A stretch of 64,000 nt of DNA from Forficula auricularia. Its lineage: Eukaryota > Arthropoda > Insecta > Dermaptera > Forficulidae. Position numbers and translations under genes: made by a program. Each line of letters begins with the position of its first letter. Within the stretch, counting starts at the first letter, position 1. Shown here one piece after another: positions 1 to 64,000 of this stretch. The notes under the pieces are model-generated. The model did no database searches. It saw only the letters and a program-made list of their open reading frames with translations, and was not told the origin of the DNA. The DNA lies in the NCBI GenBank assembly GCA_024734495.1, contig JALMQS010000075.1:10722757-10786756 (forward strand), given 5' to 3'.

Positions 1-17
1 CATTTTTATATAGATAG

Positions 18-324
18 ATGAAAAAAATGGACTTTTATTTTTTCCGGCTTCTTTGGACATTTATTCATTTGATTTATTCGGCGTGTGATTTTATTAAATT
101 AATATTTTATTATTTTTATAAATTTATTAAAGGACTATTATATGATAAAACATTAGAAAGTGAATTAACAATACTGTCTTCAACAAAAGAGAAATTAGAA
201 AAACTTCCATATCATCTCGTTTTTATTATTGGAAATGAGAAAATTTCTTATCCAGATTTAGCGAAAATAATCTTTTGGTGTTTAGCCGCTGGAATTTCTT
301 ATCTTAGTTTCCATGATCATAAAG
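18..324 (+). CDS. NUS1: NUS1 exon 1
   Basis: Encodes the membrane N-terminus and the first part of the prenyltransferase-like domain. It ends in codon phase 1 at AAAG|GTAAAG after DHK; the split Gly codon is completed by exon 2. Reading on past 324 gives only a short non-conserved tail to a stop at 356. Confidence 0.9.
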
Positions 325-3300
325 GTAAAGAAATTATGATTTATAAAATAAAATAAATGTCAATGTCATATTTCTAGTTAACAAATTAGACAGCTCTGCG
401 ATGAAAAAATTGTTTCAATAATTTCATCAGATTCTTATGGATTTTTGGCTCCTGAATCTGAAAATAAATCTATTTATTGTCTATCATATCTAATTTTTTA
501 AAAACAAGAATTAATAATGCTAAATGTATGGTATAAAGTGGGCTCATCCTATTTTAGCCTGTAAAATTACTTGAATATGACTTTTTGTGTAATTTTTTTA
601 AAATTATATTTACTTATAGGGACATTAAAGAATAAAAAAAAGAAAATAATCAAGTCTTAATTTTTCGAAGGGGTTTGGGGGATTTAAAAGGGAAAAACTA
701 GTAGATATGTAACTCTATTTTGGCCTGTAAAAATACTTGAATATTACTTTGTATAATTTTTTTAAAATTACATTTACTTATAGGCACATTAAAGAATAAA
801 AAAAAAAAGAAAATAATCAAGTCTTAATTTTTGGAAGGGTTTTGGGGGGTTTAAAGGGAAAAACTAGTAGATATGTAACTCTCTATTTTGGCCTGTAAAA
901 ATACTTGTACATGACTTTTTGTATAATTTTTTTAAAATTATATTTACTTATAGGGACATTAAAGAATAAAAAAAAAGAAAATAATCAAGTCTTAATTTTT
1001 GGAAGGATTTTGGGGGGTTAAAGAGGGAAAAACTAGTAGATATGTAACTCTCCATTTTGGCCTGTAAGAATACTTGTTCATGTCTTTTTTTAGAATTTTT
1101 CAAAATTATATTTACTTATAAGAACATTAAATAATTCAATAAAAAAAAAAAAAATAGTAAAATCTTAATTTTGGGGTGAGTTTTGGGGGTTTTAAGAGTG
1201 AAAAACTACACCTTTTCTATGTGTATTTCAGAAAAGGCCAATTGTATTTAAAAATTATCAATTAAATATAAGAAAATCACAATTGTATTTCAAAAAATGT
1301 TGATTGTTTAAAAAGTTGTAGGGAAATAAGGACAATAGCTTATGCAAATATTTTTTATTTTATGCCAACGTTTCGCCAACTTTGTTGACTTCCTCAGGGC
1401 TCAAACAAATTAACTTCTTTGCATATTTGTCATTTTATAAATATTCATTCTTAGCAAACACATATAGGCCAGTCATCGAACAGATTGAAAAAATATATGT
1501 GTTTGCTAAGAATGAATATTTATAAAATGACAAATATGCAAAGAAATTAATTTGTTTGAGCCCTGAAAGTCAACAAAGTTGACGAAACGTTGGCATAAAA
1601 TAAAAATATTTGCATAAGCTATTGTCCTTATTTCCTACAACAACTTATTAATTTAATCGATGGACATAAATAATCAAAATAATTAATTGTTTAGTTATGT
1701 ATGTTTATTTTCTGAAATACAATTGAAAAATTCTGAAATACAACTGAGATTTTCTAATATTCAATTGTAAATTCTGAAATACAATTAGGATTCTCTGAAA
1801 TTAACTTGATATTTTCTTAAATAAAATTGGAAAAGGTGTAGTAGATATGTAACTATAAAAATTCAAGAGAGATATGGTCTATTACTATTTCTGAAGATGA
1901 AGATTATAGATTCTTTGAATAAAAATTTTTCTGCTATCTAACTATGTCAGATATTGTCCATCTCGGAGGTCAAGCCAAGTGCCCGGATTGCATTTTAGAA
2001 ATTTGAAGTTTGTTTAAAAAAGAAATAGGTATAAGGCACTATAAAACTACTAGATGCTTTTAATTTATTTTTTAAAGTAACTATTCAAATTTTTAAAATT
2101 CCATTGATAAAGGGAAAAAATTTTCCGAAACGTTTGGATTTTAAATAAACGGTTTCAGATTGTTTTCTATAAAAGATGTGTATTTATTTATATTTATAAA
2201 ACAATCACTGAAATTGTTTCATCATATATCTATATATAACGAATATATATACATATTTATATTCGTTATAAGTATATATTTAAATGTTTATTTGCATCAA
2301 GCAGAAGACAATCTCATTGATTTCTCTTTATGAAAAAAAAACTTAGGTTTTTTTCTTAATAATTTCTGTCGACGCATTTATGAGTAAAATAAAAAAGAAA
2401 ATACCAAAATCTTAATTTTTGAGTAAGTTAATGCTAACTAAAATTGAATTAAAAAAGTGAAAATTTCAACCTGTACCAAATAATTGGGATAGGTTAGAAT
2501 TTTTCCATACCAATTTCTACCCTGTTTGGACGTAGGAATCAGAATATTACACAAAAATACTAACACATATCAAAAGTTGAATTTCCCAGACTGGTCTTAT
2601 TTTTTAACTCCTTATTGTAAATACATATTATATATGGAGACAAAAATTAATCAGTATTGTATGTTTTGTTTGGTCGATTTCATCAGCTAGTTAGATTTTA
2701 TTATTAGATATAAAACTCTAACCAGTGCACATTAATTATATACAATATCACGTACAGAATAAGAAATAAAAACAAATATATAATAATTAACTATAAAAAT
2801 CCATTTATATTTAAATTAGAATTTTTAAAAATATTTTGAACGTTGATCTATTAAAATATTTTATAATAATATGCGGATTTTGCATTATTCATATATCATA
2901 TATATTTCATCATATATCTACATATAACGAATATATAGGTATGCATATTTATATCGTTATAAGTATTTATTTAAATGTTTATTTTCATCAAGCAAAGGAC
3001 AATCTCATTAATTTCTCTTTATGAAAAAAAAACTTAGGTTTTTTTTAATGAATACAACAAAAAAGAATTTTACTTAGCGAAACAGGTTTTAGGTGAAACA
3101 TGATATTAATTAATAAAGTAAAGGGAGTGTGGTTTCACAGTGAATGAAATAAAACTCAAAGAGGTTTATACAAACTCCATATATTTCGGATTATTAGTCC
3201 ATCATCAGGAGTTTACAGGTTACAAACTGTTTGATGGACTAATAATCCGAAATATATTGAGTTTGTATAAGCCTCTTTGAGTTTTATTTCATTCACTGTG

Positions 3301-6300
3301 AAACTACACTCCTTTACTTTATTAATTAATAAAAAAGAAAATACCAAAATTTTAATTTTTGAGTAAGTTAATGCTGGCTAAAAATGAATTAATCACTGGT
3401 CTTATTTTTTAACTCCTTATTGTAAATACATATTATATATTTAATTGAGTATTCTTAGGAATGGAGACAAAAATTAACCAGTATTGTATGTTTTGTTTGC
3501 TCGATTTCATCAGCATCAGCTAGTTAGATTTTATTATAGATAAAAAACTAATCAGTGCACATTAATTATATACAATATCACGTACAGAATAAGAAATAAG
3601 AACAAATATATAATAACTAAGTATAAAAATCTATTTATATTTAAATTAGAATATTTAAAAATATTTTGAACGTTTATCTATTAAAATAGTTTATAATAAT
3701 GTGCGGATATTGCATTATTTAAAATATTTACATATTCTATCCAAATATTAATTAATTCTATTTTGATTCTTTTGTTTTAGGTATCCTAAAAAAAAACAAA
3801 TATAAACTTTATACTTTAGTAAATAATCTAACTCCAGGATTAAGAGGACAAATTCTTTGGGATTGTGAGCCTAATGGATATATTCGTTCAACAAAAGAGT
3901 TAAATGGTATGATAATATTCATATTAATTAATTTTGTTATTATAATAAATTTATTTATTTTTATATTTTTTAGGGTGTGCAAATATAAAAATACATGTCA
4001 ATTTTTATTGTCATAAAGATGGAAAAAATTCATTAGTAGATTTAACAAAATATATGGCAAGAAATATAAAATCTATCAATAATTGATGAAAAGACTATAG
4101 ATCAACTATTACATAATAAATATTCAATTCCTGAACCAGAACTTGCAATTTTTTGTGGAAATACCTGTTCTACTTATTCATTTTTACCTTGGCATATAAG
4201 ACTAACAGAATTTTTGTAAGTAGATTATAAGTGTAATTTATTTTATAAAATAAGACCGCTATAGGTTTCCGGAATGTTATTTCTAGAGAAGAGACGGAAA
4301 ATCATTCAATATTTTAAATTAAATATTACTTATATATAATTTATAAATAAAAAAAATAATTATATATTAAAAATGCATCATCTGCAAAATTACTATTGGA
4401 AAATACTAAATTTTATACATACAGGGTAATTCACACCAAGTGTGACTGAGATATTGTTGGGGAGATCATTTTAAGGTAGTTGTTTCACCATATGGGTTTT
4501 CTTAGGATTTTTTTGAAATTTAGAGAGATTATTATTTAAATACTTCTGCATCTATTGGTGGCAAAACGAAATTTATGAACAATTTAGTTCCGGAGATATT
4601 AAATTACAAAGATAGATTTTTTCAGACTCTTATACATTCCACTTTATATGATATTGAAAAGTTTACATACATATCTATATATATATATATATAAAATTAA
4701 GGTTTTGTTTGTACATTGCTCCAAATCACGCCAAATTTTGGTTGCACACGTTTCAAGCTAAGTTATGAACGAAAACACCCTCAACAAAATTCCTCTCTGT
4801 CTGTATGTCTGTCTGTTTCAGTGGTTTTCGAAAAGTTGCTCACGATTCACGTAAAAACGGCTGAAGGGATTATTATGAAATTTCATATTTACATCAGATG
4901 TCTTCTAACTTACGTTTTTAGCTATATAACGTTTTGATATTTTCACCCCAGAAGGGGGTTTGGGGGGGCACGAATGAAAATTATCAAATAACTCCTAAAC
5001 TATTAACCCTACGGCAAATTTAATGATGAACAAAGTTGTAGGGGATGTGATTTCTGACAACTTATGTTTAAAAAAATTTCCCCAAAAAACCACCCAAAAA
5101 GGGGCGGGGGGGAGGGTGAAAAAATGTAAATTCTTGCCCTTGGAGCAAACTCAACCAAATTTTGTATACATAATCTCTGGGCCTCTAAGAGAGCTAGAAA
5201 CGCAAAAACTAACCACCCAAAATGGGGAGGGGTGTCAAAAAATGAAAATTCTTTCTCTTGGGCCAAACTCAACCAAATTTTGTATACATAATCTGTGGGT
5301 CACTAGAAGGCTAGAAATGAAAAAACTGGGTGCGGAGGGTGGGTTGGGGGGTGGGGTGAGGAGTGAGGCGGAGTAGTGTGTGGGTGCTGGGTTTGGAGTC
5401 CAGGTAGCATAGCGGGGGTGGGGTCCAGGGGTCTAGGCGGGGGTGTGGTGCGCAGGGTTGGAGGGCACGGGGTGGGGTCCGGAGTGGATGGGGTGCGGGG
5501 TCCGAGGTGGGTGGGGTGCGGGGGGTTGGGGGGGTGGTTGAGGTGGGTTTAGGTGGGGGGGGGGGTTTCTGAGAGGCTGGGGTCCAGGGGGCGTGCCCCT
5601 GGCTAAGCAAGAGGGCCGCCGAAGGCGGCCTTGCAGCTAGTTTAATTATAATTAAGAAACTCTTCTTACCATTGTTATAAAAAACTAAACCAACATTAAA
5701 CAATAACTAATACAACAATTTTAATTCATAGTTACAACACAGTTTCTGAGATAATAATGGATTAATAATGAAACATTTAGACTAAAAACAAGCTGGCAAC
5801 AACGCATTTATTTAACCTAAAAAGTGGGTTAACTTTTTTGACCTTTTTTCGCTTCAGCCATTGTCGCAACAGCTTTCAATCGCTTATCAAGAACTTTTTG
5901 TTTTATAAATCTTCCTTTATAATGTATTTTATCTGACATTTCTATGATAAAATATATACAAGCTCGGACAGTGTTGCCAGATTTGTCAAACGAGCACGGG
6001 CTTGGCTAGTAGTGGTACATAAACAGCAAAAAGTTTTGTGAGAAATATGAATCCTTATTGTCTGTTCTATATACTCTAGCATTAACTTTGTGCTAATATT
6101 GTCGCGAAACAACTACCTTAAGCGTAAAATCTTCTATGAACATGGGTTCTCTTTCAATACCTTACTAAAATTTGATTTAGAAATAAGTACAAGCATTTAA
6201 TATCTATTTAATAATGAAAACAACAGATAATTGATATTAATTGTTATTTAAATACAGAATATAACACCTTTGAGGTCAACTAAAGGACTTCATTTACGCA

Positions 6301-8747
6301 GTGTTAAAATAAACACTTGCGAAAAGTTGCCACAATGAAAATAGATGCTGCCATTCGAATTCATAACAAAAATCTGATAGAACTGGTTTATGGCCCATTG
6401 ATGCGCAGGTGTCAAGCTTGAATATGATCTTAAGGAGTACATTTTGAACAGTTTTTGTGAGCATTAATTTTGTTATCAAAATAATCATTAATATTAATTA
6501 TCTGTTGTTTTAATTGATAAATAGATATTAAATGCTTGTACATATTTCTAAATCAATTTTTGATCAACTGTGGTTTTGATTGAAAAGATTTTGTTTTGCT
6601 AGAGTTTAGCAGAGTTAAAATATTACTAATTAAAAAACTGACTGATGATGAAGGTGAAACATTCTAAACTATAGTCTCTAACGAATATCTTTATATACGG
6701 TATATATGATTATTTGCATCAAGCAGAGGGCAATCTCATTGATTTCTCTTTATGAATTTTAGTTCTGGGATTTAAATAGATCCTAGGTTCCTATAACATT
6801 TTATTCTTAAAATAACCTCTCCCCAACAATTTCCCAAAGTTTAACACTCGTGAATCACCCTGTAAATTATAGGGTTAAAAGGGTATTTGAAAACTTAGGA
6901 GGGAGTAACGCCACCAGGGGCTATCCATGTCGTCCATGCTAAAAGAAAATTTAATTTTTGAAATAATATAGTTGAGTTAAATAAAAAGATAATTTTTGAT
7001 AGGGACTGTGTACTCGATTATGATGAATTGTATGATTGATTCAATGAACTTTTAAAAAACAAAGATTTACCAAAAATAATAAATTAAAATTAATTTTTAT
7101 CCAAATTAATAATTTTTAAGGTTCCAACTAACATAAAACAGGACTCTATTACTGTCTCTATAATGTCCGTTTGTGAGCGCATTCTAGTTCGTAGGCTAAA
7201 TAAGATACCAAATCGAAATTTATAAGTTTTAAAATTTAAATCGGATGATCATTTTGGAGAGGGTCGAATTTTTTGTAGGGTTGAAAATTGAAAATATTTG
7301 TTTGGTCCATGGAGTGGGATATTCTAATAAGGCCTTATTAAACAAAATAAGGCTGATTTTTTTTTATTTTTTCGAATTCGCCCACTGATCGTGAAATTAG
7401 AAAATTAATTAAAACATTTTATCTTGACTTTTCATCTCTTTTTGAAAGAATACTGGATGTTTTTATTTTCTCTCAGTATCCTCTAAAAATTTCTAAATGT
7501 TTTATCAAAAATTTTAATAAAACTACTAAGTCCAAGTCAGACTCACATGTCGAGGGTTCCGTACCTAATATAAATATATACATAATATAACTAGCTGAAT
7601 GGGCCTTCTCGCTCCCTGAATTCAATACTTCGGTCCGCTCAGAGACTGGCAGGTAGCAGAAAAATTATTAAATTTTTCAAATTACTTGTGATATCATATT
7701 CTTTCTTATTTGCTGTCTTTCATAAAGAGAGAATTAATTAATTTTAAGAATTTTAATTTAACTACTTGATTGAAATTTGGCTGGTACAAAAATCACATAA
7801 GAATGGCCACTTTAGGATCCCACACATCATTTTAAAGCAAAATAAAATAAAGATAAGAGTAAATAGATATTTTATTTAATATGGATTTACTATGAGTTAA
7901 GGATACTGGGTCACTTATTTCACATTAAAATTAAAAATTAAAAGATATAAAATTTTTTTTTTTTTTTTCAATATATATATTTCGGGCTATCAACCCATCT
8001 TCAGGAAATACAGAAGGTAACAGTTACCTTCTGTATTTCCTGAAGATGGGTTGATAGCCCGAAATATATATATTGAAAAAAAAAAATTTTATATCTTTTA
8101 ATTTTTTAATTTTAATGTGAAATAAGTGACCCAGTATCCTTAACTCATAGTAAATCCATATTAAATAAAATATCTATTTACTCTTATCTTTTATTAAAGA
8201 TGTTTCACCTTGCACCAACACCACAATCTCTACTGATTAGCAAAATAAATGTAAATAATCAAGCTTAATTCTCTTTAAAAAGATTTTTACAAGGATACCT
8301 CACACCCTATAATTTTTTTTTTACTTTTCTCAGCCAACCCTAAAAAAAATACTGGAATAAGTACTCTTTAAAAGATTCGAATGAATTTCCATTAAAAAAA
8401 TAAGATGATAAATCGACCATGCTTTCTGTAATGGAAATTTTGGTTGATATGGTCTATCTTTTTATTATAATATATATTCTCTTTTTATTATATAATAACT
8501 TTTAATCTTGAAAATAGTATATTTAGCAATAATTTATAAGGAAGCCATATATTAGAAAAAACTACATATTTATTTGTATAATTGGCTGCCTCATAAATTA
8601 TTGCTCCATATCAACATTTTCATCAAACCATACTTATAGAAAATTATTTTTTTCAGACAATTGAAATCTCATCATGATGTTCAAGTTTTTGAATTTATTT
8701 CCATATTGGAAAGATACTCCAAATGTCACAAACGATTTGGAACATAA
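18..8747 (+). CDS. NUS1: NUS1 / Nogo-B receptor gene, 4 exons (exons 18-324, 3781-3906, 3974-4215, 8657-8747)
   Basis: Non-catalytic subunit of the cis-prenyltransferase that makes dehydrodolichyl diphosphate at the ER membrane. Seen: a hydrophobic N-terminus (about residues 4-40), then LPYHLVFIIGNE, WCLAAGISYLS and DHKG in exon 1, which follow the cis-prenyltransferase-like fold of NUS1. Exon 3 holds the family hallmark FLPWHIRLTEF. Exon 4 ends in RYSKCHKRFGT-stop, the C-terminal RxG motif needed for complex activity. Splice phases are 1, 1, 2 with GT-AG borders. Total is about 254 aa; human NUS1 is 293 aa. An in-frame TAG at 15-17 limits the start to Met 18 or Met 27; Met 27 has the better context. 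Exon 3 switches frame near 4078-4086 (TGA at 4084), so the copy is either slightly broken or carries a sequencing error. Introns 1 and 3 are full of repeats; intron 2 is 67 nt. Confidence 0.9.
541..1215. repeat. tandem repeat, about 170-bp unit, nearly 4 copies, in NUS1 intron 1
   Basis: Units start near 541, 713, 885 and 1047. Each runs from 'TTTTGGCCTGTAAAAATACTTG' type sequence through 'GGGACATTAAAGAATAAA' to 'AAAAACTAGTAGATATGTAA'. Copies differ by point changes and A-run length. The first unit and its left flank resemble 57880-58340, so the array grew from a dispersed repeat. Confidence 0.8.
1310..1650. repeat. Penelope-type hairpin (inverted repeat, arms about 150 bp)
   Basis: The left arm from 'AAGTTGTAGGGAAATAAGG' is mirrored by 'CCTTATTTCCTACAACAACTT' on the right. 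Each arm contains a hammerhead-like core; the left one (minus strand) is intact, while the right one has lost two core bases (CTGAAAG). A short unmatched centre lies near 1460-1490. Confidence 0.8.
1367..1397 (-). ncRNA. hammerhead-like ribozyme core (left arm)
   Basis: Minus strand reads CTGAGGA, one extra A, stem II GTCAAC/GTTGGC with an AAA loop, then GAAACGTT. Six stem II pairs (one G-U). Stem III is reduced to about two pairs, as in Penelope-associated hammerheads that act as dimers. Confidence 0.6.
2205..3735. repeat. direct duplication of a dispersed repeat (2205-2885 and 2875-3735) in NUS1 intron 1
   Basis: Long blocks occur twice in the same order: 'CATCAAGCAGAAGACAATCTC' (2297, 2988), 'ATACCAAAATCTTAATTTTTG' (2400, 3343) and 'GGTCTTATTTTTTAACTCC' (2594, 3394). 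The second copy is lengthened by a Penelope-type hairpin. Confidence 0.75.
3104..3330. repeat. Penelope-type hairpin (arms about 105 bp)
   Basis: Arms run from 'ATTAATTAATAAAGTAAAGG' to its mirror at 3330. The left arm (minus) has CTGATGA-T-GGA...TCC-GAAA at 3184-3208. The right arm is degenerate (CTGTTTGATGG). Confidence 0.75.
3781..3906 (+). CDS. NUS1: NUS1 exon 2
   Basis: Acceptor TTGTTTTAG at 3780, donor G|GTATGA at 3907. Encodes ILKKNKYKLYTLVNN..., continuing DHKG as in the family pattern DHxGIxKxN. Ends in phase 1. Confidence 0.85.
3974..4215 (+). CDS. NUS1: NUS1 exon 3 (with frameshift)
   Basis: Acceptor TTTTTTAG, donor TT|GTAAGT. The first third reads in the expected phase and hits TGA at 4084-4086. 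From 4082 a frame shifted by one carries IIDEKTIDQLL... and FLPWHIRLTEF to the donor, and that frame is the one that joins exon 4. One extra base (or two missing) near 4075-4085 explains it. Confidence 0.85.
4674..5640 (+). mobile_element. Helitron (non-autonomous) inside TTAA copy 1
   Basis: Starts TCTATATATATA and ends in the hairpin GGCCGCCGAAGGCGGCC, a short spacer and CTAG, then T. It sits precisely between A and T. Copies 2 and 4 of the host repeat lack it and read straight across the joint (ACATACATA with TTTAATTATAATT). The ORFs inside it are non-coding shadows. Confidence 0.85.
5326..5620 (+). repeat. G-rich minisatellite-like tract
   Basis: The + strand is dominated by runs of 2-10 G separated by GT/GA/GC words, with almost no C. 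It contains many possible G-quadruplex sets. It lies near the Helitron 3' end and recurs, C-rich on the + strand, at 23275-23625. Confidence 0.8.
7980..8004 (-). ncRNA. hammerhead-like ribozyme core
   Basis: Minus strand CTGAAGA-T, stem II GGGT/GCCC, GAAA followed by TATAT. It mirrors the + strand core 36 bases away. Confidence 0.55.
8040..8064 (+). ncRNA. hammerhead-like ribozyme core
   Basis: CTGAAGA-T, stem II GGGT/GCCC with a five-base loop, then GAAA and an AT-only stem III candidate. Same family as the cores at 7980 and 20072. Confidence 0.55.
8657..8747 (+). CDS. NUS1: NUS1 exon 4 (C-terminal, RxG motif)
   Basis: Acceptor TTTTTTTCAG. The phase-2 junction gives LTEF-LQLKSHHDVQVFEF... 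and ends CHKRFGT-stop. This aligns with the family end (YxxCxxRxGK). It is a short exon 4.4 kb from exon 3, behind a Helitron-bearing TTAA element and a long hairpin. Confidence 0.85.
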
Positions 8748-9384
8748 TTTAAATTGTTATCTGTGTAAAAAAAGCATTTATTATTATATTTTTTGTTTTA
8801 TTTATTAGAATCGATTTCTATTTAATTAAATACAAAACAATCCAGTCGATTTATATGAATATATTTATTATTCCTATCCTGGTGAAAAAAACTAATATTT
8901 CTTATTGTGCAATTAGCTCTAGAAAGGATATAATCATTTTATATATACTTAATATTTTAAATATTTTATATGTAAAATCTATAAATTTAAGATATATTTT
9001 TTAAAATTATAAATAAATAAATAAATAAGATGATCAAAATTTTAAATTTCATTAATAATTTTGTATATAATACTAAGAAATGTTCCGTTTAAATTTTTGA
9101 AGATTTTTTTTTATTTTATATATAAAATTTATCATTTGATAAATGAAAGTTTCTTTTTTTAAATACTTTTATTTTGAAAATTTGTTTCTATTTACAAAGA
9201 TTTATATGGTTTTAAAAGAATAATAGAACTTTTCATAAGAGATATGGATATATTTATTTTCAAATACATCTTCCTTCAAAACACTAGTATAATAAATATA
9301 TTAAGATAAGTTTTTATTCTAGGCATATAAGCCATTATAATCATTGGCGGATTATTCCACAAGCTTCTAACATTGGGTTGTACT
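8748..9384. other. NUS1 downstream region
   Basis: AT-rich 3' flank. Candidate poly(A) signals (AATAAATAAATAAATAA) lie near 9009-9027. No gene, clear repeat or RNA is seen otherwise. Confidence 0.5.
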
Positions 9385-9635
9385 CAGGCACGTAGGTATA
9401 TATTTTTTAAGATGGGTTTCGGTGGCTGAGCAACTGATTTGTTCAGGTAGGTATCTTATTTCCCCATACCCCGAAATAGGTAAAACAAAAGTGAAATGGT
9501 TTTCTAATATTCAAAACTCATACAGAGCTATGTAGTGATAGGATGTGGTTCGAAAATAAAATAAAAATTTAACTGTTAAATGTATGGGGGGGGGGGGGGG
9601 TTTAGGGGTTGAACCCCCACTTACCTACGTGCCTG
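9385..9635. mobile_element. hAT-like MITE, 251 bp
   Basis: Terminal inverted repeats CAGGCACGTAGGTA / TACCTACGTGCCTG. The flanking 8-mers GTTGTACT and GTTGTTTT match at 6 of 8 positions, as an aged hAT target duplication would. The inside is non-coding, with a 15-base G run near 9586. Confidence 0.65.
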
Positions 9636-10035
9636 GTTGTTTTGGGTACAATACACAATCCATGTCGTTGAAAATGCTCAGAATTAGACTAATTTGATTT
9701 TGTGCTGGTGGTGACGCCGGCATATAATCAAATTAATCCTGACAGACATAGCCATGTGAATGGATTATGAAACGCAATATAACCGTAATAAATATTAAAT
9801 ATTTTATTTGTATCAGAAATATTTTCTATAGAGACAGACTGGCAGTATTCAATGATAAATTGATGAAAAAGGCCCAAGATGATGAAAACCACAGATCCCG
9901 AATAAAATAATTTATTAATTTATAGAAATTTTAAAGCTTTTCTTTTTTCCAACTTTTTAAATTTAAAGAAATATTTAATATGTTTAAATATCGGTTATTA
10001 TTTAAGAAATTTTGATAAATTTGTTTCTCCATGCC

Positions 10036-10072
10036 GACATTGTTTCAGAGAACATCGATTTTCCATCTTCAG
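10036..10072 (-). ncRNA. solitary degenerate hammerhead-like core
   Basis: Minus strand CTGAAGA-T, a weak stem II (GGAA/UUCU), GAAAC and TGTC. No mirrored arm is nearby, and the Helitron at 10082 begins directly beside it, so the partner arm may have been lost. Confidence 0.35.
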
Positions 10073-10081
10073 GTCCTTTAA

Positions 10082-10650
10082 TCTATATATATAAATTTGG
10101 ATGTTTGTTGGTCTGTCTGACGTTAATGGACTGACGCCATTTGTCTGATTGAGATGAAATTTTATACACATTATTTTTTCACGTTTGCGGATCGCACTGA
10201 TTTAGTATCATCAATTTAAAATCAATTTAATTTTTCAATTTTATTCACAGCCCCTAAAATAAATATGAATAAATAGATTTTTGTTATAATAAGAATAGAG
10301 AGAGAACAAAAGAAGGGTTCTATTTAGATCTTTTCAGACCTATTCCTTCAGAAAAGGGTAGATGGGTTGTTTACTTGCCCTTTTATATTTATGAAAATTT
10401 TTTAAGCATTATTCGATTTAGTTTATTTGCATTTTAATAAACGAATATTTTCAAAGAAGTGGAATCTTTCTTTAAATGGTCAAAGTCACCCAAGAAATCC
10501 CTATATATATAAAAATAAAAAACAATTTATATAAAAGGTAATCAATTTTGGACAGCTAATACTTCAATCCCAAGACGCCGCCCGCCAGGCCACCCCGCCC
10601 GGAGGGCCTAGCTGGGACAGGGGTGCCGGAGGCACGCCGGGTACAGCTAG
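10082..10650 (+). mobile_element. Helitron (non-autonomous), 569 bp
   Basis: Starts TCTATATATATAAATTTGG after an A and continues into a TTGTTGGTCTGTCTGACG-type 5' region. Ends in a GC-rich block with the hairpin GTGCCGGAGGCAC, then CTAG before T. There is no Rep/helicase. Confidence 0.75.
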
Positions 10651-11680
10651 TACAATATAAACAAGAAAAGTGGATTAATGAGCATATATAATAATACAAA
10701 CAAGAAAAACATTTAAGAATTATTTACTTTCAATTTATTAAAACATCATTTTCATCATCTAAAAAATCGACTTTTGAGAAGACCTTCCCTCTCTCCTTCA
10801 GGGTTTAAAATCTCTTTCTCGTTTCCTTTAACAAGTCAAGCAAAAGCATAGTTAAAGAAGACTAGAATGAGGTTCCTTCATTGATCTTTTAAAACTCCTC
10901 CGAAACGTCGGGTTATTAAAGAGGATGAAAATGGCGTTCTAATAAATTGCTTTATTTGGAATTCGTGGTTTTCCTTATCCTTGGGCTGTATTTCCATCAA
11001 TTCAGCATATTTTATTTGTTTTAATAAAGATTCGTTTGTCATTTACTTTCATCGAACAATAATTTTATGCCACGCCTTCGAAATTATACTCTGTAACAAA
11101 TAAAATTTTATGTACTTATATAAAAGTGTGTTTATTTACATCAAGCACAGTACAACTTCTACTGTGCATCAAGCAGATCAGATCATTGATTTTCTCTTAA
11201 AAATCAACAATTTTGCCACTGTTGGCAAGAAATCTTTTCAATGTTTAATAAAATCCTAAAAAACTATTCAACAGTACCCCACTCGATTAGTGAATTTTTT
11301 TAATTATTTTATTTTATAACAAACAAAATAATTTTTGTCAAAAAGACTCTCACTAATTAATTAGAAGGGTTGCAAAATTACAAGATAATAATGTTCGATC
11401 AGATTAAAAAGACATATTCAACAGTAAGCTGTACTATTTTTTATTTAATTTCTTTTTAGTGAGCTGAAAAATGTCTCCAAACAAGTTTTCTGAAATTTCC
11501 TAAGAGGAATCATAATGTCAGCTTTTAAGACTATTGACATCTGAAAATAAAATGGATTCATTTTCAAATTTAGATTTTTTATAAACATGGACGTTTGGAT
11601 CACTATTTCTTGTATAAAATGTTTGTGATATTGTGTTCAACTTATTTATTAAAGAGATTATAGTGACGCATTGGCTGATA
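10651..11680. other. repeat-derived spacer with decayed Penelope fragments
   Basis: 10780-10910 holds worn pieces of the hairpin family seen at 14315 (CCTTCAGGG near 10800, CTCCGAAACGTCGGG near 10880). 11132-11200 has the 'GTTTATTTACATCAAGCA' word found in many Penelope-related loci here. No gene is seen. Confidence 0.45.
11645..11650 (-). promoter_or_regulatory. candidate poly(A) signal of the Myb/SANT gene
   Basis: AATAAA on the minus strand, about 30 nt past the stop codon at 11681-11683. Confidence 0.4.
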
Positions 11681-12042
11681 TTATGAGGAAAATGATGGTG
11701 TAAAGGTAGGATCGTCATATTTGCCCAGGTCAGCTGCATATAAAATATTTGATATTAAATGTTCAACGGTACTTTTTGTATTCGCACTGTACTTTCTATG
11801 TTTCTTAGCTATATGTTCACTAAACACAGAGCTTTCATCTCTGTCATATTGTTTAGAAAAAGTTTCTTTTAAAATTTTACAAGCATCATCCAATCCCTCA
11901 TTTTTCGGGGGAAATTTATTAAATTCCTTATGGCTAGAAGGCGAAGATGTTCTAGTTTCGATGAGATTGTTTCTATCAGAACTGCTTGTATTCGGAGTTT
12001 CTTCCTCAACTCTTTTAATAGTGCCAGATTCAATCTGAAATC
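11681..12042 (-). CDS. Myb/SANT gene exon 6 (C-terminal motif)
   Basis: Acceptor TTTATAG at 12043. 362 nt open in phase 2 to TAA at 11681-11683. Encodes a Ser/Thr-rich linker, then DDACKILKETF and VFSEHIAKKHRKYS...LYAADLGKYD. It has no Met of its own at a sensible start, which supports its being a terminal exon. It could instead belong to a separate gene whose other exons are lost. Confidence 0.65.
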
Positions 12043-15000
12043 CTATAAATATTTTCTTATTAAAGTATTTATAGTTTACTTAAATGAAAAATACACAAAT
12101 TTAATTAAATATAAATAGGGTGACCAGATTAATAAATACTACAAATAATACCGGGACATTTTCAAAAGGATTCAAATGCATAATTTTCAAATTCACACTG
12201 TTTTGATTCGCGAAATAACCTGCATTTTGCAGAGACACGCTTTAAATATAAATATTGAAATAGAATACGAAAACATTCTTATTTAGGAGATAACCTTATA
12301 TTCTGGACTAAAAAAATACACTACTAGAGACAAGCTTCGCATAGGGAAAGCTTAAGGTAGTTGTTTCGCGACAATACTAGCAAAAAGTTAATGCTAGAGT
12401 ATATAGAACAGACAATAACGATTCATTATTCATAAGCCCAAAACTTTTTGCTGTTTATGTACCACTACTAGCCAACCCCTGCTCGTTTGAAAAATCTGGC
12501 AACACTGTCCGAGCTTGTATATATTTTATCATAGAAATGTCTGATTAAGTACATTATAAAGGGAGATTTATAAAACAAAAAGTTCTTGATAAGCGATTGA
12601 AAGCTGTTGCGACAATGGCTGAAGCGAAAAAACATCAAAAAAATTACTAAAGTTAACCCACTTTTTAGGTTAAATAAATGCTTTGTTGCCAGCTTGTTTT
12701 TAGTGTAAATTTTTCATTATATATTTTTCATTATTTATTCATTGTTATTTCAGAAACTATGTTATAACTATGAATTAAAATTTTCTTAAAAAATGTATTA
12801 GGTATTGTTTAATGTTGGTTTAGTTTTTTATAACAATGGTAAGAAGATTTTCTTAATTATAATTAAATATGTAAGAATGTAAACTTTCCGATATCCCGTA
12901 TAGTGAAATGTATAAGAGTCTGAAAAACTCTATCTTTGGAATTTAATATCTCCGGAAGTATATTGTTCATAAATTTCGTTTTGCCACCAATCGATGCAGA
13001 AGTATTTAAATAATAATCTGACTAAATTTCAAAAAAATCCTAAGAAAACTCATATGGTGAAACAACTACCTTAAGTCCCAGGGAGTGCAATTTTCACTTT
13101 AGCTATACTAGACTAGCTACTATATAGCGATGGCTTATCAACTTCTTTCCTCTCTTCTCCCTACATCCAACCTTCTCAGGCCTTCTAAGAAGCCCACAAC
13201 ATCTACAACAGCAAATAATCTAAAAGGCGTCGCCTCGGTCCTCAATACAGCGGTCCATCTACACGACCAAGATTCCAAACTATCACAAGTACAATATAAT
13301 ATCAATAACAAGAAGAATATAATACTTTCTGATTTAGGTATAAAACTTAGAAAAAATAAGCTGACGTGTTCTGATGTGGCCATCCACTTGACTTTACCAT
13401 ACAACCTGGCCCCTCACTTATATTTAATATTTAATAAAATTATTTATAATCATGTAGGGGAGGGGGGTTAGTTTTTCTATTTTTAAACTCCTGGGGGCCG
13501 ACTGATTACGTATACAAAATTTGGTTGAGTTTGCTCAAATGGCCTAGATTTTTAATTTTTAACCCCCCTCCACCCCCCTTAATTTTGGGTCGATATGCAC
13601 CAAAATCTAATCAGCTCTTAATCTCAATGGACCAAAACTACGTGTGTAATTTGGTTTCGATATTCACACTAGTTTTTGAGCTAGCTCGTCCACAGAAATT
13701 TGGTAACGCACAGACTAACTAACAAACATTTTGACAAAACAATTATTATCTCAAAAAATATAATTTTTTCGATGTTCACTTATTAGAGCTTTTTTGTAGA
13801 GCGAAATGCCATGGTTTCGCTCAAAAAAACACTTTTTTCATGCACGATTTCAATACTTGACCATACCCTGTATGGTAAAGTAATAAAGTATTCAGTTTTT
13901 AAATAATTTAAATTTTTCAAACGTTAGTTTTTAATTTTTATTTTAAGTAAATGAATGCGCTAGCCAAATAATTTATTAAATAATTATGACTATTAATTCT
14001 ACAAATCTAGATATAATTTTCTGAAAAAAGAAGAAAATGAAATTGAGCACCCGACAGGATTCGAGTTTGCTGCGATTTCTTTTGTATAGCCCAAGTGTGC
14101 CTTTATTAACTAGGCCACGGATTCTCTCCTGCCAAATTTCTCTATGATTGAATGTCCTTTCTTCCTTTTTTCGAGGTTTTCTATTAAAGCATTGTTTTTT
14201 AGATAATTTACTTTTTTCAAACATTAGTATTCATTTTCTCTTTTTTTCAAAAATAATAAATTAATTTTTTTGCAAGGAAATTTTCTCTGTAGAGAGACGG
14301 ACTGGTAGAACTTTTAATTGAATGTAATAGAAGGCAGCCCAGGGGTAGTGAGGAAAGAAAAATTAACACATATAAAATAAGGTGTAATTTATTGGAATCC
14401 TTCCTCCTTTCCTTTCAAACCGACATTTCGGAGGATTCTTCCCCCTTCTTCAGGGTTTCATTCATTAACCCTTTGAAACCCCTGAAGAAAGGGGGAAGAA
14501 ACCTCCAAAACGTCGGTTTGAAAGGAAAGGAGGAAGGATTCCAATAAATTACACCTTATTTTATATGTGTTAATTTTTCTTTCCTCACTACCCTGGGCTG
14601 CCTTCCATTACATTCAATAATAAATTAATTTCTAGATTTCTAGAATTAACAGTCAGAATTGTTTAATAAATTTTTTGACTTACTTATTGGGTTTATTTAC
14701 TTGAAATAAAAGTAATTAGTTATTTATAACTTGTTATTGCATTAACAAGAATACATAAAGTGATCAGAAAATAAAAAATATATACGTCAAAGCAAATAAA
14801 TAATAGTTTAAACTACTTTTAGCTTTTGGGAACAAAGATATGGCTTAGATTTTATTTAATATAAAATGGTTCGTGCCTATAAAGATTATATAAAAACATT
14901 TTCTCGGGGATGTGGACAAAAATTAAAAAGGCAATGAATTTATAATTGAAGGAGACAATAAAAGAGTGTGTCTTCTGCTGGAATTATAAATTTTATTTAT

Positions 15001-18000
15001 TTATAACGAGACTATAGTTTCGAGGGCTTTGCCTTTGATTCATAAATTAATTCCTGTGAATCAATTGCAATAGACTGATGAAGAGGGCAAAGCCCTCGAA
15101 ACTATAGTCTCGTTATAAATAAATAAAATTTATAATTCTAACAAAAGACACTCTTTTATTGTCTCCTTCAATATATAAAAATTCTGCTACTCTCGGCACA
15201 AAAATTTTCAATTGAACTCCTAATATGTATATATTTTATTAATAGATGATGAAATGTCGTATTACAAGTGATTGTTGAATATTTGTCCACATCCCTGAGA
15301 AAAATTATTTATATAATTTTATATAATCTAAAATTGTGTCCTATTTATTTTTAGATTAAAATTGAAAAAACTAAAGCTGTTAAATCAAGGCGATTTTTTC
15401 GAAACAAAGAATAAAATTAATGTATCCCATAAAATAAGAATATTTATAAAAAAAAAATACAAAATTAAGTAATAAAATAAATATTATGATAGATAATATA
15501 AGTACTAAATTTGTAGCCGAACATGAATACATGTCCCGAAAAGGTTCATCGGGACACTGGGACATAAGACTCGAAATAGGGGCAAATCCTGAAAATCCTC
15601 ATCTTCTAGTCACCCTAAATATAAATAATTATTTAGTTTTTAATTAAATTACTTTTTTCTAATTCTTGATGTCTTTTTTCCAAATTTAATATTTCTATTC
15701 TCATTGAATGCTCAGTTTTCATGTATTCAATCTTTTTCTTAAATTCTTCACTCATGCACCTTATTTTAAATGCATGTGCTTCTTTTAAATTTTTTTCATG
15801 GATTGACGTTACTGCAACTTTACCAGCAGCCCATTTCGATACATTATCTCTTAAACGAGTACCATTATTTATATTTACACAATTAGTATCGTCTAAAAAC
15901 AAATAAAAAACAATATTAGTCTCAATTATTATTTTGCTGAAAGGGAATGCTATTATTATAAATAGGGTTTCTTATTTATTTTCTCTTCACGGTTAAATAG
16001 TTAATTTAATTTGATTTGTTTTATTCACAATAGATTTCCTCGATATTTATTGACACCATTTTAAAATAATATTAAATAATATGGAGGCTATCTCATGAAT
16101 AAGGACAAGAAATTTTTTTTTAAACAGGTATAGCAGGGAATTGGACAATAAATAAAAAACAGAGTTTGTATTAAATGGGCCAGACGTTTCGTCGATTTAT
16201 TTCGACTTCCTCAGTGACCCATCAGGAAGTCGAAATAAATCGACGAAACGTCTGGCCCATTTAATACAAACTCTGTTTTTTATTTATTGTCCAATTCCCT
16301 GCTATTCCTGTTTTAATTAATATTTATTATGGATGCGAATGATATACATTTTTTTTTATTTTAGTAATGAAAGGAATAAACTAGCAAATGTAGATTTATA
16401 CAAACCATTTTTGGGTTGAGAAGCCGGAGTTGCAGGGGTTTTTGATATTGCTGCATTATCATCACTAAAATCACACGAAGATTCCTCCTGCAAAAGAAAA
16501 AGAAAGATTCCATCTAAAGGTTTGTTTAAAATATTCTTTAACTTATTAAATAAAATATAGTGGCTGTGTTAATTTATGCTTATAGATAAATATCAATACA
16601 TTTAGGTGATTATCTATAAATTAAATAAATTTATAAAAATTGTGCTACTCTCGGCAAAAAGAAACTTTCAATTTAAGATTATCTATAAATTATCACAGGT
16701 TAAGGGTGTATGTGGGGAGGGGATAGCTTAGCGTTAATATAAGTTATGAGGGAAACGTGACGTCATGTCATATAGGTACATCAATTAATTTTTATTCTTG
16801 TAGCAACCCTAATGATTTTTAAACTTGATTTATTGATTTTATAAAATTTAAAAAAACTAATTTTCTTTTAATTAAATATAATTCTATGGGAATACTTGTA
16901 TTAGGGAAATTTATACAAATTATTAATCATTTTTCGTTTCACAAAAGGAGTATCGTAACTTAATTATAGCTAGAGGGTCTACAAAAATATGACGAACTGT
17001 GATAAGAAGAGAGGGGGTGATCAAGAATGCCTAGATTTAGTTATAATTTGAAAATCGATATCCAATTATAATTCTATATAATAAGTTACCATTTCGACTT
17101 CCTTTGAATCAATACAAGTTGTAGAGGATTCTGAAATTGCATCTTGTTCATCATAAATCAACTAAAATAAAATAAAAAATTATAATTATTTAATATTATT
17201 GAAAATATCAAGTTTTTGATAAATAGATTTTACAGATTAGAAACAAATTTGAAATCATTTACCTCGATTTTGGGGGTGATCAAATAAGAATCAGATTTTT
17301 CTTGGTTTTCTCCTATTTCAATTACCCTTGCTAGAAAAAAATATAATTTTAATAAAAAATTGTTGCAGCTCTAATTTATAATAATATTCTATAATAATAA
17401 GGGTTCAAAAATAAGGTAATCAAGTCGAAATTAAAAAAATATTGTTTTCTTAAATGCCAAAGTTTGTTCCAAACACCTTGATGGGTTTAAGGTATGTACA
17501 GTCAAATAGAAAACAAGGCACAATACATTCATTAGTAAAAAAATAATTACAAAAATATAAAAAACAAATATAAGTTGAGTTAAGACTTGTTTGTTCAGAA
17601 ATAAATCAATAATGATTTGTTTATTCCGATGTTACTCACAGAAAAACCCTAAATTTGGGAATAAGATAGACAAGAAGTCACTAACTCCTTATTTTCTGGT
17701 AACCAAGAACATGGTCATTTTCTTCATGAACTAGAAGAGGTTTTAAAAAATAAAAGGCTTTAGTAATTTAAGTTAAAATTTTGATCTCATATCTCAGAAT
17801 TGCCTCATCTAAAGGCTCAGACGTAATAGCAATGTCTTCAGCCTCTAAATAAAAACATATATGTATGTCCTAAGACAATTTATATTTTTGAAAAATAAAA
17901 GAGAAAAATGTATGCTGCTTAATCTGAGATGTTATAGATAATTTTGTTTACATATCAATTTTTATTTGTTTTTTATATTTTTTGTAATTATTGTTTTACC

Positions 18001-19867
18001 AGCTAATGTCTTGTTTGCTTTTGATTTCAATTTGATTGTACACTCCTTATTGCTTGATAGCCGTATTGGAATTTTAAAAAAGTTTTCTTTAATCTTGATA
18101 GATCATATAAAAAGTCTCCGCGGTTTTTTGGTACATTTTTGAACAAAAAATCAATTTTAATCAAGTACAACATATTGACCATTATTATCTATGACATTTT
18201 GCCATTTTTTGGGTAGCTTCATAATTCCATCGGTGTAGAACTTCTGTGGTTTATCGTCGAAAAACTTGTTCAAGTAATTTTCAGCGGCGCTTCGGTCGGC
18301 CAATTTTTTACCATCAAGAGAGTTTTGCAGAGACCGAAACAAATGGTAGTCAAACGGTGCAAGGTCCGGGCTATACGATGGATGCATCAAAACTTTCCAA
18401 CCAAGTTCCGTCAATTTGTTCCGTGTCATCAAAGATGTGTGTGGCCGCGCATTGTCATGAAGGAACACAACTCCCTTTCTGTTGGCCAATACTGGTCGCT
18501 CTTTCTGTATTGCTTCGTTCAAACGGTCGAGTTGTGTGCACAGTACAGGAGCGAATTGATAGTTGCGCTAGGTTGCAGCAGCTCATAATGGACAATTCCC
18601 TTCCAATCCCCCCAAACACTCAACATAACCTTCTTTGCCGTCAATCCAGGCTTTGAAGTAGTTTGTGGGAGGTTGCCAGCCTTTGACCATGATCGCTTGC
18701 GTTTGATATTCTCGTATTTCACCCATTTTTCATCGCCTGTAATGATTCGCTTCAAAAATATTTCGAGTTCGTTGCGTTTCAGCAGCATTTCACTGATGGT
18801 AATTCGCTCAATCAAAGTTCTTTGAGTTAATTCATGTGACACCCAAACATCGAGCTTCTTTTTGTAGCCTGCTCTTTTTAAAAGGTTCCAAACTGTCATG
18901 TGGCTGATTTAGTGCCTCCGCTATTTCCTGACAGCTTGCGTGCCGGTCTTGCTCCACCAGTTGCAAAATTTCATTGACTTCTTTGACTGGACCAGAGCGA
19001 GGTGCGTCTTTGACATCGAAATTTCGGAATCGAGCAAACCTCTCCTGGGTCCTTCGTTCACTCACAGCATTCTCACCATACACTTCACAAATTTTTCGGT
19101 ATGTTGCAGCGTTTCTACCTTTTTTATAGTAAAAAAGCATCATATGGCGTATTTCTTCAGATATTTCGTTCATTTTCAAATCAATATAACTTTTTACACG
19201 AGCAACGAATTAGAAAAATATCTTCACAAAAAATCTAACTTCAAATGTCACCTTTTCAGCACATGTTTGTTTGAGACAATCGGGTGAGTGTTGCCCGATA
19301 TATAGGCTGATGCCAACACACTCTAGTGACAAAAAACCGCGGAGACTTCTTATATACCCTAATAAATATATTTTATTCACAGGAAATACTGTCTACATAA
19401 TGTCTTATACACTTACATGAACTATCTTCCTCAAATTCATTCCTTCCTGTATCTTTACTGCCAACTAGAGTTAGTAATTCCTCTTCGAATTCACTTCTTT
19501 CTGTATCTTTACCTCCAACTACAGATAATAATTGATTTTCAAGTTCTGCATAAGTGAAGGTTTTTTTTGCAGGGCTGTTTGTATTGAGTTCTGATGAATA
19601 TCCATTTTCTTCAGCATATTTTCTCTTTATCTTTTTTTTCAAATTTTCATATTTCATTTTTAAACTCATATAGTCTCTGGGTGGATTGGTTGAGTGGGAA
19701 TTAAATTCCATACACAATGCTTTCCAGCAGTCATTCTTTCTTTTATTAGTGATCGTATCATTTTGTCTTTTTTCTATAATATCCATATATTTTTTAACAC
19801 AATTTATTAATAACTTTTCTTCTTGTAGAGAAAAATTTGGAGATCGTTTTTTGTGAGACTGAGACAT
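11681..19867 (-). CDS. Myb/SANT-like DNA-binding protein, 6 exons (19867-19417, 17330-17263, 17161-17090, 16487-16406, 15892-15653, 12042-11681)
   Basis: Probable nuclear DNA-binding regulator of the Myb/SANT-like type often found next to MADF-like proteins in arthropods. Residues 8-85 form the Myb/SANT-like domain (RSPNFSLQEEKLL, conserved Trp48 in CWKAL, then a basic helix ENLKKKIKRK). Residues 112-147 are an 18-residue tandem duplication. Exons 2-4 are acidic and Ser/Thr-rich. Exon 5 has a coiled-coil-like basic/acidic helix (KNLKEAHAFKIRCMSEEF...). Exon 6 ends with VFSEHIAKKHRKYS... ILYAADLGKYD, a C-terminal motif typical of MADF/Myb-like arthropod proteins. Phases agree at every junction, giving 424 aa. 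If exon 5 instead reads through to TAA at 15633 the product is 310 aa. A dead mariner lies in intron 1. Target genes are unknown. Confidence 0.75.
12356..13070. mobile_element. TTAA-flanked element, copy 2 (no Helitron)
   Basis: TTAA at 12352-12355 and 13071-13074; ends GGTAGTTGTTTCGCG and the mirror GGTGAAACAACTACC. 715 bp. It preserves the uninterrupted sequence at the Helitron target (near 12865-12875). Confidence 0.85.
13130..13340 (+). other. short open reading frame of unknown origin
   Basis: ATG at 13130 opens MAYQLLSSLLPTSNLLRPS..., more GC-rich and codon-like than its surroundings, but its 3' part runs into the repeat that starts near 13345. No domain is recognised. It may be a scrap of a transposon ORF or chance. 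Confidence 0.25.
13345..13884 (-). repeat. dispersed repeat with ends CTTTACCATACA, copy 1
   Basis: Carries 'GACTTTACCATACA' at one end and 'CCCTGTATGGTAAAGT' at the other, with polypyrimidine/polypurine blocks and a 'CATGCACGATTTCAATACTTGACC' type end. Further copies: 28345-28700, 35250-36460 and 56970-57715. The ORFs inside are not coding. Confidence 0.7.
14315..14625. repeat. Penelope-type hairpin (arms about 140 bp)
   Basis: Arms run from 'GAATGTAATAGAAGGCAGCCC' type sequence to its mirror near 14620. The left core is intact; in the right arm the catalytic G of GAAA is A (CCAAAACGTC). Confidence 0.8.
14422..14453 (-). ncRNA. hammerhead-like ribozyme core
   Basis: Minus strand CTGAAGA-A, stem II GGGGGA/TCCTCC (six pairs, one G-U) with AGAA loop, then GAAATGTC. 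Confidence 0.6.
14946..15170. repeat. Penelope-type hairpin, same family as 35350-35622
   Basis: Arms 'TTGAAGGAGACAATAAAAGAG' and mirror. The left arm lost the CTGATGA strand ('GCCTTTGATTCAT'); the right arm is intact. Confidence 0.8.
15075..15109 (+). ncRNA. hammerhead-like ribozyme core
   Basis: CTGATGA-A, perfect stem II GAGGGC/GCCCTC with AAA loop, GAA, then ACT-AT-AGT as a three-pair stem III and C as the expected cleavage base. The most complete stem III in the window. Confidence 0.65.
15633..15892 (-). CDS. Myb/SANT gene exon 5 (splice at 15653, or read-through stop at 15633)
   Basis: Acceptor GTTTTTAG; encodes DDTNCVNINNGTRLRDN... and a long charged helix. AAAAAA|GTAATT at 15653/15652 is a donor in phase 1 that joins exon 6 in frame. 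Without splicing there, translation stops seven codons later. Confidence 0.8.
16126..16312. repeat. Penelope-type hairpin (arms about 85 bp) in Myb/SANT intron 4
   Basis: Arms 'AACAGGTATAGCAGGGAATT' and mirror. The right arm core has lost CTGA. Confidence 0.8.
16183..16214 (-). ncRNA. hammerhead-like ribozyme core
   Basis: Minus strand CTGAGGA-A, perfect stem II GTCGA/TCGAC, then GAAACGTC. Confidence 0.6.
16406..16487 (-). CDS. Myb/SANT gene exon 4
   Basis: Acceptor TTTTGCAG, donor AATG|GTTTGT. Encodes EESSCDFSDDNAAIS..., a Ser/Pro/Thr-rich linker. Ends in phase 1. Confidence 0.75.
17090..17161 (-). CDS. Myb/SANT gene exon 3
   Basis: 72 nt, phase 0 at both ends, acceptor TATTTTAG, donor ATG|GTAACT. 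Encodes LIYDEQDAISESSTTC..., acidic. The intron before it is 101 nt. Confidence 0.75.
17263..17330 (-). CDS. Myb/SANT gene exon 2
   Basis: Acceptor TTTTTTCTAG, donor GAG|GTAAAT. Encodes RVIEIGENQEKSDSYLITP..., open in the required phase. It is separated from exon 1 by an intron holding the mariner. Confidence 0.75.
17331..18109. other. part of Myb/SANT intron 1
   Basis: AT-rich intron. A block at 17800-17860 on the minus strand (EADIAITSEPLDEAIL...) follows a good acceptor, but it would create a TAG when joined to exon 1 and has no clear donor, so it is not taken as an exon. Confidence 0.45.
18110..19350 (-). mobile_element. mariner transposon 1 (full length, inactive)
   Basis: 1241 bp with inverted ends (A/G)AAGTCTCCGCGGTTTTTTG and TA on both sides. 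It lies in intron 1 of the Myb/SANT gene, same strand as the gene. Confidence 0.9.
18157..19179 (-). pseudogene. mariner transposase with two frameshifts
   Basis: N-terminal helix-turn-helix region starts at Met 19179 (MKMNEISEEIRHMML...), followed by a catalytic D,D34D domain: ITGDEKW, LHDNARPHT and YSPDLAPFDYH, all three Asp present. One base is lost near 18905 (after EALNQ) and the frame changes again near 18540 (before LDRLNEAIQ), so no functional protein is made. The element can only move if another copy supplies transposase. Confidence 0.9.
19417..19867 (-). CDS. Myb/SANT gene exon 1
   Basis: Starts ATG at 19867 (MSQSHKKRSPNF) and ends TCA T|GTAAGT. It carries the DNA-binding domain and the 18-aa duplication. 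Confidence 0.9.
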
Positions 19868-19977
19868 TCTAAAAAAAAAGCATTTTATTTGGGTAAAATC
19901 TTTCTATTCTATTATGAATGAAATATCTTTTATAAATTATAGCAGACAATATACCTATATTATTGGATAAAAAAATA

Positions 19978-20172
19978 CTTGGTAGGTTTCACATTAAGAT
20001 ATAAAAATAAAACGATTTTATTTTTGGAGAGTCTTTAATCTCTATATTAGTAGAGTTATTTTCTGTTGCTCCTGAAGATGGGTTAGCCACCCGAAATATA
20101 TATATCGAGATTAAAGACTCTCCAAAAATAAATTCGTTTTATTTTTATATCTTAATGGGAAACCTACCGAGT
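19978..20172. repeat. Penelope-type hairpin, partly worn
   Basis: Arms share 'GGTAGGTTTCACATTAAGAT' and 'GGAGAGTCTTTAATCTC' with their mirrors. The left core is deleted, the right one kept. Its tail (GTTTCACCAAGTACCAACACC) matches the 8-kb hairpin. Confidence 0.75.
20072..20096 (+). ncRNA. hammerhead-like ribozyme core
   Basis: CTGAAGA-T, stem II GGGT/ACCC, GAAA, then an AT-only segment. Confidence 0.5.
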
Positions 20173-21060
20173 ATTTTTTATCCAATAATTTAAAAAGTGT
20201 TTCACCAAGTACCAACACCAAATTCCTTAAAAACTAATATAGAGGTACCTACATTTAGTTAAAGTATATGAATTAAATAATCATTTCTTCACCAAATAGG
20301 AATTTTTTAATAATACCTACTTATATAACATCTGATTGAAACATAAATACTTAAATTTGTCTTTGTGAAGAAATGAATATTTAATTAAATGTATTAAATA
20401 TATTGACTGCTATACCAGATAGTTTATAAAAAAATATATTATATTATATAGGTAATATATAGATAGGAATTTCTTCATTTTTAAATAACATATTATTATA
20501 AATAATATAGTTGAATAATTTAATGAAGAAAATGGAACCTGAGATTTATTTTAAATTTTATTTTGTAATTTGACAGTTATTATCTCTTCATCAAGCCTTT
20601 GAAATAAGTTCGTTTTAAAATATACATAAATCAAAGAATGTGTCCTCTACTTGATGTAAATAAATATACACAGAGGGGAGCTGAGAACCCTGCCTCTGAT
20701 GGGTCCGGGGATCACGCGATAAATTCAGATAGGGTGGTTTCCTGAATGAAGGGTTGAGTCATTAAAACTTAAAAAAGCCTTAATTTTTACAAAATGTATA
20801 TTGCTATTTACAAAAAATATTTAATAAGGGGAGGGGAAGAGAGATAAAACCCAATCCCAGTGGTTCTGTATATACATATAAAAATTTAATTATACACATA
20901 CAATGACTAAAAAATAAGACAGAAGAGAAATACAAAGCCTTCGAAACTAAAGTCCCAAATAAATGAATTTATACATATAATTTTATTTCTTTGCTTTTAT
21001 CTTCAGTCTTATTATATATAAATAGTGTATAAGAACATTTATTCCAGCATTAAGCTGTAA
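20173..21060. other. AT-rich spacer with repeat scraps
   Basis: 20640-20670 carries the Penelope-associated word (ACTTGATGTAAATAAATAT) reversed. 20675-20760 is a scrap of the MITE at 47551. 20935-20960 has GCCTTCGAAACTAAAGTC, the 3' half of a hammerhead-like core. No gene is seen. Confidence 0.45.
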
Positions 21061-21089
21061 TTTATACATGTCAGTGTATGAGGGCAATC

Positions 21090-21345
21090 TTTTTTTTTAT
21101 AATGATACTGATACAAGAAGTTGCACCGAAAAGGTTCAACCTTTGAAGTCCGCGGTGGACCCTTATATCTTGGAAATAAGAAGAGATTTAGGGATTGGGT
21201 CGGAGTTGAAGGTGTTCGTGGATGCGTGTCTTGAAAGATTGAAGGTTATATGTTGCTGGGAAGACGGTCAGGGGAAGAGAGTTCCACTCTCTAGATGTCA
21301 TAGAAATAAACGATTTGCGAATACGTTTGTTCGGTTAGTATGCAA
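21090..21345 (+). repeat. dispersed repeat of unknown class, copy 1
   Basis: Contains 'AAGTTGCACCGAAAAGGTTC' and 'GGAAGAGAGTTCCACTCTCTAG'. Related copies: 34441-34625 (minus), 35815-36040 and 56031-56250. The 96-aa frame at 21068 is not shared intact by the others, so it is not taken as a gene. Confidence 0.5.
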
Positions 21346-21598
21346 TTTAAGCGCGTAATCTACTGCATTTTACGGCTTAATGTTCAAATACTAAATACAA
21401 TGTTCATAATAAGACTGATTCTAAAGGCGAAGTATTTGAAATTATCTAATTATCTACATCAAAGGGAGGGCACACTCTTTGATTTTTTTTATATATTCAA
21501 CAGATATGAAACCTTTTAATATTAGGTTGGCAGGAAAATAATTTCGTTTTTTAAACCTTAACTTTAAACACATATATATCGGCTTAGAAAAAACTTTA

Positions 21599-22190
21599 TT
21601 AATCAAAATAAGAACCATTCGAAGAAATAGTTTTGCCAACATGAAACAAGTTATTTATTCCTATTTCATAAAGTTCCGGTGTTCTGAAAGCGATTAAGTC
21701 GTTGAAGGCATTTTTGACATCGTCTTGGTTTTTGAAGCATTTCTCCCGCACGAATTGACGAGATGCTTGAAGAAGTGATAGTCGAGGTTCGGTGAGTATG
21801 GCGGATGAGGCAAAGTCTCGTAGCCCAGTTCGTTCAACTTGCACAGGGTCTTCTGTGCGACGTGTGGCCGGGCGCTGTCGTGGAGAAGAATCGGGGCCCC
21901 TTTGCTATAGATCAATGCCGGCCGTTGCTGTCGAAGTTTCTGGTGCAATATGTCGATTTGTTGACAATACTTCTACGCTGTTATGGTTTCGCCTGGATTT
22001 AAGAAGCTGTGATGGATTAAACCAGCCGCAGACCACCAAACAGTCACCATGGTCTTCTTTTGATGCAAATTTCGCTTAGGGAAATGTCGAGGAGCTTCAT
22101 CGTGGTCCAACCATTGAGCTGAACGTCGCCGGTTGTGGCACAGGATCCATTTCTCGTCGCACGTCATAATACGTTCGAGAAACGGGTCAT
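21599..22190 (-). pseudogene. mariner transposase C-terminal half, inactive
   Basis: Catalytic motifs read TCDEKWI (first Asp) and LLHDSARPH (second Asp). The third position is YSPNLDYHF, where Asp is Asn and a few residues are missing. Frames break at about 21800 and 21970. The N-terminal DNA-binding half is absent. Confidence 0.85.
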
Positions 22191-22195
22191 TCTTA

Positions 22196-22600
22196 TTTTA
22201 TTTAGTTCTCACAAGCAGAGATTAGGTGAGGTAGAGAGAGGTCATACCATCCTTGTTAAGGTTTTGACCAGGTTTCCTTAACAGCTTATGGCAAATGTCG
22301 GGATGGCTAATGCGTCGCTTGCTCCTGGTATCGGGTTTTTGCGCGGAATTTTTAAATTACTTTTTGTCTTTTGATGGAAATCTATGGTCATGTTATTTGT
22401 TAATGAGCATACATTTCTATTTTTTTTCTTTTTTTTTTTTTACTTGTTTATTATTTGTTAAATTGTTGTAATTAATTTGTATTGATGTTTATTAATGTAT
22501 TGTAGCTAAGATTGTATTGATGTTTGGAGGACCTAGCCACCGAGGACTTGTGCCTCTAAGCAGGTCGAGAAATAAAGATTTATTTATTTATTCTTGAGCA
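22196..22600 (+). mobile_element. LINE-type 3' fragment inserted in mariner 2
   Basis: Interrupts the mariner sequence GGTCATTCTT|GAGCAGAAT, with (C/T)ATTCTT repeated at both joints. It ends GAGAAATAAAGATTTATTTATTTATT, a poly(A)-signal-like (TTTA)n tail typical of CR1/Jockey-type LINE ends. No coding part is kept. Confidence 0.55.
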
Positions 22601-23258
22601 GAATGAGGGCCGACGACACTTCCAAACGACGATTTCATCGTTCCCAGAACACCGGTATTTTATGAAACAGGAATAAATAAACGTGTTTCATGTTGTCAAA
22701 AGTGTATTGCTTCGAATGGTTCTGATTTTGAATAATAAAGTTTTTTCTAAGCCGAGATATATGTGTTATATTTTTCAGGACAACACTTGCAAAAAGTTAA
22801 TCCTAGAGAATATAGAACAGACAATAAGGATTCATAATTCAGAAGATCAAAACTTTTTGTTGTTTATGTACCACTACTAGGCAAACCCGTGCTCGTTTGA
22901 CAAATTTGACAACGCTGTCCGAGCTTGTATATATTTTATCATAGAAAAGTCAGATAAAGTAAATTATAAAGGAAGATTTATAAAACAAAAAGTTCTTAAT
23001 AGCGATTGAAAGCTGTTGCGATAATGGCTGAAGCGAAAAAACGTCAAAAAAGTACTAAAGTTAACCCACTTTTTAGGTTATATAAATGCGTTGTTGCCAG
23101 TTTGTTTTTAGTGTAAATTTTTCATTATTTATTCATTATCTCAAAAACTGTGTTGTAACTATGAATTAAAATTATCTTAAAAAATGTATTAGGTATTGTT
23201 TAATGTTGGTTTAGTTTTTTATAACAATGGTAAGAAGATTTTCTTAACTATAATTAAA

Positions 23259-25445
23259 CTAGCTGCAAGGCCTGCCTTCGGCGGCCCTCGAACCCCGCCC
23301 TCACCCCCCGCACCATGCCCAACCCCCGCCGCCACCCCACCACCCCAACACTCCATTCCGCACCCTAACCCACTAATCCCCCTCGCCCCCCCCCCCAAAA
23401 AAAAAAAAACCCTCCAGCACCCCACCCCCACCCCGCACTTGTTCCCAACCCCCGCCTCTACACCACCACCCGCACCCCACGACCTCCAACCCTGCCCACC
23501 ACACCCCCGTCTAGCTCCCTGGACCTCACCCCCACCATGCACCCTGAACTCCACCCCACCCCACCCTGCAACCCCACCCTACTCCGACTCACTCCTCACC
23601 CCACCCCCATTCCACCCCCGCACCCAGTTTTTGCATTTCTAGCCTTCTAGTGACCCACAGATTATGTATACAAAATTTGGTTGAGTTTGGCCCAAGAGAA
23701 AGAATTTTCATTTTGTGGTTAGTTTTTGAATTTCTAGCTCTCTAGAGGCCCAAGGATTATGTATACATATATATATATTGGTTGAGTTTGGTCCAAGGGC
23801 AAGAATTTATATTTTTTCACCCTCTCCCCTTTTTGGGTGGGTTTTTGGGGAAATTTTTAAAAAAAATAGTTGTCAGAAATCACATCCCCTACAACTTTGT
23901 ATACTATAAAATTTGCCGTAGGGTTAATAGTTTAGGAGTTATTTGATGATTTTCATTCGTGCGCCCCCCAAACCCCCTTCTGGGGTCAAAATATCAAAAC
24001 GTTATATAGCTAAAAACGTAAGTTAGAAGACATCTGATGTAAATATGAAATTCCATAATAATCCCTTCAGCCGTTTTTACGTGAATCGTGAGCAACTTTT
24101 CGGAAACCAGTGAAACAGACATACATACATACAAACAGGAATTTTGTTGAGGGTGTTTTCGATCATAACTTTGCTTGAAACATGTGAAACCAAAATTTGG
24201 CGTGATTTGGAGCAATGTACAGACAAAACCTTAATTTTATATACAGGGTGTCCCAAAAGTCAAGGATCAAACGTGAACACAAGATAGGAGAGTTCAGGAT
24301 TGTCCAAAATAAAAATAAAATTTTAAATAAAACTCTCTTAGTTTTCGAGTTATGGGCATTTTTTTGAAAACCGAGAAAATCGCTACCCTGCTCTAAATAT
24401 TTGGATGCTGTGGCTACGAATTTTCATATTTTATAATTCTAATTTTTGTTACGGAATCCTGAATAATACTGCTATCGATCACAAAACAGAAAATAACTAA
24501 GAGTATTATAATTTTTGAGAAAAAAAATATTTTTGTCAGATTCATGTGTCAAAAAATTTTAATCAGCTAACTTTGACTCTTGATATCTTAAAAAAACTGT
24601 GTCAAACAATAATGGCAAATTATCTAAAAAATTGACGCATTTAATCAAGATTTCAAAATGGTATAAAACATTCCACTTTTATAAAAAACAAAAAATAAAA
24701 TTTGCATTTTTATGCGAAAGAAACTAATTTCAAAACACAATTCGTAATTGGCTAAAGGGTAGAATTTAACATGAAAACTAATTTAATTTATTAAAATATT
24801 TTTATTCAATTAAAGTAAATGTTCAAAATAATAATTGTTTTTATATTCAATATCTAATAATATTTAAAATTACAAATAAAATTTAAAATTATTTGATATC
24901 TGTTTTCATGTTAAATTCTACCCTTTAGCCAATTACGAATTGAGTTTTGAAATTAGTTTCTTTCGCATAAAAATGCAAATATTATTTTTTGTTTTTTAAA
25001 AAGTGGAATGTTTTATACCATTTTGAAATCATGATTAAATGCGTCAATTTTAGATAGGTAATTTGCCATTATTGTTTGACACAGTTTTATTTAAGATATC
25101 AAGAGTCAAAGTTTTAGCTGATAAAAATTTTTTTGACACATGAATCTGACAAAAATATTTTTTTTCTCAAAATGTATAATACTCTTAGTTATTTTCTGTT
25201 TTGTGATCGATAGCAGTATTATTCAGGATTCCGTAACAAAAATTAGAATTATAAAATATGAAAATCCATAGCCACAGCATTCAAATATTTAGAGCAGGGT
25301 AGCGATTTTCACCGTTTTCAAAAAATGCCCATAACTCGAAAACTAAGAAAGTTTTATTTAAATTTTTTTTATTTTGGACAATCCTGAACTCACCTATCTC
25401 GTGTTCACGTTTGATCCTTGACTTTTGGGACACCCTGTATATAGA
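23259..25445 (-). mobile_element. Helitron, minus strand, interrupted by a foldback
   Basis: Its 3' end (CTAG preceded by the GGCCGCC/GGCAGGCC-type hairpin) is at 23259; its 5' TCTATA is at 25445. It is the same family as 4674-5640, with the same A/T target. The C-rich tract 23275-23625 is the reverse of the G-rich tract there. Confidence 0.8.
24244..25437. mobile_element. 1.2-kb foldback element, TIR CAGGGTGTCCCAAAAGTC
   Basis: Almost a complete inverted repeat with arms of nearly 600 bp meeting near 24840. TA is duplicated at 24242-24243 and 25438-25439. It is non-coding. It sits in the AT-repeat start of the Helitron, and removing it restores the Helitron 5' end. Confidence 0.9.
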
Positions 25446-25821
25446 TATGTAAGTATGTAAACTTTCCGATATCCCGTATAGTGCAATGTATAAGAGTCTG
25501 AAAAACTATCTTTGGAATTTAATATCTCCGGAACTATATTGTTCATAAATTTCGTTTTGCCACCAATCGATGCAGAAATATTTAAATAATAATCTGTCTT
25601 TTTCAAAAAAATCCTAAGAAAAACCATATGGTGAAACAACTACCTTAAAGTTAAGGGTTAAAAAACGAAATTATTTTTCTACCAACCTAATATAAATAAC
25701 TTACAATTTTGTTTAATTACAGACAATGTACAATTTAATCTTTTTAAAATTATATTGATATACAGTACCTACAATACAATAATAGGATTAAGCATTTTTA
25801 AAATGAACTTGATTAGAAGTC

Positions 25822-25851
25822 CTGATGAAGGCACAATAAAATGTTGAAACA
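25822..25851 (+). ncRNA. degenerate hammerhead-like core
   Basis: CTGATGA and GAAACATC are present, but stem II between them is weak (ACA/TGT). Confidence 0.3.
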
Positions 25852-26099
25852 TCGAACTAAGAAATATAATCTTGCAAAACTTTGGTGACACTAATTTTTA
25901 TTTGTTAATTGTCAAACATTTGTTGTCACAAAATTGAAATATATTTAAGTATAATAATTAAAATGAATTAGTACCTATTTTTATTATTTATATCTATTTC
26001 ACTACACCGTTTCGGTCACCAGTGATTCTCTATCTATAATTCTTAGTTTTTAATTATTAATGACAATTTTCAAAATTTAAAAACATTAGTTATTTATTA

Positions 26100-26132
26100 C
26101 TGAAGATGGCCACACCGTGGTGATCGAAACTT
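26100..26132 (+). ncRNA. hammerhead-like core, direct repeat unit 1
   Basis: CTGAAGA-T, a CCAC/GTGG-centred stem II, GAAAC, TTATC. Repeated at 26296-26328. Confidence 0.4.
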
Positions 26133-26295
26133 ATCTATAGTGAATTTATATAAATAAAAATAATAATTTATTGTAATTTTGAATATTAACGAATAGAATA
26201 AATAAAATAAATTAGAATTATTTTGAATATTTAATACTTAGTTTTTAATTATTAATGTACAATTTTCAAAATATAAAAACATTAGTTATTTATTA

Positions 26296-26328
26296 CTGAA
26301 GATGGCCACACAGTGGTGATCGAAACTT
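26296..26328 (+). ncRNA. hammerhead-like core, direct repeat unit 2
   Basis: Same as the core at 26100, with ACC to ACA in the stem II loop region. Confidence 0.4.
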
Positions 26329-26639
26329 ACCTATATAGTGAATTTATATAAATAAAAATAATAATTTATTGCAATTTTGAATATTAACGAATAGAATAAA
26401 TAAAATAAATTAGAATTTTTTTAAATAAATCCCCGTCTTTTTTTAATTAAAACAGCCTATTCATATAATCATTTGATAGGTGAGAAAATGCAATAGGTAT
26501 ACCTACTATCTCTAATTTAGATTAGGTTACTTACTTGAACTATGATCATCAAATAGAATTAATAAATATATAAAAAATAATTATATATTCATAATATATG
26601 TTTATTATCCATATGTATTATTCCAAAACATAACTTTAA

Positions 26640-27460
26640 ATCGATTGGAGACTGTCAATGTAAAGCTACAAGTTTTTTATTCAGTTTGATTGATCTACTG
26701 TGAGCCGGCTGGTTAAACAGGTTAAACTGGCTGTTTCGTGGCTGGAGGTCAACTTGGCCTTAGAGTTAAATCAAGTTGATTTCCCAACTGGTTAACATAT
26801 TAGCTTACAGCTCTTGTATGCGAGTGTGCGCAGTTGGAAAATGATCCGAGCGGATTTTTCAATATTTTTTTAACAATAACTTCTATTCACCTGTGAAATT
26901 TAGTTAGAATTCAGAATTGATCTTTTGGTAGTTGAGTTGTTTATCAAAAGAGAAGTTTCGGCCGAAAATACCTAGTTTGCATATTTTGAATGAGCTAAAC
27001 ACATCTGAATACATGACGTTTCGACACCTAGTTCTGGAGTCGTTTTCATTAACTGGGACAATTTTATTAATAGAAGTGGGATGAATTGATAGACTTGTCG
27101 ACATCACATGAACATTATTCCAGAACTAGGTTCAGGAGCAACTGTTTTTGACGCCCTAGAGGCAGTTTCCAAACTTGGCGTCCCTCCCCCAAATAAAAAA
27201 AAAAACAAAACATAACAAAAGCTTCTAATCACTTGTAAAATTTATTAAGAATACATAATTTATCCTTTGGTGGTTGAAAGAACTCTTTTTTCAACTCTAG
27301 AATATCATTGTAAGTTAGAATTTTGATATTACAAAATTAAAAATAATCAACTAGGCAAAGATTTTTAATAAATCAAATTGGATGAGTTGACTCGATCTCT
27401 ATAACACATGAAAATGACTTCAGAATTAGAAACCGAAATGTGAATAAACTAGAAAATTTT
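26640..27460. repeat. worn Penelope-type locus
   Basis: 27015-27049 (minus) reads ATGAAAA-C, stem II GACTCC/GGTGTC, GAAACGTC: a core with its first C and one G changed. Related worn words occur near 27116 and 27425. 26885-26950 and 27225-27290 are diverged direct repeats. Confidence 0.5.
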
Positions 27461-27768
27461 AACAATTTATATCTTATTCGTTTTCTTCTCTATTTTAATT
27501 CCACGCTAGACAGAGGTGAAGATCCAAGTTCGATTCCTTGGCCATTCCTGGTGTCTATCTAAATATTTTTCTTTATTTCTTAAAAGTATTTGAATAAATT
27601 TTCAAATTTCCCCATGGCTAGTCTAACCCGATATAATTCTACCGCTTATCAACTTGACTACAAAAGCTTCAACAAAAAGATTAAATAAACCGCCTATTCT
27701 AAAGTTCAAATCAGCCCCCCACCATTTATTCAGATCAGATCATATGAATCTGTCAATTTTACGAGTTC

Positions 27769-27951
27769 GTGTTTTCAAATATGATTGGAATATTTTCCTC
27801 CTTTCATAATTTATTAGGATATTTATTAGTCTTATTTCATCTTATTTTAATTTTTCCTATATTTTCTTCTAGTGAAATTAAATATAATCTTCAAGGAAAA
27901 CCTGGCGAAGGATATGGATTAGATGTATTGATTGGAACTCCTCCACAAAAG
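27769..27951 (+). CDS. BACE: BACE exon 1
   Basis: Signal-like hydrophobic N-terminus to GTPPQK; donor AAAAG|GTTTAA, phase 0. A second Met at 27781 is also possible as the start. Intron 1 is only 61 nt. Confidence 0.9.
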
Positions 27952-30900
27952 GTTTAATAATTGTTTTTTTTTTTTAATTAATTTTACTAAATATATTTTA
28001 TTCCCTATTTAGCTCAATGTTCTGGTTGATACTGGAAGTACAAACTTTGCAATTGCTTCATCGCCTTTATCTTATGTCTCCTCATATTTTTACACAAATA
28101 GGTGAGTTTAAATGTCAAAGATTATTTAATTAAATATTTAAATAGAGGCAGTATTTGAGGCACCAAGAAATGAAATAAAATGTTTTCCTGATTATAATGT
28201 TAATAGTATTATATTTTCCATATCTTCTTCAGGACATAAACTGTCAATCTGTCAAGATAGATTAAAAACAAATGACATAGATTCTGGTCAGTTCTTTATC
28301 TATTATAGTTTTCAAGGGCCCTCTGCTTGGGTTGGGGTCTCCTCTTTTTACTTTACCATACAAGTATTGTAATCGTTCTTGATGAAAAAATAATTTTCTT
28401 TGCTTCATTTTTTCGGAATATCTCAAAAGCAGCTCAAACTATTTTAATAAAAGAAATTGAGCGAAGCCTAGCCTATGTCGTTTTGTTCTACAAGAAAGCT
28501 TATAGAGTGAACATCGAAAATATTATATTTTACGAGAAATTAATTAAAATTGTCAATACGTCTGTTAGTACGTTAGTTATTATGTCCATTACCAAATTAT
28601 GTCTACTCTCTATCTCAAAAACTAGTATGAATATGAATAATCAATAATAAATTTCACTGTAGAAGCTGATTTGATTTTGGTTGAAATCAAATCGTCTCTC
28701 TTAAAATATAAAATTATAAAATTTTCAATCTAAAAAACCAAGTTGACTGAAATTTACTTTGAAAGGGTCCTATAATAAAAAAGATAGGCATTATTTCTTT
28801 AGGGGACCAAAATTTCAACTCTTAATAATTTGGTAAGTATATTATTAATGTTAAATTGAAAAAGAACCGTGTTTGGTGGCCCTATTTTATTTTAATGAAT
28901 TGACTAAGGGGCCAGTTATGGGAAAAAGTTGAAATAAAAGCCAACTTCTATTTATTTTGGGCAGACGTAATCGATATTGTACAACGTTTCGAGCGCTACA
29001 CCGCTGCTCTTCATCAGTGCACGTAAACCAAGTCACAAAAACACGCAAAATTTATCTCCAGCAGATGTTTTACATTTGGAATCATTATACTGGTAAACAC
29101 TGGTAAACAAGCTATTTCAACTGAACAATTTCAATTACTGTTCAAATACTGTGTAATGATTCCAAATGTAAAACGTCTGCTGGAGATAAATTTTGCGTGT
29201 TTTTGTGACTTGGTTGACGTGCACTGATGAAGAGCAGCGGTGTAGCGCTCGAAACGTTGTAAAATATCGATTGCGTCTGGCCAAAATAAAATATTAAATA
29301 GAAGTTGGCTTTTATTTCAACTTTTTTTCCCATAACTGGCCCCTTAGCCAATTCATTAAAATTAATGTTAAACATATACATATTTATTAGTTTTTAAAGG
29401 ATGATGAATGAAATTCAATTGCTTCTTTTCAGAATGCACCAAGCCTTTTAAATTTCTTATTAATATTTATTAGTATCATCATTTATGTTTTAGCTCCAGC
29501 AGTTATGAAAACACACATAAAACGGTGGAAATGAATTATACTCAAGGAGAATTAGTTTCTGAATTAGGACATGATGTAATCTCCTTCCCATCTTTCGAAA
29601 AAGTTCCTCCAGTCAAAACTACAGTGGCTTTTATTTTTACCGCCCATAATATATTCATTAATGGTTCAGATTGGCAAGGAATATTAGGTAATACTTAATT
29701 AATTATAAATATATATTCCTATATTTTTTAAGATAACTAATATTTAAACATAATTCAAAATTTTTATTTTTTTATTTATAATATAGTCAGGTTTATTATT
29801 TTTCGTATTTTTTAATTAAGAAGTGTATAGTTACAAAAGTCCACTAAACATACTTTTGAGAAATTGGAAAATTCTTTCTAGTCAACTCAGCTAACTAAGA
29901 TCTGTTTTTTTTTTTTTTTTTTTTTTGCTTTTCGGCCCTTCTAGCCATAAGCCTAATTACGATACTAGATATATTTTTTAAAATTTGTCTCTACCCCCGG
30001 GGGTCAGATTTTGGCTGGCTGCCTCGAGTCGGATTCGAACCCGGGTCTCCTGGTTAGCTCGCTGTCACGCTACCGACTAGCCTATCGACCCCCCCAACTA
30101 AGATCTGTTAAAATTAATTTTATTGATATACATCTCAATTCGCTGTCGTTTCATGAAGTAAACTGAACCCTCTCTTACATCGTCCACTAAAATCAGAAGA
30201 GAAATAGCATCAGACGTCAAGAGAACCAAGCAAGAAAATGATTCTCACCAGCACCCGTTTATTTATGTCCCAGACTAGCTTCATAGCAAGAATAAACTAA
30301 CTCTAGGGTTAACAGCAAGAGAACCTAGTAATCATAATAAGCTCAAAGAATTAACAACAACGCCGAAAGAAGAAATAGTCCCTGGAAACGAATTTACTGT
30401 GGACGCATTTATACCTAATATGTATTACATATTCAATAGGGCTGCTTTGCACGAGAATTCACGCTAAGTCATTGTGAATCTAGTTTATTTAACTCGGGTC
30501 TGCTCCCTAGCGACAACACGCTATGCAATACAGGAAAACTCAAGACCCGGTACATATGCTGGCTTGCAGACTATTAACTGAGCCATTAACCGATTTTTTA
30601 AAGACAAATGAGAAAAGCAGTGCTGTGGCTATATTCTGATAGTACAGGATAACTCAAAAGAACCTCCCTAAATTGAAAGGTGAATAAAAAAAGGAACGGT
30701 CAGGGATAATCAAAATTTTATTATATCCCATGAACAGCATTCAAAACAGTTTGTTTTCATCAAAAGGCCCGAAGACGCTGTCGGGAGATGTAGGCAGAGT
30801 TTTCTGTTTTGTATGAGCGTTCGAGTACCCTGGAATTCTCTAGCAGTGAGATAGGGTTTGGAACGCGTAGAGTTTTACAAATCACATCTTCCTGGACACC

Positions 30901-33900
30901 GTTGTCGACGCATATTTGTAGGCGATTTCTGAAAGGCTAGTCATTTCTTGTGGATTGGCAGCAACCTCACTTTCACTGATGAGTTTCAGACCTGCGATAG
31001 TATGGGCTCAATCTTTATACAGCCGTGCTTTGAGATAATGGCACAAAAAGAGGTCCGAAACGAGGGAACCAACTAGCCAACCAACATCGCCACACAAAGA
31101 AATCAAGAAATCAACTGATCCGGAAACATTTCGCTCAGCACCTGCAACGACCTCCGAGCTGTAGTTACGGCGAGGGGTGAACCGTGACCTAATATCGTGT
31201 ACACCTACTTCCACTTCCACTTTCATTTCCAAGTAGAAGACAATAGATTAAGGGGCATTATCTAATGAATTGCATAATAATTCCACATCATTTCAAAGAC
31301 GTGTAAACCTAATTCCAATCGTGGTTCACCTCTCGATTTACGGTGACTCCATCCTGCTGAACACTTCACCTCAAAATCGTGATGTTCAAGTTGCAGTTGA
31401 AGGAAGTTTTGAAGCTTTTCAACATTCCGGTCGGAAGTTAGCTTTACAGTACACCCTCTCACACACCTTTTGATTTCTTTGAGGTTATCTCACAAGGGCT
31501 GTATATAAAGATCTCCCCCCAAACTATCACAAGGTGCCATTGAAAGTGATGTTGATGTCATTCCACTAGAAATGACTCGCTGAGCTTTCAGAAATCGCCT
31601 ACAAATTAATATGCATCGACAACGGCAGCCAGCTAGATGAAATTCTTAAAAACTGATGAATGTTTTGAATACTGTTTCTTGTGATATAATAAAATTTATA
31701 TTATTTATGACTACATTTTTTTATTTACCTTTATATTTGGAAAGATTATTTTATTAAACTAAGAGAGTGTTGGTTTATAGTGAAACATTATCTAAATTAA
31801 AATTAAGGGGAGTTTTTGTGGGGTATTCACAGAAATGAAAGATTTAAAAAGTTTTTATAAACCTCAATATATTTCGGGTTTGGCCCATCTTAGTACATAG
31901 ATTAAATGACAAAAATATATATATATATATGTATTGAGGTTTATATAAACTTTTTTAGATCTTTCGTTTCTGTGAAACCCACAAAAACTCCCCTTAATTT
32001 TAAGGTTCTTTTGTGTCACTCTATAATGTTTAATCTGAATATGGAAACACTGTAAGCAACTTGGTCAGCTGTTTAGCAAAAACAGCAAGTTGAGCTGATA
32101 GGGAAACATTTTTACAAGCTTATAAATAGTTTAACACAGAGAAATGGCCCTTCTAAAAAACTTGTTTAGCTTGTTGGTACTCGTCATATTTATCATAAAA
32201 ATTTGAGGCAGGAACCCGAGACGCCCTTTTTTACTTTTAAGGAAATAACTTACTATTCATTCGCCATTTCTTCGTTTCAATACCACGGCAATTTGTTTTC
32301 ATTCATTTAATTGAGAACCCTCTTTTTCATTTTCATTAGATTTTATCTTTTTTAATTAGTTATCGTTGAATCCATTCTCTTAGATTTCAAATTATTTTCC
32401 TTATTATTTTACCCAATCATCTACTCATCCACTCTCTTTAATGTAATTATTCTCTCTGCATTGATATATATTATTCATTTATCACTTAATCATTTTTTTT
32501 ATAGGTTTAGGTTATCCAGCAATATCACAACCGTCAAAAGAAGTTCACTCTTGGATCGATGAAGCTTATGATAAAAGAAAACAATTAGGAATCCCAGGAA
32601 ATTTTGTTTTTGCTTTAGAACTTTGTGGATTGGATGAAGAAAACAAACTTAAAGGATTATTTGAAGTTTTTGGTAATTTATTTTATATACGTATATACTT
32701 GCAAATATATATTAATTTAATTCTTAAATAAAAGTTCTTAGTGACTTGGACTATGACAAATCAAAAACAACAATTAATTTGAAACCAAGTTTCGTCTCTT
32801 TATTGAGACTTTCTCAAGCTCTTAAATATTAAGAAAATATATTTTATTATTTCAAAGTAAACGTCTGAACCCTGAATTATTTAGTATCAACCTTATTTAA
32901 AACTATAATAATAAAACTAAGATACGAGGTAGGTTTCACAAAAAAGAAATAAAACAAAATTGAGTTTTGAATTTCTTTTTTTTGTGAAACCTACCTCGTA
33001 TCTTAGTTTTATTATTATATTAAAATGTTTCACCTAGAACCAACACCGAACTCCTTAAAAGTTATTATTTAAAACTACCTATAATTAATAATTGAGCAGA
33101 AAATATATCTATAGTATCTCACGTGAAACAATAAAGATACTAAAAGTTTAATAAAGTCTAATTTAAGATACAAAACGTTGCTCAAATTAAATGTTATTTA
33201 TTATTTTCTTGAAGTCCAAATCCCTAAGAACATAATTTAAGATTTACAGAATGATGAACGCTAATCATATAAGTTAATTATTTAATATTATCCATTTTGT
33301 AGATATTCTTCCGACACCGCATCAATTGAGAGCTCCATTAATTCGGGAATGGTTTTATGAAGTTACTTTAGTAGGTCTTTCAGTTGGAGGCGAAAAACTT
33401 AGTTTACCTTGTCAAACATTCAATTCAGATAAAGCTATTGTTGATAGTGGTAAGAATTTCTTTATTTTTATTATGTTATATTTTTTCTTATATTTTATGA
33501 TATCTTAAATTTTCAAAAGGAAGAAATTCAATAAAGAAAGAATTTTGGAATTGCTGTAATTTAAAGTCTCCATTATTTTTTATGAAAAAAGTCGTCTTCA
33601 GGAACTCAGAGTTAAGGTAGTTGTTCCGCCAAATGGGTTTTCTTAGGATTTTTTTGAAATTTAGGCAGATTATTATTTAAATACTTCTGCATCGATTGGT
33701 GGCAAAATGAAATTTATGAACAATATAGTTCCGGAGATATTAAATTTCAAAGAATTTTTCAGACTTATACATTGCACTATACGGGAAATCGGAAAATTTA
33801 CATACATATTTAATTATAATTAAGAAACCCTTCTTACCATTTTTATAAAAAACTAAACCAACATTAAACAATAACCTATACATATTTTAAGACAATTTTG

Positions 33901-36900
33901 ATTCATAGTTACAACACAGTTTCTGAGATAATAATGAATAAATATTGAAAAATGTATAAAAAAAAATTTACACTAAAAACAATTTTGCAACAGCGCATTT
34001 ATTTAACCACCGAAAGATGTATAAAGCGCACATGCGCTAGATTTTTTCAAAATTATAATAATAAGGTGTAACGTAGGTGTTGATAACATTTGTTAAAAAA
34101 TAACAAAACAATTTTAATATAAATTTTTTAACTTTTAAAATGTATTTTATCTGTCATTTTAATATAAAAATATTCAATCTCTTACAATAGTGCCAAACGA
34201 GCACGGGATTGGCTAGAATCGGTACAAAAACAGCAAAACGTTTTGGGCTTATGAATTATGAATCCGTATTGTCTGTTCTATATACTCTAGCATTATCTTT
34301 TTGCTAGTATTGTCGCGAAACAACTACCTTAAAAGAATGTTTTTTTGTTTTGTTTTTTGAATCTAAGACAATTCTAAAACACTAAACCTGATTATAGGGC
34401 GAATTATTTTGTGATCACTCCTCCACCCCAAGAACTCCAAATCATTTCGCTTACACTAAATAGATGTTCATTCTTTCAAGACCCGCATTCACAGATACCT
34501 TCAATTCCCAATCTCTAAAATTTCTCTTTCTTTTCACAACAAAAGGGTCCACCGCGGACTAAATTGGTTGTTCCTTTTTTGGTGCAACTTCTTGTATCAA
34601 TATCATTACAAAAAAAAAAATCATGAAAATCCAATATAAAATATCTTTCAAAATTGTATTTTATATAATAATACATTTAATCTAACATTTTTCTAATTTT
34701 ATCTGTAAAGATCAAAAATCAGTTAAAAATAATAAAATTCTCATTTTTTTTTTTATAGATTTAGATAAGTAAAAATAAATCAAATTACATAAGCTAAGCA
34801 ACCGAAATTTTTTCGAATAGGCTCAAAAATTATTTTTAGAAAATATTAGGTATAGGTATTTATATTATTTTTAAAAATATTCTGATATTTTTTCAAAAAC
34901 AAATTTTTGAGCTTTCCAAAAAAATTTTTAGACTTCACTCATGAACTACAGTAACTTTAATTTTATTTATGTTTACTTATCTCAATCAAGATCTGGAGAA
35001 AAAATTATGAAGAGGGCATTTTTATTCTTCTTAAATGATTATAGATCTTTAGACGTAAAAATTTTTGAATTAAAATGTTGGATTAAAAGTAGCTACTTAC
35101 TATTAATTATATTATATAAAATGATATGTTTGGAATTCAGAATTCCGTTAATCACATATGTAATTTCATTTTTTAACTTATCTAGCTCGACACCAAGAGG
35201 AAGGAATATCTAAAAAAAATTTATTGGAATGACATTTTCATATTTTTACTTTACCATACAGGGTATGGTCAAGTATTGTAATCGTGCATGAAAAAAGTGG
35301 TTTTTTTCCTTCTTTTTTTCGAAATATCTCAAAAACGGCAGAAACTATTTTGAAGGAGACAATAAAAGAGTTTGTCTTCTGCTGGAATTATAAATTTTAT
35401 TTATTTATAACGAGACTATAGTTTCGAGGGCTTTGCCCTCTTCATCAGTCTATTACAACGGTTTCACAGGAATCCATTTATGAATCCATCATAAATGGAT
35501 TCCATGTCGAAACCATTGTAATAGACTGATGAAGAGGGCAAAGCCCTCGAAACTATAGTCTCGTTATAAATAAATAAAATTTATAATTCCAGCAGAAGAC
35601 AAACTCTTTTATTGTCTCCTTCAATATATAAAAATTCTGCTACTCTCGGCAAAAACATTCAATTTAAGAAACTATTTTGATTAAAAAAATTGAGCGAAAC
35701 GATGGCATTTCGGTCTACAAAAAGCCCTAACAAGTGAACATCGAAAAAATTATATTTTTTGAGATAATAATTGTTTTGTCAAAATGTCTGTTAGTTAGTC
35801 TGTCTGGCTGTCTGTTTTTTTTTTTTAATGCAATCGAATGCAAGAAGGGGCTTACCAGTAAAGATGCAGCTCCTATGTATCTCGAAAGACCCTTGCATTA
35901 CCAAAGAGAAGGGTAAGTTTATTAAGGATGGAGACGTATGTGTTTATGCACTCGGGTTTTGAAGGTTTGAAGGTTATAAGTGCTGGGAAAGATGGAGGCT
36001 GGGAGAGAGTTCCAGTTCCTTGAAGTCATGGGGATATGGGGGTTGTTAGTTAGTCTGTGCGTTACCAATTTTTTGTGGACGAGCTAGCTCAAAAACTAGT
36101 GAGAATATCGAAACCAAATTTCACACGTAGTTTTGGTCCATTGAGATTAAGAGCTGATTAGATTTTGGTGCATATCGACCCAAAATTAAGAGGGATGTAG
36201 GGGGGGGGGGTTAAAAATTAAAAATTGGACCCCAGAAGTCTAAAAATGCAAAAACTAACCGCCCAAAATAAGGGGTTGGGGGGGGAAGACGGTGTAGGAT
36301 CAAAAAATAAAAATCTTGTCCATTTACCCAACTCAACCAAGTCTAAAAATGCAAAAACTAACCCCCCCTCCCCTACATGATTATAAATAAATTTATTAAA
36401 TATTAAATATAAGTGAGGGGCCAGGTTGTATGGTAAAGTCAAGTGGCCACATCAGAACACTTCATCTTATTTTTTATTGTTTTCAAACTTTTAGAGATAA
36501 TTTTTTTTTTAATAATATCGATGCAATTTATTTCTTATTTATTACAACATTAAGCCCAAGAAATAAAATAATTTTATATTTTTAAATGAAACCCAGGCTT
36601 TTCCAAAGTGGTTCCTTCAATGAATTAATGAATAAACTAAAACAATTACACCCATCTTATTTAATAGAAATTTTTATTTACATTCCTTTACTTTTTTCTC
36701 TTTGATTTTGACCTGCTTTTAAACTTTTTCTTTAAGTATATTTTTATACAATTATGAAATAATAACTTTATCTACTTTTTAAGGAACCACAAGCCTTCGG
36801 CTTCCAAAGAATGCCCATGATACTCTTCATGATCGAATAAATACCTATATGGAAGGACACGGGCTTACGATTTCAGCCGATTTTTGGGCTCAGAACAAAA

Positions 36901-39900
36901 TGGCTTGTCTCTCTCAACCGTTGAATTGGACTTTATTCCCGAAAATCTCTCTCTCTGTCATGGCAGATAAAAATAATTTTTTTGATTTGACATTACCACC
37001 AAAAGTATGTAACTAATTCATTTTAAATATTAAAAAATATTTGCTAAAAATAGTTTTAAAATTCTTTTTTTATTTAGTCGTATATACGCTTATTACATAA
37101 AAATGAATCTTCTCTGCAAAATGAATTTTGTTATAAATTTGCTATTGAACCATCGAATACTGGAACTGTTTTAGGTACGATATAACAAAATTATTTTTTA
37201 CGTAAATTTATTAACTCAGTTGGGCAATATACACCAGATCAGCTATTTGAAATACCAAATACCTGAAACATACATACAAAATAATTCTAAATTCAAGGCT
37301 TATTTTTAGGAAGAAGGCCTTAAGGAGGTACTTTCACGACAATCCACACAAAAAGTTTTAGCCTCGTAACCACTCCAAAAATATGAACGGAACTAAAATT
37401 TTAGGTTATGTTTTTTTAACGTGACTGTCCACTCACACTACGAAATCTCTATATGGATACACACATACTAGCCTGATCGTTTCCAAGCCATTGTGCTTAT
37501 ATCCCTTCCACTAAAAATAATCGCCCAAATATGTTTGTTTTTTGTTTTTTGTCAAAACTACGTGGTAAATAATTTCAATTTTTTTTTAAGTTACTCCGAA
37601 TATATTATTCTAACATACATTAGTTTTTCATCAAGATGGTGAAAGTCCTTCAATGAAAAAAACTAAAATAATGATCATATCCCCACCCTTTCCCTATCTA
37701 CCCTATGTAAAAAATATCATTTTTAATTGCAATTATTTCATGTTTGGTGTGGTAAATCGTCTTCAAATTTTAACAGTATGTGTATTATGCTTTAATGACT
37801 TATATTCCAAGTTTCAAAAACTTCACAAAGAGAAACAAAGAGATTGTCTCTGCTTGATGCAAATAAACATATACACATATATATCAAGATGATATATCTG
37901 CATATATATATTATTTATTTGTTTGAGACTATAGTTTCGAAGACTTGGTCTTCATCATCAGTCTTTCTTCAATTATAAATGTTTTTCATGGAGTCAATAT
38001 CATATGGATATTGAAAACTTGGTGTTCCTTCGTCACTGGAAAGCTAGCAACTAACAAAGACACTCTCTCCGGGCTCACACTCAAATATACTACTCTCGGC
38101 AAAACAAAAAACATTTCAAAAACTTCTTGAAATTTTGCATTTGTGAAAGAACTACCTTAAGTTTAGAAAATAGATTAATTCATAATTGCTCAGTTAATAT
38201 AGATATAATATAATTTAACAATAAAAATGTTAATTTTACAAATATACTAGCTGTGATATTAGTTAAAAATACATCAATGGCTTGATTTTTATTCGTGTTA
38301 TGTTATATATAAAAATATATAATTAGATTAAACTCTTCTAGTCTTAAAATAAATATAATGTTATAAAATTAGATTATTCAAAAAATACTTTTTTTTTAGA
38401 TATTTTCAAACTAATTACTCCGATAATTATGGTAGTTGACAGAAAAATGGAATTAAATAGACGAATAGACCGTGAACAGAAATATCATCTTGAAAAATGA
38501 GATAATTAGTTAGAAGCACAACGCTTCGGTCATAGCTTCTGCTTGGAAATACGTTCTTGGATATTTAAGCTGATGATTAAGAGTTAACACAAAATTAGCG
38601 TTCTAAAAGTTGAATATGAGAGATTTTAAGTTGCCGATAGTAATAGATTTAAATTTTCTTAGAAAATCGTAAGAGAGTGTCATCTATTAAATCCGATGGA
38701 ATGGATTATTTTTAATTATATGTCAGAAGGGTTGTTTTTTACTCGGGAATCGAACCCGAGTGCCAGTAAAACAGCAACCCAGGCCATTTGGCTACCCTAT
38801 GAGGTGCGAACCCCTCTGACATATGTAAACGCGTTAAATATTTTACTCAAAGATTGTTTCGCGATCTAGTGATTCTAAATTTAAACACATAACCATCCCA
38901 TATAGTTTAAATAAAGGTGGTTGAGTTTTGAAGAGATTCAAAATTCGAAGGGCAATGGAATGACTTTCCAAATTGAATATGAGAGATTTCAAGTTGCCGA
39001 TAGTAATAGATTTAAATTTTCTTAGAAAATAATAAGAGAGTGTCATCTATTAGACCCAATGGAATGGATTATTTTTAACTGAAAAACACTCTCTTATGAT
39101 TTTCTAAGTTATAAAAGTTGTGTATTCTAATGCGTTTTCTCATTAAAATGTCCAAATTAAGTGATTTCAGTAGAAACCTCTCGATTGATAGATAAATTTA
39201 AAAATATAGTTTATAATATAGCCCTGGAAAAATTATAAATATTTCTTATAAAAATGTATTTGAAGTATTTTCGATGTAAATTCAAATAGATTTGAAATAC
39301 AAAATACCTCAGCAATGTATGTATTTGAAATGCCAATTAAAAAATACCTACCCCTCAAATTGAAATACAAGTAAAAATAGATATATTTTAAAGACTTCAC
39401 TTCTATTTACTAATGAAACTTTTTTTTTCTAATTCATAGGCTTGGTAGCAATGGAAGGATTTCGGATGGTGTTTAATCGAACAGGGAAATTTATTGGATT
39501 TTCAAAGTCATCTTGTGGTCCTGATGTCAGTCTTGAAGGACCTTTTCGATCTGAACAAGGTACAAGTTAACTACAATATTTAATCAAAAACATTTTACTT
39601 ATATTGTATTTATATTTCCATTCTTTTGTTTTTTTATTATTAGATTTAAGCCGATGTTCATCTTCATTTTCTGGAGTCAATGCTCTCACAATCGCTGCAT
39701 ATATAATAGGAGGTAATCTTTAGAACTATTTCACTAACACATAATACAAAATTTCAAAATTTAAACTACAGTAGGACCTCGTTTAGCACTTCGGATTCAG
39801 TCGACAAATCGCTAAACGTAACGAAGTTAGTAAGGCTTTCTCCAGAAACCTGCAGTAACTCCTTACTTAATATACTGCTCATCTACATCTCTTAGTCTTG

Positions 39901-41515
39901 CTGTTTCGACTAGCTTAACAATTTGGTCAACAATAGGTTTTACTTCTTAAAATATCCATTCTTCCACACTCCGTTTATGCATTTATCTGTTAATTCTTGT
40001 CTTAAAGCTTTTTTTGGCTTCGAGAAATCGAGGACTAAACGAGAGGCTACTGTAAATCTAAATTTTAAGACTTTGGAGGCCAGTTTAATGATCGATGAAA
40101 CTTTATCGAGTTTAACCATCAAATAATCACAAAGTATAAAAGCTATTTTTTTCTACTCTATTCTTTTCTCGAATATTAATTTTTTAAATCGATTCATTCA
40201 TGACATTTAAAGCAATACATTTTTGAGTGGATTTTTTTAAAAAAAACTTTAATTCAAATAAAATCTAAATAAACTCGGAATAAATTAACAAAATGTTTAA
40301 CACTAATTATTTTTTTTTCTATGTCCATCCCCACTAATACTCAAATCTTCAATTAAATTGATTAATTATGTTCTTTAGTTGTGAAATCTTGAGAGCATTA
40401 AAGTTACTTTACTGCTCACCAAAAACTATAATAAGGTTTCTACTTCTGGGATTTTTTGTAATCAGAAAAAAACAAACCATTTTGCTTATTGGATTTTTCC
40501 AAAAAATATATTTTCATGTATTTTATACAACTTGAATATAATATCTAATTAAAATATTTATATACCTATATATAATATAGGTAGGTATATGTATATGATT
40601 ACTTGTGTTAGTTTATTTATTTTTATTTTTCTTGGTAAATTGGTTCTTGTTATTTCATTTTTTTAAATGAATATAGCACATATACATATTTATATTATAT
40701 TATTTATTTATTAAAAAGAAACGGTTCGGCAACGATGTGTCATCATCAGTCTTTGAACAATTTTAAACACAATTATAAATGCTTTTATCAATCATTTTTT
40801 GCATATAAAAGGTTTCTTTAAAAAATCTCATACATCTCACCAGATATTTGTGATTTTTTTAAATGATTGATCAAAGCATTTATAATTGTGTTTAAAATTG
40901 TTCAAAGACTGATGATGACACATCGTTGTTGAACCGTTTCTTTTTAATGAACAAATAATATTATATAAATATATGTGCTGTATTCATTTAAAAAATGAAA
41001 TAACAAGAAACAATTTAGCAAGAAAAAATAAAACACAAAAAACTAACGCCAAGTAATAATAAAAATAATTTCCACTTGAGAGTTGAAAAATTAAATATAA
41101 TTATGTTTATAGTATTATTATACAGTGATGTTTGGGAAAAATCTGATAATTCCGAAACCAAATTTTTATTTAATTTATTTATTTAATAATAAATACCATG
41201 AAATTATTTATTTATTTGTTATACAATAAATTAATTACTATATCTAAGTAATTATATTTTAAAAAGCTCATACTGCAAAAAATCATTTTTGGAGTAAGTA
41301 TCAGTTTTTTTTTTTTAAACACCACAGATATTATTTAAATATTTCATTAGATTCAAATTATTTTATTATCATTAATAAATTTATTTTTTGTTTTTTAAGG
41401 AATGATATCTATGCTTTCGCTTATGCTGGTACTCAATTTGGTACCATGGGAATGGTGGAGACGTTTACCAAGACCTCGATTTCAAGACACAGAATCACTT
41501 CTAAGTCAAGAATAG
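27769..41515 (+). CDS. BACE: BACE-type (beta-secretase-like) membrane aspartyl protease, 10 exons, complete
   Basis: A1-family pepsin-fold protease anchored in the secretory/endosomal membrane, 467 aa. Order: signal/hydrophobic segment (about 15-33), YNLQGKPGEGYGLDV, first catalytic Asp67 (VDTGSTNF), flap Tyr106 (NYTQG), FINGSDWQGILGLGYP, REWFYEV, second catalytic Asp259 (VDSGTTSLRLP), GTVLGLVAMEGF, transmembrane helix about 420-444, and a short cytosolic tail ending DTESLLSQE. Six Cys sit where the three BACE disulfides are expected. DxxxLL is the acidic dileucine sorting signal used by BACE1. The usual IIGGID stretch before REWFYEV is replaced by a shorter, different segment, and the propeptide is very short. 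Exons: 27769-27951, 28013-28101, 29494-29687, 32505-32672, 33303-33449, 36784-37004, 37078-37174, 39440-39559, 39644-39712, 41400-41515. All phases agree. The natural substrate in this organism is unknown. Confidence 0.95.
28013..28101 (+). CDS. BACE: BACE exon 2
   Basis: Acceptor CCCTATTTAG. Encodes LNVLVDTGSTNFAIA with catalytic Asp67; donor AG|GTGAGT, phase 2. Confidence 0.95.
28345..28700 (+). repeat. dispersed CTTTACCATACA-type repeat, copy 2 (BACE intron 2)
   Basis: Matches 35270-35340 plus 35680-35800 and 57000-57180 (GTATTGTAATCG, ATATCTCAAAA, ATTGAGCGAA, TGTCTGTTAGT). The 106-aa frame here is an AT-rich repeat shadow. Confidence 0.65.
28983..29017 (-). ncRNA. hammerhead-like ribozyme core
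   Basis: Minus strand CTGATGA-A, stem II GAGC/GCTC with a longer loop, GAAACGTT. Confidence 0.6.
29224..29258 (+). ncRNA. hammerhead-like ribozyme core
   Basis: Exact mirror of the core at 28983-29017, 206 bases away. Confidence 0.6.
29494..29687 (+). CDS. BACE: BACE exon 3
   Basis: Encodes SSYENTHKTVEMNYTQGEL (flap Tyr106) through INGSDWQGIL; acceptor TTATGTTTTAG, donor TTAG|GTAATA, phase 1. Confidence 0.95.
29905..30095 (-). mobile_element. tRNA-derived SINE with target duplication, copy 1
   Basis: Minus strand: tRNA-like head with pol III B box GGTTCGAATCC and an A-box-like TAGGCTAGTCGG, ending in an A tail (22 T on +). AACTAAGATCTG is repeated exactly at 29893-29904 and 30096-30107. 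Confidence 0.9.
30640..31690. mobile_element. decayed Tc1/mariner-type transposon with inverted halves
   Basis: 30897-31020 is mirrored by 31490-31640. On the minus strand 31010-31060 reads SDLFLCHYLKARLYKD, resembling the DxxxxDxFLWGYLKSxVY end of IS630/Tc1-mariner transposases. Stops are frequent. A hAT-type MITE sits inside. Confidence 0.5.
31171..31335. mobile_element. hAT-type MITE (CGAGGGGTGAACC ends), copy 1
   Basis: Inverted ends CGAGGGGTGAACCGTGA / TCGTGGTTCACCTCTCG. 8-bp duplication AGTTACGG / ATTTACGG. 165 bp; same family as 56367-56515. Confidence 0.8.
31795..32008. repeat. Penelope-type hairpin, degenerate cores (BACE intron 3)
   Basis: Arms 'TTAAGGGGAGTTTTTGTGGG' and mirror. 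The left core reads CTAAGATGGG...CCCGAAA, with a changed G; the right core is lost in an AT run. Confidence 0.65.
32505..32672 (+). CDS. BACE: BACE exon 4
   Basis: Encodes GLGYPAISQPSKEVHSWID... to FVFALELCG (first disulfide Cys) and KLKGLFEVF; donor TTTTG|GTAATT. Confidence 0.95.
32790..33030. repeat. worn Penelope hairpin pieces (BACE intron 4)
   Basis: 32793-32822 (minus) keeps stem II GTCTC/GAGAC and GAAAC, but CTGANGA is altered. 32900-33030 is a short inverted repeat (GAGGTAGGTTTCACAAAAAA) with its core deleted. Confidence 0.5.
33303..33449 (+). CDS. BACE: BACE exon 5
   Basis: Encodes DILPTPHQLRAPLIREWFYEV, a Cys in LPCQTF and AIVDSG, whose Asp259 is catalytic. Acceptor ATTTTGTAG, donor AGTG|GTAAGA. 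Confidence 0.95.
33616..34328. mobile_element. TTAA-flanked element, copy 4 (no Helitron)
   Basis: TTAA at 33612-33615 and 34329-34332; ends GGTAGTTGTTCCGCC and the mirror (...GCGAAACAACTACC). 713 bp; reads through the Helitron target near 33805-33815. Confidence 0.85.
34441..34625 (-). repeat. dispersed repeat of unknown class, copy 2
   Basis: Minus strand matches 21090-21180 (TGATACAAGAAGTTGCACC, GTCCGCGGTGGACCC). Confidence 0.55.
35414..35448 (-). ncRNA. hammerhead-like ribozyme core
   Basis: Minus strand CTGATGA-A, GAGGGC/GCCCTC, GAA, ACT-AT-AGT, C. Confidence 0.65.
35526..35560 (+). ncRNA. hammerhead-like ribozyme core
   Basis: Identical to the 35414 core on the opposite strand, and to 15075-15109. 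Confidence 0.65.
35815..36040 (+). repeat. dispersed repeat of unknown class, copy 3
   Basis: Shares GGGAGAGAGTTCCAGTTCC and GAAGTCATGGGGAT with copies at 21260 and 56190. Confidence 0.5.
36784..37004 (+). CDS. BACE: BACE exon 6
   Basis: Completes DSGTTSLRLPKNAHD and runs through KMACLSQPLNWTLFP to LTLPPK; donor AAAA|GTATGT, phase 0. Followed by a 73-nt intron. Confidence 0.95.
37078..37174 (+). CDS. BACE: BACE exon 7
   Basis: Encodes SYIRLLHKNESS...FCYKFAIEPSNTGTVL; acceptor TTTTTATTTAG, donor TTAG|GTACGA. Confidence 0.95.
37324..38156. mobile_element. TTAA-flanked element, copy 5, variant subfamily (BACE intron 7)
   Basis: TTAA at 37320-37323 and 38157-38160; ends GGAGGTACTTTCACGAC and the mirror (...TGTGAAAGAACTACC). 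The body matches copy 6 (52375-52908) in reverse. A Penelope fragment lies inside at about 37810-38100. Confidence 0.8.
37927..37961 (-). ncRNA. hammerhead-like ribozyme core
   Basis: Minus strand CTGATGA-T, perfect stem II GAAGAC/GTCTTC with CAA loop, GAA, ACT-AT-AGT, C. No mirrored partner is close by. Confidence 0.6.
38604..39080. repeat. 115-bp direct repeat pair flanking a tRNA-like insert
   Basis: 'TTGAATATGAGAGATTT' to 'GGAATGGATTATTTTTAA' occurs at 38604-38718 and 38967-39080 with few differences. Confidence 0.75.
38727..38822 (-). mobile_element. tRNA-like element inside a short inverted repeat
   Basis: Minus strand has a T-arm CTCGGGTTCGATTCCCGAG (B box GGTTCGATTCC) and an A-box-like GTAGCCAAATGGCC. 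The outer ends ATATGTCAGA(A)GGG mirror each other. It looks like a SINE or tRNA pseudogene, not a folded functional tRNA. Confidence 0.55.
39440..39559 (+). CDS. BACE: BACE exon 8
   Basis: Encodes GLVAMEGFRMVFNRTGKFIGF, SSCGPD and EGPFRSEQ; donor CAAG|GTACAA. Followed by an 84-nt intron. Confidence 0.95.
39644..39712 (+). CDS. BACE: BACE exon 9
   Basis: Encodes the last luminal Cys (SRCSSS) and the start of the membrane helix (ALTIAAYIIG); donor GGAG|GTAATC. Confidence 0.95.
39769..40052. mobile_element. pogo/Tigger-like MITE (BACE intron 9)
   Basis: Inverted ends CAGTAGGACCTCGTTTAG / CTAAACGAGAGGCTACTG with TA on both sides. 284 bp. The short ORFs in it are not coding. Confidence 0.75.
40602..41046. 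repeat. long Penelope-type hairpin, degenerate cores (BACE intron 9)
   Basis: Arms of about 195 bp. CTGATGATGACACATCG... is followed by GAACCG instead of GAAAC in both arms, so the defect predates or was copied into both. Confidence 0.7.
41400..41515 (+). CDS. BACE: BACE exon 10 (membrane helix end, cytosolic tail)
   Basis: Encodes MISMLSLMLVLNLV, WEWWRRLPRPRF and DTESLLSQE-stop (TAG 41513-41515). Acceptor TTTTTTAAG. Confidence 0.95.
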
Positions 41516-41701
41516 GAAAAAAGTCTTTGTGACAACTCTGAAAATGCCTTCCAATCTGTTTAAGCAAATTTAACGAAACAAGGATCTTTCGTTTGATATT
41601 TATGGTAACAGTACATATAGCCATATATATACTATTATACCTACAAATCTACATATATAAATTATGATAGATATAATATTCTTGAGTGTATTATTTAAAG
41701 A

Positions 41702-41707
41702 AATAAA
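41702..41707 (+). promoter_or_regulatory. BACE: candidate poly(A) signal of BACE gene
   Basis: AATAAA about 187 nt past the stop codon, in AT-rich sequence. Confidence 0.5.
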
Positions 41708-41999
41708 TACAATTTTTTTATCAAAACAAAAAACACATCGTTAATTAAAACGAAAATTTTTTAATTGATAAGGTAATTCTCTCTTGAAACTTACAAATTT
41801 CAATAAGAGGAATTCTATTTTTTTTATTTTTTTATAAAAAAGTTCTATTTATTTTTAAACAAATATATACCGAATGTTAACCCTAAAGCAGTGGTTCCTG
41901 ACCTAGGGCTATTTACCCATATGGGGGTAAAATAGCTACTTGAAGGGGGTAATCAGAATAATAATTAATATCTGGGTAATCAGAATAATAATTAAAATC

Positions 42000-42199
42000 T
42001 GTTGACGTTCATAGCGGAATAATAAATGCGTTTTGTAAAATGCACTGAGTTGATTTATTCAAAATTAATTTAATATATAAGTGACAAAGAAAAGTATAAT
42101 ATTGTCTCAGATGAGTAATAAGTAAACTACATGAATGAGATGCGTGCGCCGCCTCCTCCTATAGGGAATCGGAAGACGAGGCTGGCGGCTATTTAAACA
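42000..42199 (-). repeat. copia 3' LTR
   Basis: Starts TGTTTAAATAGCCGCC on the minus strand; about 80% like the 5' LTR by eye. Confidence 0.8.
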
Positions 42200-42313
42200 C
42201 ACCCTCTCAAACGAAGTCTTCTCATTCCTGAAGTCGTAATCCCATCCTTCTTGAGCAAAAGTCGTGATTTTCCCTCGGTAACGACTTAGTACATCAGCGG
42301 GCATCTCCATCGT

Positions 42314-42890
42314 TTAAATGTATGCCTTTTCGACTTCTTCATCCTCCAGTGCTTGTCGAATAAAGTGATGCCTAATATCGATATGTTTCGTGCGTGAGTG
42401 GAACACAGGGTTTTCTGATAATGTCACCTCACCTTGGCTGTCGCTCTTGATCGGGATTGTTGGCTGTGTTTGTCCTATCTGGGCAAAGAGTAGCCTTAAA
42501 TAGATCGCTTCCCTCGCTGCCTCAGTAAGTGCCATGTATTCTGCCTCTACACTTGAGAGTGCCACTGTTCGCTGTTTTCATGTTTCCCACGAGATAGCTG
42601 CGCCTCCAAAGGTGAATATGTAGCCCGAAAATGTGTTTCTGTCAATAAGGGAGTTTCCCCAATCGGCGTCTACATATCCTTCGACTGGTTTTCCATTCAA
42701 GTTCTTCTTTGCTTCTTTCTTGATGTTATTTTCAGTCGAAAAACTTTCTGGAATTTCCATATATATTTCTTTATCGAGATCGCCATTTAAATATGCAGAA
42801 TCTATGTCGAGTTGATGAACCTGCATGTCTTGTTCAACAGCAATGACAATCATGGTTCTAATTGTTTCTAAAAGGATCAAGGGTGAGAAC
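42314..42890 (-). pseudogene. copia reverse transcriptase start fused to RNase H
   Basis: QLDIDSAYLNGDLDKEIYME is the RT N-terminal motif; at about 42720 it jumps to GYVDADWGNS, the RNase H start. The YVDD palm is deleted. RNase H continues with LSSVEAEYMAL and HIDIRHHFIR. Confidence 0.85.
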
Positions 42891-43186
42891 GTTTCTTTAT
42901 AGTCAATACCGGGTCGTTTTGAAAAACCTCAGGCGACTAGACGTGCCTTCCTTCTTTCGATACTTCCGTCTTGGTTTAATTTTGTTTTTAAAACAAGCTT
43001 GCTATCGATACTATTCCCTAGCGTTGTTTCCTGGGTCTGCCTCTTCCTCTCTTTAGCTCTGGGGTCTCTTCAGACTCAGATTGATCACCTTCTTTCTCTT
43101 CAATGTTGATTACAGGAGTCGAGTTGGGGGTAGACGTTTTATATTCAATTTCTAAATAATTTCTAGTGTTTTCACTTTCAATTTTT

Positions 43187-43930
43187 TCATTTTTGAGAAA
43201 TTTTACGTCTCTTGTGATTTTGACGGTTTTGGTTTCTTTTATCCATATTCGATATGCTCTCACTTGAGTAGCCGACGAGTACTCCTTCTTGGGAACGTGT
43301 CTTGAACTTTCCTTTTTTGTAGTTTTTATTTAAAACGAAAACTTTACATCCAAAAGGTCTTAAATGTGAAATGCCTGTTCTTCTCCCAGTCCATAATGAG
43401 TAGTGGACCTCACCATTTAATTTTCTTTTTGGGCACCTGTTACGAATGTAGCTCGCTGTTGACACGGCTTCAGCCCATAATTTTTCAAGTAATTGTGATT
43501 CAATGAGGATACACCTAGCCATGTCCAGAAGGGTCCTGTTCTTCGGTCGGCAGTACCATTTTGTTGAGGTATCGCAGGGCAGCTTAACCTTCTGCTTATT
43601 CCAGATTTGATCAAAAAAATTAGAAAATTCTCATGATAAATATTCCCTCACCGTTGTCCGATTGAAGATATTTTATCTTTTTATTGGCGACTTTTTCGGC
43701 CCATTCCTTATATTCTTTTAATGCTGAAAAAGCTTTATTTTTATTTTTGAGAATTCGCACGACTGTATATTTTGATTTGTCATCAATGAAGGTTATAAAA
43801 TATTTCGCTCCGCCAAGTGATTCTTGATTGAAGAGGCCGCAGATATCCGTATGTATTATTTCTAGAAGTTCAGTTTTCCTGTCTGATTCCTTCGGGAACG
43901 GTGTCTGTGTCATTTTTCCCATCGAACATA
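43187..43930 (-). pseudogene. copia integrase core, broken
   Basis: HTDICG and QSDNG give the first two catalytic Asp; the third motif reads QQNGTADRR where copia has ...AER, so Glu is replaced by Asp. A frame break lies at about 43615, between the second and third motifs. Confidence 0.8.
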
Positions 43931-44015
43931 TATCGCAAGGAGGCAGGGGTCCCTTAAGTTCTTAAAGGACTAAAACATTTTCAGTTTAATTAAATCTCTT
44001 TCATTGAGATGACCG

Positions 44016-44337
44016 CAAGGGCGATCCAGGAATTTTTTTTATGGGGGGGGGGGGGGGCAGAGAGGCCCCCACACACACACACACACATAGAACTTTATTT
44101 TCAATTTTAAAAATTTAAAAAAAAAAAAAATTTTTTTTTACAAATTTTTTTAAATTTCATATCTCATATATATTTTAAGTTCATTAAAATAAAAAAAAAA
44201 ATTGTTATAAATTCCCTGTCGATTTGGCCGCCGTTTTTTGGCTTCTACGTGCGGCGCACGTGTTGCACTCCCGCCAGGCACGGGCCTGTATGGGGGGGGG
44301 CGATCGCCCCCTCCGCCCCCCCCTGGATCCGCCCTTG
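44016..44337. mobile_element. small hAT element inside copia
   Basis: Ends CAAGGGCGATCCAGG and the mirror of CAAGGGCGGATCCAGG. Exact 8-bp duplication GATGACCG at 44008-44015 and 44338-44345. Inside: G16 run, (CA)n and A/T runs; non-coding. Confidence 0.9.
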
Positions 44338-44345
44338 GATGACCG

Positions 44346-44775
44346 AATCGTAGATGCCATTTTATAATTTCCGTTTCCATTGTTGTGGTTTCCGATGCAT
44401 TGGCCGTTGGCATTTCCACATAATAAAGGTCGTTTCTTCGGTCCGCGATGACTTTGAGATTTCCGTTTGAATCTATTATTTTTGCTGTATTTTTGGTGAA
44501 CACTACCTTGTAACCTTTGTTCGTGATCCTGGAGACTGATAATAAATTGGTTCTAAGCTTTGGTACACATAAAACGTTGTCCATTGAATTGAATTTTCTG
44601 TTTTGCCGATTCGTACGTTCAGATTTACACTGCCTATTCCAGCTACCTGTGTTGTTGATTTGTCGGCCATGGATACATTTTCATTTTCACAAATTTCTAA
44701 ATCCATAAAATTTTCTTCGGAGCTCGCCATATGAGCTGTGCATCCAGTATCGAGACACCATAAGTTTTCATTTCG
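44346..44775 (-). pseudogene. copia protease and GAG-pre-integrase remnant
   Basis: WCLDTGCTAHMASSEEN carries the retropepsin DTG. Downstream NVLCVPKLRTNLLSVS and WHLRFGH are the pre-integrase zinc-binding region, broken by a small hAT insertion right after WHLRFGH. Confidence 0.8.
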
Positions 44776-45099
44776 TCGCCTTAGAGAGTAAACCTGCTAA
44801 CTCACAACAAGGGAATTTTACAGGAGAGAGAAAAAACAAACAAAATTTAACATTGATGTTATGGAAAAATATATTTTTCACATTTTTTTTCTACAACTTA
44901 CGATCGTAATTTTAAGTAGCCGTTTTACTTGGACGATGCTGCATCTCTTTTTCTTTCGAACGGTATTAATATGTCATATTTGATAAAAAATGGAGTTAGC
45001 AGCTTTACACTCTAAGCCGACGATTTGTATCTTTAGGCTTCGATGCTGAGAGCACGAAGTCCCTGATTGTTTGATCTACGGGCCGAAGATTGGCACGAA

Positions 45100-45200
45100 G
45101 ATGCCTTATGGCCGATCTTGTTGCATTTTCTGCATTTCCCTTTGAATTTATAATTTATTTCATTACCTCGCACTTTTGGTTTATATCTAGTTGCAAGGGC
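45100..45200 (-). pseudogene. copia Gag zinc knuckle
   Basis: CRKCNKIGHKASSC: CX2CX4HX4C nucleic-acid-binding knuckle, intact as a motif. Confidence 0.8.
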
Positions 45201-45360
45201 GTTGTCCGGAGCATCGTTTCCTTTGTCTCGCCTGGTGTCGCTTTCTCCAATAATTTTTGTTCTAAGCGCTTCTGGCTTGGGCAGCTCGTCTCTACTTTCA
45301 ATAGCACACCTAAAATTTTCAAATTCTTCCAGAAGGCTATAAAGTAGTTGTTAGAAGTTC

Positions 45361-45740
45361 CTAATTTATTTTGATATCAAGATTATTTAGTTTATCTACT
45401 ATATCAAAAAAATGACTCACATGGTCACGAACATCATAATCACTTCTCATTTTATTTAAGATTAGCTGTTTCAGTAAGTGTGATTTCCTGGCTGGTCCTT
45501 TTGATTGATGAATTTCATGGAGTTTTCCCCATAGCTCACTTGCAGTTTTATAATCCTTCACACTTTTTAATTCCTTGACATCAATTACTAAAATTATTTC
45601 AGATAAAGCTTTACCATCGTTTTTGGAATTTTTCCATCCACGTATTCCCAGAGATCATTTTTTATAAGTATGGCTTTTACTTGAATTTTCCACGTATCAA
45701 AGTTTTCAATTCCTAACGGCTCAACGCATACAGCAGACAG
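45361..45740 (-). pseudogene. copia gag remnant
   Basis: VEPLGIENFDTWKIQVKAIL near 45725, then after a stop a frame with ELWGKLHEIHQSKG. These are the usual N-terminal copia Gag features (xxNYxxWKxxM, AxxxWxxL). Confidence 0.75.
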
Positions 45741-45848
45741 TATTTGATTTTCTTAAATCACGTGAATTCCTTTGTCTTTGTTCGACTTTCTTTGTCTCGG
45801 TTCTCTCAGAGTATTTTAACACTGGGCTCCATTACCTGAAGCTGAAAA

Positions 45849-46057
45849 TGGGTCAGTTTCATAGCAGAATAATAAATGTGTTTTGTAAAATGCACTGAGT
45901 TGATTTATTCAATATTAATATAATATATAAGTGGCAAAGAAAAGTATAATATTGTGTGAGATGTTTATATCAAGACAGTATGATAAGTAATGAGTAAAGT
46001 ACATGAATGATGCAAGCGCCGCCTTCTCGGAAGACCAGGCTGGCGGTTATTTCAACA
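45849..46057 (-). repeat. copia 5' LTR
   Basis: Starts TGTTGAAATAACCGCC on the minus strand. The visible divergence from the other LTR indicates an old insertion. Confidence 0.8.
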
Positions 46058-46386
46058 GACACATGGCTTGCTCCGTCACAGGGGTAATGAAACTGAAAAG
46101 GTTAGGAACCACTAGCCCAAGGGATTTAAATAGGAAGTGAGATGAATTCTACAACCCTTGTTAATCGCATAATCTTTACATCTTACCGTTAAGTATTAAA
46201 AAGTTGTAAAACAGAACCCTTCTGGTGAGACTTCGTTGTCTCTCTATCCTCTATTAACAACCAAAGTTTTAAAATTGTATTAAATTGAATTTATTTTGAC
46301 GCCCCAGTCTCACGCTAGGAGATCCTAGACTGTTACTCTCCCCTTGACTTTGAAACTCTTTGATTTAAAAATTTGTGAAAATTCAT

Positions 46387-46585
46387 GAAATTAGCTTAGT
46401 ATGAAGTACTTTCGACGTAAAGTATTTTGCTTATAAAATAATTACTTTATAAAATACAGATGAAATAAACTTTTTAATTTCACGAAATTAGCTTAGTATG
46501 AGTACTTTCGACGTAAAGTATTTTGCTTACCATAAAATAATTACTTTGGAAAATACAGATGAAATAAACTTTTTAATTTCGCATA
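46387..46585. repeat. tandem duplication, about 99-bp unit x2
   Basis: 'GAAATTAGCTTAGTATGA' to 'AAATAAACTTTTTAATTTC' twice in a row, differing by small indels. Confidence 0.8.
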
Positions 46586-47550
46586 GTTCTTTCTATTTAC
46601 ATTATTTTTAACATTATTGGAAAATATTCTCATGTCAAACGTATAAAATTAAATCTATTAATCTTCCCAAATTATTAGTTCCAAACTTTTTATATTTGAG
46701 TCTCACTCCCACTTGACAGCATTTTTTTAATTATTTGAATAGCTAGTGCGCGAATTTTTTTCTTCAAAACTTTTATGATTCGAGACTGAAAAAAATGCCT
46801 TCCATCGATGGAAATTTTCATTTATGTATATATGCACCCCTATGTAAATGTAACAGAAGAAGATAAAACGGTAATAAAACAAATTTATGTATATATATAC
46901 ACCCCTATGAAACAGAAGAAGGCACCAAAATTGGATAATGAAAGTTTCAGAATATTCTTTTACTAGCATCGATGAAAATTTGCCGAGTTATATTGGTAGA
47001 TCGATGAAAGAATATTGAACCATTAATTTTGAGAGATTTACCTTCAATTTTTTTTTTTCATTTTTGACTATTGGGCATCTGCGAATCATAAAACTTCTTC
47101 ATCGAAAGAAATTCAAGAAAGAAATCACAAATTCTTCATTCAAGCTCGAAATTGAACTTAAATAACCATCTTGATGAAAGCTTTCCCTATCGAAGGCGAA
47201 CCTAAAGAATCTTCTAGATTGCGTCCTGGCCAGTCGTTACAAATATGTGGGTCCTCGTAGCCTACGTCCAAACTACTTCGTTTTCGACGTTTAACGATGG
47301 CAAGGAGTTCTCCAATTTTATGTACTTAACTACCTTACAAAATCCAACTTTCTAGCTTTAATAGTTTATAAGCAACAGGCTTGTGATGGATAGACAAACA
47401 AAGTCTCACCTTAAGAGTTCAGTTTTTCACCTTTTTTATTAGTTATATTTTTATAAGGATTATGTAGATGAACAAGAGTAGTATATATAATATGAATGCA
47501 CTGCACTAACTATGTATACTTTCGGTATAAATTTTTAACTCATACATTTA
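46586..47550. other. gene-poor spacer
   Basis: AT-rich. 46810-46925 has a short repeat (TATGTATATATGCACCCCTATG) twice. No gene or transposon is recognised. Confidence 0.4.
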
Positions 47551-47720
47551 GAGCCGCCGAGAGCTTATCCAGGGGTCGGGCTCGGATCTTATCGCGGAAC
47601 CCGTCATATTAAATAAAGAGATTCTAAGGCTCTGTCTTGGCCCTTCATTCAGGAAACCGTCCTTTCCTGTTTTATTTGATGAGCCCTAGGATTGCAGCCC
47701 CCTACCCCTCTCGGCGCCTC
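47551..47720. mobile_element. MITE with GAG(C/G)CGCCGAGAG ends
   Basis: Inverted ends GAGCCGCCGAGAG / CTCTCGGCGCCTC. 170 bp, more GC-rich than its surroundings. A scrap of the same family is at 20675-20760. No clear target duplication. Confidence 0.6.
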
Positions 47721-48959
47721 TATAGTATTTATACATATTTTAAAATCAACAGATTTATTATAAATAAACAACAATTTTAATTATTTAAATATTGATTAAA
47801 AATTTTATCGGATATAATTCTGAAATATTAATATAAAATAATAACAAAAACTTTTCTTGATAAAATACGAAACTTGAGCTCTCAGATAGATAAACACAAC
47901 ATACCATATACCTATATATCTATACTATCATAGGTATATACTATATAATATATTGTATGTTTGTATGTAGAATTGTATACATACATATTATGACGTCATC
48001 TGACGGTTTTCCCTGGCGATTTTTTATGTCATTTTGTTTTTTGAGTAACTATCTATAAACATTTCCAATATTAAAAGTTTTCGAGATATAACGCTGGCCT
48101 TTTTTTGCTTGACTCCCGGTATACGAGAAGGGAACACTCTTTCTAAAGAGTGACGATTTCTTGATATTAAGGGGACTTTATTTAACTATTAGTTTTCATT
48201 TGATTCAAGATTTTTATTTCCAAACCTTTATTAGTATACCAGTGGTAGAATGGGCGGCCGCTTGAGGCCCATGAATCCAAAGTCAAGCTAAAATATTAAT
48301 CTCTTATCAATTCAAATGTTATAATTTTCCCGCCCGGGGCCCTCTAACATCGAAATACCCCACTGGGGGTATCTTGCAAAGTTGACCACTTTCCTCCAAG
48401 AGTGGTGGCAAATCACAAAAATTCGGAATTCTCTCTCTGTAAATATTTTTAATCTTGTGAAACTTTTATACACGTTGGCTGAAAAAAAATCAAACGAGTT
48501 ATAAAAATGATATATGCATTTAGCACCCCACATTTTTTTTTATTATGTCAAAACGTTTTAATTATTATTAATTTAAAATATTTATTGAACCAATTATTTT
48601 ACATGAATTAATGTATACATTTTCAAAACGTTTTAAACACATTTATTGTCGAATATATAAAATGCACTTATATATTAAAACAATTAAATTGAATTCAAAT
48701 ATTTCCCCAACATTACTTCTAGTTAAATTAAAGCAATTATATTAACTTGAAAATAGAATCATATTAAGTCAATGAAGATGTAGTTTTATTTTGTGATATT
48801 ACACTTTTGTCTGTATTTGTTTGAAGTCAATTTTTACCTCAACTTTTAACCAAAACTAGTATTTTTTTAATTTTTACTTTTTAAAATAGAAACTTTATTT
48901 TTATTAATACTTGTTAGCCTTTTTTTAGGTATAGTTTCTCCAGGAATATAGGAAATTGT
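47721..48959. other. gene-poor spacer
   Basis: AT-rich, with a somewhat GC-richer stretch at 48230-48430. The short ORF there has no recognisable domain. Nothing else can be supported. Confidence 0.4.
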
Positions 48960-49230
48960 TTCATTTTTTTAAAAAAATATATAAAATTTATATTTATATA
49001 ATTTTATTTTATTTTCCATTAATAAGAGACGTTTCGACATCGTTGTGTCGAGATACAAATTACAAACACATCTATAAATAATTTTATACAACATGTTAAG
49101 TAAATATTAAAGTTCTATTTATAATTTGTATTTTCAATTATTTATTAAGAGTGATGATGTCACCACAATGCTAAAACTCCACTTTTTAATCGATACATAA
49201 AATTATATAAATATAAATTTGATATATTTA
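48960..49230. repeat. worn Penelope-type hairpin
   Basis: 49029-49052 (minus) keeps stem II GACA/TGTC and GAAACGTC, but the CTGANGA strand is changed. The right arm near 49150 has GTGATGATGTCACC. Arms match around 'ATATAAATTATATTTATA' type AT sequence. Confidence 0.5.
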
Positions 49231-49411
49231 TTTGAAAACATGAAACAGCAACTACCCTGGAGAATCTATACTTCAAAGGAAAACTAATAAGTAATAATAA
49301 AAATTATTATATTACAAATAATAATACTAAAAAATTAAATAATGCATGGATAAAAAAATTAAATGAAATACTACCTACATAAAAGATTTAACATAGGCTT
49401 AGCATTTTCGA

Positions 49412-49640
49412 ACTTGTAGTTCAGTTGATTAGCGGTTAACGCCGGTTTCCTGATTACCTGGGTTCTAATCCAGTTGATCCTTGTGTCTATCATAGAGTTA
49501 TATATAGAGTGGAAGTCTCCATAAGGAGCCAATGTATTTTAGCGTATACGAGTTACAGAGCTCTCTGGCGGTTCGGAATGGGCAATAAAATGGGGGGAAC
49601 CGCTCTCTTTAGCTCTATAATTAAATTATTAAAGAATTAA
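49412..49640 (+). mobile_element. tRNA-like SINE candidate
   Basis: A-box-like GTTCAGTTGATTAGCGG and B-box-like GGTTCTAATCC, 30 nt apart, head a unit whose body (ATAGAGTGGAAG, GAGCTCTCTGGCGGTTCGG) reappears reversed at 49945-50035. Confidence 0.5.
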
Positions 49641-49944
49641 CATATGAAAATCAAAGAAATAAATTACTAGTTTATTTTATATAGGGTACTTACATTTCAG
49701 AATTTTTAGGTCGTTTAAGAAAGTATGTACTTTATCTGATTTTGTTTCGCGAAAGCAACTTTTCACAAAACATTGATGTCGAGAACTAGGCATATTTAAT
49801 AATATTTTAATCTATAAATTTGTACGTTGGAAAATTTTCTAAATGAACGTTTAGCACAAAGCCTGTATGAATCTTTTATCTATATGACAAAGGCTTTGAA
49901 TGTCCTATGACTATGATCTTTGAATAGCTCTTAAGGACTAAGAA

Positions 49945-50035
49945 TAGTGTTCTCCGAGCCGCTAGAGAGCTCTTTTCGATATTCGCTAGCGCTTCGCTTC
50001 CACTCTATTTACTACTCTATGGTGTCTATGAACAA
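49945..50035 (-). repeat. reverse partial copy of the 49412 element
   Basis: Minus strand has ATAGAGTGGAAGCGAAGCG and GAGCTCTCTAGCGGCTCGG, without the tRNA-like head. Confidence 0.5.
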
Positions 50036-50813
50036 TTTTTTTCCTTTTTTTTTTTTGGTATATAATTTAATTTATAGAAAACTCTACTTTACCATAATTT
50101 ATTTCCTTTATTCCATTTTGGGAAAAATAAATTAGTCAATTATACAAGATAATCTATCCGATTTATATGGTAGGTATTTATTTACCTATATATATTTTTT
50201 GAATATCCTAAAAAATTATCTAAATCTATAACATTACTAGTCTTAGGCACTCCTCACCTCGTTATAGATAAATAATTAATTTTCTAAAAAAACAAAAAAA
50301 AAACAACCTATTTAATTTTTTTAGGTTTAAAAACTTTTTTCTGTAATTTAAAGAAAAGTTATTTGTTAAACAAAGTTTATTAAGTTTTATATAATAATAA
50401 TATGAAATTATTATAATTAAATTTTATTATATTTTATTAGTTATGTAATATAATAATTATATTTTATGCTTTTCAGCACCTAATATATTTAATATTTTCA
50501 TTACTATATAAGAGATATATTTAAACAAAAAGTTAATGAGATTAAAGATCTATATATATTATTAAAATTCTATAAATTCGTCCCTACAACAGATTCTTTC
50601 TTAATTCTCATTTTTTTTTCAAAATTAGGCCTTTACTTCTTTTGTTTGTTTACTTATGGAAGGAAGGAGAAAGGACACTATTTATTGAAAACGATATTCA
50701 GTTGATTTCGTTCCTTAATTTATGACTTCTAATTACCAAACGTCGTTAACTAAAAAGGGTTTTCATTAAACATTGTTCTTTTTCTCGATAACCTACATAA
50801 TTAAATCTCATTA
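50036..50813. other. gene-poor AT-rich spacer
   Basis: Nothing recognisable beyond simple AT-rich sequence. Confidence 0.4.
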
Positions 50814-51180
50814 GCCGGATACTGACTGAACATTTTCCTCGCGAGGCCAGCACCTAGAGGCAAATGCCTGGTCGGTCAGTACGTGGCTCGCCCAAGGCAA
50901 AAGCGCCCGTTGCCTCGCCTGAGACCTCCTCGGCCCGATCCATCCGTTGTCGGTTTTTGTGAATGCTCAAAGGGGCCTCATTTCGTTTGCCTGGTTCACT
51001 CAGGACGGAAGTGTTTTGCCTTTCGCGCGGTCTCATGGTTCAAGTTCAACTGATGCGCCTCAGCCTAATTGTGGATCGGCCTAGCCGCGCGAGGAAGCCT
51101 CGCTTAGCGTAGAATTGTACCTAGGCTGCCTCGCGAGGCAAACGCCAGAGGCAGGGCTGCTCGCTCAGTCAGTATCCGGC
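50814..51180. mobile_element. GC-rich MITE with GCCGGATACTGACTGA ends
   Basis: Inverted ends GCCGGATACTGACTGA / TCAGTCAGTATCCGGC with TA on each side. 367 bp at about 60% GC in a region near 30%. Many internal GCCTCGCGAGGC-type palindromes. The ORF on the minus strand is not recognised as coding. Confidence 0.75.
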
Positions 51181-52049
51181 TATTAAGATCGATAATCGCA
51201 ATAATTGTTTGCTTACGTTTCGCCTTATGTCCAGATTAGTTCCAATGTGTTTTAATTACTGAATACTGATCTGAATCTTGACTTAAGATTGTAAAAATTA
51301 AAAATATACCTTGCGTATATTATTTAAACTTAGCCAAAACTTTTTCTTTCATTGTTATTTTTATTTTCTTATTCTCTTATAGTAAATATATTAAATATTC
51401 CTACATATGTAGATAGAATATTATAGAAAAAAAGAAAATGTACACATATTTCTAAAAAATATTCATTTTTTTCGATTTAATGAATGTCTTGTCTCATAGA
51501 AATGTTACCAAACATAAATACGTAATCATGTATACATTTATTACAGCTCTAATAATAATTATATTAGTACATAGTACTCGCTATTCGGTAGCTAAACTTT
51601 GTAAATACAAAAAAAAATTATATTTCACCAAAATGCTCTCATTCAAAATTCGAATAAAATTGGTAATTATAATGATTTTACTCTTTGTCTATTTACTAGA
51701 TGGTTAATAACTAAAAATGATTATTGAGAATTTCCATCTATCTTTAGAGGGCTCGTAATTAGACATTTTTCTCTCTCATTATATCGAAAACTTGATTACT
51801 ATTTATTTTTGAAGCCCCTTATATTAACATTAAGAAAATTATTGAATTATTGTACATATTAAAATTTATAGATGTAAAGATCCTTATGTTTATTTATCAT
51901 CTATTTGAAAAGTTCTTCAGTCAAAAATTAATTGAAAAAAAACACTTTACATTTCATTCAAAGTTATGTGCCTTTTTAATTATGGTAAACAACCCAAGAA
52001 AACAGTTAATTTCAATTTATTTTTGATTATACATTGTCAGGCAACGAGG
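51181..52049. other. gene-poor AT-rich spacer
   Basis: The ORF at 51480-51707 is AT-rich and has no family resemblance. Nothing else is seen. Confidence 0.4.
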
Positions 52050-53275
52050 TTTATTATTTTCTGAAAAATCTTACACAGTAATTTTTTGACGAATTTCAAA
52101 TTTTATTTTTAAAGACTACATATATAATGCCATTTAAGATGCTGTAACAAAACAATAAAAGTTCTTCATAGATAATTTAAGTACACCAAGTGGAATCGCT
52201 TAAAATTTGCATGGGAATTCAAAGTGTTGGGCTTTTCGATTTAAACGTTAGTTTTCAGTTAGGCCCATAAAAAATAATTACATTTTGAAAGATTGGGAGA
52301 TCGAAGGGGCCATTCCACATCCTACGCATGGGAATGAAGTGCCCCGGAAAATGTTTTATTAATAAGGCCATTAAGGTAGTTCTTTCACAAATGCAAAAAT
52401 TCAAGAAGTCTTTGAAACTTGGAATATAAGTCATTAAAAGCATAATACACATACTGTTAAAATTTGAAGACGATTTACCACACCAAACATGAAATAATTA
52501 CAATTAAAAATGACATTTTTAACATAGAGTAGTTAGGGAAAGGGTGGGGGATATGATCATTATTTTAGTTTTTTTCATTGAAGGACTTTCAGCATCTTGA
52601 TGAAAAACTAATATTAGTTAGAATAATATATTCGGAGTAACTTAAAAAAAAAATTGAAATTATTTACCACGTAGTTTTGATAAAAAACAAAAAAACAACA
52701 TATTTGTGCGATTATTTTTAGTGGAGGGGGTATAAGCACAATGACTTGGAAACGATCCTGCAAGTATGTATGTGTCCATATAGAGATTTCGTAGTATGAG
52801 TGGACAGTCACGTTAAAAAAGCATAACCTAAAATTTTAGTTCCGTTCATATTTATAGAGTGGTTGCGAGGCTAAAACTTTTTGTGTGGATTGTCGCGAAA
52901 GAACCTCCTTAATACTCTTTGCCCATCTTGTTGAAACCAAAATATAGTGAGCTCACTGCGACGTTTTCTCAATTCAAGCACTAAGAACTTTCGCAACATT
53001 TTAACTTAATTTTGTGAGTTTACTGTCACAAGTGTGACGGCGTTCCATGAAAAAGTAAGGCCCATTTATGCCGAATCATGCCATTGGAGCATCACATGGC
53101 TATTTAGGGGCATATCTTCGACAATGCTTGGAAAAGAACGATCGTTATTTAGATGATGTTATTTTCAGAACATGTTTTCATGTTCTTGTTACAGCACCTT
53201 AAATGGCATTATATTATTTTTAATCTTAAAAATAAAAAATAACTGTATGATTTTTCTGAAAATAATCACACACAC
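52050..53275 (-). mobile_element. decayed Tc1/mariner-superfamily transposon with a TTAA element inside
   Basis: About 80-bp inverted ends (TAAGATGCTGTAACAA near 52135; mirror near 53190). The minus strand encodes DVEWPLRSPNLSKCNYFLW, the third catalytic segment with Asp changed to Asn, and an upstream FGFNKMG where FxQDG is expected. Dead. Confidence 0.7.
52375..52908. mobile_element. TTAA-flanked element, copy 6, variant subfamily
   Basis: TTAA at 52371-52374 and 52909-52912; ends GGTAGTTCTTTCACAAA and the mirror (...GTCGCGAAAGAACCTCC). It splits a transposase frame, so it landed after that transposon. Confidence 0.85.
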
Positions 53276-54465
53276 CTCGAAGATGGACTCTGTACACCAA
53301 TGTAAAAACATAATCATAAATGGAAAATTTATTTTTTAATTAATTTTAGAATCTCAACAATTTTTCAAATAGAATATATAGTGTAATAGTTGAGATTAAT
53401 TTTCTCTTCTAGACTAAATCTATCTATATATAGAGCCATTCTTGTGCTATCTAATTATTCAAAATTATTTAATTATCTATATTTTATATAAATTATCTCG
53501 CAAATATATATATCATTACAATGTTACTTATTTTAATAGATATATTAGAAATCAACAAATTTATGTTTTTTAAATCCTCTAGACTAAATAACGAAACTAT
53601 TATTTGTATTCTAGACATTTTGTAATTTTAAAAATCTTGTGTCTTAGTATTGATTGAAAGAAACATTATTGATGTTTTTGTAAGTTTTTTGTTAATGTTT
53701 TAAAGAACAGAAATGTGTTTGAGTTTCCCTTAATGTACAATGACTTTTTTCTTGAAATGTTCTTGTTTTCCAGTCAATATAAAAGTTGTGAGTTTATATC
53801 TATTCCGAATTGTTAGCTCAATTGGTGCGAAATTTTTATTTATTTTCAATTTTAATGAAAAATTATCAAAAATGTTTGGATTTATCGATTCCTACTAACA
53901 TTTTTTAAATTGTTTCATTATGATAAATAAAAACTATTTTTTTTTTTGGCAATCTAATTGAAATAAATAAATTTTAAATGACGGTAAAAATATGGAAGCT
54001 TTAGGATTTCCTCTAAATATTTATTATATTCTATTTATTTTTATTGAGATTTATTTTATTTTTTCATTACCATGTTACTTTTTTTCACTAGACTGATATT
54101 GTTTTGAAAAAAGTTTTACCACTTATTTTTTGCCATATTCGTTAAATATATGTTACCTTAATATTTATTTATTTATCCTATTATTATTTTTAAGATTAAG
54201 AATAAGAATATTAGTTTCAAAGTATAGTGATATTGGGTTTTAATTATTTAATTATATTATTATTAATTTCCTATTCGTATATATTAGCAATGTATTATTT
54301 TATAAATTAAATCATGTATCTGACTAAGGCTGTGTATTGACATATATTACTAAAAATATATAAAATAAATTGTTTTTACAAAATATGTAGTTTTTTTACA
54401 ATTAATTATAATTGTATTATTTTCCTAGGCAATCAACTTCGAAAATAGAAAGATGTTGATAAAGA
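53276..54465. other. gene-poor AT-rich spacer
   Basis: No gene, repeat boundary or RNA recognised. Confidence 0.4.
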
Positions 54466-54578
54466 CATATGTATATATATGGAGCATCCCCATTCACGGA
54501 TGCGAAAGGCAGACTGGACTTAGAAATTTGTTATATAAAATATTAAAAAAAAGTTAGAGAGAAATCGACTGGAAATGT

Positions 54579-54610
<32 letters not shown>

Positions 54611-55095
54611 GCTTTTCGGCCCTTCTAGCCATAAGCCTAATTACGATACTAGATATATTTTTAAAATTTGTCTCTACCCCCGGGGGTCAGATTTTGGCTG
54701 GCTGCCTCGAGTCGGATTCGAATCCGGGTCTCCTGGTTAGCTCGCTGTCACGCTACCGACTAGCCTATCGACCCCCCGACTGGAAATGTGTTACTTCAAA
54801 AGAATGCTAAAGATTAATGGTTGATATAATTACAAACCAGGAAGTTAAGTTAAAATTAGAGAAAAGAGAACACGGTGGAAGAATCAGTAGAAAGAGCTCA
54901 AATGATAGGAAAGGAGGATTGCTAAGGGATGTTTTAGAGAGTGAAGTAGAAAAGAAAAGAGGGAGATCCAGGTTGTAGTATTTTCTCAAGATAATGAAAC
55001 ATTTGTGATATGAAAGAGTTGGCCTGTGATAGAGTTGAGTGGAGGCGGATGGTTCCGTCGAACCAGTCTTACCTCGATGAGGATGATAATTTTTT
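54466..55095 (+). mobile_element. LINE 3' end remnant, split by a SINE
   Basis: Matches 62045-62510 in order: GGAGCAT...CCAT, CGACTGGAAATGTG, GAACACGGTGGAAGA, AAAAGAAAAGAGGGAG, GAGTTGAGTGGAGGCGGATG, CCAGTCTTACCTCGATGA. More worn than that copy. Confidence 0.65.
54580..54777 (-). mobile_element. tRNA-derived SINE with target duplication, copy 2
   Basis: Nearly identical to 29905-30095. Exact duplication GACTGGAAATGTG at 54567-54579 and 54778-54790, cut from the LINE remnant. Confidence 0.9.
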
Positions 55096-56030
55096 ATAAT
55101 TGCAATTTATTAATTTTATCTATTGTTAAAGCAAATCATAAGGAAAAAGAAGCGATATATCGATGGGTTCCTATCGATATTCATTTATTTAGTCACAATA
55201 AAACGACTCATTTTATTATTATTTTATATGAATATCTCATGAAGTTTTAGTCTGAATATCTTTCATATTATGAATTATATTAAGGACCTTCCCTAATACA
55301 CATATTTATAAGTGTCCTTTATACGTAGAAATTTTTTCCAATAGTCCTTGCGGCACTAAATTTATAAATATTGACCATTGGAATCTCCATATTTAACACG
55401 CGAACCCTATCCCGATTGATGTTAAAGCGACTGTTTCATTAAATGACAATCGTAATTTTCTTGAAATTATTTTGAAAAACTGAGAATCATTAACTGAAGA
55501 TATAAAAACCAATAAATATTTTTCTGTTAAAATAATTGTATCAAGCGGTATTCGTTTTGTATGAAAAATGTTAAAAGTTAGGTACTTTTGATGGTTTTAA
55601 TTTTTTCTCTCATGGCATGGCAAGTGAGAGATGGCTACTTGGCAACGTCGCACTAAAATCACTCAATTTTTCCATATCTATAAAACTTCTGCAGCTGGTG
55701 CATTTGAGATTTTTAGCTAATTCTCTCAATCTAACTATACTGTCTCATCTGGAGTTTTGCATTGAATGCATGAAGTGTTTTTTTATATTATTTGTCTTTT
55801 AGCGTCGGTAAGATTGCAATGTTGCCAGGTCCAAGAAACGACACAATGAAAATATTTTTGCCTTTCTGCTCATGTGAGAGTAGGGGAAAGAGCGAACTGC
55901 ATCTGAGCTATATTAGGAAACGTCCTTAAGACGAGCCGTTCTAGTTTGAAATAATGGTAGGCCTAACACAAATTAAGTACCTCTGCTATTTAGGTGCTAA
56001 GTGAATTTTTTCAAGATTGATACGAAAAGG
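55096..56030. other. gene-poor spacer
   Basis: No gene, conserved domain or clear repeat recognised. Confidence 0.4.
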
Positions 56031-56250
56031 ATTTACACCTCGAAAGTGCAACTCCTTCAGGCCATGATTGGCCCATGCATTGGGGAAAAAAGAAAGAAGG
56101 GGAAGATTTCAGGGGAGGGATCGTAGTCGAAGGTACTTGTGGATGCTGATCTTGAACGAATAGAGGTTTTTGGTCACGGAAAGACGGAGACGGGAAGCAA
56201 GTTCCAGTCCCTAGAAGTCATAGGGTTAAACATTGGCAAATGCGTTAGTT
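56031..56250 (+). repeat. dispersed repeat of unknown class, copy 4
   Basis: Matches 21120-21335: CGAAAAGGATT, GAAGGTACTTGTGGATGC, CTTGAACG, AGTTCCAGTCCCTAGAAGTC. Confidence 0.55.
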
Positions 56251-56366
56251 CGATTCTTATTCATTTTGACAACGAAGAAGTGTTAAGCCTTCGAAAATCA
56301 CTATTTCTTACAAATAAGGGGCATATTGACTTTGACTCATCAGAACAAATCTCATAAGGTAATATC

Positions 56367-56515
56367 CGAGGGGTGAACCGCGATTGGAATTAGGTGTACA
56401 CCGTCTTTGGAATTATTTGGAATTACTTTGAATTCATTAGATAATCTATTGTCTACTATTTGGAAATGAAAGTGGAAGTAGGTGTTCACGATTTTAGGTC
56501 GCGGTTCACCCCTCG
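56367..56515. mobile_element. hAT-type MITE (CGAGGGGTGAACC ends), copy 2
   Basis: Inverted ends CGAGGGGTGAACCGCGA / TCGCGGTTCACCCCTCG. Exact 8-bp duplication GTAATATC at 56359-56366 and 56516-56523. 149 bp. Confidence 0.9.
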
Positions 56516-56969
56516 GTAATATCTATAGTAGAGCCAAATTAAGGAATTACGTTGCGGGTTTGTAGTAAAAAATATTTTAACTTTAAATAATATAATGCAT
56601 CCTACAGAAGAGCAACCATCTTTGGCGAGAAAGATGAAGAAGAATCTCGATAACTCATTAGAAGTTTGAGATTATCTGACGACTAGATTCAGTGAGGGAA
56701 GTACAAAAATCCTTGCTGCATTTATTTTTGGGCTTAACATGTTCAAGCTATCTTAAAAAAAATATACCTATAAGTAAAGATGTGCTAGGTAATCGAATGA
56801 AATAAATAAGGCTCGACTCCTATTAGTTTTTTAATTTCTTTTGAATTGTATCTAGGGTATTGAATTTAGATTTTTTGATTTCAAATACCGTATATTTCCG
56901 CACGACCTTCAGATAAGACGAGGTATACATTTTCGTTAAAGTTTTATAGTTTTAGGACTGCCAATCTAA

Positions 56970-57715
56970 TTTTTTTACAGGGTATGGTCAAGTATTGTAA
57001 TCGTGCATGTGATAAGTGTTTTTTTGCTTCTTTTTTTCGAAATATCTCAAAAACGACTGAAACTATTTTGATAAAAAAAATTGAGCGAAACCATGGGATT
57101 TCGGTCTACAAAAAAAGCACTAATAAGTGAACATCGAAAAAATTATATTTTTCGAGATAATAACTGTTTTGTCAAAATGTCTGATAGTGTCTGTTACCAA
57201 ATTTTTGTGGACGAGCTCTCTCAAAAACTAGAGTGCATATCAAAACCAAATTTCACATGTAGTTTTGGTGCATTGAGATTAAGAGCTGATTTTGGTGCAT
57301 ATCGACCCAAAATTAAGGGGGGGGGGGTTAAAATTTAAAATTATAATATTTTCAAACTAAAAAAACAAGAAAAATGAAATATAGTATAAAATAAACCTAT
57401 AATAACGAAAATATTTTTTTTCTGCCACCAAAATTAGGGGGGGGGGGGGTCAAAAAATAAAAATCTAGGCCATTTGAGCAAACTCAACCAAATTTTGTAT
57501 CATAATCAGTGGGACCCTAGAACACTAAAAATTAAAATCTAGGCCCTTGGACCAAACTGAACTAAATTTTGTACACATAATCAGAAGGGCTACCAGAAGA
57601 ATAAAAATACATGTGGGGGGGGGGGGGTGGCAAAAAATAAAAATCTAGGCACTTCTATCGAACTCCTCCAGAATTGTATGGTAAAGTCAAGTGGATGGCC
57701 ACATCAGAACGTGTC
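56970..57715 (+). repeat. dispersed CTTTACCATACA-type repeat, copy 4
   Basis: Begins ACAGGGTATGGTCAAGTATTG and ends TTGTATGGTAAAGTCAAGTGG. Internal AAATCTAGGC(C/A) and G-run blocks are repeated three times (57420-57660). Confidence 0.7.
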
Positions 57716-57879
57716 AATTTATTTCATCTTCTCAAAACAGCATCTGTTGAAGGGTACTTATTTCAAGAACAAAGGAGAGCCTAACACGTTCTTCCAGTGA
57801 AATATCTTCATTTAATCAAAGAAATTAACTTAACATGGCCAACTAAAATATATTATGTACTTAGCTTTTCAATTTTATT

Positions 57880-58340
57880 ATACAGACAGGCCTGCGATGA
57901 AAATTTTTTATAAATAATTTTATATGATTCTTATAGATTTTCGCCTGAAGAATCCGAAATTTTTTTTTTTTTTTGTGTATTACATCACATTTTTCTCAAA
58001 GCAAGAATTATAATTACGGTAAAGAAAGTGGTCTCACCCATTTTTGACCCGTGAAAATACATCTAGGTACATAGTTTTATTTATATAATATATATTTTTT
58101 TTATCTTATCTATTTATTTGAGCAATGAAGAATACACAAAAAGGAGAGTACCAAAATCTTAATTTTTGAGTAAGTTTTATGGGGAATAGAAAAAAAAGTG
58201 GAGCTCCTCTATTTCGGACTGTAAAAATACTTTAAAATTGCTTTAATTTATATATATATTTTTTAAATTAAATCTCTTTATTTGCGAATTAAAGAATGAA
58301 AAAAAAAGAAAATATTAGAATTTTAATTTTTGAATTAGAA
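57880..58340. repeat. dispersed repeat related to 380-1215
   Basis: Shares GCGATGAAAA..., AATACAAAAAAG..., CCAAAATCTTAATTTTTG and GGACTGTAAAAATACTT words with the tandem array in NUS1 intron 1. Confidence 0.55.
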
Positions 58341-58341
58341 G

Positions 58342-58959
58342 GGGTCCCTAAAAGTTACGTGAGGCGATTTTGGCGATTTTTTGACCCCCCCCCCTCCCTG
58401 GGTGGGGAGATGTCGTGAGATTTGGCTCGACTCCTTAATCTCTCGTGAGATTTTTTTTCAAAATGCGTATTTTTAGTGTAAAAACGTTAATCTATGCTTG
58501 ATTACGTTGAATTAATTTAAAAAACATAATTTGCTTAATTATTTTTATTTAACACTAGTTGAGAGTAGTATTTAAGACTACTAAGAACGTAGTCTAGAAT
58601 CACAATAAGAAAATCGAATAATAAAATACTTAAATAGGAACTACTAAAATTCGTAAAAGAAATCAATTTGCACTTCAACTTAAAAATTCTAGATTAATTT
58701 TTGTCTTAAATATGGTACATATGTACTTATATCTATATTATATTATTTATTATAACGTTTATAAGTGCTACATTATTGTGGCGTTCGCATAACCGCGATA
58801 AATATTATTGTGTAGAATTTAGCCATATTTTAGTGGAGAAACATGTTTTAATTAATTTAAAGCAGTTTTCTCGCATTTTTACACTGTTTCCTGTGAAAAA
58901 CTACGTGATATTTGATGACCCCCCCCCCCTTAAACGCCACACGTAATTAAGGGACGCCC
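58342..58959. mobile_element. MITE with GGG(C)GTCCCTxAAxTTACGTG ends
   Basis: Inverted ends GGGTCCCTAAAAGTTACGTG / CACGTAATTAAGGGACGCCC, each followed inside by a C run (CCCCCCCCC). About 618 bp, non-coding. Confidence 0.65.
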
Positions 58960-59286
58960 TCTTAGTTTGATTTGAATGAAAATAGAAAAAAACAAACAAA
59001 AACAGGGTCGGATCTAGGGGAAGGGGTGGAGAAAGGAAGAAATTTTCTGCTTTATATTTCATATATTTAAATAGTTTTAATGTTTTGCAGTCAAAAGTCT
59101 TGACAGTACAACATTTGTAATTTAAAGATCTGATTTGAACTTGTTGAAATGTTTTGTTATGAAAAACAGAAAAGTTTTTTTTGCCCTTAGAGAACTAGCT
59201 TTATTTTGTTAAAGAATGCTAGGTTTTCAATTTCATTTCAATCGGTGCAACGGTCTGGAAAAAATCGTGGGCCAAAAAAACGATAA

Positions 59287-59323
59287 CATCCATCCATCCA
59301 TCCATCCATCCATCCATCCATCC
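59287..59323. repeat. (CCAT)n microsatellite
   Basis: Nine uninterrupted CATC units in a dispersed repeat. Confidence 0.95.
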
Positions 59324-60109
59324 GCACGCACTAAATGAAAAAATCGCACTTTTTGGCCTCTCGACGAGACCCCATGTAATTTTTGGCAAAACCGTCACGT
59401 GCTAAAATTCAACCTAATTGAATACTACAATTTGTGACTTTAATTGAGTTCATGGGTTCCGTAGTCTTTACCTGAGGACCCTTTGAAGCCAAGCTTGCCC
59501 CGAGAGCGATTACAATACTTTACCCATGCTTTGCATTGGATAAAGTAAAAACTGTTAACAGAAAAGTTAATATGACTGAATGTCTACAATGAATAGTAAT
59601 GAGTTATGGAAATGTAAATATTTTTCAATATAAAAATTCAAGCCATGAATTGGCCACGTAAAAAGATATGAATTTGGTGATGACACGGATTTCAATAAAA
59701 ATTTTCACCTTCATACTAAAGATCACCCTTTATATATTATAAAATCGCTTTTAGGTATATTTGTAAAATATGTTTACTTTTCTCAGAAAAAATTATTAAA
59801 TTTTAAATTCATCATCCTCTCTGATTAAATAGTCATCGGAGCTAATTATAGATAATGAACTTTCTTTTTAGGAAATTAAAATATCAAAATGTCTCTTCAT
59901 TAGAATTTTTTTATATGTAGAATATCTTGGGCGCTAGAGCAATATTTATCAAACTTTCCCCATAAATTTCACCTTTACTGCCTAACCCTATGAGGTAAAC
60001 AAATTTATATAATGACCTTTAATAAAGAAGATTTAATTTCCAACAGAAACGTTCATATAAGTGAAATATTTAAATCAATAGTTTACGAGTTAAAAGAAAT
60101 TCCAATATT

Positions 60110-61290
60110 GTAGTGAACCGACTTGAATCAATATCAAATATGTGTCTCTTGATGGCGCCTCTCCTCTCGATATAACAGACCAAAAGAATTATAAATAACA
60201 AAGAAAAAGGATCTTATTTTATCTATTTAATCTATCTTGAGGTTCAAAGTAACTTTTTAATATAAGAAAATAGCATTTTGATTAAGAATTTTGAAGTTAA
60301 AAAGAAATCGTATGAAAAGATTCAATTTCTTCTCTCCGTGAGCTAGTCAACTATCGTAGAATGCCTAAAAGTTGTATTGTTTTTCTCATTAGATATTTAT
60401 TCAAATCTATTGAAATTTCATATCTGTGTGTTATTAGCATTTTTTTAAATAAAATAATTATTATTAAGAAATTTGTATTTTAAAGGGTAGTTTATTTGAA
60501 GTCCAATTTAAAAAAACGCTAATAACTCGGTTGAAATAATTTTGAAAAATATGAAATTATTAGATATTATAAAACAATTAATTATTAATAATTTAAAACA
60601 ATTTTGAACGAAATCAATTCAGTATTTTTTGAGAAAATCGCCAAAAACCCAGAAAACCGTCTATGAAAGGCCGTTTTAGAAGCATTTTAAAATTCATCTC
60701 CATGTCACAAGTCAATAATTCGTTTCATATGACTTTTTAAACTTTTTTCAAAGCCATCTCGTGCTTTTAAAAAACATGGTTTTTTTGACGGTTCAGATGG
60801 TTTTTGACCATTTTCTCAAAAAGTACTGGATCGATTTCGTTCAAAATTGAATTGAATTATTAATAATTGATTGTTTTATAATATCTATTAATTTCATATT
60901 TTTAAAAAAATTTCAACGGAGTTATTAGCGTTTTTTCAAATTGGACTTCAAATAAACTATCCTTTAAAATGCAAATTTCCTAATAATTATTATGTATTAT
61001 AAAAGATAAATAAAAATAACACACAGTTATGAAATTTCAATAAATTTGAATAAATATCTAATGGAGGAAAAAATAAAACTTTTTGCCTTTTCTAGTTGAT
61101 TAGCTCACGGAGAGAAGAAATTGAATCTTTCCATACGATTTCTTTTAAACTTCAAAATTCTTAATCAAAATGATATTTTCTTATATAATAGACATATTGT
61201 GAACCTTCTGATAGATGAAATCGATAAAATAAGATCGTTTTCTCTCTTATAATTCTTTAGCTCTGTTCTATCAAGAGGCTGGGTCGCAAG
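60110..61290. repeat. 1.2-kb foldback with arms over 500 bp
   Basis: The left arm (AAAAGAATTATAAATAACAA ... GAAAACCGTC) is mirrored on the right, meeting near 60720. 61320-61480 is a third, partial copy of the right arm in direct orientation. Non-coding. Confidence 0.85.
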
Positions 61291-61986
61291 TCGCCCGGCA
61301 TCAGCGAGTCATTTGTTACGCTTTTGTTTAACTTTTTACCATTTTCTTAAAAGCTAATCAAATTTCATTCAAAATTGAATATAATTATTAATAATCGATT
61401 GTTTTATAATATTTATTAATTTCATATTTTTAAAAATTATTTCAAAGTGGTAATTAGGGTTAGATATAGATATGAAATTTCAATAGATAATATTGAAGGA
61501 AAAAATATTGAAAGAACATAGCATCCCATAAAAGAGAAAAATCACTTTCAAGGATTATTTTTTCTGTTATGTGCTTGGATAACTTATAAGAACAGAAAAT
61601 CTTTGACTATAAAGCTTAGTAAAAAAAAATGATTAAGATTTTGGGATTTCTAGTTTAAAAAATAAGCCAGGCCACGAGGGTACCTTATAATTTCAAAAAT
61701 AAATACTTGATAAAAAGAAAATGAGAGAATTTGTGAAATTGTTTCATAATTTTAAGTTAAGCCATTTCTTCACGACTGTTATTTCTAATGGATTCAAATA
61801 CCGGATTAGATGTAGGTAAATTCGTTTTGTTGTAATTTGTAATAATAAGCTAGTCTTTGTTGCATTCGTTTGTTAAGTTACCACTTTACTATTATAACAA
61901 AACGGATTTAATTTAAAAGATTTTTGTTTTGCTGGGAGTAGCAGAGTTGTTGATTGAAATCAATGAGGGTTTCCTTCTCAAACAAA

Positions 61987-61989
<3 letters not shown>

Positions 61990-62024
<35 letters not shown>
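61990..62024. repeat. (AT)n microsatellite
   Basis: About 17 AT units. Confidence 0.95.
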
Positions 62025-62027
<3 letters not shown>

Positions 62028-62044
62028 GTTTGTGGAAGTTGCTA

Positions 62045-62510
62045 TTGAAGATATATGTATGGAGCATAGCCATGTACGGGTGTGAAACCTGGACAATTAG
62101 AAAAGCGGAGAGAAAGAGATTAGAGGCTTTCGAAATGTGGTGCTACAGAAGAATGATGAATATCAAATGGATGGATAAAATTACAAATGAAGAGTAGTTC
62201 TTGGAAGAATCGGAGAAAAAAGAACCTTGTGGAAGAGTCTGAAGAAGAAAAGAGGTCAGATGATGGGGCACACACTGAGACATGGGGGACTGCTTAGGGA
62301 TATCTTGGAGGGGGAGGTGGGAAAGAAAAGGGGAAGGGGAAGACCCAGATTAGATAGATTAGATAGATATTTCAAGCAAATAATTGGGGATATGGGATGC
62401 CAGACATTTAGAGAGGTCAAACAGCTGGCGGGGGACAGAGTCGAGTGGAGACGGATTGTTGCATCAAACCAGTCTTAGGACTGTATACTCGATGATGATG
62501 ATGATATGTT
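62045..62510 (+). mobile_element. non-LTR retrotransposon (LINE) 3' end
   Basis: Encodes, with frame breaks, YGCETWT-like sequence, RLEAFEMWCYRRMM, then an open piece (62227-62478) with LWKSLKKKRGQMMGHTLRHGG and RDILEGEVGKKRGRGRPRL. This is the C-terminal tail common to arthropod LINE endonuclease/RT proteins (RTE-like). It ends in a (GATGAT)n tail at 62491-62505. Confidence 0.75.
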
Positions 62511-62518
62511 TCAATAGA

Positions 62519-62914
62519 AACCAGGTTTTTAGTAAATAAGGGGTTCTTATTAGTTAAAACGCGTTTCACTGTATACCTTTGTGGCAACTAGAATTTACTG
62601 TTTTTGTTTTGAGTTTGGTTCAAAGGTCTAGAATCTTCATTTTTGACATTCCGCCTCTTTTTGGGTGTTTATTTTCAAAGTTTTTAAAACAAAAATGTCA
62701 AAAATTAGAAACAAAGTTGTAGAGGATGTAATTTTTGATAATTTCGTTTAAAAATTTTTGAAAATAAACGCCCAAAATGAGGCGGAAGGTCAAAAATGAA
62801 GATTCTAGACGTTTTAACCAAACTCAACCAATATCAGTAAATTCTAGTGGCCACAAAGGTATTCAATGAAACGCGTTTTAACTAGTAAGAACCCGTTCTG
62901 ACTAAAAACGGGTT
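62519..62914. repeat. foldback, arms about 180 bp
   Basis: 'GGGTTCTTATTAGTTAAAACG' at left is mirrored at about 62875-62895; the whole 396 bp folds with few gaps. Its words (CCAAACTCAACCAA, ACAAAGTTGTAGAGGATGT) are shared with the Helitron at 4674-5640. Confidence 0.75.
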
Positions 62915-63239
62915 TTTACTGCAACATACATCATATTTATGTTTATTTGCTTCAAACAGAGGACAACAACCTCATTGATTTTTCTTTATGAAAAAACGAA
63001 TTTACCTACATACAATCGGACGCACCGCCGTAAGTTTGTATGTAGGAGGCCTAAAAATCAGAAAAAACCATCGAGTATCGAGTCTTTGTATGGTGACTTC
63101 TTCTATGTATCTTTTGGCATTCAAGTTTATATTGATAAACAACAATGTGTCAAGTTTCAGCGTTTTATCTCAAACTGTTCACATACTGTATGCTGTTGTT
63201 AGCTTATTTTGTTGATGATCAATATTAAAATATTACAGT

Positions 63240-63506
63240 GACTAGAACCATGAGGTTTGAAAGGACCGGGTTCGTATGGCCAATAGGGAGTCAGGAGGAT
63301 CTCCCCAGACAAAAGCCCGCTCTTGTGAGTTTGCCTTCCAATTGGCCTTTCAGTTGAGCGAGAGAAACAGCCTAGTAATCACAAACACAGTGGGTTTGAC
63401 CAGTGAGCGCAGTTAGTGGATCCTCGCCCGTCAATCACCCCATTCATCTATCAATTGATATCGGAGAGTTCACTTAAATAATTCCTGTTGCATTCCATTT
63501 AGCATC
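63240..63506 (+). promoter_or_regulatory. probable 5' UTR/promoter region of the tetraspanin gene
   Basis: About 50% GC, clearly above the surroundings, with no repeat copies elsewhere in the window, directly before a start codon in good context (ATCATGG). No defined core element was identified. Confidence 0.4.
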
Positions 63507-63572
63507 ATGGGCTTATCCGGATGTTATGCGTGTCTCAAATATCTTGTTGTCGCCATCAATTTTGTCTTTTGG
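63507..63572 (+). CDS. tetraspanin, exon 1 (gene continues past the window)
   Basis: Encodes MGLSGCYACLKYLVVAINFVFW, then GTAAGT. Tetraspanins are four-pass membrane organisers at the plasma membrane and endosomes. The short Cys-containing cytosolic start (likely palmitoylated) followed by CLKYLxxxxNxxFW is the family N-terminus, and family genes commonly have an intron right after this FW. Only the start of the first membrane helix is present; the large loop with CCG is beyond 64000. The subtype cannot be told. Confidence 0.85.
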
Positions 63573-64000
63573 GTAAGTCTTGATGCCATTTTGTATTATT
63601 ATTATTTCTTCTCCGGGTTACCCCTCCCTGCATGCATCCCTCAAAAATTCAACTGACAGATTCATATAATAAATAAATAAACAAATTTAATTCACTAAGT
63701 ACATTCTTAAAATATTACAAGAAACGTAGAATTGGACATTTCTTTTGTTTACATTATACTTTATTTAAATGATCTATCATTTATTAATATATTAAAAATA
63801 TTTATTTATTTATTTTTTTGAAAATTTTGTTTATTTATTCTTTTATTTTTTTAACTTATATATTTAATCACAAACAGGCAATATGCTTTAGTAAGCACAT
63901 AGTATAATATATAAGATTTCATCAGATCATACATATTAACTAATATAAATTGAATTTATTATATTTCAAATTTTAATTGATTTTTTCCTCAATTAAATAT
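63573..64000 (+). other. tetraspanin intron 1 (partial)
   Basis: AT-rich, no second exon recognised before the window ends. Confidence 0.5.

What the first reader, a model, noticed from the sequence alone, without database searches (positions are those of the whole stretch)
1367..37961. Many hammerhead-ribozyme-like cores in one 64-kb window
CTGANGA, one extra base, a 3-6 bp stem II and GAAA(C) recur with different stem II sequences but conserved core letters: 1367, 3184, 7980, 8040, 14422, 15075, 16183, 20072, 28983, 29224, 35414, 35526, 37927, with weaker ones at 10036, 25822, 26100, 26296 and 27015. Stem II pairs covary between families (GTCGA/TCGAC, GAGGGC/GCCCTC, GAAGAC/GTCTTC, GGGGGA/TCCTCC), as expected for an RNA under selection. 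Penelope-like retroelements are known to carry hammerheads with a much reduced stem III that cleave as dimers.
Basis: partly seen in the sequence, partly recalled or inferred. Interest (0 to 1): 0.75.

Follow-up and report, generated by a model that had tools for sequence, protein, structure and literature searches.

The report
Hammerhead ribozymes of Penelope-like retroelements
The repeated ribozyme-like motifs are real and are pieces of Penelope-like jumping genes that have spread small back-to-back inverted copies through this animal genome, and the regular anatomy of those copies records how the elements insert themselves into DNA.

Summary
All 13 strong cores are there (10 insertions) and stem II covaries. 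The window lies in a 1.06-Gb genome with 121,314 matches to a core pattern, against 3,008 for the reversed pattern, so it is not a special cluster.

An uninterrupted 825-aa reverse transcriptase + GIY-YIG frame, about 74 kb away, is followed by the same hammerhead-bearing repeat (95% identical to window 38089-37880).

At one spacing, genome-wide, one family shows 1,507 outward, 53 inward and 115 direct pairs. Each of 17 two-armed insertions with a target-site duplication (9-20 bp) has one flush arm and one arm with a further 22-47 nt, the 'tail' (one read by eye). The ends recur at the same sites in copies of a family.

Inverted arms, the optional tail and dimeric cleavage are published for PLEs. 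The one-tail regularity and de novo junctions are the additions. Rfam finds no hammerhead above threshold; catalysis is untested.

The parts
1300..1640 (.). PLE-type insertion, head-to-head arms; hammerhead C3 1397 (-, to 1367), damaged partner at 1552-1607 (+). Outer limits uncertain
   Evidence: no target-site duplication found
3068..3330 (.). PLE-type insertion; hammerhead C3 3208 (-, position 17 is G in this arm), tailed left arm 3068-3103, 9-bp duplication AAAAAAGAA at 3059-3067 / 3331-3339
   Evidence: paralogous empty site 2263-2452 aligns across the joined flanks
7847..8238 (.). PLE-type insertion, hammerheads C3 8004 (-) and 8040 (+), tail on right arm, 11-bp duplication AGCAAAATAAA at 7836-7846 / 8239-8249
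14268..14615 (.). PLE-type insertion, hammerhead C3 14453 (-), partner arm core broken at GAAA (14482 +), tail on left arm, 16-bp duplication 14252-14267 / 14616-14631
14939..15216 (.). PLE-type insertion, hammerhead C3 15075 (+); left arm truncated inside the hammerhead (arm identity starts 24 nt before the predicted cleavage site); tail homology on right arm. Outer limits uncertain
16123..16347 (.). PLE-type insertion, hammerhead C3 16214 (-) with 8 of 8 scored stem I positions paired, tail on right arm, 11-bp A/T-run duplication 16112-16122 / 16348-16358 (low complexity)
16624..16676 (+). 53-bp tail-only insertion with 16-bp duplication GATTATCTATAAATTA at 16608-16623 / 16677-16692
19956..20245 (.). 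PLE-type insertion, hammerhead C3 20072 (+); left arm ends at or 5 nt before the predicted cleavage site; tail homology on right arm; duplication only 6 bp. Outer limits uncertain
28856..29360 (.). PLE-type insertion, hammerheads C3 29017 (-) and 29224 (+), tail on left arm, 12-bp duplication ATTAATGTTAAA at 28844-28855 / 29361-29372
31797..32003 (.). Arms of a PLE-type insertion with a decayed hammerhead (CTAAGA where CTGAAGA is expected) and a tail motif beyond the left arm (31789 -)
32896..33047 (.). Inverted arms with the same family tail (33022 +) and no hammerhead core
35354..35666 (.). PLE insertion, hammerheads C3 35448 (-) and 35526 (+), tail on right arm, 14-bp duplication AGAAACTATTTTGA at 35340-35353 / 35667-35680
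37880..38089 (-). Copy without inverted partner: stretch after the reading frame + repeat with hammerhead C3 37961, 95.3% identical to the stretch 3' of the 825-aa frame in L034
40588..41067 (.). PLE-type insertion with damaged hammerheads (40749 -, 40909 +; GAAC for GAAA)
6642..6780 (+). Decayed copy: core with first G of GAAA lost
2263..2354 (+). 5'-truncated copy whose match to the 35526 family begins exactly at the first nucleotide after the predicted cleavage site; duplicated at 2954-3045
26037..26427 (+). Two direct 198-bp repeats, each with hammerhead core letters (26100, 26296)

Best explanation
The motifs are the minimal type I hammerhead ribozymes carried in the pseudo-LTR repeats (pLTRs) of Penelope-like retroelements. 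Shown here: conserved core with covarying stem II; palindromic stem III tract; arms of one insertion inverted head to head; target-site duplications; for one family, the same repeat after an uninterrupted RT + GIY-YIG frame and between two frames of a tandem array; two recurring outer ends (A and B) in copies of a family, one of each in the 17 insertions that could be judged; a different arm junction in each of six copies of one family. Inferred: the element's GIY-YIG endonuclease makes staggered nicks about 12 bp apart in A/T-rich DNA; each nick primes its own cDNA inside the element RNA, one at site A and one at site B some 25-50 nt further 3'; each cDNA runs back through the hammerhead for a variable distance; the two inner ends join head to head. 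Long cDNAs give coding copies, short ones the small palindromes seen here. The ribozyme, acting as a dimer across stem III, would cut tandem-array transcripts into units, but the cDNA templates had mostly not been cut at that site.
For: Core and stem statistics; stem I pairs 32 of 45 positions against 20.9 +- 3.1, p 6.5e-4. Genome counts 121,314 against 3,008; one family 29,207 against 0. Orientation: 1,507 outward, 53 inward, 115 direct; in the sample, 21 of 32 assessable cores have an inverted copy of their own arm upstream, 1 inverted downstream, 1 direct upstream, 0 direct downstream. Coding link: L034, 825-aa frame with RVT_1 E 1.7e-15 and GIY-YIG E 4.6e-6, hammerhead repeat 3' of it and an inverted tail-bearing arm at its 5' end; L035, frame end - hammerhead - A - B - next frame, matching a palindromic copy at 98% over 236 nt. 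Duplications: sample 10 of 15 palindromes with direct repeats of 12 bp or more, where 2.4% of 210 mismatched flank pairs reach 11 (mean length p 0.0037); window 6 of 11 at 11 bp or more, 3.6% of 110 mismatched pairs (the 13-bp repeat at 3208 lies in the arm ends, its duplication is 9 bp). One tail: 17 of 17 two-armed insertions with a duplication (11 in the sample, 6 in the window). Junctions at -24, -50, -64, -72, -75, -94 nt from the cleavage site in six palindromes with the ACTATAGT tract. The shorter arm crosses the cleavage site in 18 of 21 palindromes with a defined site.
Against: No hammerhead family of Rfam at threshold. Many copies are damaged. In 6 of 9 families folded alone the hammerhead pairing lies 2 kcal or more above the predicted minimum. 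No RNA or cleavage data. Two-strand priming is not shown: spacers between arms are 15 nt or less in 10 of 24 palindromes, which self-priming also predicts. Two of the 17 duplications are only 9 bp (L028a, 3208), one is an A/T run (16214), and L018c (extra 41 and 15 nt) was counted after inspection; 9 further palindromes had no usable duplication. Left arm of 20072 has an 18-nt match to the tail family. 8 of 30 sample and 3 of 16 window cores are not in palindromes. The right end of the L034 copy stops about 60 nt before site A.
Confidence: 0.82

Rival explanations
1. Same PLE identity, but the second arm is made by self-priming: the first cDNA folds back (or the RT jumps to an antisense template) and copies itself outward, giving a hairpin that is later replicated.
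For: Self-priming is proposed in PMC3846280 (Discussion section read) from palindromes at inverted junctions. Arms of a copy are 89-99% alike in 21 of 24 palindromes and spacers are 15 nt or less in 10 of 24, although junctions differ between copies of a family.
Against: Flush arms end at a recurring site A and the others at B in copies of a family; PMC11167929 (main text section read) reports two internal RT start sites bounding the tail, and cleavage and extension of both strands. Self-copying has no obvious reason to stop at A. Spacers of 27-123 nt occur in 14 of 24.
Confidence: 0.3
2. The units are non-autonomous animal non-LTR retrozymes spreading through small circular RNAs.
For: Size 198-712 bp for two-armed copies and type I hammerheads; 26037-26427 and the short arrays listed are direct tandem repeats with the motif.
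Against: Retrozymes are described as tandem repeats, expressed as RNAs of about 170-400 nt, with canonical hammerheads (PMC7229834, passages); here pairs are outward-inverted 1,507 to 115 direct, stem III is minimal, and for one family the repeat belongs to an RT + GIY-YIG element.
Confidence: 0.06
3. Foldback or MITE-type DNA transposons that resemble hammerheads by chance.
For: Near-perfect inverted repeats; 24242-25439 in the window looks like a DNA transposon with long inverted ends.
Against: Duplications of 9-20 bp, one-sided tail, ragged junctions, conserved core with covarying stem II across families.
Confidence: 0.02
4. Chance matches in A/T-rich DNA.
For: CTGANGA alone is common: 17 expected in the window.
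Against: 17 against 0.71 full cores; 121,314 against 3,008 genome-wide.
Confidence: 0.01

Closest known systems
Minimal type I hammerheads of Penelope-like elements (Cervera & de la Pena 2014; Lunse, Weinberg & Breaker 2017: known to me from recall and from passages and reference lists of reviews; neither paper is held)
   Same: Type I core, tiny or absent stem III, location in the pLTR of RT + GIY-YIG elements (shown here for one family), expected to act as dimers
   Different: Here one genome with several stem II families and 121,314 pattern matches; palindromic stem III tract in 26 of 30 sample cores. I could not check whether the unread papers report the palindromes
Penelope of Adineta vaga (PMC3846280, passages and Discussion)
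   Same: Inverted head-to-head pLTRs; a 31-bp tail optionally on one of the inverted pLTRs; an inverted copy 37 bp shorter; duplications of 8-10 bp in the cases seen
   Different: The word ribozyme does not occur there; here one tailed and one flush arm in 17 of 17 insertions with a duplication, and duplications of median 12 bp
PAc, Poseidon of Anolis carolinensis (PMC11167929, main text section)
   Same: Hammerhead by the pLTR-ORF junction; two internal RT start sites bounding the tail; both DNA strands cut and extended
   Different: There no difference in start site between strands was seen in vitro; here each judged insertion has one of each
Animal non-LTR retrozymes (PMC7229834, passages)
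   Same: Type I hammerheads, short, non-coding copies
   Different: Direct tandems with canonical hammerheads there; mostly inverted pairs with minimal hammerheads here

Membership tests
Penelope-like elements (endonuclease-containing) | Single frame with reverse transcriptase and C-terminal GIY-YIG | tested here: met
   L034 825 aa: RVT_1 357-556, GIY-YIG 718-757; 150 scored GIY-YIG matches in the genome (of 3,423 candidates), 8 with open frames of 800 aa or more by my count of the list. In the window itself: no RVT_1 or GIY-YIG in 40 of the 41 stop-to-stop frames of 90 aa or more (one frame, 45075-45344, was not scanned)
Penelope-like elements (endonuclease-containing) | Repeat (pLTR) between tandem units | tested here: met
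   L035 frame end - hammerhead repeat - next frame; matches spaced 2,909 and 2,908 bp in C563
Penelope-like elements (endonuclease-containing) | Inverted pLTR, tail, short duplication | tested here: met
Penelope-like elements (endonuclease-containing) | Coding element for every stem II family seen | tested here: inconclusive
   Shown only for the ACTATAGT family with stem II GAAGAC; the ACGT and AT-tract families share the insertion anatomy only and their coding elements were not looked for
Hammerhead ribozyme, type I | CUGANGA, stem II, GAAA core | tested here: met
Hammerhead ribozyme, type I | Stem I | tested here: met
   32 of 45 positions paired against 20.9, p 6.5e-4, with cleavage sites placed by me; strong in 16214, 3208, 14453, 1397, only 2 bp in 35526 and 37961, none at the base in 29224
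Hammerhead ribozyme, type I | Stem III | tested here: inconclusive
   Cannot form in a monomer in ACGT families; possible between two copies
Hammerhead ribozyme, type I | Rfam model above threshold | tested here: not met
   best RF00008 21.1 bits against 48.5; none at 3150-3230
Hammerhead ribozyme, type I | Self-cleavage | not testable with these tools
   needs transcripts
Non-LTR retrozyme | Direct tandem of short non-coding units | tested here: not met
   1,507 outward-inverted against 115 direct at the same spacing; exceptions 26037-26427 and short arrays

The most novel reading that the evidence does not exclude
PLE integration is an obligately asymmetric two-cDNA reaction: one nicked strand is always extended from start site A and the other from B, because two element RNAs are held in the complex as a dimer, paired through the palindromic stem III of their hammerheads. 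Dimer formation would thus serve template pairing and two-strand priming as well as, or instead of, cleavage, which would explain both why these ribozymes are built to work in pairs and why the insertions are inverted pairs.
Probability: 0.12. Interest if true: 0.75.

Novelty: new member of a known kind. Interest (0 to 1): 0.5.

Why it matters
How Penelope-like elements insert and what their ribozyme does are described as open in the papers I saw (PMC11167929, PMC7761336, PMC3846280). A genome with 121,314 matches to the core pattern, the one-tail regularity, duplications of about 12 bp and junctions that differ from copy to copy turns the question into something countable, and gives exact predictions for an in vitro insertion assay (one product starting at A, the other at B). 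It also shows that Rfam's hammerhead models pass over this abundant class in the window.

Tried and rejected
1. 'cDNAs end at the hammerhead cleavage site': in the window, the 20072 left arm and 2263/2954 end there, but none of the 13 sample palindromes with a defined site falls within 3 nt of it; dropped as unsupported. The p of 0.013 came from the window alone. 2. Rfam as arbiter: the long hairpins gave miRNA matches below those families' thresholds, which I take as meaningless. 3. Covariance model R1 was built from 14 window motifs, 4 of them decayed; its hits on those and their sister copies are by construction. Independent value: window 2093-2150 and 45 hits at E 0.01 or less in 250 kb elsewhere. 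4. Relatives in viral contigs: 0 matches to one exact pattern of one family. 5. The first palindrome script on the sample was faulty (overlapping halves, 9 rows) and was replaced. 6. Palindromes left out of the tail count for want of a usable duplication: in the sample L011, L012, L028:8843, L032; in the window 1397, 15075, 20072, 31797, 40909. L018c was counted after reading it by eye because its flank is a tandem repeat. 7. A count of pair orientation from the listed places (23 outward, 0 inward, 1 direct within 1 kb) is by hand and is not relied on. 8. The genome sample is 25 pieces of 10 kb, all from one contig; 60 further pieces asked for were not given, 5 of them were fetched. 9. Host species was not identified.
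Full report
Observation. The 13 strong cores are real and on the stated coordinates. A descriptor (CTGANGA, stem II of at least 3 bp, GAAA) gives 17 hits in the window against 0.71 +- 0.83 in 100 Markov shuffles. Across nine family representatives stem II pairs at 35 of 36 positions; re-dealing the 3' strands gives 22.2 +- 2.9 and never 35 in 20,000 trials; stem I, with cleavage sites placed by me, pairs at 32 of 45 positions against 20.9 +- 3.1 (p 6.5e-4); the tract from 15.1 to 16.1 is a perfect palindrome in 8 of 9. By a fixed rule a palindromic tract starts at 15.1 in 26 of 30 sample cores and 12 of 16 window cores. On 14 aligned motifs stem II is 94.3% paired against 64.0 +- 4.4%. Rfam reports no hammerhead at its thresholds or up to E 10 over the window; given 126 bases around 16214 it lists RF00008 at 21.1 and 17.6 bits, far below 48.5, and none around 3208. 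ACGT families cannot form stem III alone, which I take to be what the models ask for. In 6 of 9 families the hammerhead pairing of a single copy lies 2 kcal or more above the predicted minimum.

Not a local cluster. The window's assembly is a 1,061,512,967-base genome. The core pattern (CTGANGA, a short variable stretch, GAAAC) matches 121,314 times, the reversed pattern 3,008 times; the narrower pattern ending in GAAACTATAGTC 29,207 against 0. Twenty 10-kb pieces of the same contig hold 28 cores, shuffles 0, 0, 4, 0, 1. The window is somewhat richer than that sample, no more.

Anatomy. A census that ignores the motif (arms of 60 nt or more, 80% identity, spacer up to 150) finds 14 close inverted repeats in the window; 9 hold a descriptor hit, a tenth (40588-41067) a damaged core and an eleventh (31797-32003) a decayed one. 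13 of 17 descriptor hits, sister arms counted apart, lie in the 8.1% of the window covered by the 14 (p 1e-11). The 3' side of the hammerhead faces outward. In 250 kb elsewhere on the contig, of 32 assessable cores 21 have an inverted copy of their own downstream arm upstream, 1 an inverted copy downstream, 1 a direct copy upstream, none a direct copy downstream; with a better centre search 22 of 30 sample cores and 13 of 16 window cores are in head-to-head pairs. Genome-wide, pairs of the GAAACTATAGTC tract 120-150 nt apart are outward 1,507, inward 53, direct 115, reversed-pattern controls 0.

Insertions. Flanking direct repeats of 11 bp or more are found for 6 of 11 window palindromes against 3.6% of 110 mismatched flank pairs, and of 12 bp or more for 10 of 15 sample palindromes, where 2.4% of 210 mismatched pairs reach 11 bp (mean length p 0.0037). 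For 3208 the repeat found automatically lies in the arm ends; its duplication is 9 bp, and a paralogous stretch at 2263-2452 aligns across the joined flanks. Counting the 10 sample cases, L028a (9 bp), the other 5 window cases and 3208, 17 two-armed insertions have a duplication. In each, one arm ends flush (within 9 nt of the arm alignment) and the other continues 22-47 nt further, left 10 times and right 7; L018c shows 41 and 15 nt and was counted only after inspection, and the 16214 repeat is an A/T run. Nine palindromes (4 sample, 5 window) had no usable duplication. End points recur in copies of a family: L026a, 35526 and 16601 and, in a related subfamily, L019 and L026b end the tailed arm at or just past TTCAATT, while the flush arms of L026a and 35526 end at TCTCCT(TCAAT) and those of L019 and L026b at TTTGTG or CTTTG. 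Among palindromes without a duplication, tail homology is seen on one arm of 15075, 20072 and 31797, with one doubtful 18-nt match in the other arm of 20072. Arm junctions differ between copies: -24, -50, -64, -72, -75, -94 nt from the cleavage site in six palindromes with the ACTATAGT tract, so in this family the palindrome seems to be made anew each time. Of 21 palindromes with a defined site, the shorter arm crosses the cleavage site in 18: the template RNA was usually not cut there.

Link to the coding element. A GIY-YIG search of the genome scored 150 of 3,423 candidates; 8 have uninterrupted frames of 800 aa or more by my count, and three matches in C563 are spaced 2,909 and 2,908 bp. 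One about 74 kb from the window in the same contig (L034) reads 825 aa with RVT_1 (E 1.7e-15) and GIY-YIG (E 4.6e-6). After it lies the hammerhead repeat: 97.7% identical over 133 columns to the L019 palindrome and 95.3% over 213 columns to window 38089-37880. At its 5' end lies an inverted arm with the tail (96.3%). Its right end stops about 60 nt short of site A, which I cannot explain. The tandem junction L035 reads frame end, hammerhead, site A, site B, next frame; the L019 palindrome matches it at 98% over 236 nt and stops at site B. So the window motifs of this family are pLTR hammerheads of a PLE. For the ACGT and AT-tract families no coding element was looked for; they share the anatomy.

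Mechanism. In PMC11167929 (main text section) the Anolis element cuts and extends both strands and starts reverse transcription at two internal sites that bound the tail; no strand difference in start site was seen, and cleavage of the hammerhead was not needed for insertion in vitro. In PMC3846280 (passages and Discussion) Penelope inserts have inverted pLTRs, a tail optionally on one of them, and 8-10-bp duplications in the cases seen; self-priming is proposed. My data fit two priming events, one at each start site, most simply; self-priming remains possible because spacers are 15 nt or less in 10 of 24 palindromes. One of each in 17 of 17 would have a chance of at most 0.5^17 if starts were chosen independently; with L018c counted against it, p is 1.4e-4 (arithmetic on typed counts). 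I saw no statement of a strict one-of-each rule in the passages and sections read; the searches were made, in an open-access library that lacks several key papers.

Known or new. Minimal PLE hammerheads, their dimeric action, inverted pLTRs and tails are known. This is a new, very abundant set of members with clean statistics. Catalysis, transcription and the host's name remain unknown.

Noticed in passing
window 18160-19284: Broken mariner-type transposase in several frames (HTH_48, Transposase_1, DDE_3).
   Followed up: no
window 42581-45654: Copia-type LTR retroelement remains in broken frames (Retrotran_gag_2, rve, SH3_retrovirus, RVT_2).
   Followed up: no
window 24242-25439: Element with inverted arms of about 565 bp, 93% alike, ending ACAGGGTGTCCC, probably with a TA duplication; looks like a DNA transposon remnant.
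   Followed up: partly
G000 C96:23390238, C219:35589811, C365:2438650, C666:2022452, C750:147774: Short direct tandem arrays (about 80-160-bp spacing) that repeat the hammerhead tract GAAACTATAGTC: satellites apparently made from PLE pieces (list).
   Followed up: no
window 26037-26427: Two direct 198-bp repeats each with hammerhead core letters, retrozyme-like in layout but with a doubtful position 17.
   Followed up: partly
window 2263-2354 and 2954-3045: Duplicated PLE fragment whose match to the 35526 family starts exactly at the first nucleotide after the predicted cleavage site.
   Followed up: partly
window around 14905 and 15285: An outer inverted repeat (TGTCCACATCCC) surrounds the 15075 insertion, as if it sits inside an older palindrome.
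   Followed up: no
window 549-1208: 168-bp tandem array, 3.9 copies; related pieces at 58135-58363.
   Followed up: no
window 19376-19903 (-): 176-codon open frame with a Myb/SANT-like DNA-binding domain (E 5.9e-22).
   Followed up: no
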